A stretch of 64,000 nt of DNA from Bimastos eiseni (taxonomy: Eukaryota; Annelida; Clitellata; Crassiclitellata; Lumbricidae): assembly GCA_959347315.1 (NCBI GenBank), contig OY365818.1:7449394-7513393 (forward strand), read 5' to 3'. The position numbers were made by a program, and so were the translations under genes. The notes beneath the pieces are model-generated. The model made no database searches. It was not told the origin of the DNA and was given only the letters and a program-made list of their open reading frames with translations. This document shows positions 1-64,000 of the stretch, piece after piece. How positions within the stretch are numbered: the first letter of the stretch is position 1; every line of letters starts with the position of its first letter.

Positions 1-548
1 CAGGCAAGTCTTTTCTTTTAATAATATGGGCATCTAAACTACTTTAAGTCCTAAACAAGGTTTGGCATCATCTAAAATGGTCTGATAAATTTGACATCGT
101 ATCGTAAACGACAACTACATCGTTATCATGATGATGAATTCTTTGCCTGAAGGTGCGAGATGAGTGAAATTTTTTCTTTTCGCCTTCGTTACACAAAATA
201 TGAACTAATCGTAAAGCAAAATGCGAAAGTCGTGTAAATGCTTGTCTATAGTTCATGGTTTATGATCAGCCTCATATCCTTATCGTCACGTACGTGAGTA
301 TAGTTCAGTTCAGATAAGATAAATTTAATTGCCCACATTGATGCCTGTAAGCGTCCATTACTTTATAGTGTCTCAACACCATTCCAATCCCTGAAACGCC
401 AACGTTTCCATGGATGGATTAGCCATTCAAAGGACAGTAAAGTCTTACTCTCTAAGCGTGCCTTCTCTCAACGCTGTTTTCATTCACTGCCGGACATACG
501 ATTGGGCCTTTTCAGTTTCTTGACGGGGTCGAGGTCCTTCCAAACAAG
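1..548. other. No gene seen
   Basis: AT-rich sequence with only short chance open frames. No exon of the Ubl-RBR family, no RNA gene and no recognisable repeat was found before the minisatellite that begins at 549. Confidence 0.5.
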
Positions 549-835
549 GATTGTCCGGGTGTTGGATTGGAGACTCCAAGCAATGATTGTCCCAGTGTTG
601 GATTGGAGACTCCAAGCACTGATTTTCCGGGTGTTGGATTGGAGACTCCAAACAACGATCGTCCGGGTGTTGGATTGGAGACTCCAGACACTGATTTTTC
701 GGGTGCTGGATTGGAGACTCCAGACACTGATTTTCCGGGTGTTGGATTGGAGACTCAAACAATGACTGTCCGGGTGTCAGATTGGAGACTCCAAACAATG
801 ATTGTCCGGGTGTTGGATTCGAACCTCCAAACAAC
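549..835. repeat. 36-bp minisatellite, about eight units
   Basis: Eight head-to-tail units of 36 bp (one is 35 bp) share the core ggtgttggattggagact. Units differ by a few substitutions. The period is a multiple of three, so long open frames appear on both strands. On the minus strand the reading frame of pseudogene G1 continues, beyond its stop at 1015-1017, through a Gly/Phe/Pro-rich stretch and into this array as 12-residue repeats. The array may therefore have grown in what was the coding tail of G1, but this is inference. Confidence 0.85.
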
Positions 836-1014
836 GCTTGGATTAGCGATATTTTACTGAAGCCTCCAGACGAAGGCAGCATCGGCCAAGGAGTGGAAAA
901 TGCTCCGAATCCTCTGAATCCTCCGAGTGACTGTGGATCCGACCGAGGCGCAAAGCTTCCAGGGGATGCCAACATCGGCTGACGAGAGGGGAATCCTCCG
1001 AATCCTCCGAGAGG

Positions 1015-1741
1015 TCATCGCTCCTGCAGATGACCGATGTCTCCAAAGGGTGGTGGCACCGGTGGAGGAAAGAAGAATCCTCCACCGAAGCCTTGTGGCA
1101 CCGGTGCAGGACCGATGTAGTCGTCAGTCCCAAGGAACTTAGTGTCAGACGATTGTCGAGGTGCCATCTTGCAAGCAGTTAAATACGAAAGACACGGCCA
1201 ACGCCCCAGACAGATGAAGCAGAACTCATACTTGCAGCTGGCGCTGGTCATGTGCTGACACCTCTCAATATGTTCGATGATTGTAGCGCACTTGGGGCAG
1301 GATCGCATAGAGGACATTGAATGCCGTCGATATATTTGAGCTGGCAGTGATCAAGAAGCTCAGAGAGAGAGAGATTATCATTGCAATCTGGATTCCTACA
1401 CCATTCGACACCAGAGTATTTCCACTCGTGCAGGCACAACCAGCAGAACTCGAAAGACTTAACTGTGATTGATATAAAGTTACCGCATATGACGCGCTTG
1501 TCGTTCTCGCGTGACGGGCGGGAGAAAGTGCCACACTTAGGACAGGAGTTGGTCTCGCTTGGGTGGCTCCTGAAGAAGTTTTGCTGGGCTCTGGTCTCGA
1601 ATTCACAGATTTCGTTCGGTGTGTGGCAAGCAGCGTGTCGAAGAACTGCAAAATTCCATTTCAATCTGCATTCAGGACAAAGAATTTTGTCCTTTCCAGC
1701 ATCCAGTTCGTGGTGACAATATGTTGCAAGCGTCTGCGGGC
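1015..1741 (-). pseudogene. G1: RBR last-exon pseudogene
   Basis: This matches the last exon of the family. It starts after a splice acceptor (tttctgcag) at 1742-1743 with the usual join to a preceding G. It runs through RING1, IBR (FEFCWLCLHEWK) and RING2 (CPKCATIIEH...CQHM). A single missing base near 1311-1314, compared with the tccctctaag of G2, shifts the frame between the IBR and RING2. Two zinc-binding Cys are also lost: NCTSI of G2 is NFISI here, and HMTC is HMTS. No exons 1-3 are visible upstream; the space holds a Polinton-like fragment and a polymerase relic. The tail is Pro/Gly/Phe-rich and stops at 1015-1017. It is closest to G2. It is most likely a dead copy left by an early duplication. 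Confidence 0.8.
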
Positions 1742-1781
1742 CTGCAGAAATAAACAAATCAACGATGCGCAAGTAATAGTT

Positions 1782-2017
1782 GTTGATTTATCCACGAGTG
1801 GCTTTCCAGCATCGATTGCAACGGTCTTACCAACATCTACAGCTTTTTTTCCTATTTCAGTCGCAGCGTCTTTCCCAGCGCTCAATGCGGCTGATGCTAC
1901 CTGTCTCGCTGCATTCGAAGATAACATTCTTTTGAAAAATCCTGATATCGTATCAAATATTCCAGCGACTCCTACGACGTATGTTTTAGTAAATCTTCTC
2001 TTAGTTATGATAATCAT
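1782..2017 (-). pseudogene. Polinton-type minor structural protein fragment (tentative)
   Basis: A minus-strand frame from 2017 encodes a basic start, a hydrophobic segment (GVAGIFDTISGFF) and an Ala/Gly/Lys-rich helical stretch with repeated AGKDAA, IGKKAVDVGK and DAGKPLV patterns. Similar stretches occur in predicted structural proteins of Polinton/adintovirus-type elements; this is recalled from general knowledge and not searched. It runs without a gap almost to the splice acceptor of G1, so the element fragment sits where G1's upstream intron should be. A polymerase relic of the same element class lies 2.8 kb away on the other strand. It could instead be an unrelated Ala-rich frame. Confidence 0.45.
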
Positions 2018-2171
2018 TTTATAATTGTATCATTAAATTTTTATACTCTAACGCATTTATTACATTTTGTCAAAGTAACTCATCTGGCACAGGTTGTAAG
2101 ATTGTGGCCTGATGCTGACGGAAATGACCACACATTCCATCCTCACACGAACAGATGCCTCAAATTAGGAT

Positions 2172-2222
2172 TATAGACCATAATATATATAATCTGATAT
2201 GTGCAATATGTAACATATATAT
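2172..2222 (+). repeat. 51-bp direct repeat, copy 1
   Basis: Identical to 4482-4532 over 51 bp (core atagaccataatatatataa). The flanks diverge at once on both sides apart from AT-richness. The copies are 2.3 kb apart in the same orientation. Confidence 0.85.
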
Positions 2223-4481
2223 TCACTATGTATGAGGAGGGTGTCTTTGCACGCATGCATTGCATATAATGCCTTTTTGTGAATTTGTATATGCATTATG
2301 CATTTATTTATGTAGCGTGTATTCATGCATTTGTGTATACGTATAAAAGTATCTGTGTATTCAAATGTAGAAGTATGCTATGTCATGTTAATTCGCCAAA
2401 GCAATAATAATATTATAGATTGATTTTGGGCTGATATCAATCGTTACTCTTTCGTCTATTAATTTCTATTTCTCAATTTAGGGTTTTGTAAATTTTGAAT
2501 TTTGCCTTTTGCAGTAGGCCTATCGCTTTTTATAACTGTTACATAGCTTGTAGATTACAATTAGGTGTGGTATATTGTCATATAATTTACAAATAAAATA
2601 AAGACCAATAAATAATTGCTTTTATTGATATAAAGTGAATCTGTCACTCTCCGTTTGATCGCTCAACCAACCGAGGAGGCAAAGTCGTTTCAGGGATTGA
2701 ATTGGTGTTAAGCCAGTATAAACTATTCAATCAATCGACATAGTTTTATTGACTCTCTGATCATAACCATAACCAAGTGTTTTTATTTTCTCCAAATAAC
2801 AAACACAAGTACAAAATTTTGACAATTAGCTAGGAGTCAATAGGGACTAATAGAAATCCTTAATGGACAAAAATTCCTGTGATCAGGGTCACCCTTTCAA
2901 TAGATTATTAGTTGCAGCCAATTGTCAACATAGATTTATTTACTCAAACCAGAGTACTTGTTAACAGAACGTATATGTACAACCAATGCATAGCCAGTTT
3001 AATTAAAATATCAAGATTTAGTACTGCAATAAGTGTCAACCTGACAAAAAGGTCATAGATGAAACTTAGAATGCATGTGGAAGGCAAATGGAAAAGAAAG
3101 AAATTCCCCAAAAAACCACAAGGCTTCGTGTCATGCGCGAAACTCTGGACGATGGCGCGTTATAAAAGTCATCGACCTACAGCAGAGGCGTGGGAGGTCT
3201 AAGAATGAAGCTGTCTAACTGAAACCTGAGAGGGGAGACATCAATGGGTTTCGCCGGAGGCAGACTTCCTCAATACAGACGGCGCGAAATATGCAAAGAT
3301 CAACGGAGTGTCAAGCAACGAAACCTCGAGGCGTACGTTAGAGCCGCCTGCCCCTCCCATCTCTGTGACCCACGGACAAGAAATTCATGAACCAGCTAAA
3401 GATCTGGTCTGAACCTGGTTGTTGAAACAAATCAAGAATAAGGGACAATTCCGATACGAACGGCGCAACCTATTAGGCGTATAATTATAATAATGTAACT
3501 CGATCCCTGGAACCTATTGCCTGCCTATGACACTAACAAGGCCCAGTTTTTAAAGTGCGCAGTTTGATCGTAGGTTACCATGCATTTGGCCACATTTATC
3601 GTATGGTTACATATCAGCCACTGCTGTCAATGGCTCCTTCCATGATTAACTTCTTCGGCCAATAGCAGGCTACAATGCGTCTAAAAAACCTATATAACAA
3701 ATGAAATTACAAATTCACTGTCAATCAATTTCATTATGGCCTGATCTCCTAACCGAGTTGGGTTCAGCTAAAACCAATACATACAATACATACAATACAA
3801 TCAGTATCTTATTTTGACTCATTCAGGATGTGACCAATTTATTTATTTATTTTTACATTGTGCAATTCGTGTAGTAGGATGGAACGATGCGGAAGCAGTT
3901 TCTCTATTCATGCAGATCGGTTCATAATTACTCAAGGGGCTCTTGACTTGGACTTAAGGACAGTAATTTACTTCGACTTCGAAGGAAAACTTCTTCGACG
4001 GTGTGGCTTTGATAGTTACCCGGTAGTACTGTTTCGGAACGCCAGGACAGGTTGACGTGCTGAAGAAAAGAGGCAATTTGCGTGGGTGAGATAGGTTTTT
4101 AAAAAGAGTAAACCCATCTTCTCATATAACATGCTACACGATAGACTATGAGCCGACTTTAAATCGTACGCAGATCACTCTCGCCATATAGTATCGTATT
4201 GTATCTGTCGCTTATTCTCTGAGTAGGGGTCATATACGTACGATGCGTAGTTAAGCATAGTTGATTTGTTTATGTTTTATCTCTTCTCTTTCCATTCACA
4301 GTCTAACTCACAAAACTGCTTCAAAATCCTGTCTTACTTAAATAAACGGAGGAGAACTTCGTGGAATTTCAAACATTCATGTGTGCGATATATATGCACA
4401 ATGTATGCACAATGTATATTAGGATAAATGACGTAGTACATTGGTCGTTTAAGCAAATATTAAGCATGTATAAAATTGGGA

Positions 4482-4532
4482 TATAGACCATAATATATAT
4501 AATCTGATATGTGCAATATGTAACATATATAT
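4482..4532 (+). repeat. 51-bp direct repeat, copy 2
   Basis: Second copy of the repeat at 2172-2222, about 260 bp before the start of the polymerase homology. It may be a dispersed repeat or the ends of an element lying between the copies. Confidence 0.85.
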
Positions 4533-4789
4533 AATCATGATGTATATTATTATAATTATGTGATCTCAAACGTATACATGCGGGCGATATATTTATAAAG
4601 ATGTAAGATTATTTATATATGCCGGAAGTATGTACACTCGGATCAGTTTTGCAGCGAGACGCTGCCTCAATCGAAATGCCACGCCCGGTGACATCGCAGG
4701 AATGAACGGTTCATCGACCCGTGACGGTGCAATGGCCCATGACTGGGCCGTGGCCCACGACAGCGAGAACGTCGGCCTTCCAAACTCTG

Positions 4790-6741
4790 AACATAATCTA
4801 TCCGGTTATGACCGTCATCTATTCGTAAAGAAATTACGAGGTGATGATAATGAAAAGATTAATTGCATTCCTAGAAACGAAGAAAAGTATATCTCATTTA
4901 GCAGAGAAGTCGTGGTCGATAAATTTACGAATGAAGAAAATAAGGAAACATTAGTTAAACGAGAATTGCGCTTTATCGATAGTTTTAAATTCATGGCATC
5001 GAGTTTCGAGGCTTTATCGAATAACCTGAGCAACGATCAGTGTAGGAATGTAAGCAAACACTATTCTGGTAATCAGCTCGATCTCTTGCTTAGAAAAGGA
5101 TTATATCCTTACAATTATGTTGATTCCGTCGAGCGACTGAACGAAACAGAACTACCAACAAAGTCAGCATTCTACTCAATACTTAACGACTCAGGTATTA
5201 GTGACGAAGACTACAACTATGCACAGATGGTATGGAAAGAATTCGGATTCAAGACCTTTGAGAGAATACCACGATTTATATAGTGTGACTGATGTTCTTC
5301 TGCTTGCTGATGTATTTGAGAATTTTAGAGATGTATGCAGTGGGAACTATGGCCTAGATCCCACCTGGTATTATATTTCGCCAGGTCTTGCTTGGGACGC
5401 CGCATTGAAGTTGACTGGAGTACAGTTGGAGTTGTTGAGCGACTATGATATGATACTAATGGTTAAGCATGAGATAAGGGGAGGTGTTAGCACCATTTCG
5501 CACCGTTATGGACAGGCAAACAATAAGTATATGAGAGAAGCGTTTGACGATAGCAAGCCTTCAACATTTATAACCTATTTAGACGCAAACAACCTGTACG
5601 GATGCAGTATGTGTAAAAATCAACCAACTCATGGGTTCCAGTGGATAAGCAACGATGAGCTAAATGATTGGAGAGGAACGCCGTGTATATTAGAAGTCGA
5701 CTTGGAATATCCGAAAGATTTGCACGATCTCCACAACGACTATCCTCTTGCCCCTGAGAATATTACACCTGAATCTTCAACTGTACCTAAACTCATTCCG
5801 AACTTGAACGATAAAGTAAAATACATAATCCATTACGAAAATTTAAAGCTGTATGAAAGCCTAGGCTTGAAGATAATGAAAATTGATCGCGGAATTAAAT
5901 TTGAAGATAGTGCCTGGTTGAAAAAGTATATCGATCTAAATACCAACCTGAGAACGAAAGCAACCAATGATTTCGAAAAATAATTTTTCAAACTAATGAA
6001 CAATAGTGTGTTTCGTAAGACGTCTGAGAATATTGAGAATCGTGTAGACATAAAATTGGTTTGCACCGAGAAGCAAGCCCTCAAGCTAGCAGCGATAACG
6101 AGTTACGATACTCGAACTATTTTTGACGAAAACCTAATCGTCAGTCACATGAAACGGACGAAGCTATGTTACAACAAGCCTATATATCTTGGAATGTGTA
6201 TTTTAGGCTTGAGTAAAACTATAATGTACGATTTTCATTATAATTACATAAAGAAAAAGTTTGAAAATAGAGCAAAGTTACTTTTTACAGATACAGATTC
6301 TTTGGCCTATGAAATTAGGACCGAAGACTTCTACGCCGATATAGCACCCGACATTAGAAGTAGGTTCGACACTAGCGACTATATTAAAAACGATCCCTCT
6401 GGTATAGAAACTGGCATCAACAAAAAGGTCATTGGCATGTTCAAAGATGAAGCAAGCAGCTGGCAAACAGATCGAAGAGTTTGTAGGTTTAAGATCGAAG
6501 TTGTATTCGTACAAGATGGCTGGAGTTGACCATAAGAAATGTAAAGGCGTGAAGAAGAATGTCATTAAGAAATATATCACTCACGAAGATTACAAAGACG
6601 GCCTGTTCACTAAGAGAGAACAATCGAGAAAGATGAATGTCATTCGGTCGCATCTTCACGATATCTACACCGAAGAAGTCAACAAGGTAGCGCTCTCAGC
6701 GGAAGATGATAAACGAGTGATTCAGCAAGATTGTTTCACAC
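4790..6741 (+). pseudogene. Protein-primed DNA polymerase B of Polinton/adintovirus type, broken
   Basis: The frames show the order expected of a family B, protein-primed polymerase (DNA_pol_B_2 type): an exonuclease II motif (HNLSGYD) at about 4793, motif A (YLDANNLYG) near 5577, motif B (KLMNNSVF) near 5990, motif C (FTDTDS) near 6283, and the typical C-terminal part (KLYSYKM, HEDYKDGLF, NKVALSAEDDKRVI) to about 6735. The exonuclease I region is absent; the 160 bp before 4790 do not match. Lesions: a one-base insertion near 5256-5261, an in-frame TAA at 5981-5983, and a frameshift near 6450-6458 within a tandem agca duplication. The last few codons are replaced by an inverted copy of its own motif-C region (6742-6833). 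Few lesions in about 650 codons suggest a fairly young insertion. In an intact element it would copy the element DNA from a terminal protein primer. Confidence 0.85.
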
Positions 6742-6833
6742 TTTCGGTCTTAATTTCATTGGCCAAAGAATCTGTATCTGTAAAAAGTAACTTTGCTCTA
6801 TTTTCAAACTTTTTCTTTATGTAATTATAATGA
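6742..6833 (-). repeat. Inverted duplicate of polymerase segment 6235-6326
   Basis: This 92-bp stretch is the reverse complement of 6235-6326 with only about four mismatches, all towards its left end. It includes the antisense of the motif-C codons. The two arms are 415 bp apart, so transcripts crossing both could fold into a long hairpin. Confidence 0.9.
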
Positions 6834-7159
6834 ATATTCTAGTTACCTTTTCATCAAACTAATTTTCGTCTTATGCGCTTCCGGCGTCTGCTGAATTTGG
6901 TGATTAATATTCAGATATAAAAAGCAAAAAGTCGTTCAGGCCTGAATATCCGGACAATTTCGTATCTTATAATAATCTCTATGTCCCTGGTGAATGAAGT
7001 ATCTCGTAGCAAGCCATTTCCTCAAACTAGTTCACCAATAACTAATCGGTACTCATGGGTGCATAGCTGTAGAAACATTCCTGCAATTAACAGAGGCCTA
7101 GCACGTTGTAAGCCCATTTCGATACTTAGACAAGGACTCTGAAAGTAGAACTTTAAATC

Positions 7160-7201
<42 letters not shown>

Positions 7202-8602
7202 ACAGTAACTGAACCTGTATGCGTCCGGTTAAAAATTAACTTGATATCTGCAACATTTAGAATTAAATAGCTGTAATAGTTACACATATGTATTATGTAT
7301 TTGCTCATTGATACATACTTACTTACACACCTACATGCATTAATACTCGCAAATTCAAACAAAATACATGTATTCAATTCGGAACATAGTGTTAGACGAT
7401 TGTCGAGGTGCCATCGAGCAATCGGTTAGATACGAATGACACGGCCATCGCCCCAGACAGATATATATATATATATATATATATATACATGATGCACGTG
7501 TATATACATTGATAATTAACTGGAATTAATAGGAAACCAAAAGGTCTACAGAGGCTGCCGTTTTCTTGGAACACATCACCCATCATGATAACAATGTAAT
7601 TCAGACTGAAAACCGAAAACGAAACTAGTTAAGCGAAATTTATCAGTGCACACAAGTCATTCAAGCTAAAGTGTTAACAGATATATATGTTTTCATTGTG
7701 TGTTAAAAACACGAATACTATTTGAAACCTTTGTGTTATTTTGGCCTTTATTCCAATCATGCACGCATGCATGCATACACACATGCACACCAATAAACAC
7801 ACAGTAGACTACATTATGATCATAATGTTTATATATACGAACATCATATCATATACTTACACATGCATAAACACAAACCTACATACATATATTCATGCAT
7901 TTATAGACATATAAGCAAATATACACTGTATCAGGAAATAAAGGGACCCCTAATGATAATATGGAAATAAACAGAAAATGGTCGTCGCTTTTAACATTCC
8001 GAAAACGTTTTAATCCTGATATATTTATCCCCAAATGCTCAATTTATGAACGTCCGGATAAAAAAAGTACGTCACAGTGTCATCTTTAAATTACAAAAAT
8101 TAACTTTGAAGGAATTTGATCAGCTGATCATTGATGGTTCTATTAGCCAATGACGCACACATCTCGTGTTGAGGCAAAGGCGGACAGATTGAACATACCT
8201 TGTAGTCTAATATTATTCATATATAAAAACAAATTCAAACTAAATACATGGCGATTTATCGAAAATATTTAAAAAAGGTTGAAAATTCTGCAGATATAAT
8301 TATTATAGCCAATCTTTATTATTTGAATTTTGAAGGAAATGACGTCATTATTGGACGATAGGAACTATCATATTTTATGCTCTACTAGATAAATATGTCA
8401 GGATTAAAATGGTTTCGGAATTTAAAAATCGGTTAATATTTACTATTTTATTCATATTATCAGTATTGGGTCCCTTTATTTCCAGACACAGCGTATATAC
8501 ATGTATAATGCATGCATATATAAATATACAATTAAAGTTCTTCCTGTTATAAAAAATTATTTCTAGTATCATAAGTGTGCCGTTATTCTGAACTGCTACG
8601 CT
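6834..8602. other. Spacer with AT arrays
   Basis: Contains (AT)n arrays at 7165-7195 and 7461-7488, one short RBR relic (7384-7463) and otherwise AT-rich sequence with no recognised gene. Confidence 0.5.
7384..7463 (-). pseudogene. 80-bp relic of an RBR C-terminus
   Basis: On the minus strand this reads CLGRWPC.SYLT.C.MAPRQSS, which matches the end of RING2 and the APRQ tail of G1 (1136-1216) at roughly 87 percent nucleotide identity. The match stops at an (AT)n array at 7461, and the rest of the exon is absent. It marks an eighth, almost fully lost copy between G1 and G2. Confidence 0.8.
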
Positions 8603-11600
8603 TCACTGCAGACAGCATGCTCCATCTCGATCAAGTTCTAGAAGGTGAGGACGAGGGTGGTACCCATCGAAGTGTGGTGGCATCGGTGGGGGCCCGAGAT
8701 CAGCCTCTGCTCCAAGAAACTTGGTACCATGCGTCTGTCGAGGTGCCATTGCGCACACAGAGGATTGCCACTGACACGGCCAGCGCCTCATACAAATAAA
8801 ACAGAACTCATACCTGCAGCTGGTGCAGGTCATGTGCTTACACTTCTCAGCATGCTCGATGATGGTAGCGCATTTGGGACAGGCTCGCTTAGAGGGACAT
8901 TCAATACCGTCTATGTGCTTAAGCGGGCACTGAGCAAGCAGCTCAAAGAGTGACCGATTGTCGTCGCAATCTGGATTTCCACACCTCTCGACACCAGAGG
9001 ATTTCCACTCGTGCAGGCACAACCAGCAGAACTCGAAGGTTTTCCCGGTGATTGATGTACAGTTGCCGCAGATGACTCGCTTGTCATTCTTGCGTGATGG
9101 ACGAGAGAACGTGCCACATTTTGGACATGAGTTGGTCTCGCTTGGGTGGTTCCGGAAGAAGTTGCGCTGCGCTCTGGCCTCGAATTCGCAGATCTCGTTC
9201 GGTGAGAGACAGGCAGCGTGTCGAATGAGTGCGAACTTCCATTTCGAGCTGCATCCAGGACAACGTATTTCGTCCTTTCCAGCTTCCAGTTCATGGTAAG
9301 AATATAACGCCAGAGTCTGCGGGGCTGCATAAATTAATAACCGACAAATGCCGATCGTGCAAAGAGTATAGTTGATAAGCCAGTTCTTTAATTGTCAATA
9401 TTATTATGGCCAAACCCAGTGTATCCGATGATTACAGGAGGGTACTGACTACACGCCTGCATCCTTTTATCTGTGCATCAATCCATCCATCACCAATACA
9501 TCTATTCATTCACACACACACACACCGCACCCATATATCATCCACTCATTCATATATCAATCCATTCATTCACCATTCATCCGTCCATCCAGTCATTAAT
9601 CCATTAATCCATCCATCCATCATCCATCCATCCATCTATTCATCCTACCGTTCATTCGTCCATTCATCCATCCATTCATCCATCTATTCATCCATCTATT
9701 CATCTATCTTACTCATCCTTCCATTCATCCATTTGTCCATCCGTCTAACCTTCCATTTACCATATGTATATGCTTCAGTCTATTCGTCCGAACACTACTG
9801 AAAGTCCAAGTACTTCTTGTCTATTACCAATGGCATGTCCGCAAGGCATAACGGCGCGAGCTCCTTCGCGATCCATAGTGATGATGTCAGGATGCTGTAT
9901 CGTTGATGTAGTTGCATTAATTCCGTTTCCTGCCAGCAGTTGTCTCGTCTGTGACTCTACTTGTTGCAAGGTCGGCCACACTCCGCCCTGTAATCGAGCG
10001 ACCATGGCCAGTGTACTCATATGGGTTATTGCGTAGTCGGATAGACGCTCCGTCGCGCTGCACGAGACATCCTTACGAACAGTTCCTGATTCGCGAACAG
10101 AAACGACATCTATTTACCGATTTACCAGTACACAACTCACCACTCACTCATTCCGAGCCACATCATACGCTAATCCAAGGATGAAATGCACTGACATACA
10201 CGCGGGGGACTACATCATTTATCAGAACAACCATCAACCATTTAATCTTTCAATCCACGCACCCAACCAGTCATCAATCCATTTACACATGTTCTTTCAT
10301 CAAGCCATCTATCTAACCATGAATTCATCCTTTCCTTGAGTCCATTTACCCACATATCCAGTATCCATCCCTCCATCAGTTTTGACCTGGCTGCACTAAT
10401 ATATGTCGGTAGTTCAGTGCACTTTCAAAAAAGAAGTCAAGATTCAAATCCAGGCGTGACAGAAAGGTGTGTCTAGTTTTCTCCTCCACGTGCATACCAT
10501 AGCCAACCTAGCTATAATGGGTACAGCGACCTATACTGACGGGGGGGGAGACAAGAGGGTGAGGGAGTGGATTGCGTATGACGAAGCTTAAACATTTAAG
10601 TTGATAGCACTACATACTCATAGCTGTCAATGCTGGCAAAAGTGACTGTTCTTCTTCTTCTTCTTTTTCTTCTTCTTATGCTTCCTGTTCTCTAATGAAT
10701 TATAAATTACATTCAAAGTAACCATTAATTGATGTATTGAACGTTATTCTGATGGAAGTCATATACACCAGGTTTTTCAACCAATCTTGTGTAAGGCATT
10801 TGAAGCGATGGTCTACCGCCAATGGAGTATAGTTGGAAGTCGTCTATCTTTGGAGCTCTCGGATGTTTTCTCAGGCTGTCGAACAACTCCTGTGTGTAAC
10901 AGTTCTACAAATACATTTCGCGTATTACTGCATTTCGTTGTCTAATCACCTTTTATGACCGCAGGCAATCAACCACCCCAGTTTTAATTATGCACTGAAC
11001 TTAATAACAGGACCTGTCTGCATTTCCTATTATAGTACGGTATAAGCTGACACAAAAGCATACCTGTACAATGCAACACACAATAGAAAGCACAGCGAAG
11101 CGCTTAGAGGAACAGACAATGGAACCCACAACACACATACCTCATGTTCTTATCGAACTCTAACAGTCTGCGGGCCACCTTGCGTTAAGCTCACCACACG
11201 GTTTGAACTGTCAAGATGTGTACAACCTATATATCTGTGTGTGTAATAAAGTTTAATGACGCATCCATGGCAAGGATGATATGCGTGACCTATAGATCTG
11301 TGCAAGAGACGACAGATGTGACTTTGCACTAGGCAACAAAAGCTGTCTTTCACAGCTATTAGATGAAAAGAAGAGGCGCATTCAGCTACTTCGCACCATC
11401 CACTAAGTTTCACGGACAGATTCGACTTCTTGGTTCCTCGTTCTAGAACTGCGACGACTTGGTCTCTATCCCTTGCTTCAATTGGTTCCTCTCTGGGACC
11501 AACTGAACGTGCCTTCTCTTTCTGTTTGCGATACAATTCTATCTTTTAACTATTCTGAAAACCTGCTTCTTCTCGCAGGCCTCGTCAACTTGGAATCCAT

Positions 11601-12507
11601 TTGAATAGTTCCCCTACCAGAGGCGGTTCATGCATACTTAGGTCTAAATACAATGTAATGCCGAATCCTCATTATAAACATATTAATGTAGGCCTAAAGG
11701 CACACTTCTTTCTGCAGCGACCGCATGACCTCGATCCAGCTAGGCCTAATGTTTCCGTGAATTTACCGGGTGAGATCTTCACTATCCTGTCTTTTTAAAT
11801 GATACCCCATCCTCTTTACGGTTCCGTGTACTGACCATGCTAGTTATAGACTGAAATGCCTGATTTTATGTTCCCAGGCATGCATACTTTGCATATAAAC
11901 ACATGCCAGGGTGCCTTTATATCACTCCCCTATTAAATGCACAAAACAAACCTATTATAAATATTATACGTACACTAACTGTATCTAGCCTATCAGTCCG
12001 TAATTTAATCATGATTTAGGCTAATTTCACTATTGTTAGTTGTCTGGTAGTACTAGTGCCAAGCCTGGATAAAGAAGGAGGGTGAATCTAATCATTTTCG
12101 TTATCAAAAAGCGTCGTTAAACAGTGACTAACCTAAACTTTATGACGTAACTGCAACACAATTTATTTAACACAATTTTGGAATTAGTTCACGAAAGAGG
12201 TACAACTGATTTAATAGCAGTATTGCTCCGGTGAATTAATATTACATTACATATACATTGACATTACACGCACAATACATGCATACAGAAACTTACATCA
12301 TTAGGCCTAGATGCATACAGGACGACGCAAATAATCTGTATTACAAAACAGTGTCATAAAACAGTAAACAACCTGCGACATGTAACTGTAACACAACAAT
12401 TTACGTTGCGGGTTACTTGCCTCAGGAACTGTGACGAGAAGAGGCGCATTTAGCGAGTCGCAAATGATACTTATCTGCCAGAAGTCAGCATTTGTTCGAT
12501 TTGACAT
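8603..12507 (-). CDS. G2: Ubl-RBR ubiquitin ligase-like protein ending CCLQ
   Basis: Four exons: 12421-12507, 10817-10904, 9828-10085 and 8603-9324, giving 384 residues. Residues 1-93 form a ubiquitin-like domain ending RLSDYAI...LQGG. CGHAI at 140-144 opens RING1. IBR Cys include CPKC 211-214 and FEFCWLC around 242-247. RING2 runs from CPKC to CFIC, with the RBR catalytic pair Cys306-x-His308 in KCKHMTC. The protein should take ubiquitin from an E2 onto Cys306 and pass it to a substrate; the substrate is unknown. The tail is Pro-rich and ends CCLQ, a CaaX box predicted to be farnesylated (X=Gln), so membrane attachment is likely. Intron 1 has a GC donor; all other sites are GT-AG. A Cys conserved in RING1 of the paralogues is Ser153 here (LALYSYHEL), so RING1 may be weakened. 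Exon joins are inferred from phase and paralogue agreement. Confidence 0.82.
9469..9752. repeat. Degenerate ATCC/ATTC array in G2 intron 3
   Basis: Irregular tandem catc, attc and atcc units with interruptions fill most of the intron between the Ubl/RING1 exon and the last exon of G2. Open frames across it are low-complexity artefacts. Confidence 0.8.
12415..12420 (-). other. GC splice donor of G2 intron 1
   Basis: The minus strand reads CCTGAG|gcaagt. Exon 1 codons (start at 12507) fit the family up to VTVPE, and the next exon begins NCYTQELF in phase 0 as in the paralogues. AG|GCAAGT is the usual consensus of GC-AG introns. The four other exon-1 donors that can be read (G3, G4, G5, G6, G7) all use GT. 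Confidence 0.7.
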
Positions 12508-15469
12508 CTTGTTAACTTCTTTGTTTCTTCAATAATAACTATAAAGAACAGAAATGTAAAAAAGAACCGAAATGTAAAATGCAAATGAAAAATGCAACTG
12601 CACCAGTTGTTGGAAATCCCGACCAGTTCTCAATCCTAATTACGAAAGTGAGAACGTCTACAGAAGAAACTGCTGCCCCTCCTACGCCAAATCATGGTAA
12701 ACCATGAGGTTAAGGCTTCGCTCTCGCCGCAAGTAAAACCACGAAGGTTATAATAATGATAGCTGTATCTTAAAATAACTTCATTCACTAACGTCATTTC
12801 GTAGCTCATTAACAGAGTTATCGAGACTATGTTGGAGTTGATACATGTAGGCTTAGAGCAATGTGTTATGGCTAGTGAAAAGCATGGCTAATTTGGGATT
12901 ACTATGCCTAGTAAGGTGAAGTAAGATAACTTAAGCAGATTTAAGTTGAGTAATGATGCAGGAAGGTGAGGGAAGGCAGGAAAGTTGAGTTAAGGTAAGA
13001 TCAGAAGAAGCATGAGAGTCGATTAGCTGTTGCTAATTTTGATTAATCGTGGCTGAGCTAAGATTGGTTATTTTCTGTTCTAAAAATATGTTTCTTGTCT
13101 TCGTGAAATGGCTTTCTCAATACACGAAGATACTTACTTATCTCTCATCCATTTCAAGCTCGAAATTAAAAGTCTTTGCGATAAACAATTGGATGTTAAT
13201 CTGCGTAAGCCCAATGTGACTTGACCAATCGACTGTTTCAATGTTGACTTAGATATGCTACAGGTATGCCATATGTTTGCAGTGCACGCGCTTTTACAGT
13301 TCTTCGCGGCTTTTTTGTTCATTTGAAGTTGGGAAAATTACTTGAGTTTGTGTAATGTAAGGGTTAAATTTTTGAACACGGCTTAGTTTAATCGTGGTAG
13401 AATAATGACAACTTATAGGCCTACTGAAGTGTTTTATTGCGAAAAACCTATGTTAATAAGCATTAATGTTGCAGTTATTTGTGTCAATAATTATCGTGAG
13501 TTTATGAGTTTTATGGACCGTAAAAAGATCAAACAGACATTGAACAGATTATTTGAATTTCATTGATGAGAATAACTATATGGCTTTTATGGCCAATTTT
13601 CTATCTCGACCGAATCATATAAACGGGTAAAAATTGCGAAACTCAAATCTGCAAACTAATATTCTTTGTGGTCAAACGAAGGACCCGGTCAGAGTTGATA
13701 TCCTTAACAGGCCTGCTTATGGCCGTAGTGTGCCTTTACGACAGGCTGGCTAGTGTAAACAGAATATCAACAATTATAAATTGTATTTTCCGAATGTTAC
13801 AACGTTGAATGAATCAAAACAACTGCAGCAAGTTAATGTAATCTGAAGACCATTTTAAATGTTGACGAATACAGTACACTGAATTTTATAAGGCTGTGAA
13901 GTCTTAAAGACTATGAAGTGTAAACGGTTGTGAAGAACAGGTTTGGTAGATGACGATGACCTGAGGGCCAGGATTATGATACTGTTCAACTCTGAATGGC
14001 TTTTTTACCATTTTCTGTCCTTAATGGCTGACGAAATTCTTTCACATCGTTTTACGACGAATTTTTATTCTCGTGTACTTTGTATCCTTGTAGGTATCTG
14101 GCAATTTACAGAGCGCCTTTTGAAAAAGTGATAATTTTATAGGTGGAAAACAGTGCGTCTCATAATAGACCAAAATTGCTAAAACTCATAAAAGTTGCTA
14201 AAAGGTGAATCATTTAGGCGAGTTAGATAATCTTTCGTACATCTGTTATGTCCCGAAACAGACAAGTATTATATTGCATGTATCAACCGATCGGTGATCA
14301 AAAGTCCTGGGATTGCTACCTGCTGCTGTCCTTCTAACAGGTTATATTACTGTGTACAAGAGTTCTATTACCGTGTACAAGAGCGTGCAGACGTCTAATC
14401 TATGCATATTAACAAGTTTTCATGGTCGAGATTCTGTCGTATCATTAGCTTCGGATTTCGAATGCCTTTGTTCAATGAATTGGAGTTTTGGAGCGAGATC
14501 TTGTTTAAAGCGATAGCGTAGTGACCTGCACATATGCACATAGTAATTAAATCTATTCCACTTCCCCAGTGGGCCGACGTGGGCCGTTATCATGTAGCAC
14601 TAATTTTCCGCTTCGGTGCGTAAAAGAAATCAGAGCTTCTAACGGTTTAATTTTGGTACTGTAAGACATCACGGCTGGAGTAAGCGAAAAAAATAATACA
14701 AGCGCAATACGAAAATACAGACACAGCACAATACGACGTCGTTGTAACGTAATCAGTCATAAAATCATTAATTGTGAAAATTAATTATTATTAACTAGGG
14801 AAAACATAAAATTAACGTCTAGGTCAATTTTTAGATCAATTTTCTATGAACTGATCGACTGATTAGATTAAAAATTAACTGCAATGTGTAATCATGCAGA
14901 ACCTACCATGGCGTTTCAACAGATTGTCTCCTGTATTTGCACCTGTATCCTCAAATTCTTTATTGAAGTTGCTATCTTGCCTCTCTACCTACTAGCTACA
15001 TTTTTCATAGTTTACTAGTTGAGACTAGTTAAGTTTATGTTTGTACACCGTAGAATTTATTGTCTTTTCCCTTTCATCGCCTTTAACCGGCTTCCCCTAC
15101 TATAGGTGGCCCTAACTTGCGGGACCTTTGGTCCATTATTGGGTCTCCTGGGCTCAACTTCCTTACTCATTCCCATGACTAGTCTACTTCTTTCCTTTTC
15201 AAATAGACTTAGACTAGTCACTATTATGTTGTGGAATCTTTGTAAATTGTTGCCTATAAAATTAAACTGATTTGCCAAATACAATTATTTGATTGATTGA
15301 TTGATTAGGATTTCACATTTGCTGACCATTATTTTATTTTACCTACACGTATGAATTCAATTTGCGACGCAGTTGCTAAACATTTGGTGATGATTCTCTT
15401 TATGATACTGTTCCACATCTGCTCGGCATAGAACATTATACAATTAATGAATTTTTATTTAGATGTTGA

Positions 15470-15690
15470 TTTAACATCACATCTTTTTATTAAGTTTCAA
15501 AACACAAACTTCCCATAATGCAATGCACACATATTGTGTATTTTTAACAAGACACCAACATTCAGTTAGTAGACAAAGCAAAATACACTCATTTTACTGC
15601 AATTGATATGGTATTCCGAAACACACAAACTATACATATGCAATGCACAAATTTAATGTCTTAACAGTTTATTTCAACCATTTATCAGTC
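15470..15690. repeat. Old diverged repeat units shared with 24330-24830
   Basis: About two units with recurring aatgcacaaatt and cattttaattaa-like blocks. The same kind of unit recurs four or five times at 24330-24830. Both lie downstream of the last exon of a G3/G4-type gene, so they belong to the duplicated block. Confidence 0.6.
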
Positions 15691-16321
15691 CAATAACATG
15701 AACTAATAACGGACCAAGAACGTCCCAAATCCTTCTTGTTAGGGTTGGCAGAAATTATAGAGAAAACCCATAGACATGTAGGCTACATGAATTCTTCCGG
15801 AGGACCCTGAAGACTTTCCTGCTCTCCGTTTATAGCTATGTGGTGAGTCGCTAGCGCTTCTGATATCACGTGGCGCTATATAGGTGTTGCATTACACTGC
15901 ATTGCATACATGCAACGAGAAAGCTCCTATACTAAGGGTCAACAACTCTACACGTTTAGGAGCTCGCTCGTATTCGACAAGGACGCTAGACTTCCAAAAG
16001 AAACTATTTATTTTAATGTTCACCGTGAATCAAATAGGTCTCGGGATAACTTTCCTGATGAGCCTTCTAGTTCGGCTACCTGAGTGAAACACCTTCTACT
16101 AACAAGTTAAAATTCACGCCTTAAAATTATACATTCTTCAGTCAAACCAGTAGTAGCCTAACATTAAAGCCAGTCAACCCTATCCGCTGGAGTAATCCAT
16201 ACTCAAAGATATCGAGAATTCACTTGATCCCTGCCGTTCTAGAGTAATCGTAATCGTAATCTACAAATTTCTAAAGCGCCACTTGAAAGCCAAGCGCAGG
16301 ACACCCGCTTATTCACAAGGG

Positions 16322-16354
16322 CTGGGTACCCAATCTACCGAATTGGGTACCCAG
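16322..16354. repeat. Perfect 13-bp-stem hairpin
   Basis: Arms ctgggtacccaat and attgggtacccag flank a 7-base loop. It may be the end of a small element; no further family feature was identified. Confidence 0.7.
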
Positions 16355-17464
16355 GGTTCACACACAGAACGTTACGAACAGTAGGCAAGCGGATAACTTG
16401 CATCATATACCGCATGCCAGCTACAGTATCCAACAAAATAATATGTAATGTCCATATAAACGGTGCACGTATGATTTCTGCTTCGCATACCTGAAACACT
16501 ATCTAACAAAGCAGAATTGAACAATGTGCTCGCATTGTTTTGAACATTTAATGTATATCAATTAATTCGGACATGCTCATCTAGAAGATGACGGAAGGAC
16601 ACTCGATGCCATTTAGAATTATAGCTTCACAATTTGTCAAACGCGCGAAGAGCGACTGACTATCTCCCCTATCATCGATGCCACACAAAAACACCCTTGA
16701 GATTATTCTGCAACTCGCTCAGATATACCCAGCAAAAGTCGAAGCTTCTATCATTTTCTGAAGTGCATATTCTGAAACAGATCCTTGCTTAGTTTTCCGT
16801 TAACCGACGGCAGGAATTTCCTCACCCAAAAATCTTCATTCCTTTCCGTTGACACAGTCCATTTTAAATCATCAACCTTTCAAATTGTTCTGATTTATTC
16901 GACTAGTCTTGCAGCATCTATAATGGACGTGAATGACCACACAGTCTTGAAGTTGGAGTAGGACACCGTCATGCATTTTCTATCTCTTTTTAGCAGCCAA
17001 GGAAGACGGTGCTAGATTAAAAAAGGCAAACGTGACACAATAAATACAAGACCCCTTTGTCGTTTATTTCGTGATATCTATAGTAGATGGCAAACGGTTT
17101 TACCTAACAACCGCTATAATATTATATCAAATTGTTGACAGAAGCTATTAACAGTCTTGAGCTACACATCAAAATTAACAGCGCTGGTGAAAAACATCGT
17201 ATACATGTACTTGACTTCGAAAGGCGCTTTATAAGTCCATAAATAGAATAGAATTTATGAGCTTTAAATTCATTGCTCAAATAACACGACGAAATAGAGA
17301 ATGGAATGAAAAAATCGGGACCGCTATGATGGTTTTCTGTACCGTAAGCAGTGTCGGTTTTTCAGTCGCTTACTCAAAATATATCATAATATAGCAACTG
17401 TAGTAGACCTAAATGTATAATGCCAGTCACCAAACCACCAATTCATAAAGTGGCTGATTGTTTT

Positions 17465-17579
17465 AACGCTTGTTGGTAACTTTGAGGCAACTACAAAGCT
17501 TATACCAGGTGTCGCAAGTGGAAAGACCACTTGCGAAAACCTAGTATAAGTTTCTAGTTGTTTCAAAGTTACCAACGTT
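17465..17579. repeat. Long imperfect hairpin A in G3 intron 3
   Basis: Arms of about 53-57 bp (outer ends ggtaactttga and tcaaagttacc, inner ends gcaagtgg and ccacttgc) around a short aaaga loop. It is MITE-like in form and adjoins hairpin B. Confidence 0.85.
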
Positions 17580-17594
17580 AAACCGTCAAATCGG

Positions 17595-17668
17595 TTACTG
17601 ACACGGGTTGTGTTGAGATGGCAAATGACGCGCTACATCTGCTATCTCAACACAACCCGTGTCAGTAA
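17595..17668. repeat. 33-bp-stem hairpin B in G3 intron 3
   Basis: Arms 17595-17627 and 17636-17668 pair with two mismatches around an 8-base loop. The outer 25 bp are perfect (ttactgacacgggttgtgtt then gagat). Stem length fits a small MITE or a precursor-like RNA hairpin. Confidence 0.88.
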
Positions 17669-19536
17669 GCGATAGGCCTTTGTATTTTAATGTGCATTGC
17701 AAATTGAGGCGCTCTATTTTGCGATTGATAGGCCTAATGCGGTCTTCAAACTTCAAGCAAACGAAGCAGCGGAGCTCAAACCTTTTACGCATTTACTAGT
17801 GCCATATAACGAAGAAGTGAGACGAAATGAAATGACTGACTGCTTAATTTGATCAACTGAACGATTTTAGTGTCTGACTTACCAACACTCACCAATGACA
17901 TGGCCACAGGACATGCTCACACGAGCAGTTTCATCATCCATGTCCATAACGGCAGAGAGAGCTCCTGTAATTTGTCCTACGGGTGATTGTACTGAAGTTG
18001 GACCCCGAATCTGGTGCACGACCTCTATTTCAGTTGACCATCTACCTCCTTCCACATGTACTATCAATTGAATTGTACACTTATCAAACAAGCCGTCAAT
18101 GTCAACCAGGCGTGTTTGATCGTCTTCTTGCAAATCCGAACCTAACAGAAAAAATGTTTCGCAAATTGTATTTTCTTTGGTAATCATGTAAGAAAAGAAC
18201 ATATTAAATTGAAACTTAATAAATATCGCATGCTTCCGTAATAAAAATTTATTTATTATTCGAAGAACTGACAGAAAAGGAACGTAGGCTCCTAATTACT
18301 GACATTTTCAGATGATTGTCTTAAAATAGGCCTACCAAGGTTATTTCGCATTTTAGTGCTGTTGTACTCCGTTGAATGGTTTAGGCCTAACGTCAATGGA
18401 ACACAAGCTAAATCATTGAAAATTACTGCTTCTTAAGTGGACGTGGTTTGATGCCAAGATCACTGCTAAAATTGAAGTGGGATTGGCAAAAAATAATTGT
18501 TGCTTTAATAGAAGTGGGTTTGATGAAAAGTTAATGAAAAGATTATATCTTTTCATGAAATTCACTTCTATTTAGACAGCAGTTTTGTAGTTTTTGTTTT
18601 TTGCTTTGATGTCGGATTGGGATTCTAAAGTCCTCAACTTTGACCACATTAGAGTTCTCAATTGATGGATTTGCGTACCGGACATATTCGCAGAATTTGC
18701 CAATGATTTTATGCGTTTAAGAGGCATTTTGTTCACAAATTGCCTAGACCATAATATGATTACATGCGGTCGATTCTCAGCCACCCGGACCGTGTCCGCC
18801 CTCTGTAGCCTGGCGTTTTCGTCTCAGTGGAGGATTATTAATGCGGTCGTTGGAGTGACCTGGACAGATAGTCACGGGTGGCTATTCAATCAAGACACAA
18901 AAGTGCCTCTTCAACATTCTCCTTGTACCTCAACGAATATCCGGACGTGCGTCATCCTTCACCAGTGAGGGACTACTCGTCACATCGTTCCTGTATCTGC
19001 AAATCGATATCAGCAATAGTCGCTCTACCCTTTCTGGGCAGCTTGGCCTCTAGACTCTGAACATCTAAGCCATCTGTTGGCTATCTGTTTTAGCTTACTG
19101 TGCAGTGCTCACAGTTTTGTTAACTGTTCTAGCGCTAGTTGAAATGACATATAAGAGCATGTAGGCTAGCGCAGAGAGCGACCCTGAGTAGATTTCTTGA
19201 ATAGGCGCTATATCAAGTTTTGTTGTTTATTGATTCTTTGGTGATGGCTCAAGTGTGGTGCCTCGGGTTTGAATTCCTCTTTTGACCGTACTTGGGTTTC
19301 TGTACTCATCATAAAATAGCAAGTTGCTATCATACAGCGAACAGGAGCATAACATGCACATTACATTACGGCAAAGCAGATATTAGATTAATTATTAATT
19401 TAGCAGATATTAATTTTGTGTTGGAAATACTTCAAATGTTGTATAAGACATTCGAATTAGCTTGAAGATTTGCATGCTGGCAGTTTTTCTACTTCTTCAT
19501 AAGCTTTATTTTTTAGCTATGCACAGAAGAATATTG

Positions 19537-19627
19537 CATTAACCTTTACCCTTACCACTCCTGAGGCGCCTGTGTTCGGCCAATTTTAATGCGTCTGAAA
19601 TAACAATTGGAGGGGTAAGGGTTAATG
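19537..19627. repeat. Short inverted-repeat element next to G3 exon 2
   Basis: Ends cattaacctttacccttacc and aggggtaagggttaatg are imperfect reverse complements about 50 bp apart. It lies 15 bp past the exon 2 donor, in intron 2. Confidence 0.65.
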
Positions 19628-22376
19628 TGCTGAAAACATTACCATCCGAAAGAAGAAGGGTCAGACGTCTTTCTTTTCGAAAAACCTTCTGCTTTGCTCG
19701 AAACGTTTTGAATAGATCTGCCACGGAATCATTCTGTACAAATGCAATAATCTACAGATCAAACTATGACACGTTCAAAAGCAACTTTCGGCGTGGCCAG
19801 TGGTTAAGATTGAAGTATTTCGCCTTTAGTGTGATAGTATCTCATTCTCAAACCAGACGGGTTTTTATGTATATACACAACTGTGTCTATAATCTGTTTA
19901 ACTTTAATAATACATAATATAACGCACACTAGAATTTAGGATGCATGAAATTTCGGCATTGACAAGAGCAGCGGATATTTCTCACCTTATTAATGGTAAC
20001 TATAACATTTTGATCTGTATCGGCAGCGATGAATATCTGCCACATGTCTTTGTAGTCTTTCGACATTTCTGGTCAAATACAGGTTTCTGAAAGTGACATA
20101 AAATAACTGGAAACCTTGGGTCTCAGAAGTATTGTTGCAGGTCTGAGATACTTTTTTTTATAGAAGCCTTCAACACATAGAGGAGCGTAATTTTAAATAT
20201 TATCATCACTTTTTTGGTAAGATGTGTTTGCTTATTAAATACAAACATGAACGAAAAGCGATAGCAATTTATTGCTCTTGTAATTTGAAATTCATATAGG
20301 GCCACTTAAAGATACAACTCATCCATATCACTCCCGACTAGAGCCAATTTATCAGAATAACTGTCAAATAACACAGACTTCAGGCACTTGCAAAACGTAA
20401 TGTAATCACACATTCATGTAGTGCCCGTTCAAGAGATATATATATACATATATATATACTCAGATGCGTTCTCTGCGCCAGATCATAATTATGACGTCAA
20501 ATGTCAAGACCAACGAACGTGTTTCAATCGTTAGCAAAACAGTGCACCGTAAGCTGAAAGAGTCATCGATGGTTGGCCCACGCACAAGCGGAGAACCAAA
20601 TATCTGATTTTCGTATAGAGCTCACAAATGGCAATGGATAAATAGGAACTCGATCCGCAACTTTTGAAGGTAAAGATGATTTGATTGGTCTTAGACAGGA
20701 AAGTTTTTCAACCGAATTGTGACATCATCTATTCGAGGGACAATCAGAAGACAATGAGCAGCAGTGCGCTAGTTTATGAGTGTAATAAGAGGAGTCGGGC
20801 AGAACCTTTAGGAAGTATTTATGAACAGAGAAGTAGGGGAAAGTAGAACAAAAGCCGATTCATTGGGAGCGGTCCGAAAGGAATGAACCGTGGTCTGGAA
20901 TACTACTAGAATGACCAATATCATCCACTGACGTTCTGTGCGTATGTCTTTTTTGTCAGAATAAAGATAGCAACCGAAATGTATAACGGACAGACCTAAG
21001 CACAACGTATTTGGTCAGTTGCAGTTAAACGACACTGAGGATCATTAGCGTTGCCCTCCTCCATTATTAGCCAGGCTTGGCACTGTCAGTTTCAGAGCGA
21101 ACGGTGGTAGAATTTCCAATACGTGCTCTCTATTATTAATTAATTGTTACTTACGTCTGTCTGGGATTGTGCTATTTAAAGCTAAAATACTTTGATCTAG
21201 AACAGTTGCAAGTTTAAGCTTAATTCTAAATGTCAAATTGACGTTCCGAAGAGTCATTCGTTTGAAGTCCTGTACATTAGAGTGATTAGATAGCCGCGTT
21301 ATTGAGAAAAGTATTCACGAACTGTTATTTGTCAACCTATGAGAAAAGAGTTTTATGCACGATTTACTTACCTGGAGCACCGAAATGGTTCAAGTCTGCA
21401 GAGCGTCTACAGAGTATTCGTGCCAAATAATCAACCGTTGTTTATGAACTGCAAATTTATTAGTGTCACGTTATTGGAAATTTCACGAAGAAATTTCGAT
21501 ATAACGTCATTCATGTCAGTTGCTGAAAGGTGATAATGAAAGGACGTGCTTGCAACAGTGTCTCGGAAAGTCCACACTTGTTTTCTTTTTCGCAATCGCT
21601 TTCTCAATTCTAGCTATCTCGCTCGTTCTCTTTCTCCTCCTTCTCTGTCCTCTACTTATTCCTATGCATCAACATGTATATACATAATATGCACGTATTT
21701 CCATAAACATGTAGATTCACTCATTCAAATTCTGTTTCTAAAGAATTCTTGAACGCAGCTTCGATCAACAATGAACCTTGATCGTTGTCTATAACCACAT
21801 TTGACAGAATTTTGACCACGAATGTTAACCACGCTTGTCAACAACACTAATCTGTGGTTTTTGCAGTCTTCCCTCCCATCCAATCAGAGACACTTCCTAT
21901 TTTTAGGATAGCAATCGATGACTGCTGAAAATAATACTAAGCACAAGGGGAGGGTGTAACAAGCGTGGACAGAGGGCACCGACCCCCCAGTTTCAAAACT
22001 GGGGAGGCAGAGCCCCCTAGTTTTATTGCTCAGTGCCCGCACATGAGCCCACCAAATCGATTCTTTTTTAGGTTTCTCCAATGGCTCTTTATGATGACTT
22101 TTGTTAAGATAATTTGTGTCCCCCATTGTCAAATTTGTGAGGAGGCAAAATTAAAAATTGGGGGGCAAAAAAATTTCAAATTATGCCCCCCACTTTCAAA
22201 AACCATAACGTTTATAAGAGATTCCATAATAATATTATGTCATGTCGTACATATGCTTCTAAAAGCGTAGGTGGCTGTTGGGATCCACACTAGGATTATT
22301 CAAATATTGAATGTTTGAGGGCTCCTAGCTGTGTGGATATGAAACGTAGGACCTTTGACTCTGAGGGAGAGTTTGT

Positions 22377-22683
22377 CTCTGTCTGCCTGTCTCTCTTGTT
22401 ATCTCTCTGGGTCTCTCTGACTCAGTCTCTGTATCTGTATGTCTGCCTGTCTCTCTGCATATCTCTCTATTTCTCTGTATCTCTCTGTATCTCTGTCTCT
22501 CTCTTTTTGTCTCTCTCTCTGTCTTTCTATCTCTGTCTCTCTGTCTCTCTTTGTCTCACTCTATCTCTCTGTCTGTCTCTGTCTGTCTCTGTCTGTCTCT
22601 GTCTCGCTCTGTCTCGCTCTGTCTCTCTGTCTCTGTTTTTGTCTCTGTTTTTGTCTCTGTATCTCTGTCTCTGTCTGTCTCTC

Positions 22684-22726
<43 letters not shown>

Positions 22727-22735
22727 ATCTCTCTC
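22377..22735. repeat. Polypyrimidine (tctctg/tctg)n array
   Basis: About 360 bp of tctctg, tctgtc and tctc units on the plus strand with few interruptions. All long open frames here are Ser/Leu/Cys low-complexity artefacts. Confidence 0.92.
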
Positions 22736-23169
22736 TGAGTATGGGGTAACCGCATGGAATCAGTTTGTCAATGGACGTTGGATGCAGTAAATGTATGTAT
22801 GTGTCAGGCTGTTTACATCGCGCCTTATAAGAACCTCTTGAAGGCAAGACATCGCCAAACGAACAACGTTGCCCATTACCACATTTTTGAATATTTTTGC
22901 ACTACAATAACCTCATAAGGGCAAACACGGTTGGATTCTAATGTGCATAACAACACACCTGAATTTCTATTGTTTTCGCTGTCGAATTGAACTTGATTGC
23001 GACCATACCTGTCTCACGGGGTTTTGCCTTTGACTAATGGTCGCTGAAGAAGCTAGCACGCAGACAATTATTTCGTGAATGCTTCCGAAATTTTCACGAT
23101 TGTAGGCCTACTGCTACGGTCAGAGGCGTCTATCACCTCTGAGCGATGGAGACATTGGTGAATTTTGTC

Positions 23170-23560
23170 CTCCTCGCGCCGATGACGCTGATATCTTTTA
23201 TTTCGATGAGACTGTTACTCTCCTCAATCAAATTGTGAATGTTGAATTGACCTCAATTGCTACCTGGTTTCGACCAAATGAATTATTACTTAACTTTGAC
23301 AATACCATCAATATAATTATCATTTATATCATAATTGGTCCTATTTTAAAATTATGCCTGCTAAAACAATTCCTCAAAGTATTAATGATCAACCAAATAA
23401 ACAAGTGGTCCCTCAACATATGTGGGAGTCATGCGCTAGTTTTTGTATGGTCATTAAATCAATGCTGGTCCTTCATGATTTCCACAAAGTCGCAATCCCA
23501 AGCAGTCATGATACACGCATAGGCACTGGGATACAGACCTCGGAATATAATAATTATAAG
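23170..23560 (+). mobile_element. LINE reverse transcriptase fragment (CR1-like)
   Basis: The plus-strand frame reads DDADIFYF..., then LTSIATWFRPNELLLN, matching the palm region of CR1/Jockey-type reverse transcriptases (ADD motif, then a TELxxIxxWFxxNxLxLN pattern). The first part of ORF2 and the end are absent or decayed. Confidence 0.6.
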
Positions 23561-24329
23561 CAATAATCTGTTGTTTACCGTAACCGTCTGGTCAGATAAA
23601 TTGTGATCATCAGGATAGCGATGTTTTTAGAAGGAATTAAGTCCATACTGATTTTACCTGTACGTCGCAAAAAATTCGTGTCGTTTCGTTTGCAGGTATG
23701 GGCCTATGTACATTGTACACCTTGTCCTTAAGTGATAAACTTCACATAAATTTCAATAAATTTTATTTTAAATATTCTGATGCACTTGAAACTTAATTTT
23801 ATTCACTTGAAGATGTTTATATTCACCATTTGTTCGTCCTTTATCTGGAAGTCGATGAGGGCAGATGTTGCATTCTGATTCTTATTGCGACGTCAAGCTT
23901 TTACTAGCAATTCTATTTGTTTGTACCGAAAGACGTGATGGTTGAAAAAATAAGTTATAAAATTATAATCACTGAAAGTAATAGTCAACAACAATACGCA
24001 AAAATTATTGCAGATAGCAATGCAAAAATACATTTTTTAGATTAATTATAAGATTCAATCCTTGCAATCAATTAATTATTAGTTGAGTTTGTCCGTGGGA
24101 CACGGTATAGAGGATAAATAGGTAGACGGTTCTCCAAAGTTCTCACCAGTTCTGATATGAGATATTTATCTTTAACAAGACAGTAAAATCCCCAAAATTT
24201 CATTTCATATATTTTCCCAAAAACGCAGCAACCTTAAACAATAGTTCAAAGTTCAAATTGTATGCGTCTCTTACATAATGGTATATTATGCTGTTCATTT
24301 CACTTAGGAGGCCTATTCCCAAATTACAC

Positions 24330-24830
24330 ATTCTACAAAATATAATGCACAAATTGTATGCATTTTAAACATTACATTAGCATTCTAAAAATTACATTTT
24401 AGGCAGTATTACGCAAGACAATGCACACATTAAATGTATTTCAACAAGAAAACAAAATTCAGTTAATTTTATTTTAATTAATACTACTCAACATGCAAAC
24501 TTAACATGACACATTGCACAAATTTTGTGTCATTTATAACAAAACAATGAAATTATAATTCATTTTAATTAACTATTTTTAAATAGCACAAATTTACATT
24601 ATGCAATGCACACATTTTTTGCATTTTTAACCAGACAAAATATTTCGTTCAAAATAGTTCCATCCATTGTTCCTAATACACTAACTTAGCGTATTCCCAC
24701 GCACAAAGCGTATGTATTAATGAAATTCAATTTTAATTTTACTTCAGTTAGTATTCTCAGAACATAAACATAACATCATACAAAGCACAAATTTAGTGTA
24801 CTTTGAAAGCAACTTAGGCCATTTATTCTT
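24330..24830. repeat. Old tandem repeat, four or five diverged units
   Basis: Units of roughly 110-130 bp share aatgcacaaattttgtg-like and ttcattttaattaact-like blocks. They lie downstream of G4, as the related units at 15470-15690 lie downstream of G3. Confidence 0.6.
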
Positions 24831-25683
24831 CAGCGATGCAAGGGGCAGCCACGAAGGACCCAAGTCCTGTTTATTACACGACTGAAAACAATTTTAAATA
24901 GTGATTGATCATCATGAAAATGAGAATCTTACAATGCTTCAATACAACAGAATGAAAATAACAAGAATTAGCAAAGACAATTAGTCATTCAATGTATTGA
25001 TAACTCAAATATTTAAAAAGTACGAGTCTTATTGCATTATTAAAATATGGGAGCGCCTGTGGACTTGATCTCGCGTAGTGAATGAATTGTAGAGGCATGT
25101 AGATTTTAGATAGGCTACGTGCAGTATAGTAGACTCAAGTGTGATCATAATGTGGGCAGGTAGGGACGTTTGTCAGCGCATTCTAAGACCAAGACCAGGA
25201 TGATGATGGTTAGTGTAGAACTCAGATTAATATCCTGTGTCCATTAGAGCACCAATGTGGACCTAATAACCCTCTGGTGATACAAGGATCAGCAGAATTA
25301 ACATTTCAAAAATATTTTCATGTGATAAATTTTTTTTCAAGTCACTGCAAGTACAATTCCGCAGGCTATACATATTCGCACGGAATTGAGATCAGGTTGT
25401 GAATTCCACAGAAGGCAATGAAACCTTTCTTATAATCAAACGCAAGACTAAGTTATCTGGCTAATAACAGTTCAACACTGATAAGATGTCATCCGATTTT
25501 GATAATTGAGAATGAATATAATTGCATGATACGATTAATGAATATGAAGATCACTTTTCATGTCGATAAACATATTCGAGCGATCTGTAAAAGGTTGTTT
25601 CTCCAAACTGATTGACCGAAGCACACGTCATTATAATAACCCGCATTTTCACTGAAGGCTGAAAATAAATCTACATTGAATTA

Positions 25684-28600
25684 CTATAGTATTGCACAAT
25701 TGCGATCAGTAGCAGGAGGGCCAGCTGATTCGAGTTGCTGTCGAGGTGCTAGTTCACACGGATCGTGAGGTCCTGTTTTACATGGAAACCGGTGCAGGCA
25801 TATGAAGCAGAAATCATAACCGCAGCGCTTATTTGGACATTTCATGTGTTTACATTTTTTTGTATATTCAATTAACATCAAGCAACTCGGGCATGCTCGT
25901 CTAGAAGGACACTCAACACCATTTATTGTTTTAGTGTCACAAATTGCCAGATAGTGGTAGAGCCTTGTAAGATCACCGCACAGAGGGTTGCCGCAAAACC
26001 ATGCCCTACTGCCATTTTTCCACTCTTGCAAACATGACCAGCAAAAGTCGAAGTTTCTACCTTTTTTTGAAGTACACTTTATGCAACGGACTCTTAAGTA
26101 GTCTTGCTTTGACCGGCGACAGACATCTCCACATCCAGGACAATTCTTTATTTCTGTCGATCGACTCAGTCCGTTTGTAATCATTGTCCGTTCAAATTCA
26201 AATGTTTCATTCTCCGATAGACACGCAGCATCCACAATGGACCCAAACGACCAATCAGCAGCGCAGTCAGAAGCAGGACATTGTATCTTGTGTGCTCCAT
26301 TCGCAATCTCATTGCGACAGTATAAAGCCAAGGAAGTCGACGCTGGATTAAAGAAGGTAAATGGCAAAATAATGAATATTTTTGACGTTCATTTATGATT
26401 GTTACTGGATGGCAAATGGATTTAGCTTATTAAGGGCGACGACTACTTGATTCATTCAATCATTCTGGGCATTTATCTAGCTTACTTCAAAGCATACATA
26501 GGAAGTGCAGAGGGAGACATGTGTCTCCGAGCGCCAATTTAGAAGGTGGTGCCAAAATGAGGACTAAAGTCATTATTTTATTTTGTTTTGGTGCAACTTA
26601 ATTTATCCCAACTAAGTTAGTAAGATTTTAATTTGGAGACCCAAAATAGACCTTTCCTCATTAGAAAAGAAGCAGGTTGTGAGACCTTATTTTGACGCCC
26701 TCGGGCCTCAATGATCAATGATCACTAAGGACCCGAATTGAGTACTTGATACTCATGACAACATGACATCTATAGTTTTAGGCTTAGTCAGACGTCGATG
26801 CACTTCATCAAAATACCAACGTTACGCCTCTATAGCCAATTTAGGATCGACTAAAAAAGTTTAAGTAACTTGCAAGGCTCTACCCATGGTGAATCGTAGG
26901 TGAGAGCGGAGCTCAAGTCGGAGGTAATAACAGATGGGAGGGCTTACCCCTGGCTTAGAACAAAAAACTAGGCGATACTTAACAGCCAAGTGTGCCCGGA
27001 GCAGTGAAAACTTTTCGCCGTAAAGCAAAGCATTCGACGCGATGCCCAGTCGGACACTGGGCGATAGAGATTGCGCAAGTAAGATGGAGCACAACCAAGA
27101 ACGCAACGCGAAAGCAGAGCACTAATGCGGTATGAGATTCGTTTGGACAAAGGCAGTCAATGAAACCCATCACAAGACGAAGTGAAGCGACTGGTTGTTT
27201 GATATGATCTCATGGACAAGTTTTACGACTGACTCTTACCAAAACTTACCAATGGCATGGCCGCAGGACATCTTCACACGAGGACTTTCGTCATCCATTC
27301 CCATAATGTCAGGGAGATCTCTTGTGAGTTTTCCTTCTAGCGATACTGCTTTAGTTGGATCTCGGACCTGTTGCTCAATTTCATTTTCAGTTGGCAATCC
27401 ACCACCATCTAGATGCACTATTAGTTGTATAGTGCACCTATCTCTTAAACTGTCAAGGTCAACCAAGCGCCTTTTATCACCTTCATTCAGCTCCACACCT
27501 AACGAAATAAATTATGAAGTTATTCTGACAGTCATTGTGATTGCCCACTGTTTGTATAATTATCTTTGATTATTAGGTTCACTCCTAGAGTCCTTCTTAC
27601 GTATCTGGCCAAATTATTGACCTAATAGTGATCCACATAGCATTAAGCAAAACAATACAATCGATACTGACGCAACACAACATAGACCGAGCATAACACC
27701 AACATGACATGAGCTGTAAACGGTTTTACTAGCGTTAATTATTTGTGTTGAACTATATCGAGGCTCGTATATTGGACTTTTGAAATTGTCTGAAGGTGCG
27801 GACGGTGATAATACTAACACTGTGTCTAATCTTCTGTATTCGATCAATGTAAACTGAATTGTCAATTTAACTAGTTGTATTGGCCGTTGTTTATGTTCTT
27901 TGAACAGAAGACGCTCACAAATAATGTGAGAATGCGCTGAAAAAATTACACCTACCATCGAGAACACCAAGGGTCAGTTTTTGTTTTTGATAGATTCTCT
28001 CCTTTTCTCGAAACTTTTTGAATAGATCTGCCACTGGAGCGTTCTGTACAAATGCAATGATATGTGATTCAAGCAATGTTAACACGACTCATTCGCGATA
28101 TATAAGGTCACTTTGCTGTCAATTCAAGAGAGAGACAGACAGGCAGGAGCAAAAGAAATGAATAAATTCTAAAACATCAGGTAGCGAACAATGACACTTT
28201 AAATTTCACTTTAACACTTTAATGCAACTTCAGACACGAAACCAGTGGTTAAGATTGAAGCATTGCTTCCTAAAGTGTACATGTTCCTCTAAACTATGGA
28301 TGTGATTTCTGCGTATGCATACAAACATATAATGTAGAAAAGACATTAGGATGGATACGAGAAATTTGGCATGGACACACGGCATCGGGGTGGGGCGTAG
28401 GGCTATGAGCAACTCACTGGCTGCAGAGCAGATGAAGCGAATTCGATTCCTGCTACCCTGCTACTCCTTAGGTTTACCAATCCTTCATCCGCTATAGGTA
28501 GAAGCGTTGCCTAAGTCAGATTATAGCATGTTGGGAGCCTTGCATGGCTGCCGACAGTAAAATACTACACTTGTGAACATACTACGTTTCGTAAGTCTGA

Positions 28601-28737
28601 AATTAATATGACAATAATATCATAATATTCTTTTTATTACGATTTATTTAAAGTAGTATTTTTCTGACCTTAATTATCGTAATTGGAACAGTTTTGTTCG
28701 TATCGGTAACGATGTTAATTTGCCACATGTCGCCCAT
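25684..28737 (-). CDS. G4: Ubl-RBR ubiquitin ligase-like protein ending CAIL
   Basis: Exons 28669-28737, 27956-28043, 27250-27498 and 25684-26342 give 354 residues. The start at 28737 is in good context (gaaATGG); the ATG three codons later (MWQINI) is an alternative. The ubiquitin-like domain spans 1-85 (WQINIV...; LVDLDSL...; HLDGG). CGHAI at 131-135 opens RING1. IBR motifs are CPGC 203-206 and FDFCWSC 233-239. RING2 has the catalytic Cys299-x-His301 in KCKHMKC, and its next zinc pair is spaced by four residues (CPNKRC), as in parkin's CPQPQC. The protein ends NCAIL, a CaaX box with X=Leu, predicted for geranylgeranylation. The tail after APRQ is short. It is the sister of G3 in a duplicated block. 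No lesion was found. Function as a membrane-tethered RBR ligase is inference. Confidence 0.85.
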
Positions 28738-31700
28738 TTCTGATCGAATAAACCTTCCTAAAAGTAAATAAGTAGTTTACTTGCATCCGAAATACCGTGA
28801 GGTCACGTGGTGTAAAGAACGAATGGAGCGATGAGAGGCAGCCGTAAGAGGACGACGGATACAATCTCAAAGATAGCGTGGAGCCTGACCCAAAGACGCT
28901 CTGGAAGGGTGAGGAAAAGAGCTTTAAACCGATTGCTGGCTATTATTGAAAGCCAGTGCGCAAGGGAAGCGGGCGATCGGAATAGTTATAGATTTGGTCA
29001 TTTACGCTAGAGTTAGTTTCTGCTCGAGTACGTGTAAACTCAAAGGAAAAAAGAAAAAGAGGGAAGGAAACTACATTTGGCTTAATATCGGTAATTGCCA
29101 AATATTTCCCCAGACGATCTGAAGGCATGTATACATGTAGTTCTAGAAGAGTAAAATTTCTACGGCCAAAGCTTTAAAGACCTCAACGCTACCCATTTGC
29201 GATGTAACTTCACCAACGCTCCTGTGCGTCTATTTTGAGTAACGAGCATCGCATCATTGCCAGCATAATACAAGAAATGCTCAATTAGCGCCACTTCCTC
29301 TAGGGTTGACCTACCCACGCATGGAGCAGCACGATTCGACATCAAAATAGGAGGCCTTGGAGTCGTATGCACATAATTGGCATTGAGCATGTGATGTACG
29401 CTCTAACCGATGTGTCTAACTGTACGTGTAATATTTCAGACAATGAAAAGCCAGTAGTTGCGATTGATATTCTGATCAGAAATCTACATAGATACACACC
29501 TGCGAGACATTGCAAGACACACAAGATTCTTAACTGACGAGTATTTTAGCTAAGTGGTTTTAGCGACCATAACTATACTCAAAATGGGTTCTTCCAATGT
29601 ACAGATCCAAATATTGAGGGCTACGTTACATCAGCGCTAAAGAACGTGCTCGCCTTAATTTGACAACAATTATTTTTGTTTGACTGGGATTGAGCTAAGT
29701 GCAAGGTTCGAAGAGTTTGGTTTAGAAAATAAATGGCCGTTAGTTTAAACTTACTTATGAAATGTCAAAGTGCCATTCTGAACAGGCTTCGTGCATTAGA
29801 CAAGGTCGTCATTGAGAACGATGATCAGAATAGTAGGCCTTCTTTTTCAAAGGGTTTCATACTTGCCCGACTCTTGCCAATATTATCACTGTGTTGTAAA
29901 GTTCTGGATATTCGGCAGAAGTGATTCAAGAGCAGAATCAAGCAGTGTCTTTAGTAAAACAGCCTATATGATAAACAAGCTTTATGCACGATCCGCTTAT
30001 CAGAGTCTTCGTTTAGTTCAAAGAAAGAACGCCAACTACATATTCGGGAAAATCAATCGTTGCCTTATAACGAGTAGCCTACATTTATTTAATGGTGCTA
30101 CGTGATTGGAAATTCCTTGACGGAATCCCGCTGTTGTGTTATTATCTCTTTCGTTTCATTGACTGCAAAGTGAAAATGAAAGGGCGAACATGCAACGGTG
30201 TTTCGGAATATCCACATATAACCATACAAGCTCTTTCCAACTATATCATTCTCTCTATCGCTATCTGCCATTTCATGTTTATATATATATGTATATATAT
30301 ATCCAAATATATCCGAATTTATCCGCATCACCATGGATATAACAGAAGAGCGACATTCGATGAAAAAAGAAAGAAAGTTAGCAGATATTGGGACATTAAG
30401 GAAAGCAGATAGTTAGCCAAGACAGAATGGATGGAGAGAAGGATGCATTAGTCCACTAAATTCTGCTTCCGAAGCGCTCTATAACACAGCTTTTATTTAC
30501 AGTTCGCACTGTTCATGTAGTCTACACTCTAGCCACATTCCGCATAATTTAAACCACATACTTTAAACTCTTAACACGAAGTTAAACTTGGCCAAAACGA
30601 CAACCACGCGCGTCAGCAACACAAAGCATTCTATTTTCTAGTCTTCACAACAGAAACAATTCCCATTTATAGGCCATCAACCAACGACGCTTCGGAGTGG
30701 AACTACGAGCATTATTTTTGTTATAAAGTTTGAACACGAAAGACCGCTGGCAATACACCATTAACCTACACATTGTCATTATTGTGTGTCCGCAAAGAGA
30801 GCATTTTCTCCCCGGATTTTGCCTCTATTTTGAAAAATAAAATCGCTTGATCATTATGAATATTACGACGCGATTTTCAAAATACTTAGATATCAAGAGT
30901 TTAGGGTGCCGTCTGTGTAATAATAGTGGCCCACAGAATAGGATTTTATGGCTCAGAGGTGTAGTACAAATTTCGAGGGCAAGAATTGGCTAGAGGGTCT
31001 AAAAGAAAAAGAGTGGCGAAACAGATAAGACTGGAACTAGAGTCGGGTTGTCAAGCCAGGAGTAAGTAGGTCTGGATCTATCGTGTAAAAAGCGGCAGAG
31101 ATATCGATGAGTCAGACACCACGAACTTGTCGATGACTGACTGCAGAAACCAGTATATAAAATATGAAGAGCGACGAGCAGGGTATATGGGCAATGGGGT
31201 TTAGTAATTCGGATGGTGAGGTAGAGCAGTGATTTGGTACAATTTTACCGGAGAAGATTACAGGATAACCGAATCGAACTGAACGACACCTTGAGAGTTA
31301 AATGCAAGGACTGGAGGATCTTGCAATTCATATGCAAACACCTGAAAGCTCTAAGTATCACACAGCATACCTGATTCATTCCATACGCCTCCAGCTGCAC
31401 GGCTCCATACGTGCAGTCATTGATAACAGGCTGTTTATTGACCATTTGACATCAGTTTCAAACACATTTTAAATAGTTTGTGAATTAGTTGGATTAACGA
31501 TCGCAATTGCGTTATTGGCAAAATTATAATCTTTACAATTTATCTGATCACCTGTCCTATTATTATAATTAGCATGAATAATATAGCAGACACAGCAACT
31601 GATCTGTCTGTTTGAATACAACGAGACTTGTAATCTGGAAATTAGTCATTAAATATTCATGTTAACACTGCTTCAAGCTGTGGGTAACTAGGTACAGTCT

Positions 31701-31776
31701 GACCATTACTTTCCCTTCTGAAGTTTCTTTCCCTCACTCTGCTGTCTCTTGTGTAGGCATATATGTGCCTTAAACC

Positions 31777-31862
31777 TCTTTCATTCGGCAGCTGTTAGCC
31801 ATAGTATGGTTAACAGCTGCCGAATGTTTCATAGTATGGTTAACAGCTGCCGAATGAAAGAG
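31777..31862. repeat. Palindrome with a duplicated arm
   Basis: The unit cattcggcagctgtta pairs with taacagctgccgaatg around ccatagtatgg. The right arm is present twice in tandem, and the outer ctctttcat pairs with atgaaagag. The same ctctttcattcggcagc recurs at 32729-32745. Confidence 0.85.
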
Positions 31863-32382
31863 ATTTGAGACTTGAAGGGTCTGTATTACAGTCACCCGGG
31901 TCTAAGCAACATGACTCTTACTAAATGGCAAACATGGTTTCAATCTAGCACGCATAGCAACACACTTGAGCTTCTACTGTCTTTGCCGTCAACTTGAACT
32001 TGGAACTGATCACGACTACACCTGCCTCAGGGATTTTGTTTTTGATCCCGTGGCTCTATAGGAATGAAGCTGACTTCCATGACAAAAGTGTTGAAATGTA
32101 GAAGAAATTCATAAGTTCGTTGTTACTGTAAAGATTACCTCTCACAATTGGGACGGAAATTTGACCGACCACTGTGACACACATTGTAAATTACTTACAG
32201 ATCAACCCATAGGAAATTACTGGATGGCTAGGATTCTTTGAGCTTGCAAGAAGTTGCAGAGAAACGTGGTGCGAGATGCCAGGCATTGTGATGGTCAATT
32301 TGCTACGGTGAATCCGCTTTTACCACATCGACTCTTCTAAAATAAAATGCCTTTTTATCAGTGTTGGGAACGAGACCAAAAC

Positions 32383-32575
32383 CTCAAGACCAAGACCAAG
32401 ACCGAGGGGTCCAAGACCAAGACCGATGGTCCGAGACCAAGACCAAGATCAAGACAGATGGTCCGAGACCAAGACCAAGACCGATGCATTCGAGACCAAG
32501 ACCAAGACCAAGACCGCAGTTTTCCGGTCTCGAGACCGTCTCGAGACCAAGACTGCGGTCTCGAGACCACATCCC
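32383..32575. repeat. gagaccaagacc minisatellite
   Basis: Short units of gaccaagacc and gagacc, ending in ggtctcgagaccgtctcgag palindromes. A related array on the other strand lies at 51080-51890, so this is a dispersed repeat family. Confidence 0.85.
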
Positions 32576-33269
32576 TGCTTTTTATTCTAGAATACTCATG
32601 ACTTTGCAGTCGCCAAAATTCCCAAACACCACATGACCCTATTCTTAAATATCTTTAGTGGCCAAAAGCTACTCAGCGCATCCACTGCAAATTCAACTTC
32701 TTACCAACAATGCCCTTCAAACCTCAACCCTCTTTCATTCGGCAGCCATTAACCTTACGATCACCTGAGTCTACTCACTCATTATCACATCGTTTTCTTT
32801 CTCGACCTCCATTGTTATCCCCTCCGAACTTTGACACCGCTCCATTGTAGGCCTATATGCTGCATCAGCTGTTTGGAATAGACTCCCAATTATTAAAGCA
32901 TCTCAGCCAATTCGCTATTACTCCCATCTAGCCCATTGAAATCTCATCTGATACTTTCTGAAAGAGTCTGAAACCGGAACTCATCATGCTATCAGATACA
33001 GATTCTGCTACTGTGTCACACACGTCGATTTTCGTGGGTGCTATGAAATTTTCTAAAACCTTCATTGTCTTACATTTACCCCAGTACATAATATCTTTAA
33101 ATAGATGGCGGGAACAACGCTCCGATCGTTTTTGGTGGGTGAATGCATACATTCATCCTCCGCTGACATTTCTTATGGTATATTTTTTTCAATTTCATAG
33201 TAACTTATCGTCACTGTCAAAGTGAGTATTTACTTTTATTGGAAATCTAATTCTTCGTTTATCTTGTGC

Positions 33270-33345
33270 TATTTCTGCACGAATGTTATTTGTTGCGGAT
33301 TGTTAGGTTGCCTAACAGACGAAGATACAATAATTACACCTTACA
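33270..33345. mobile_element. Fragment related to the hAT-like element at 53 kb
   Basis: aatgttatttgttgcggatt and acgaagatacaat match blocks near 53147-53200 inside the hAT-like element. No ends were found here, so only a fragment is called. Confidence 0.35.
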
Positions 33346-36300
33346 GCATGATTTTGTTAATGCTGCGTGTTTAAAACGGTCTATTTTGCATCAACACTGA
33401 TTTGTGTTATTTTTCAATGTTTTGCGCTGTATACAATTCATAGACCTACATTCTAGTCAAACAAACGTTTTATGTGATTATCATCAAATTACCTTTTTGG
33501 TCATTATTCCGTGATTCAGTTGCCAAATATTCGCGAGTCGGTTCACAATTTATGTAGGACTTATGTAAAATAAAAAGCAGCCCACAATGACTGACTATTC
33601 GCCGCCGATCGAAGACCACGCGATGATCACATGAACATGATGAAGTTAATTGTGACTCTTAAACTGCGTCTACGTTCAGAATAATCAGCAGGAAATCCAC
33701 CAATTAAAAGAGAAGACACGCAACAGAATTATGTTGCTGCTGAATTTTGCCTGATAGGAGTGATTTTGTGTAAAGAGTTTCAGGACATGACTGACAGACG
33801 TAGCGAGGTTAATACCAGTTTCCCCATAGCACAGTGCTTGCATGTTCAGTTTACAACTAACATAATTATGCATGTGCATTGTGCAATTGTGCATGCATAT
33901 GTATATTGATCTGGAAATCGAAAATGTAATCTGTGGATTTTGTGAAATTTGCATAACCACACTTGATACTCGTGATCTTCCTCTCTGCTGTCATATCTTT
34001 AGTATGTTGCTTCGTCGTCTCTCTTGATCGCATCTCTCCTCTCCTTCTCTCATTGTTCTAACGTGACAGAAGCTATTCAGCATTGTCGACAATAATATTC
34101 GTTGCCAAGTGGCTCTTGATTCGGTCGCCACTATTTCATTGAAACTACAAATTTTCCTTAGAAAGATAATTATCATAATGGAATTATTAGCAACCTGGTT
34201 CTATGAGGATCACGATTGGTTAGGTGAAACCTGGTTATATGTGAACCATGTTTGACCAACATTAAGTCTGGTTATACAAAGGCCAACCGGCTATCGATTT
34301 CTGGTGTCCTACCCGTAGAACAAGTTACAGCAGGAACAGGATGGCGATCGATCGCCGTAGCACTCGATATAAAGAGCTATCCATGCCAGACATCGCGGCT
34401 ACACTACAGCCAGTGATTTCTTGCTCATTTCATAGTGTCACTAAGTTTGATCATTTGAATACGAGGAGGTGTCTAGAACAACCAGATGTTGACATTGGCA
34501 TGCCTTTGTGATAATATTGTCATTGGATCTCCAGATCGAAGGCTTCGCTTATGTGCCTAATAATGTCGTTATCTTGCATCCACATCTATCTCAAATCACA
34601 TCATCAAATTCGTTATCATTTATCTCTTCATAATTAAGCAACTGTTTCCGTAAATTTCTTGCGATTTTAAGAGAGATGAATTAGGGCCTACTGTGTGTGA
34701 ATCTCCCAGAGAAGTTAGTCTGCTCGTTTTAGATTTAGACCTCGAGCCAGTCATATATTTTGGTCTGAAAGAAGATATGCGTAATCTTGAACAGACCATA
34801 AAAACATACTGTGCATATAATAATGTCGTCACGAGCGTTGTAATAATATAACTGTTGCCATTGTTGTCACAATAATTCTTTGGATCATATTCTAATAGGC
34901 CTACCTCCAATATTCTCACAGTTGATTTCCTCTCAGCCGTCCTCTGGATGCTGGTCGGGAAGTTGACGTGTTGATGGCAATGACGAAAACGCTTTGCCTT
35001 ACCGGACGGTTGAGCTAACCAGTGAATATTATTACAAGCCAAGATCTTTGCATATCCCAGGATTCCCTTCTTTGGGTCCTACTGCCGCAGGTCTGAGTGA
35101 ACTCGCATATTATGGCATCTCACGACACTGCTAAGTGTAACAGTCCAGGTCTAAAGCATTCACATAGGCCTAAGCTTGCCCAGAGATTAGGCTATAAATA
35201 TGAACCGTTAGTGATATCATTTTCTCAACATTGGCATATGCAGGCACTTGGCGAATCCTCATCTTCGCCATTTGATCATCCGATGATCCGACTGATATTA
35301 TACACTACCTTGAATATCTCGAATGAGATCCGTGGCAAGGCCAACGTCAACCACGTTCTGCAGGACTTTGCTGTGGTTTTCGCACTGGTTATTCACAACG
35401 CTCATCAAAAGCGAAATCGGTTAATACGATCATGAACGGTTCGAAGTTCAAATCGACAGCTAGAACAAAACAATGTCAAGTGTCGCTTGAAACAATGTTA
35501 TCACTTAGGCATATCCATGGTTTGAACCTACAATGAGCCTTTGCATAATTTCAATGTATTCAAGATCCATTGAGCATTGAGTGAAGAATTCTATGCGATA
35601 GTCGAATGATCATATTCAGATTAGTGTGGGCGTGTGCCTGAAGAGAGCGCTAGGGCAGAGAGATTGGCTACATGCGCATGTAGATAAAACTGTGAGTAGA
35701 CGTGTTCCCGTATGTTGGCTATAAGATCAATGATAATGCATAGAATACACATAATTGTGTATTCTTTCCTGTTGCTCGCTGTTGCTCACCGCACTGTTGC
35801 TCGCTCGCTAACTCCAGACGCCACAGCTACACCTGTCTTTGCCTTCATCACAACCTGACAGATTACTGCTGCTCATTCTATACAGGCCATCCAGTTGGGC
35901 GTTTGCGGCGCTTGGACCGGGTTCTGCGTTCTACTGCACGAAGACGTCAATTACTCTGGATTTATTGTATTTTCGATCCGAAGTAAGATCTTGTCGCGCC
36001 ACATTAATTTTCTTAAGCCTGTGATTTTTCACGACAATCAAGATCTGTAAATACACCATTTATTTAGATTCTCGCAGCATAGAGATATAGTTCAACTAGA
36101 CGACCTAATTATGAATTCAGATATAAACACTTATCGATAGAATAATAAAGCTTCATTTCTCAGTAAGTCTGTGAAACTATTAAATTTAAAATTAAACTGG
36201 AAAACAATAATTCTTAAAGAAGTAGGCTTTCAGAAGATACGATAGAAAAAACGTCCTTTAAGCGATATAAACCGAATAAAAGTATAGCAGCTACGTTTAA

Positions 36301-36535
36301 AGTTTGAAATACTCATTAAAAGCGTTGATTGATAGTCATTATTACATTCATGTATAAGCCTATAAACGAGGATAAGTCGACCGATTTTTGCAAGCTGCAA
36401 CAATGAATAAGATGATGCACAGTCACTGGTCAAAATAATAGTCAATGAGAGTCAAAAATGGCTTGCAATTATTAGGGTACAAAAGTAATTCATGATGCTT
36501 GAAGCTTGGTATTCAGACGTCGTCCATTTCTGGGC

Positions 36536-39500
36536 CTACATGATTACACACCGGTTCTTTAGACCACACCGTTTTTTCTTCGACGAGTTCATGTCAGATG
36601 TTTGATGGTACTTGTGTGACGAAGTCGTGTCAGGTCGTGCGGTAACGTTTGACGAGGTGATGCCAGATGTATGAAGGGATATGTTAGACGAGGTCATGTC
36701 AGCTCGACGAGTCAAGTTTGACGAGATAATGTCAGGTGTATGAAGAGATATGCTTGAATAGGTTATGCCAGGTTTCTTATATAGTTTATTTGTTACACCA
36801 GGTGTCTGACGGGGTGCTACGAAACATGGCTGTGAGCTTTGGGGACGCCAATCGTGAGTTCCCAGGCACATGAAGCAGAACTCGTGTTTACAACCTGTGC
36901 ATGTCATGTGTTTGCACCCGTGAGTATGTTGAATGGTTAAAGAGCACTTGGGACAAGCGCGGATAGACGGGCAATGTTTTCCGTCCAATTCTTTATTACC
37001 GCATTCTGCTAAAATTCTGAATAACTCATTGCTTTCACAACAACCCGAATTGCCACATTCCCCGTATAAGTCGTTTTACCAGTGTTTTTCCAGTCACGAA
37101 GACAGTCCCAACAGAACTCATAGTTTTTTCTACCCTTTGACTTGCAATTTAAACAACCCACGCGCTTTTCTTTATCGCTGTGACGATGGCAACTGACGAA
37201 GCAGTTTGGACATTGCTTGACTCCTGCTATCCGTCGGTTCGTCAACAATCTCTGTTCAAATTCAATTGTTTCCTCGCCTGAAAGGCAGGCAGCTTCTCGA
37301 ATGAGCGAGAATGGCCACGTGGAATTGCAATTATCACCAGGACATATGATTTCATGCCTCTTTTTCTCCAATTCGAGAAGGCAGTAAGACGCCAGAGAAT
37401 GTGGTGCTATTGATGGAATGAACAAGAAATCAAATGATGCATCAATAAGACAGTGAATAGAGTGATTGAATTATGCACACTTAGGTAAGTAAGTAAGCAT
37501 ACTGTTTTATTCGATATTTTTTTGATAGCATCTTGATGTAGAGGCAGAGGGTAAACACAGCAGGATGTAGGCATATGCAACGTTATACCAATAAATGCTT
37601 TGCTTTAAACAAAAGTGGAAGAAAGCCAGCTTCTTAATGTACGGGTATAAAGTGTTTACTGCTTGTATACTTAGCTTAGGAAACGAGGGTAGGTGGCCAG
37701 CCCTTTTCTTCCCGCCTGATTTTTCAGCTAGCAGCGTGTGCACAGTTTATAGCTTAGGCTTACCCATAGCATGAGTAGGGTTGCAAGTGGAACCACATTT
37801 TTGCCAAGTCGGGGCTTGTACCTCCGACCACAAAATTAATAATTCTGCAATCTATAACCGCATTACCTATTGCATAATCCAAATTAATTATTAATCCTTA
37901 TCTAACTGTAGTTATGAGTTATCTGATAACTTAACTAAGCCTAATGAGCATACTTTTCAAGATTCGCCACCTATGTCCGTGACTTTTGCGACTGATGTGT
38001 TAGAAGTACACTGTCTTAAACATAGAGGTCTAGTACACGAACTTTGTGTGTGGAGAACCAAGCTGATGAAAATAATTAACCACATAATTATAAAATGGCC
38101 TGTACTATTTTACCGTCAGGTCTTGCAATATGAAATTACATCAGTCGTATGTCCTTTTAGAATTTAGGAGAGGCCGGCTCGCTACCTATAAACAATAAGC
38201 ATGGTCGATCACAACTGTGTGCTTACCTATAGCATGTCCGCACGGCATGATGACACGGGGATTGACGTCATCTAATCCACAAACATCAGGGTCGTCCTTT
38301 GAAGTGGTGATCCGTATTTTTCCTGAAGGTTTCGGATTGCGTGGTCTTCGGTCTAGTTCTTCTAACGTAGGCCAAACACCTCCTTCTAGTCCAACGCTTA
38401 AGCTAATAGTGCTTTTGTCGTTTAGTTGGTAATGCGATAAACGTTGAGTTCCATTGTCCTTGTTATCCTGAAAACTTATTCCTAATAAAAAAGCAATGTA
38501 CCTGGCAACTGTACGATTATTGCTGCATGTAAAAATAATCGTACGTGGTGCAGAGAATCGATATGACAGAGACGAACTTCAAGGAGAACTTGGGCTGGTG
38601 GGGGAGAGTGGACTCAATTAGTTATGAGCACTTGAAAGACATGCTACTCTTGTCCGATCAACAAACGATATCAGTCACCATAGATGCCAATTGTTCGCCT
38701 GAGAAGTTTCATTACAATCTACATAAGGTCGGTTGGAGTCAAGGCCAAAGACAATCAGGAAGTAGCAACATTGAAGCCAACATGAAATTTGTATATGAAT
38801 TTTGCCATCAGTTAGGTCTAAATTAGTGCAGATAAAGATATTACTAAGACCTTTATTGGCTTTTGTGAGTGCAGAAAAAATGTCAAAGGTAAATATCTAA
38901 TGACTATAACAGAAGCACATGCAAATATGCGTTAATGGGTGCAACTGCAATGATAAATAGTCTTATATCACCGGAACATATATCGATTGGTGTGAAATTT
39001 ATGTCGAAACTGAAAAGATTCCAATCAAGAAATCAATGAACGAATGTTCGTCCTTTTGAACTTTACATAATAATTTGAGAAAATTAATGTTCTTCGTACC
39101 TTCTACGACATAGTTTCAAATAGAAACAAAAGCACGTGACTGTAAATAATTATGTTCAATTTAAATTTCGTAACGTCACATGAATATAATTATATGCTTG
39201 AGTTTAATAACCTAATGAACATTTTACCATCTGAAGTGTAGAGTCTATAACTAGTTCCTTTTGGAATGTGAGGATGATCGATGATTTTCTGCAGCAGCTC
39301 TGATATGAGACAATCCTAGTAAACACAAAGTGAACAAGAACGTCATGACGAAGTTTCTTTTAATGTGAAAGATCACGTAGTAGGAGGTGTTTGGCCTACG
39401 TTAGAAGAGCTAGACCGAAGACCACGCAATCCGAAACCTTCAGGAAAAATACAGATCACCACTTCAAAGGACGACCCTGATGTTTGTGGATTAGTGCTCG

Positions 39501-40678
39501 TTGTTGTGTGAATATCAAACTTGGGGCCATGACCGGAAAGCGGCCGTACCGAGCTATAATTACGCCCTGTGCCTGGCTAATAGCGCCCTGTGCGTAGCAA
39601 CAATTTTGCGCCCACATTTTGAAAATAGTGCATTTTAGGGAATAATAAGTTATTACATCCTGAAATTTGCGCCCTTTTCACATTTCCGCCCTGGGTCTAG
39701 GCTCGCTGGATCTTCTTAAACAGTGGTTCTTAAAGTCGTAATTCGCGGAACACTGGTGGTCCGCGAAAATGTTTGGTAAAACAACTTACTTTTACACTTC
39801 TCTAAGACTAATTAAACATTAATGTAATTGTTTGATTAATTTAACAATCTAAAGTAATCTAAATTGAAAACTAAGACATGTGAGTACGATATACACTCAT
39901 AAAGGCATGATCGTCGTCTGGCACTGTGGCCACTCTGAACAGTTAAATGTATTGATAATGTTTCATCTTTGTTTTATTTTAATTCAAACGGTCCTTGGAA
40001 AATGAGCGATAAATCAAGTTAGTAGATGATGAGTTGTAGCAAAAGATTCAATATTATTAATTACTAATGCAAATTATGTAGGACTACAAGATTATTAGTT
40101 GTTAGATTTTAAAATTTGAATAAATAAATAAAAATGACCATAAGTAATAAGAAACAACCATTTATGGACAGAAAAATCTGCGGGGAAAAGCAAGACCATT
40201 CAGACAGTGAAACCTAAGACGAAAGCGATAATAATGGCTCTGCAAATAACTTTTTATTTTTCTATTATGCCTACCTAATCATAGCATCATACGATGTCAA
40301 GAATTTAGTTATATTACATTTTATCAAAACAATTATGAAATCAAACAGGGGAAGTTTATAACGCACCCCAAACTCTCTTATCGTGGGAGGATTCGCGCCA
40401 TCGACCACTTAGACCTCACTATACATACACCAACGTGTTCTCACGTTTGGGGTTACAGTGGTTCGCAACAATTATTAAAAGTAATATTGCTGGTCCCTGG
40501 CGTCAAAGTTTAAGAGCCACTGTTCTAAGACTATAAGCCCTCTATTAAATAACTGTATCATTAAGCACTTTAGTGCTGTGTCATGACTAGTTGTACAACT
40601 TCGGAAGATACTTACTTTGCTAACAGTTACTTGGACTTTCTGCTGTGTGTCCATGATAATAAAAATCTGCCATTGCAT
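36536..40678 (-). CDS. G5: Ubl-RBR ligase-like gene ending CVIM, one frameshift
   Basis: Exons 40616-40678 (MQWQIFI...VTVSK), 39228-39315 (DCLISELL...YTSDG), 38227-38481 (LSHYQL...LEGG to CGHAI) and 36536-37406. The last exon carries RING1, the IBR (CPNC...NYEFCWDC) and RING2 with catalytic Cys-x-His in GCKHMTC. One base appears missing in a four-C run at 37060-37063: frame 1 ends shortly after RDWKNTGK, while the next frame resumes ECGNSGC and stays open to the stop. This may be a sequencing error or recent inactivation. The tail after APRQ is about 90 residues of Ser/Thr-rich repeats, then a basic stretch and CVIM, the same CaaX as KRAS4B, a farnesylation signal. Intron 1 holds an antisense copy of exon 3 and a hAT-like element. 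G6 is its closest relative. Confidence 0.78.
37060..37063 (-). other. Site of the G5 frameshift
   Basis: A run of four C (four G on the coding strand) where the IBR-RING2 linker needs one more base to keep the frame seen in G6. Both flanking frames are open and conserved, so the lesion is placed within a few bases. Confidence 0.7.
39381..39494 (+). repeat. Antisense copy of G5 exon 3 within G5 intron 1
   Basis: This 114-bp plus-strand stretch is the reverse complement of 38272-38385 with about three differences. It encodes, on the wrong strand for the gene, [11 protein letters not shown]...DDPDVCGL. It is far closer to G5 than to G6 exon 3. The corresponding place in G6 intron 1 has the flanking sequence but not the insert. 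It lies 66 bp upstream of exon 2. Confidence 0.9.
39721..40522. mobile_element. Non-autonomous hAT-like element in G5 intron 1
   Basis: The left end cagtggttcttaaagt and the right end aagtttaagagccactg form terminal inverted repeats of the CAGTGGTTCTxAAA type known from hAT elements. The subterminal ggtggtccgcgaaa is also typical of that group. Flanking 8-bp sequences ttcttaaa and ttctaaga match at 6 of 8, fitting an aged target duplication. There is no transposase frame in the 802 bp. Confidence 0.68.
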
Positions 40679-40830
40679 CTTTGCTGATCAGAAATATTTC
40701 CTCTCCAAATCAGTAGTTGGTGAGTGATATCTGTCAGTTTGAAAAAGATAATGCGTACACGCTGATTAAAATATCAAACTTGATTTTACAGTTACGTCAT
40801 CGCATTTGCCCGAACCTTTTCGCCGCCTAC
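40679..40830 (-). promoter_or_regulatory. Conserved upstream block of G5, shared with G6
   Basis: The sequence just 5' of the G5 start, including attaaaatatcaaac and gattttacagttacgtcat, is retained upstream of G6 (52067-52190). The G5 version contains ttacgtcatc, a CRE-like match. It is most simply shared by descent; promoter function is a guess from position. Confidence 0.3.
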
Positions 40831-43800
40831 GCCAGCTAAACCATTGAAATCTGGTCACGCATAGGCTCTCAGATAAAATCAACATAGGCCTATAATAGGC
40901 CTTATAATAGGCGGGTAAGGTGAGGTTAGTTCTAATGCGATAATTTACATACATGTACGACGTTGCACGTAGGATTTTTAGATAGTCAGACGAGTAGACG
41001 GCTAGGCTTAGTGGATTCAATTGGCATGCACTTCACTTGCAAAAGAGAGGATTTACCCGTCATCAATGTTAACTCTAGGTTGTGCGCATGTGCGCGCGCG
41101 CACGGGTCGTGGAGCGAGCCCACGCAAGAATTTATTGTTCGCACACAATTTTTCTTCTAAAGCCTACCTTACTTCAGGAACCTTTGTTCCTTGTTCTTTG
41201 GTACATTCCGTTATATATTTATAGACAGGGAACTTTCCCAAGGTTATCAGAACTCATAAAGATTGACTTTTAGATAAAATTATCGTCTCAAATATTATTT
41301 AACTACCATCGTATTCAATTCGGACCTGCTCAGTGCGCACAAAAGTGTGAACCATTTAGTAAATGTCGCATACACAAAATTACTTGCGCGCACTATCCCT
41401 TAATAATTAGAGGGTACATCGCTCGTCACCACCATCTTCGCCATCAACGCTTCGACGTGTAGCGCATATTCTGCGGAAGAACTAATTATATACCTATGCA
41501 CGACCTATGACGATAATGAATCTGAAAAATTGCCAAAACCTCACCTGAACTAGTACAATCAAACTAGATACAAATTCAGGAAATAGCCCAGGCGTTACTG
41601 TATGACGTCCTTTGTTTGCGCACAAGTTGAAGTAAAAAGGTAAATTTTCTTAGTCACGTATCAAAACTGACACAACCAACACTTCTGTCATGCACCCATG
41701 AACCGCATTGTAAAATGTTGCGGGCTTATATTAAAATTCTATGAGTAAAGGCACATATTTCTGTTCGAGCTCGCAAAGCAAAGATACTTAGAGTGTGACC
41801 AAAATTCTTTCTTGCGCTTCGCTCTCACGCACATTCAAACACGCACACTAACACACACGCACACGTACACAGACGCACACATACACGAATTGTATATACA
41901 TTCATCTGAAACTGATAATAATATAACCATCGCATTTTATTTGTTAATCATTGTGAAACGATGCGCGCAAGTAATGCCTATTTATAACTCAATTTGACCA
42001 TGTTTGAACCCTAGATATTTCCTTGAAAGACAATCCTGATTGATAATTCAGGAACATGGTCAGATGATTTAACTGATTACATCAGCACTCAAGGTTCAAC
42101 TGTTCTAGGCGTTGAGCTTAACATTAAACCGATAATGGAATGGGGGCCCAACATTAATGTAAAACACTGGCGTGAAGGGCAGTACATAAAGGCTGACTAG
42201 TCCATCCATTGGCTAGGCGGTTTTGGCAATGTAAGCTGTAGAACATTCATTCATTCATTTCGATAATTTATACAGCGCCTCTTCAAGGGAAACTACTCAG
42301 AGGTGGTCCCAGCCCAGCCACAGCCAAAAAGAAATGACTTTAGTAGCTTACAAAAGGTAGGTAGATCATTGTAAGGAGGAAGGCGGAGAATTATACACAG
42401 AGCCCCTTTAAGATATCTGTTCAGAGGCGTTGCATATAGGTCTAACTATTATCAGTAATAATCTTACTGCTACGATTACTGTTGATCTCGGCATGTTATA
42501 AACTATAATGAATAACCATATCTATAACCCTACACTTTATCGCCACTTGTTTCACAAAATCGCAGGACAGTCAAAGTCGAAATATAAATGTATTTTGAGG
42601 AATCAGGAAGCATTAGTAGATAAATTTCTCAGACAGAAAATTATGTGTAAACATTCGCTGTTAAGTTTAACCAGCCAAGAAGGAAGTTTGACTATCGCTG
42701 CGATCACCTGCATGTATAGGCAGTTAATACGTTGTCACTGAAAATGAATAAAGTCTGTACTGGGCAATTGCACTGACCAGCTAGACCGTCTTTCGCAAGA
42801 ATCTAGTGTCGATTCGTTTGCAGGTATACACATAATTATTTTGCACATATTCCATGCTCAGAGCACCTCTGAAGATTCGACAAAAGGCGATATATAAATC
42901 TATACGAACAATACGATATGAACTGTTCTGTTGATTTAACGATGGCTAAAATTTTCCTACCCGGTCGGTTGAGCTTGGTAGTGGGTATCCTTTATGGGCC
43001 TATTATAGGGAGAGGTCAATTCCCAGTCAGAACTGTAGGACTCGATTTTAAAACCATGTTCTTTTCGACATCCAAATAAATAAAAATCATCAGAAGTACA
43101 AATTTAAGGTTCTTTAGGTTTTGACTGTTTCAGTCACATCAATTGATTTTTTAGCTAATTAGAATAATATTTGCAGTCTAGTACATTGTAGTCTGCACAC
43201 TGGAGTGAGTGCACAGTGTAGACTGTAAAGCTTAGGCAGGGAGATCGAAGAAGGACATACGGTACGGGATGTTCTGTGTATACCACCAATTTTCTGCCTG
43301 GTGTGCGACTATACGCATTTTAAAATCCGAAAAGCATTTATTGACCTAATAAACCTAGTGAACCTAAAGACCTAAAAGTTTTTGTCCAGCTCTTGTGCAA
43401 GTGCCTCTGCGTGTACTTAACGGTCAGAGTGGACTCGCATTTTGTAGCATCTCACGACATTGCAGTGTGAGACCCAATTACGATTCTGCTCTCCGACTGA
43501 CAATTACACTGCACCATTTGACAATCTCGACAGGAACTATTATGAGATCCAAAGTAAGCCACCGACAACCCAGCTTCGCGGTGTGTTTCAGTGGTTTTTG
43601 CACTGGCTCTTCACAGCGCCGGGAAAGGAAAAATCTCAAGTGCCGTTGTAAATAATGTTATCACATAACCATGTTTTGAAATCATTATGGGCGTATTATA
43701 ATTATTTCATTGTGTTCAAGAACCAGTGAGCAATGAGCATTAAGTGACGAGTACGTGAATATGTGAGTATGCGTGTGGTGAGCATTGGGTACATGTAACA

Positions 43801-46441
43801 TAACCATAGAAGTTGACTATGCCCGTATTTTCCCATGCATGGATGGCCTATACACAATGCGTACAGACATTTAATATTGCGTTCTTCATACATGTATATA
43901 CATGTATGTACATGTAAGTATAAAATTATATGGCAAGAAAGCAGCTGTTTGTGCAAGCTTAAGTGATGCAGCTAATAGAATACACCTATCTTTCTTATGT
44001 CAATATCGCATGGGAATGTGTATTACCAGAGTATGCGCATATACCCTGATTCACTCAGTCATTTCGTAGTATGCATTCACTGATAAACTGGGTAGATTAT
44101 ATACATAATTATGAACTGACATTATCAAATGATTTCTGTTCACAAACTCAGCAAGACTTCAGTAACAGATCAGTCCAGTTTTATATGGCAAACATAAGAA
44201 CCGTAAGTCTGCCTAAAGCTATAGAGTTTGGTGAGATTAAGAAATACTTATTGACATGTTACAAGTTGTCACATCAGACCAGCTGCTTGTGTATGATGCT
44301 GGCTCCAACGATGCATTGGAATATCCGTGGACATCAGTTATTTTTTTTATTGTTCATTGTATTCAAATCTGTTATCTGTTTTATTATTAAGCGTGATTAA
44401 GTGTCGTTTGATCTCATGATGAGTGATGATCCGTCGTTGAGCTTAAGTGCCGTTGTTTAATAAATGAATGGAGCGCTATTATTACTGGGCGACGAACTTT
44501 CTGCACGTCTAGTAGGCCTATGCATCCCTGAAAATGCAGAGTGGGCTGTAATATGATATACGCAAAAATTATTCCGTGATTTCTTTTCATATACCCTGAA
44601 CATGTTACAAAACACCACATTAAGCCATTTTCACACGACGACAGGCATCTTATTGGAATCATTAAAGCCACCATTGCGGCATGTAAAAATTAGTGTCCCA
44701 AATTTTAAAACATGATCGACAAGCATCGGAAACCTGGCAAAGCAGTCATATTCTTTATACATTCTATGGTTATTCAAGGGATTCCGAGTAAGGCCTTGGC
44801 AACACTCTGTCTCCTTCGATGTCTAAGCTTCTCGTGCATCTATTCATTTACAATTTAAGATTTTATTTATTTTATTTATTACTGAAATTTTATACCGCAA
44901 TTCTTTCAACATGTTTTGCTCATAAGTGCACAGAAACGCACAGTACGCAAAATGTACTGATATGGTTCGTCATTTAAAGAAATATCATTTCCAGGGTTAT
45001 TTTTTGTTGTAATTCATTCTACTCTCCTCTTCAGTGTGTGCGGCATCCAGGTTATGGAGAATGTCTGCTGTGCGATCAGCCGAGCACTAACACCTCATTA
45101 GACTGCTGTGCAAGTTTCATTGCATACTATTTGGTAAATTGAATTGAAAATCAATTGACTCGATGTTTTGGGGCGATAACTCATTCTCCTGAGTTGCACT
45201 ACCCTGAAACACAGCACGCATGGACATCCCGGTAAAGCAGTCGTAGTAGGCCTATTCCTTATTCTAACTGCGGTAATTTTAATTGAAGACTGTGTCAATT
45301 CCGTGGCGGTTGGTAGAATAAAAAACCACTGCCCTTCTTTTAAATTGGGAATACAACCCTGGGTCAATTAAGTGTCTTGTGTGCAAAAATTACAGTAATG
45401 ATAAAGACGGCGAAAATTAGTGTATGAATTCCTTAATTAAGAATGGAGGAAGTAGGCGTAGGCCTAAGTCAAGTTCACACGATATCAAGGAGGAATCCGA
45501 TATGAGATTGGCGGAGAGCACCCGGTTGAAAGGGTTCACACGAGGAGAGAACCGCTGAAGAAGTGAGAAAAACAGAAGGAGTTGAATCTTTTGTGAACTT
45601 GCATGTGGCATATATCTTGGTCTATATAAAGTGGTAGCGTTGATCAGCCTTGAACGGAGCCTGTGGTGGAGATCTGGGGGCAATTATAGCGGCCAAGAAC
45701 TCTGCGGTCTTTTCCCATAGTCATCTGAGATTCCGTCTCTCTGTTGAGAAGCGATTCACCGTAGGCCGACGTGGTTTTCTTCAGCTGGTACCCATAAATA
45801 TCCAACCGTATCGCTTTTTTAGCACATCACAAGATGCATTATTCTTGAAAAATGCTGAACAAACGCCAATTAGTGGGGATTTTTTTTCTGCCCGAAGTAA
45901 ATTCTTGAGCAACCACTGAATTTCCCCTACGCCTTTTAATTTTTTTTACGACAATCATAATCAGTAAATACACCATTTGTCTAGAATTTCAAATCATAAA
46001 GACAATTGTTCAACTGAACCATATAATTACGTATGCAGACAAACACTATAATTAATTTAAGCTCCATGTTATCACAATAAAATATAGCTTCATTTCTCAA
46101 CAAGTCTGTAGAACGACAACAATGAAAACTAAAATTCCTAAACTAGATTGTCAGAAAATTCGATGGCAAGACGTTCTTCAAGCGATATGCACCGAATAAA
46201 TATTCGCAAAAATACATGTAAATGATTAAATTGCAGTTGTGTTCAAGTTTGTAATTATCACTTAAAGTGTTGATTGAAAGTCATATAAGTCATGAATATA
46301 AACAAACATAAGATAATCGGTAGTCGCTGGTTAAGAGTTATAGTTTGAGACAAAAACAAACTTACAATTTATCTGAATTACCAAACTAATTTATGAGGCT
46401 TGGAATTGGGTATAATTATGGAAGTCATCCATCTATGTGCT
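40679..46441. other. Spacer between G5 and G6
   Basis: Upstream flank of G5, with patches shared with the flank of G6: 40766-40804 with 52139-52178, 41540-41640 with 54640-54720, and 42505-42640 with 56155-56280. It also holds a CA-rich array at 41830-41885 and a possible retroposon tail with attc units at 42243-42300. No host gene recognised. Confidence 0.5.
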
Positions 46442-49400
46442 CTATATGATAATACACCGTTTCTTTGAACGACTCCGCTTCTTAGGCGAGTTCATGCCAG
46501 AAGTCTGAAGGGACGTGCTTGACGAAGTCATGTCAGGTCGTTTGGTCACGCTTGACGAGGTCATACCATATGTAGGAAGGGATATGCTTGAATAGGTTAT
46601 GCCTGGTGTCTTGTGTGGCTTATTCGTCGCACCAAGTGTCTGACGGGGCGCAACGAAACATGGTTGTGAGCTTTGAGAAGGCCAATCGTGAGTTCCCAAG
46701 CACATGAAACAGAACTCGTGTTTACAATTTGTGCATGTCATATGTTTACATCCACGAATATGTTCTATGTTTAAAGAGCAATTGGGACAAGCGCGGATAG
46801 AGGGGCACTTTTTTCCAAACAAATCTATAGTACCGCTTTCTGCTAGAATTCTGAATGGCTCATTACAACCAGAGTTGCCACATATATCTGTTCCGTTGCA
46901 TTTCCACTCAGAAAGACAATTCCAGCAGAATTCATAGTTTTTTCTTCCCTTTGATTTGCAATTTAAGCAACCCACACGCTTTTCTTCGTCGTTGAGACGA
47001 TGACACCTGACGAAACAGTTTGGACATTGCTTGACCTCTGCTTTGCGTCGGTTAATCAACATTCTCTGTTCAAATTCCATTGTCTCCTCGTCTGAAAGGC
47101 AAGCAGCTTCTCGAATGAGCGAGAATGGCCACGTGGAGATGCAATTATCCCCAGGACATGTGATTTCATGCTTCTTTTTTTCCAATTCGTGGAGGCAGTA
47201 AGACGCCAGCGAATGTGGTGCTATTGATGGAATAAAGAATAAAACTAGATGAATGCAACGAGAACATAGTGATGAAATTTTGCACCGTTGAGCAGGTAAG
47301 TTACCATAAGGCTTTATTACCCAATATTTTTTATCGTACTTTGATTTACATACATAAAATATACACAGCAGAAAGCATGAAACGTTCAAAGAATAACTGC
47401 CTTACGTTAAACCTAAGAAGAAGAATCTTAGCTTCTAACTTTGCGGGTATGCATAATACCATTAGCCACATTTGCACTTAGCTTAGGAAACGAGGGCAGG
47501 CGGCCAGCTTTTTTGTAGCGCCTGATTTTCCAGTTGTCTGTATGCAATGGGGACTCTGTATGTCTGAGGTGCATAGGGGTGCAAATTGAACTAAAATTCG
47601 GGAGCACAATGCAGGGGCTTATATCTCCGGACTCTCAATTGACAGTTCCGTTTGCAAGAACCAGCAGACTATCGTACACCCCGTTTAAATTATAAACTTC
47701 AACCATGGCATGCATGTAAGTTTGCCGATAATAAAACTAAGCAGAATAATCTTTTGATAGTTTTACAATAGGTTTCTTATGAGCTCTTGCAGTGGCATGG
47801 TCTCGTTTACGGCGCCTTACAAATTGTCGTCACTATTATTATATTATTACTATTATTATTAATCTTACTTAGCCAGATTCGCTAGCTATCGTTACTTTGC
47901 GGATTAGGCCTACTGAATAAGCTACTCTGACCAGAAAATGGAGGTATTAAACAAACTATGTTGATGCAAGACCAAGTTGCTGAAAATGATTAAAAAAAAT
48001 TATTAGTGATGTGGCTATTCGGAATGTTATTATGAGTCAAGCAATAGGCCTGAGTACCCGTCTGTTATACTACCCCCAATAATTTTTTTCAATAATTATC
48101 GTCATCAATTTGGTATTTCATTTATTAAAAAAGTATGCGTCGTGTGTGTCGGTGAGGGTCAGGGTAGGCTTCGTGAGGGTCGGTTAGGTTAAGGGTTAGG
48201 GGGTTTGTAGTTTATAGATATAAGGTGTCAGAGCAGGGCCGACATATTGAGTCACGACCTTGCCCTGACACTCTCGATCTATAAACCACAATAACCCTTA
48301 AACTAACCTTGACCGACCCTCACGATGCTTAACCTGACCCTTCCCGACCCTCAATGAAGCATATTACCACATTAAGATGTTTTAACAGTCCGTATGCGCC
48401 AAAATTTGCCGATGACCAGATGTCTTCGCTCGCCAAATTTTGTACGTATTCCGCCGTAGAAGTATCAGTTTTTTTTTATTACGGCCAAAGTTTCGGTCAG
48501 AAATAATTGATTCTTATTCAAAAGTTAGAAGACGGACATGGAAATCATTTGCATAACATAAACTAAACATTAACTAGAGAAGTTTAGAGAAAGTGGACAA
48601 GTGATTCAAGAACTAAATTCTGGGGATAGTATAATAGACAAGTTACCCTAGGTGATTTATTCGCCGCATGTCTTTATGTCTTATAAAACTCATTTTGAAG
48701 AAACTCTCTCGCCACCTACATGTAAACAATAGGCATAAATGGTTGAGCGCAACTGTGTATTTACCTATAGCATGTCCGCACGGCATGATGACACGGGGAT
48801 TGTCGTCATCGAGACCGCAGACATCAGGATGTTCCTTTGAATCGGCGATCCGTATTTTTCCTGAAGGTTTTGGATTGCGATGTTGTCGCTCTAGTTCTTC
48901 TAACGTGGGCCAAACACCTCCTTCTAATCCAACGCTTAAGCTAATAGTGCTTCTGTTTCTAATTTGGTAATCCGACAAACGTCGATTTCCGTTATCATTG
49001 TTGTCCTGAAAGTTTGTCCCTGATAACCGAAAATCACTGTACCGAGCTACTGTACGATAATTATTATTGTCGCATGCAAAAGTAATCGTACGGGGTTTTG
49101 AGAATCGATAGGGCCTACGACAGAGACGAACCCTACACAGAAAACGCGGGTTGGAGAGGGAGAGGGAACTCAATGAGTTTTTGAGAACTTGAAAAGCATA
49201 CCATTCTCATCCGATCAACGATCGATAGCGGTCACATGGCAGCCAATTGTTAGCCCGGGAATTGATAGACCATATAACTACAATCTATATAAAGTGGTTT
49301 GAATTTAAGGCCAAAACTGTTTAAGAGTAGCGACATTGAAATCTCGTACGTTGAAGCCAAAACGATATTTATTATATGAACTTTGCCATCAGTCAGGTTT

Positions 49401-50128
49401 AGTGTGCGCAGATAAAATGCTAAAGACTAGCTATAATCGGCTTGAACCGAACCATAATTATGCAAACATGCGTCCAGTCATTTAAATTTGAAGTCACCTG
49501 AAGCTACATCGATTGATATAAGATTTAGGTCGTACCTCCACAAGATTTTCAGCCAACTTAACAGACCAATGGAAAACTATTCTCCGTTAAGACCCTCGCG
49601 TAATTAGCTGAGAAAATGAATATTGTCGTACTACCTGAAGGAATTTTTTTAACAGAGTTTCAGACAGAAACGAAAGTACGTTACTGTAAACAACGACGTT
49701 CAATTTAAATATCGAAACGTCACTTAGAGAAATTCTGGCAAGTTTGCATGAATATAATATTGATAACCTCTGAATAGCTTACCATCTGAAGTGTAAAGAC
49801 GATAACTAGTTCCTTTCGGAATGTGAGGATGCTCGATTATTTTCTGTAGCAGCTCTGATATGAGACAATCCTAGTTAACATAAAGAGCAGAAGAAAGGAA
49901 TAATGAAGCTTTCTTAAGTGTAAAAATCACGTTGTACTATACTTTTTGATGAAGGACCACGTCCGGTGTATAATCAAATAATCCGCCACCGGATTGACCC
50001 CCTTACATTCGCACCTATCCAAAACGTCCATAATGTATAAGGCAAGTGCAGCCTTATCTAAAATCTGATCTACTGAGTTCGTAGTCCTCAAACAATAGGA
50101 CAGTGGTGAATGATTGTTGCAATTGAAG

Positions 50129-50161
<33 letters not shown>

Positions 50162-52066
50162 AAATTGAACTAAAATTATAATTATTATTATTATAATAAA
50201 ATTGAACTAAAATTATAATAATAATAATAATTATTATTATTATTATTATTATTAGAAGGTTGGATGGCTCATAACTGTTTGAACACTATGATGCCGATTG
50301 TAGTTATAGATTGCAGTGCCCTTCGATTGGGTGCATTCTTAGCAACGCAGAAATAATTTAAAGATTTTTGCTCCCAGGAAATCAGTCTGGCTTTCAAAAA
50401 ACCGCTACACAGGGTCGTTTTGATGTATACTGCACTATGGGGTTACCATTTGGCACGGTCTGCTAGGTGTCAGTGCGGCCTTTAATACGGTGGATCAAGT
50501 GATTCTAATCGATCGTCTTTATATTTCTGTTGGGATTAGGCTACTTGTAGGCGACGTGATTGGCTTCGCTAATTTGGATGGGTGCATGTTCTGCGCTGTC
50601 GTTGAGTTAGCTCGGTTTCATTGAGACGTCATTCATTTTCATAGGGTCATGTTCTCTGCTCACTGCTGTAGGTTATACACGCAGCTGACAGTGCAACTGC
50701 CCTGACAGTCTATAATGTTTGGAGTCATCTCTGCGATAATTATATGATCAGGCTTGTCTGCATTGTTCGGCATCTAATGATTTGACTGCAGTGCTCAATA
50801 TGTCTATGGAAACACTTGTCTATCGAATGTCGTCCAATCGTTTGCTTCTCAGTGCATCCAGGCTATAGATGATTATTTCTTCGCTATTTCCTTTCAATAC
50901 CTGTCAGTAATCTTGGGTTTGCTTTTGATTTAGGAACTTACCTTTCCTGAATACCTAAATCTCGTTCGCCGTGCTTGTTAATTTAGGGATGCGGAATTAC
51001 TTGTCGTTTCCCGACCAATTACAAGTTCAGGAACTGTTGACTATGCTCAATCAATCAGAAGCTAAACACCGTTAAACAGAGTTATATGGTTTCGAGACAA
51101 TGTCTCGTCCTCGAGACGTCTCGAGACAGTGTTGGTGTCTCGGTCTTGCTTTCGGGAACCTGCTGTCTTGGCCTCGGTCGACGTGGTGTCTCGAATTTTT
51201 AGAAACTGTCTTGAAGTGAAAGCCTTGTTCTGTCTTGAACAAGCGGTCTCGATAAGTCTCACGTTAACTGTCTTAAGTCTTTCGCTATGAAAAACGGTCA
51301 TTCTGGTTGACGCATGACGGTGTGATCCACATGATACTGAAATCATTTCGATTTTCTTAAAGTGCCAAAATGTCTGAGAGAGAACCTGACAGTGTGAAGT
51401 TTGCGTTTACGCTATTGACAAACAATAGCAATGGCGTGCCATTTGTCGTTGATGTAAAGCCACCTTAACGGAAACGATCTTAACAACATTCAATTTCTCA
51501 TGGTGAGTAGGCTTAATTATGTGTCACAAATTTATAATTTCGTTTGGTATAGAATTTACTCGTTTAAAATCGCCTAGTATGACTAGAAGATTTCAGACGT
51601 TTCTAAATAGACTTTCTTTATACTATTCAGAAGATAAGCTGACGAATATATAGGGTTTATGCCAGCAATAGAAAAATTGTTCTCTGGAATTGGTACTATA
51701 TGCTAAGTTTCAAATTGAAATTATAAATGAACCTTATTCCCGAAAACTGATACATTGAGTATTTAGCACCTTTCACTCAAGATCACTTGTCTTTTACTGT
51801 GTTGTACTGTCTTGGACCTAGTGTATTGGTCTCGGTCTTGGCACCTCACTGTCACGGTCTCGGTCTCGTCTTGGTCTCGAAGTTTCAAGTCTTGCATACA
51901 AGTCTGCCGTTAACTAAAAGCTATCTATCCAATATCTGCACCTTATAATACAATGTAGTACTATGCCTTGACTAGCTTTTCTACAACCTCCGAAAATACT
52001 TACTTCGCTAACAGTAACTTGGACATTCTTCAGTGTGTCCATCATAATAAAAATCTGCCAAGGCAT
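46442..52066 (-). CDS. G6: Ubl-RBR ubiquitin ligase-like protein ending CIII
   Basis: Exons 52004-52066, 49783-49870, 48765-49019 and 46442-47220 give 394 residues with no lesion. The ubiquitin-like domain is 1-85: WQIFIM strand, [11 protein letters not shown] helix, YRLYTSDG, then LSDYQI and GLEGG, closely following ubiquitin's MQIF, helix, LSDYNI and RGG landmarks. CGHAI 131-135 opens RING1; CPNC 201-204 and YEFCWNC 231-237 mark the IBR. RING2 begins at CPNC 280-283 and has catalytic Cys293-x-His295 in GCKHMTC. After APRQ 326-329 comes a Ser/Thr-rich repeat tail, a basic patch (KKRSRSKKR) and CIII, a CaaX-like end expected to favour geranylgeranylation. A role as a membrane-anchored RBR ligase is inferred. 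Intron 1 has gained a LINE relic, an ATT array and a gtctcgagac repeat; intron 3 carries a long hairpin. Confidence 0.86.
48151..48358. repeat. Long imperfect hairpin in G6 intron 3
   Basis: Arms of about 90 bp: gtgagggtcggttaggtt, ttaagggtta and gtttatagat on the left pair with atctataaac, taacccttaa and gaccgaccctcac on the right, with a short central loop. MITE-like. The telomere-like ttaggg bits are incidental. Confidence 0.85.
50131..50256. repeat. ATT/AAT array with a duplicated spacer
   Basis: Runs of att and taa enclose two copies of aaaattgaactaaaattata, making a near-palindromic block in G6 intron 1. Confidence 0.9.
50330..50880 (+). mobile_element. Decayed CR1/L2-like LINE reverse transcriptase
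   Basis: Across several frames the plus strand still shows a SAAFNTVDQVILIDRL motif (typically SAAFDTVDHxIL) and, further on, YRMSSNRLLLSASR (typically WMxxNRLxLNxxKTE). Heavy decay, with no continuous frame. It lies in G6 intron 1. Confidence 0.55.
51080..51890. repeat. gtctcgagac repeat blocks
   Basis: Two blocks (about 51090-51250 and 51800-51890) are rich in gtctcgagac and ggtctcggtctt, separated by 550 bp of ordinary sequence. Related to the plus-strand array at 32383-32575 in the opposite orientation. They may be the ends of one element. Confidence 0.6.
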
Positions 52067-53053
52067 CTTTGCTGTCCGGATTATGTTTCCACTCCAGATT
52101 AGTTGCTTGCAGCGTAATATCTATTAAAAGCACAGGCTCATTAAAATACCAAACATGATTTTGCAGTTACGCAATCGTGTATCCAAAACTATGCAGCGCC
52201 TACAAAGCATAGGCATAGGCACAAGCATAGGCGCTCAGACATAATCAAGAAAGAGGCAGATAAGTTCAATTTCATTTCCGACGCAATAACAAACATAAAT
52301 GGAAGTAGAGTTGGTAGATAGTCGGGTCTACGTATTAGTGGATTCAAGTGTCTTGCATGTCACCTGCAGATGAGAGGCCTTACTCTTCATCATCGTCATT
52401 ATGACGATTCACCTTCAACAATCATATTTCTTTTTTCTGTCCATCCAAACGTGAGCAGGTGAAAGACCCCTGTACTTCTAATTAACCACATGTTACGTAA
52501 GATAGATGGGTCGTCTATTCGACTCCTTTTGCAAGCCAAGGGCTGCGTGTTTCACTGTTCAACAACCCCAAATGAGTTGCACGTTTATCATCCATCTTGG
52601 ATTTGCTGAGGCTAGGGTTGGGCGCCATATATAAATAGCCATTATACGTGGAAGCCTTAGGCGCAATAAATGATTAATTATTTTTGGTAACCCAATTTAG
52701 ATAAACCCAGAGCACAAACGATTGTGCCATTCATAGTGAGTAAGATCAAGCCTGAACAATATCCGATAGATATAAATTAGACACGATTCCTGTTCTCTGT
52801 CCGCAGAAATTAATCGTACACTTAACAATAATTACATTTGCCTAGTTTATTACAACTGGGTGTTAGAACATGCTGAGGCAGTGCTAAATAAACACTTCAG
52901 AACTGTGCTGCAACTCAGCGCGTCCACAGGTGGCGGATTTTAGAATACCATTCAGTATGAAGGCAGCTGCGATATATATGTAAGCGGGGTTTGTCTCCGA
53001 CGAATAATTATAAGCAGTCGCGGACCAACAGCGGCAACTTCACCAGGGTGTAG

Positions 53054-54012
53054 CAGTGGCGGATCTAGATGGGGCGATTGGGGCGATCGCCCCCTAAGAG
53101 TTTATAAGAAATATTTTCCCTTTTATTTGTATTCTGTGCTTTTATATATGAATGTTATTTGCTGCGGATTTTCAGCATGTTTAATAAACGAAGATATAAT
53201 AGTAAGTTTTCAGTCGTGTACCAAAAACCCTAGTGGAAAAGTTTAATAGGAGATTCCGCTCGGCAAAGGAAGGGAGGCGGGGATGATATCAACCGGAACA
53301 AGTCACCGGCAGCGTTACACGATCCGTTTAGAGATAAGTCTACGGCGTTGGAATGTGCATGGATGAGTCATTCCATAGATAAAATAGGCTTTGTGATGAT
53401 TATATATGTGTGAACTTGACACATAATATTATCCTCGCAAAGTTTCTCACGACGTCGAGTTAGATTATGAAATGGCTATGTAAAAGTTCTAAACTTATAA
53501 CTGTAACAAAATGTAAATTTTAAAAGGGCTTATGTCGCTAAAACGTTATTGCAATTGCAAGATTACCTTGGATTGTGGATCGTATATATTTGCTGGTCTA
53601 ATAAGAAAATTTGTATAGGCTTACATCAACCAAAGTTTGTAGTTTATTGTATAAAAAGAATTTTATATCGCGCCAAAACAAATTAAATGAAGTGGCAGAA
53701 GCAACAGAAGACTGGATGCCATGTTGTAACATAGAGTGGAGAAACTATTACTTTGATAAGTTATTTTAATTTTAGTTGCTTTGATCTTGGAAAAATTGTA
53801 GATTTACTGGTTAGTAAGAAAGAACTATTAATTTTTTACATTGTAATCAGTTATACATTGCTATAGCAGCGGTATAATTAAATACATTACAAGTGAAGTA
53901 GCCTACATTGAAGAGGTTTGGGGAAAGTGGGGACCTGTTCTACCTGTCCCACCCGATGCAAACGTCCATGATATCGCCCCCCCCCTAAAGGAAAAGTCTA
54001 GATCTGCCGCTA
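53054..54012. mobile_element. hAT-like element with 8-bp target duplication
   Basis: The left end cagtggcggatctaga and the right end (reverse complement tagcggcagatctaga) form terminal inverted repeats of a type common in hAT elements. The flanks gggtgtag (53046-53053) and gggtgcag (54013-54020) match at 7 of 8. Length is 959 bp with no transposase frame, so it is non-autonomous. Confidence 0.72.
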
Positions 54013-54020
54013 GGGTGCAG

Positions 54021-54463
54021 TGGGGTGGTGACTGGCGACACCACCTCCTTGACGAACAGATCATGCCCAGTGACGGTGTTGTGGCATGGCATGACGAGAT
54101 CAGGTCGCCAATACTCGCCATCACAATAAACCTGGCCCCCACTGCCCAGTGGGTACTATGGAAGAAGAGCAGTGCGAGGAAAAGGCAAACTCTGATGTTA
54201 AGCCGCTTCCTCGCCTCTGATTACAACAGCATAACCAGTCTCTAGCTTGGAAACAAGAGGAGGGTCGGTCGAATGGGTGCAGAAACTACTGATACGTCGA
54301 CCGTAAAGAAAACAAGACGTCAGATATGCACATCATGAGAGTGCACCATTTCGGACTTCAAACGCGTCAAGCCCAGGACTGAAAAGCATAGAGAACATTC
54401 GGTCAAAATAAAGTGCAAAATGGACACCTACTGGCCAGTGGATTAAATGATGATGATGAATGA
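54021..54463 (+). mobile_element. Possible retroposon 3' end with gat tail
   Basis: A GC-richer stretch ending in aatgatgatgatga, with frames recalling LINE 3' regions. The hAT-like element sits at its left edge. Identification is weak. Confidence 0.3.
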
Positions 54464-55739
54464 TTATCACATCCTATTCGTAACGACCACCGTATCTCTC
54501 TTAGGTAGATGTCGTGACACTCTAATTCTTCTTCTTAACTGTCCACGCTTCGAACCGTATTGAATATTCTCCAGAACGAATAATCATAAGCCTATATAGC
54601 ACACATCTCAACAGCAATGCTGAAACTCACCTGAACCTGAGCTAGTACAATCGAACTAGAGACAGCTTCTTAATATACCTTATGTAGTCCTTTTATATGC
54701 GTACAAGTTGGAGTGAAGTGCTAATTCTCTTGATACACAGCTAAGCTTATACAGTCAGCACTTCAGTCCTGTCCTCATCCAGCGCAGTGCTAAATATCTT
54801 AGACCTTATTTTTTTGAGCTATGCATAATATTGTGTTTCTGCTCCCAAAAGCAAAAATGCAAGCAGCATTTTACTCCTATGGTTATACTAATTATGTAAC
54901 CAAATCTCAAGATCATTCTTCCGCCTTTGTTCACACACATGCGCAAGCGCACATACATAGGCCCTATATATATAATATATATAATATATATGTATATATA
55001 TAATATATATGTATATATAATATATATGTATATAGGTAGATATATATGTATTTATCCGTAACTGATAATGAGACCACCACATTAAATTTGTATATCATGG
55101 TATTTGAGTAGAACAAAATTAATGTGAAGCGATCCATGCAAATTACGCCTATAATCACATCACATGGCAGGCAAATGCAAAACTGCAAGCCAGATTTTCT
55201 GGCGAGAATATGAAAATATTGCGTGTTTTCAGGTGTTAACACCAGGCAGTGCAAGTTTCTTAAACAGTGAGATCCTACAGTGACTGCTGGGAACAGGGAG
55301 AGCAGAGTAATCGGTCGTTGTATCACGCGTTGTGAAGAACCTAGTGCAAACTCCACAAGGTTGACGGTAGCTGATCGAAAGTCTCACAATAATAAAAGGA
55401 TGAGAGCGTCTTTTGATAAACGTGTCAGTTGGTAGGTGAAATCGTCATCGAGACAGAAATACATTGCTCCACGGCTCAGTTCGTCACGGACCTATCTGTA
55501 CATGTACGCTGTCGGTCGCATGATCAGAGGGCGATGAGACTATATATTCGCCACCAGGTCCTGTCCTCGTATGCCGAGGTTGAGGTAATGAAATCGGTCA
55601 TAGGCATGCTGCAGTTATATTTTTATATTTTTACTTATTTATTTATTTATTCTAGGACTAACTTAAGCGACCGCTCCGCTCCTCTTCTCTATGGACTGTT
55701 CCGCCTCAAAAGGATCAGTTTTGGCAGTGAGGACTTGTA

Positions 55740-56050
55740 AGTGGCTATAGAAATCAATCAGTCAATGAAACTTAGACATCTCGAAGAGATGTCTACTCAG
55801 AGGCTCTCCCGGTCCAACCTCGGCAATATAACACTGTTTTCAGAGTGAAGTAAAAACAGAGTAGAGAGTTCTTAGGTAAGAGTCTAAGATCCAATGTGAG
55901 GCTATTCCAAGCAGTTGGGCCCACAACCAAAAAAGCACGATATTGCGTCGTAGAGGTACTAGAGAAAGGAACATGAAGAAGACCCTGTGAGGCAGAGCGT
56001 GGCGTCCTGCCAGCATTTCTCTTACCGGCAATAGGACAGCATAGCACCCT
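55740..56050 (-). mobile_element. CR1/L2-like LINE C-terminal fragment
   Basis: The minus-strand frame 55793-56047 reads GLLHVPFSSTSTTQYRAF, then VVGPTAWNSL and LDLRLLPK, matching the C-terminal end of CR1/L2-type ORF2 proteins. An atcaatcagtcaatg tail follows on the 3' side. Confidence 0.7.
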
Positions 56051-57224
56051 AAAGTAAGTAGGTGCCGCTATAATATTATACGAGCTAGCTCAAACCTACG
56101 TTGACAATGCAATCCAGAGGCACTGTGATAATATTGACCTAGGCTCGTTGTATGAAGAATAACCATAACCATACATTTGATCGCCACTTGTTTCACATAA
56201 ATCAACCACATAGCAGTCCAAATCGAAACATAAATTTTGTTGAAGAATCAGGAAGCAATGGCAGAAAAATTTCCTAGAAAAACAATCATGCTTGAATATT
56301 CGTTATTATGCTCAACCGTCTAAGAAGGAAGTTGTGATATCGTCGCCATCACCAGAACAGCTACTATGTTGTCTTTGAACATGATTTATATCTGCACTGG
56401 ATATATACTGAGTAGACTGTCTTTCGCAAGAATTTAGCGTCGTTCTGCTTACAGGTAATATATGCTTTCACTTAGCCAATGTTTTAATTTATTATTTACT
56501 ACTGGCGCATTGCAATGATTTACTTGTATTACAAGACCCATTGAGCATCGAGTGGCGAATTCTATTCAGATAAGTGCTCTGTGCTTGTTTGTACGTGTAG
56601 CGAGCATGTAGATAACCCATGGAAGTAGAATTGTGCTTGTATTTTCGCCTTGTGACCAAAATTGTAGGAATAGACATTTAATATTGCGCTCTATAGATGC
56701 GTGCGAATGCATGGCAGGAATGTGCAAGCTTAAATGGTTCTAGCCTACTAATATAATACACACTGCTCTCTTATGTTAACAAGTTATGGCTGATGTGTAT
56801 TACCAAGGCACACGTATATATTCTGTTTAACCGATTGACTGTATAGTATTCATTCACTGAAAAAGATGGATATATATATAATATATATGTTTATGCAATG
56901 TACACAATTGTACACTTTCAAAGTTTCCAGGGATTCCTTTTTCATGGGCCTACCCTGAACAGTTGCAGTAACACTTCAAGCCAGTTTCATGAATCAAACA
57001 CTCATTTTATCAGAACCGCAATAACATAACAGAATAGAGAAGTCGTTTATCCTCAGCAATGATGTGATGTGATGTGGCGGAGAATCGATACGATTGCCTC
57101 TGTCGCCGATACCAAACTGTCTTAGAAAGCTTTCCGGTCAAAAGATTTATGATGCAAAAACTTCCTCAGATGTTGATGAACGTATTTGTTTGAACTGTTA
57201 GCGTTCTATGGATGGTTTCCGAAA

Positions 57225-57300
57225 CAGAGGCGCATCTAGGGGGTGCTGAGGGGTGCTTGAGCACCTCTGGCTAAAAAAGTTGACCCACACAATTGATCCA
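57225..57300 (+). repeat. Inverted repeat left of G7 exon 4
   Basis: Begins cagaggcgcatctaggggg, a hAT-like end, and continues to gttgacccacacaattg. A diverged reverse-complement copy lies at 60160-60223. Confidence 0.65.
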
Positions 57301-57980
57301 AATCATCATGATTATCAAGAAAATGCTTGGTCAGCTCCATGAATTGGGTAGGAATAAAATGAAGTAGGTAAGGCCTATGCTGTAGCTGGTTTTAACATAA
57401 ATTCATTTAACATAAATGATCAAAAGTTCGTTAACATAGAACTAACAGAAAAGACATGCTACCGAAATTTATTATAGTCTGGTTAAGTAGAGCGCCGTAA
57501 TTATTATCAACGGTTCATGCCAATTTAGTCCTTTTCAGAACTTTGATTTCTAGCTCATAACATGCTAAAAATTATCATTGTATTCATTGTTTAAAATCAG
57601 TATTCAATGGTTTTAATTATGTACATAATTTCAAAAGTCCAACAATGTAATGCATAGCTATATAAAAAGTCAGTTAGGCAGCTTTGTAAAACACATCTAA
57701 GATGGAATGATATGGACTAGGCTAAGCACTTGAAACATAGTCCGCATTTTGTAGCATTTTAGCAGAAGAGAGTTAAATAATGATTACACTATAAACATAA
57801 ATGATTGATCGTATTTCAAAGCAGCCTTGCTTTGGAATACAACGTATTAGTTCACATGTCCATCGACAACTGAAACGTACAACAGAATTAATGACACTTT
57901 ATGACACCAGAAACTTTAACAATTCACTCTATAGTAGGCTATACAATAGCGGTTCAAACGTTGAACCAATAAACAGGGGG

Positions 57981-60900
57981 CTATTTTGAAAATTTAGTGG
58001 CAGAAGTTTGCCTTGGAGCCACGGTGCAGGCTTCAAAAGTGTCAGTAGAACACGGAAACGGTTTCAGGCAAATGAAGCAAAACTCATGTTTGCATTTGCT
58101 ACAGGTCATGTGCTTACACTTATCCTCGTGTTCTATAATTGTAGAGCATTTGGGACAAGCACGTCTCGAGGGACTTTTGACTCCCTTTATGATTTCCTTA
58201 TCGGGACAGTTAGCCAGCATCGCAAGCAGCGGTTTGTAGTCGTCGCAGTCCAGATTACCACAAATATCAGCTCCGTCGCTTTTCCATTCCCGTAGACATA
58301 TCCAGCAGAACTCATAGTTTCTTCCGAGGCGAGAAGTACAAGTCCCACATACGAGGCGCTTATCACTTGGACGAATAGGAGATGAAAAAGTGTTACACTT
58401 CGGACAGGGTTTCATCTCTTTGAATTTGCTTTTGAATCGATTCAGCAGAGCTTTGCGTTCGAACTCCTGTAATTCATCTGGAGATAGGCAAGCAGCGTCA
58501 CGAATCAATGCAAAGGTCCACTTTTTTCGACATTTTGCATCGGGGCAAAGGATCTGGTGTTCACCCTTGTCCAACTCGTAGTAACAGTGTAAGGCCAGTG
58601 ACAATGGTGCTGTCAAGTGTCAACACAGCAAACACGGTGTTTGCTAAGATTATACAGTGAAGATGCGGTTAAGAAATGGCAATAACTTTCAATCTCAGTA
58701 AAAAATATTTTCATGAATAGTCTTAAAATGTTTAATTGGTTTCAGCTTAAGTCTCAGCTGGAAACTTTGTGTAAAGTTATGGAGTTCTAACTCAACGGTT
58801 CTTTTTGCTTAGAGTCCTAGCAAATACATCAAGACATGAACAATAACTTATGTACAGGATCACTGCATTGACGTCCTTCTTCAGAATAGCATTTCTTTAA
58901 AAAGGGTCTCATGGTCAAAATAGACACTAAAGTCAGGTCTAATACATGTGGTACACAGTAGTGTCCACGACACACTACTCAGCTCCACCAATGAAGGACT
59001 GCCTGGCGGTGGCATCATCGTGCGGTGAACGATCTCACCTGCTAAAATCATCAGACACGGGATACTACGGGATACTACAAGGTCCTTCTGAAAAACTTGT
59101 CAAAAAAGTCATTAATCAGCTGCATCTCAGCTCCTCAATCGTGATTGTAAGATATTCAGAGGTCGAGCCTAAATGGTACAGGGCATAATGCGCTCGTACA
59201 GGCATTATGTCACATCAATTATTTTCCCTTCAGAACCCATTATCGTCTTGAGGGACTCATATAAAGTCCATACGGATGTCATTTATATCCATGAAAATGC
59301 TGACAGGGCAGTTACTTTCCCGTATTCGTTCTCGGTAAATAAACTATCGTATATTTTACAATTTCTAGAGATAATCAGAAGTTCATTGGCAAGATACGTG
59401 TACTTCGTGAATAATGTATATTCTGAATTCATAACTGACCAAATCACACTTATGTAGACTTTTCCCGACTTACCGATAGCATGGCCGCATGGCATGACAG
59501 CACGGAGACTGCTGTCGTCCAAACCAAGGATATCCGGATTATCTGGAGAGGTAGTAGTTTTCAATCCACCTGAAGAAGTCAGTTTTCTTGGTCGATCTTC
59601 TAAGGCCTTCTCCGTTGGCCAAACACCGCCATCTAATCCAACCACCAGCGATAGCGTGCTGCCGTGTGTGATATCGAAGTCTGATAAGCGTTTTTCAGTA
59701 CTACATACAACTTCTACTTCTGAATCAAGCAAAGAATTACGTTACATTTATTTAGTTGTAGTGGTTGGCTAAAATACATACGATCAATATAATTAGTAAC
59801 ACCATAATAATCGCACTAATTTATATAATCTGAAAGAATTCAAATAGCCTAATTAAATGCCTAAGAAGTTTTAGCACAACAGCACACTTATGACGTGCCT
59901 GCATAATAATTTTAGGAGCATCTAATTGGCATAAAAGATAATGAAATAGACATTAGTTGATTACCTAAGCTAGCATTCTTCAAATAAGGAGCGGTGTAAG
60001 TGGCTATTCGAGTATGTATTCGAAAAGCTACTTTCTCAGAGACAACGCGCAACCAGAGCATATTCCTGGGGTGCTCGTAGTGAAAACTCCGAAGGCGGAA
60101 AGTAGCGTGCGGTGCTGAAAACCCCACACGCCCGTCACCAAAGAAAAACTCATCGGAATGGGATAATTGTGTGGGTCAACATTTTCCCCAAACACCCCTC
60201 AGAGCCCTTAGTTGCACCTTTAATCAAAAAGACTAACCTGCTGAAGCTGTTCACTCATTTTGAAGTATTTTTTAATTGTCGCTGACGTAGGTTACAAGGC
60301 AAACGGCAATCCCTGCTACGCAATGGCTTCTTAACCAGAATCTTGAGGTTCGTTCATAACAGCATCAAGGAATGAATGACTAGTGGAAAATAAGCCTGTC
60401 CTCTAAGTTTCACTAAAGAGACTCATATATAGCGCTATAGTTTAATTCTCACACAACGTGAACACTGTAAGTTCGATACCTTGGGCGAGACTGCGAAACG
60501 ATATCCAACGTCGCGGATGTTAATGCCTCATACAAACGTTAAAGTGATCATTGAATATTAAACTAGTAGCTACTGCATGTACATGTTTAATGATGATGTT
60601 TTATGAACGATTCTGACATTCGCTTCTAGATTGTGAACTGCTCGATGAATGGCGCGTTCATTTGTATAGTTAAACTCTCCATAATTGAGTGTTCGATTGG
60701 ACTGCATCCGCGACATTGTTGGCAACAGAGCTGGAATGATATCTCTGGCTTTAGGCATTTATGTTTGTCCAAGCATTTGCTCGCTTTTAATGTCAATTTT
60801 TCAAAAAAACATTAAACAATGCTATGATTGTTTTTAAAGTCAGCACAGTGTCCATCGTTTACCGAAAATTTCTAAGTAGTCCTAAACGTTCTGAGCCATG

Positions 60901-61664
60901 TTTCTTACTCGGTATAAATATCACTTAGACATCAGGCGTTAAAGACAAATTTTAAGTTTGGTTCGTAAACGCTTTCAGTGTTCGTTACCGTCTGCAGTAG
61001 TTAGTTGAAATCTGCTGGATTTGGGGGCTTGCGGATGGTCTCTGATTTTCTCAAACAGTTCGGATGTGAAACAGTTCTGCAACAAACATTAAAATTCTTT
61101 GTAGGTGTCAATATTCAGATTCAGCACGTGGCAACAGTGACAAGTTTAAGGAGTTCAGAAGTGAACATCGAATGGCACCAATAACCGTGATCACAGTTTC
61201 TAATAATTATTACCATGCAGATAGTCGCTAGCCTCAGTCTGATTCTGAGGCACGGTAGGATACCATAATCCAATATCCAACAATAACTTCGTCTTGGTTG
61301 GCTAAATGCCACAAGGCATTTGTATTTTTGCCAAAACATATTGCTTTATGACACAATGATTGAATGCACACGGCTTGGTTTGAAAGTACGAAATTTAATG
61401 GTTTGTTGCAGAAGGTTTATTTCTGGCTTAGACTACATTATGACTCACATGTTTGAAGCTAGCCAGCGTTCAACGATGACCTTTATATTCAAAGTATTGC
61501 TATATGCTGGCTTGCTTGAAAGATTTTCTATAAAGCCTAAAATACATGTAGGTCTTGTGTTTATTTTAAATGGCAGGCAAGCAAAATGCCAAGGAGCTTA
61601 CCTTCGTCACAGTAACACGGAGGAGGTTGTACGTATCCGACATCACAGCAATTTGACAGGTCAT
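57981..61664 (-). CDS. G7: Ubl-RBR ubiquitin ligase-like protein without CaaX
   Basis: Exons 61602-61664, 60989-61076, 59474-59719 and 57981-58609 give 341 residues with no lesion. The ubiquitin-like domain spans 1-82 (MTCQIAVM; NCFTSELF; LSDFDI; GLDGG). CGHAI 128-132 opens RING1; CPKC 201-204 and YEFCWIC 231-237 mark the IBR. RING2 has the catalytic Cys297-x-His299 in KCKHMTC. The Cys of the family motif GxxCPSxRACP is Ser278 here (GVKSPSRRACP). The protein ends TKFSK a few residues after APRQ, so it lacks the CaaX tail of G2, G4, G5 and G6 and is probably soluble. The last two exons lie between inverted copies of a repeat. It is the most separate member by sequence. Ligase activity is inferred from conserved residues. 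Confidence 0.86.
60160..60223 (-). repeat. Inverted repeat right of G7 exon 3
   Basis: The reverse complement reads aggtgcaactaagggctctg, then aggggtgtttg and gttgacccacacaatta, matching 57225-57300 at roughly three quarters of positions. It lies in G7 intron 2. Confidence 0.65.
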
Positions 61665-62686
61665 CTTTAAATTCTTGTCTAACTGTCACTTCAACAGACG
61701 AGACAAAAGACTTCAGTGCAAAATAAAGTTATCGCACAAAAACAAGCAACGATGGTCGGCTTCGTAGATGTTAAAATAAAGTCCTTTGTGTGTCGTCATC
61801 AGATCGAATCGATGGATATTGAGTAGGACGTTGGCTGACACTCACTTAGTGGTTATTCCACTGGGAATTCCGTTGACACTGTGTTTCAGTTTTTGGAAAA
61901 GGAAGCATTGTAGAGGAGTAGGTCTAATCTACGCCATGCAGCTATGCAGACTTTACAGAGTCGATTGACCTATAATTATACATTTTTAATTATATATTGT
62001 CACGTTGACTTTTTTGATGGGCGGATTTGTTTTAGCTTGACACTTGACAGTATTAAATTTTCATACATAAGACACAAACATTAAAGACAGTTTGCTAGTC
62101 CAGAATTTTACGTTCAGCGTTTGTGTACCGTAGAATCTCTTTATATTATTATTGTTATTATTACTATTTTCATTATCGTTATTTTGATTACTTTCATAAT
62201 TTATCAACATCATCGTCATCATCATCACGACGACGACGACGATGACGATCATAATCGTCGTCGTCGTTGTCATCGTCGTCATCATCAACTTCATCAGCAG
62301 CAACAACAACAGCAGCAGCAGCGTTGTGGTAGTCGTCATCATCAGCATCGAAATCTACTAAGGTGATTTTATCAGTAATTCTTCGCTACTAGCCTACTAC
62401 ATATTCATAAATCGGTTATGTGTGGTTATCTGTCACCAAAAGAAGCAGCTGTGGTAATTGCTCATTGTACATTCACATTCACACACGTGCTTATAAGGAC
62501 AGCCTATATTCGTGCATAGGTCATGTGGGTCACAGCTATTGTGTAAGTTCAGACACTGAAAGTAGGCTAACCTAAGCGTTGATTTCGGAGTCATAATATG
62601 GACCTTGAGCAAATGAAACAATCTGTCAGCTTCAGTAGTCGTCATAATACATACGGAGACAAACGATATGGGTGATCTGGAGCGGC

Positions 62687-62688
<2 letters not shown>
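61665..62688. other. Upstream flank of G7
   Basis: No gene recognised. It contains a compound trinucleotide array (tta, atc, gac and agc units) at about 62140-62345. Confidence 0.5.
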
Positions 62689-62760
<72 letters not shown>

Positions 62761-62780
62761 CATCATCATCATCATCATCA
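62689..62780. repeat. (ATT)n followed by (ATC)n array
   Basis: Uninterrupted tta units followed by eight or so cat units. It lies at the 3' side of the minus-strand LINE fragment that ends at 62807. Confidence 0.95.
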
Positions 62781-62806
62781 TATTTTATCAGGGTCTTCAA
62801 TGTAAA

Positions 62807-63061
62807 TTAATGGCGATGTCGTCCGAAGTAACCCTGCTCGTTGAACTCCTGAGCAGCGAAAGTTCCCTTGACAGCAACTGCGTTATAGCGTTGAATAGTC
62901 ATCGAGATGCGCTGGTAAAGGAAAGTCGTCTCCCTCTGCTCCCCAGTGACGGCGCACAGTTTGTGTACAAGTTCTAAAAGGAAGCTTTGGCCTTTGGAAT
63001 TGATGGGGCCAAAGGTTTAGAATGCCACCAGTGTGAAGGCGTACGTGGAGGCTAGCTCGGC

Positions 63062-63065
<4 letters not shown>
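62807..63065 (-). mobile_element. LINE polyprotein C-terminus, copy A
   Basis: The minus strand reads YAELASTYAFTLVAF, an in-frame TAA (63017-63019), then TFGPINSKG, ETTFLYQRISMTIQRYNAVA and a stop at 62807. This is the C-terminal module that follows reverse transcriptase in many invertebrate LINE polyproteins (SYIFVPxxxETxGP...FLFQRxSxxIQRxNA). Truncated at the left of its frame by an array. Confidence 0.7.
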
Positions 63066-63254
<189 letters not shown>

Positions 63255-64000
63255 CTAGAGTTGCAAGAAAGAGCCTCTGAAGGCAACTGCGTTGAAGCGC
63301 TGGATGCAAACTGACAATCGTTGGAACAAGTTGCCTGTCTCTCTAGGGTCTCTGGTGACATGTGTCAGAAGGCGACCCAAGTCTTTGATGAAGTCCATTC
63401 CGTCGTTGTTGACTGGGCCCATGGTCTCAAAGACCAATGGAACGAAGATATAGCTAACAGCGAGCTGGCTGTACTTGATGGTCTTCCTGGTGGTTGCCAC
63501 CTCCGAAGATGACGTCGCTTGGAGATATGATGGGGCCACGGAGTCAATCACTGTCGCATCCCATATCAGGTTCCATCCTTCGCCATGGAATCAGCGTCAG
63601 ACCATCAGGGCGTTTTCAATCCGTTCTGGAGAGTCCGGGGGCTTCCTTAATGTTTGGGAAACCAGCGCATGTGAGGCTACGACTGATTATGTCGTTTAAT
63701 GCTGCGTGCCTGGCGAACCGCCCTGGACCAAGACCACAAGAAAGCCCGTGTGCTCCTTCCGCATTGACTCGTGACCCGCATGGGCGTGCGTGTGGCTCAC
63801 ATATGCGTGTGCCCAGACGAAGACCCACCGCAATTCTGACAGCTTCGTCGTCTAGCAGAAGTCCACATGAAGTGACTGGTAGGGCAAAGCGCCTGTCTCC
63901 GGCTTGCGGTGCTGCGGCTGCCTTGAATCGCACCTGATGGTATGTGCACATACACGCTGGACTAAATTTTCCTTGTAACTTTGCAGGGTATGTAGTCAGA
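63255..64000 (-). mobile_element. LINE polyprotein C-terminus, copy B, runs off the window
   Basis: The minus-strand frame from the window edge reads a LRLGTRICEPH...CGSRV...GAHGLSCG...RHAALNDIISRSL module, then GLSRTD, an in-frame TGA (63616-63618), KRPDGLTLIPW, a frameshift near 63575-63590, and SYIFVPLVFETMGP...NLFQRLSVCIQRFNAVA to a stop at 63255. These are landmarks of the region after reverse transcriptase in invertebrate LINE polyproteins. Same module as copy A but a different subfamily or age. The 5' part lies beyond the right edge. Confidence 0.75.

Follow-up and report, generated by a model that had tools for sequence, protein, structure and literature searches.

The window analysed here, a 64,000-nt stretch of Bimastos eiseni DNA, contains seven copies of a UBL-RBR ubiquitin-ligase gene, all on the minus strand (Table 1). 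Three of these copies are broken: G1, the decayed G3, and G5, which carries a frameshift. Six copies retain a readable stop, and in four of them the stop is directly preceded by a CaaX box with a Cys at position -4 and an aliphatic residue at -2, namely CCLQ in G2 (stop 8603), CAIL in G4 (25684), CVIM in G5 (36536) and CIII in G6 (46442). The two others, G7 and the broken G1, are box-free, ending in KFSK and LQER. The initial annotation had counted four boxed members among five readable C-termini, within a span of 25684..52066; the boxes are real, but the readable C-termini number six, and G2 (8603..12507) falls outside that span. It had also described a basic patch before the box, and this is present in G5 and in G6 (KKRSRSKKR). 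The window genes have three dissimilar types of tail, each with a CaaX box at its end.

G2 is a complete gene, whose joined coding sequence forms one open frame of four exons, with 384 codons plus the stop. Its first intron is of the GC-AG type (donor GAG/GCAAGT). All four exons are colinear with P0050, the single relative to match them all, which consequently looks like a spliced transcript, and this transcript-like sequence stops at the same place as G2 with the same CCLQ, rather than ending differently. Neither P0050 nor P0065 gives a Pfam match to a ubiquitin domain, and P0050 matches IBR models only. For G4, no exons were found upstream of the third-exon equivalent; its last exon matches the Pfam models IBR (E 7.4e-9) and IBR_1 (E 6.5e-9). 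Three-frame translation places the G5 frameshift near 37050, between IBR and RING2, and G5 as assembled therefore yields no full protein. The G6 tail comprises about 64 residues, with the basic patch at about 46457-46483 and the box at 46445-46456, and the AlphaFold model of G6 has a mean pLDDT of 81, with values of 42-60 in the tail. Between G5 and G6, dN/dS is about 0.56 in the tail and about 0.15 in RING2, a comparison that may reflect decay, since G5 is broken. Despite this fast tail evolution, both genes end in a CaaX box after a basic run. G7 is presumably a soluble paralogue.

Table 1. Gene copies and exons in the window, in order of position.
Feature	Position	Strand	Remarks
G1 last exon	1015..1787	-	frame change near 1311; no box (GHLQER end); P0050 match needs two frames
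G2 exon 4 (remaining RING1, IBR, RING2, tail, CCLQ)	8603..9324	-	box codons 8606-8617
G2 exon 3 (second UBL half, RING1 start)	9828..10085	-	74% identity to P0050 58-145; donor ATTG/GTAATA
G2 exon 2 (UBL)	10817..10904	-	83% identity to P0050 30-59; AG acceptor, GT donor
G2 exon 1	12421..12507	-	start codon and first UBL part; 29 residues, 90% identity to P0050 1-29
G3 decayed copy	16505..18136	-	third exon 17891-18136 readable; RBR pieces 16505-17021 contain stops
G4 last exon (remaining RING1, IBR, RING2, tail, CAIL)	25684..26342	-	box codons 25687-25698; AG acceptor
G4 third-exon equivalent (second UBL half, RING1 start)	27250..27505	-	open frame to ATTG/GTAAGT; 5' edge approximate
G5 last exon (basic patch, terminal CVIM)	36536..37406	-	box codons 36539-36550; IBR_1 E 2.7e-10 downstream of frameshift
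G5 third exon (second UBL half, RING1 start)	38227..38482	-	5' edge approximate
G5 exon 2 (UBL), borders putative	39226..39315	-	50% identity to G7 exon 2, E 4e-9
G6 last exon (remaining RING1, IBR, RING2 with catalytic Cys, tail, CIII)	46442..47220	-	IBR_1 E 1.8e-11
G6 third exon (second UBL half, RING1 start)	48765..49020	-	5' edge approximate
G6 exon 2 (UBL), borders putative	49781..49870	-	47% identity to G7 exon 2, E 2e-8
G7 last exon (RBR), box-free	57981..58609	-	C-terminus TSATKFSK; 87% identity to P0001, likewise ending FSK
G7 third exon	59474..59719	-	
G7 exon 2 (UBL)	60989..61076	-	48% identity to P0050; AG/GT borders

We consider it probable that the cluster encodes UBL-RBR ubiquitin ligases, several of them prenylated and membrane-held, which likely act in innate defence together with soluble paralogues. 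Vertebrate homologues, which include proteins of Elephas maximus, Emys orbicularis and Alligator and in part come from species of the paper that named ARIT, form one part of the tree, and the window genes lie in another. By species and annotation match, not by accessions, this vertebrate branch is probably ARIT, an RBR clade outside the defined subfamilies that was named by Grimholt et al. 2025 (PMC12234341) and is reported there from teleosts, reptiles, monkeys, elephant and echidna, with a loss on the way to hominoids. ARIT resembles the proteins studied here in its RBR and in the absence of a transmembrane segment. It is described without extra 5' or 3' sequence, and the word prenyl is absent from its text (PMC12234341), whereas many relatives here carry a CaaX tail and the window genes add a UBL. 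We do not file the window genes as ARIT proper, because G2 is extended at both ends, by a UBL region on the 5' side and by a CaaX tail.

In salmon, ARIT is reported to rise by a log2 fold of more than 11 upon interferon gamma, and unstimulated ARIT.1 to be low in immune tissues and negligible in others (PMC12234341). Since salmon ARIT is described there as tailless, these interferon data come from an unboxed member; the salmonid homologues P0122 and P0126 are without a box. By analogy with salmon ARIT and with prenylated immune proteins, an immune job is likely for the window genes. Prenylated ligases with a housekeeping or developmental role instead are a possible but unlikely reading, which the age of the family would suit, with homologues in corals, fungi and flatworms. 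Against it, tandem copies, decay and box turnover seem to us to resemble immune genes, and the salmon gene is both interferon-induced and scarcely expressed at rest.

Several lines of evidence point to RBR ligases. The RING1-IBR-RING2 order is apparent from matches to Pfam IBR models, with two such stretches in G4 and G7, and from PDB profile and fold matches, which are RBR ligases; a Foldseek comparison of G6 with the PDB gave 39 matches at E<=0.001, every one of them an RBR ligase. The RING2 catalytic Cys is invariant in a 65-row alignment that includes G2, G4, G6 and G7. From this architecture, the window genes are predicted to transfer ubiquitin. RING1, however, appears to retain only one of its two usual zinc sites. 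Among 173 homologues with the CGH motif, none has a Cys 3-8 residues past it, the site of RING1 ligands 5 and 6, and two have a CxxC within 45 residues before it, where some sequences are cut short. With such a half-RING1, E2 recruitment may differ or fail, and the proteins could be prenylated but ligase-dead, acting as membrane-bound decoys or scaffolds. We regard this as improbable, as the RING2 core is kept with its catalytic Cys and zinc ligands in 211 of 218 homologues, which would be odd for a dead enzyme.

Known RBR ligases share parts of this arrangement. The best PDB matches in sequence and fold are the Ariadnes ARIH1 and ARIH2, alike in RING1-IBR-RING2 order and catalytic Cys; they differ in that RING1 here appears to keep just half of its zinc ligands and P0050 gives only IBR models in Pfam, and we know of no lipid box in Ariadnes. 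Parkin and HOIL-1 are UBL-containing RBR ligases, with the same succession of N-terminal ubiquitin-like region and RBR, whereas P0050 has no further Pfam domain between the two and the CaaX tail is an addition. RNF144A/B, which are tail-anchored, are likewise short RBR ligases, but RNF144 carries a transmembrane domain (PMC12234341) where a lipid box is found here.

The CaaX pattern C-{DENQ}-[LIVM]-x occurs at the C-terminus of 38 of 218 homologues, and its distribution follows the tails. Most homologues are tailless, and among the 146 with at most 35 residues after RING2 only two carry a box. By comparison, 41 homologues extend more than 50 residues beyond the RING2 core, of which 28 end in the pattern and 13 do not; a Cys stands at -4 in 29 of them, against only five Cys spread over the 19 remaining positions of the final 20. 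A cruder tail measure gives 51 long tails, of which 33 end in the pattern and 34 have Cys at -4; the remaining positions of the last 20 hold ten Cys in all, and just two internal CaaX-like words occur in 2026 positions. Boxed proteins contributed to one of the homologue profiles, a bias towards finding more boxed relatives; without it, 7 of 133 proteins are boxed, including 4 of 5 long tails. Box carriers include scallop, nine cartilaginous fishes (sharks, rays), lungfish, salamanders, caecilians and three mammals, and a quick tree implies at least 24 changes of box state. A hydrophobic C-terminal run was noticed only in the relative P0004. The strict bias to exactly -4 among long tails, together with recurrence in distant animals, bears out the earlier claim that the boxes exceed chance.

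In boxed homologues, I is second-last in 30 of 38, and the last residue is L in 22, S in 4, M in 3, I in 3, Q in 2 and another in 4. Farnesyltransferase (FTase) accepts M, S, Q, A or C in this position, and geranylgeranyltransferase (GGTase-I) accepts L, F or I. Judged by these rules, the last residue fits in the window (Q, L, M, I) and in 37 of the 38 homologues, the exception being the T of P0202. Selection of the tetrapeptide as a protein-binding or stability signal (PDZ ligand, C-degron) and not as a lipid site is distinctly improbable. T does precede the last two residues in 14 of 38 boxes (e.g. CTIL), fitting the class I PDZ ligand rule, but the constant feature is the Cys at -4, which PDZ ligands do not need, and CAIM, CCLQ, CIIQ, CVIS and CVIL do not fit that class. 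Least credible, and very improbable, are functionless chance endings copied by gene duplication: the window copies are paralogues, so their boxes cannot be counted as four separate origins, and three of seven copies are broken, but the position bias is strict, boxes recur across scallop, sharks, rays, lungfish, amphibians and mammals through those many state changes, and unlike tails share the same ending.

The Cys bias at -4 and the matching end of P0050 support the lipid-anchored ligases that the initial annotation had proposed, with attachment predicted from sequence. We infer that farnesyl- or geranylgeranyltransferase would modify the CaaX-box Cys after synthesis, and that the flexible tail would keep the enzyme at the cytosolic face of a membrane. 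Ubiquitin would then be handed by an E2 to the RING2 Cys, which would pass it to membrane-associated targets close by. The membrane may be chosen by the tail, with or without a basic patch, and by the last residue, so that sister genes in the cluster would serve different membranes, with G7 as the soluble form. Among known RBR ligases, the routes to membranes include adaptors, phospho-ubiquitin (used by parkin) and transmembrane tails (RNF144).

Prenyl anchors are established elsewhere in immunity. Human GBP5 requires its box for location and antiviral activity, and in GBP5 and OAS1 the C-terminal CaaX, which governs location, has been lost in some bat lineages (PMC13128109). Restoring the box in one bat GBP5 lowered activity against a rhabdovirus (PMC13128109), so the presence of a box does not necessarily strengthen defence. 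These proteins are not ubiquitin ligases, and the likeness is one of arrangement. MUBs inhibit E2 charging and are not known to contain an RBR. They combine a ubiquitin fold with a prenyl anchor as membrane-anchored ubiquitin-fold proteins (PMC4996978).

No prenylated RBR ligase appears, by title and abstract start, among the matches listed in the open-licence PMC literature on prenylation. The initial annotation's view that such a family is undescribed stands to that extent, but the vertebrate branch has probably been published as ARIT, with its lipid box unmentioned. We speculate, tentatively, that prenylated RBR ligases form an ancient animal family, induced in defence, whose exchangeable C-terminal lipid box directs them to membranes that bear pathogens or serve replication. 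This would make them the ligase counterpart of GBPs and OAS1, which are also prenylated; in teleosts the box would be missing, and towards hominoids the gene would have disappeared, as the search in the ARIT paper indicates. If true, lipid anchoring would be a new placement of a thioester-forming ligase, a four-residue switch open to existing prenyltransferase inhibitors. As the vertebrate branch appears to be the strongly interferon-induced ARIT, this suggests a missed arm of membrane-directed ubiquitin defence. The salmon members studied are described as tailless, and the gene is reported lost towards hominoids. The cluster and its boxed relatives suggest that a group of membrane-anchored ligases, perhaps with immune roles, has been overlooked.

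Four of the seven minus-strand copies of one ubiquitin-ligase gene family in the window (G1 to G7) terminate in a C-terminal CaaX prenylation tetrapeptide, or box. As the initial annotation had claimed, CCLQ (G2), CAIL (G4), CVIM (G5) and CIII (G6) each stand immediately before the stop. Its figure of four boxes among five readable ends holds for the boxes but not for the denominator, since six ends are readable. The two unboxed ends are KFSK in G7 and LQER in G1. A homologue 87% identical to G7, P0001, also ends in FSK, and the unboxed form therefore persists. CCLQ is shared by G2 and its homologue P0050. The basic patch noted earlier ahead of the G5 and G6 boxes is present in both, and resembles the basic run before the box of KRAS4B; G2 and G4 have no such run.

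Downstream of the APRQ motif the copies show three dissimilar types of sequence (G2; G4; G5 and G6), which span about 17 to 88 residues including the box. Between G5 and G6, the tail, meaning the residues after RING2, has changed fast (dN 0.27, dS 0.47) relative to RING2 itself (dN 0.07, dS 0.47), yet in each of the two copies the basic run and the CaaX end are retained. Part of this divergence may be decay, because G5 is frameshifted.

The window is intron-bearing eukaryotic DNA, and its relatives make an animal origin most likely. In every copy the last exon encodes the end of RING1, the IBR and RING2, and the preceding exon encodes the second half of the ubiquitin-like region, terminating in CGHAI. 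The intron after CGHAI is in phase 1, with a GT donor and an AG acceptor, in all five copies with both exons joined (G2, G4, G5, G6 and G7). G2 is a complete gene, and the 385-residue P0050 is colinear with it over its length. The simplest reading of P0050 is that it was assembled from the transcript of a related gene, because its source contig has 1512 bases whereas the same exons extend over 3.9 kb in the window. The last and third exons are intact in G4, G6 and G7, and exon 2 was located for G5, G6 and G7; the first exons of G4 to G7 were not found. G1 requires two frames and G3 has decayed. Elsewhere in the window, the frames around a type-B polymerase piece probably come from a disrupted mobile element, Polinton-like or of another type.

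Coordinates of features in the window
Feature	Position	Strand	Description
G2, complete gene	exons 12421-12507, 10817-10904, 9828-10085, 8603-9324	minus	joined as a single frame, 384 codons plus stop
G2 intron 1	12415-12420	minus	apparent GC donor, GAG/GCAAGT
G5 frameshift	near 37050	minus	
Loose fragment	39356-39484	plus	repeats part of the G5/G6 third exon in inverted orientation
Loose fragment	7382-7459	minus	short stretch matching the end of a G2-like RING2
Open frames around type-B DNA polymerase piece	4630-6529	plus	DNA_pol_B_2 E 6e-9, ORF 5201-5983
Short repeat	480-860	both	open in several frames (e.g. SPIQHPENQCLE)

The predicted fold is that of a RING1-IBR-RING2 (RBR) ligase. An AlphaFold model of the G6 last exon, built with a 65-row alignment as input, has a pLDDT of 84-97 per ten-residue block over residues 1-190 and of 42-60 across the final 58 residues. 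A Foldseek comparison of this model with the PDB gives 39 matches at E ≤ 0.001, every one of them an RBR ligase (ARIH2, ARIH1, parkin, HOIP, HOIL-1 or RNF216). The RING2 catalytic cysteine is an invariant column of the same alignment, and a RING2 core containing it is present in 211 of the 218 homologues listed. RING1 departs from the canonical form: in an alignment with ARIH1, the ligands of a single zinc site are conserved and those of the second are missing. Among the 173 listed homologues with the CGH motif, none has a cysteine in the C5/C6 stretch 3-8 residues after it, and in two a CxxC lies within the 45 residues before the motif. By sequence this is half a RING1, whereas the RING1 structures of parkin, HHARI and RNF144A, as described in PMC3940038, have two cross-brace sites. 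Such a half-RING1 might recruit its E2 in an unusual way.

Is the box a property of the wider family? The homologue set comprised 218 proteins from three protein searches, two of them represented by the best 120 of 246 and the best 120 of 181 matches, with C-termini taken as given from database gene models. The tally of C-termini that the initial annotation had proposed finds that 38 of these 218 match the PROSITE-type prenylation pattern C-{DENQ}-[LIVM]-x. Of the 38, 30 have I at the second-last position and 22 have L at the end; by the usual assignment of lipid type from the last residue, this suggests geranylgeranylation for most. Boxes are concentrated in long tails. Counted from the RING2 core (seven proteins without a recognisable core left out), 2 of 146 listed homologues with tails of up to 35 residues are boxed, 8 of 24 with 36-50 and 28 of 41 with tails longer than 50. 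These 41 have cysteine at position -4 in 29 cases, and at other positions of the last 20 five times. When tail length was first measured, more coarsely, 33 of 51 long tails were boxed, 34 had cysteine at -4 and ten cysteines fell elsewhere in the last 20; CaaX-like words numbered two in 2026 internal positions. Among 133 proteins from searches preceding the box-biased profile there were seven carriers, and four of five long tails were boxed. The fifth, P0004, is a relative of G4 in the same subgroup; its tail closes with a hydrophobic stretch, LVIVTIIIIVLIMVF, rather than the box, and this stretch looks like a transmembrane segment and would be an alternative membrane anchor within that subgroup. 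In another homologue, P0002, the IBR end and RING2 are tandemly duplicated ahead of a CAIM box.

Carriers with a species name represent 18 species among the matches listed: the scallop Argopecten irradians, nine cartilaginous fishes, the lungfish Protopterus annectens, the amphibians Ambystoma, Pleurodeles, Rhinatrema and Microcaecilia, and the mammals Cynocephalus volans (CVIL), Elephantulus edwardii (CVLA) and Tenrec ecaudatus (CVIL). A nineteenth, represented by the short-tailed teleost protein P0202 (CRMT), is doubtful. We mapped the box onto a quickly built maximum-likelihood tree with tails removed; its 214 sequences comprise four window copies and 210 of the 218 homologues (eight had no core or too little sequence). 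The 42 carriers, including P0182 (CQLL), require at least 24 changes of state, against 35-42 in 200 shuffles; the box is thus inherited within groups, yet often gained or lost. Truncated gene models may account for some apparent losses. P0135, ending in PVILN, looks as if it has lost the box that its close relative P0148 carries (CVIL). In the vertebrate part of the tree, 23 of 40 rows from cartilaginous-fish, lungfish and tetrapod groups are boxed, against one (P0202) of the other 31, mostly teleosts.

By species and annotation, this vertebrate branch is probably the ARIT clade of Grimholt et al. (PMC12234341), a paper whose main text does not contain the word prenyl. Salmon ARIT, strongly induced by interferon gamma, is described there as free of 5' or 3' extensions, and the salmonid relatives P0122 and P0126 likewise have no tail. 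The box and its loss are also described for other immune proteins (PMC13128109). In human GBP5 the box determines location and is required for antiviral activity; one bat lineage has lost it, and restoring it there recovered location while activity against a rhabdovirus went down. Horseshoe bats have lost the box of OAS1 (PMC13128109). The window cluster, tandem, decaying and with turnover of the box, fits the pattern of GBP5 and OAS1 as presented there. Because of these parallels, the ARIT match and the state of the cluster itself, we read the window genes as probable defence ligases, putatively active and tethered to membranes by lipid, with G7 as a soluble sister. Lipid type and target membrane would then differ copy by copy, between G5 and G6 with their basic runs and G2 and G4 without.
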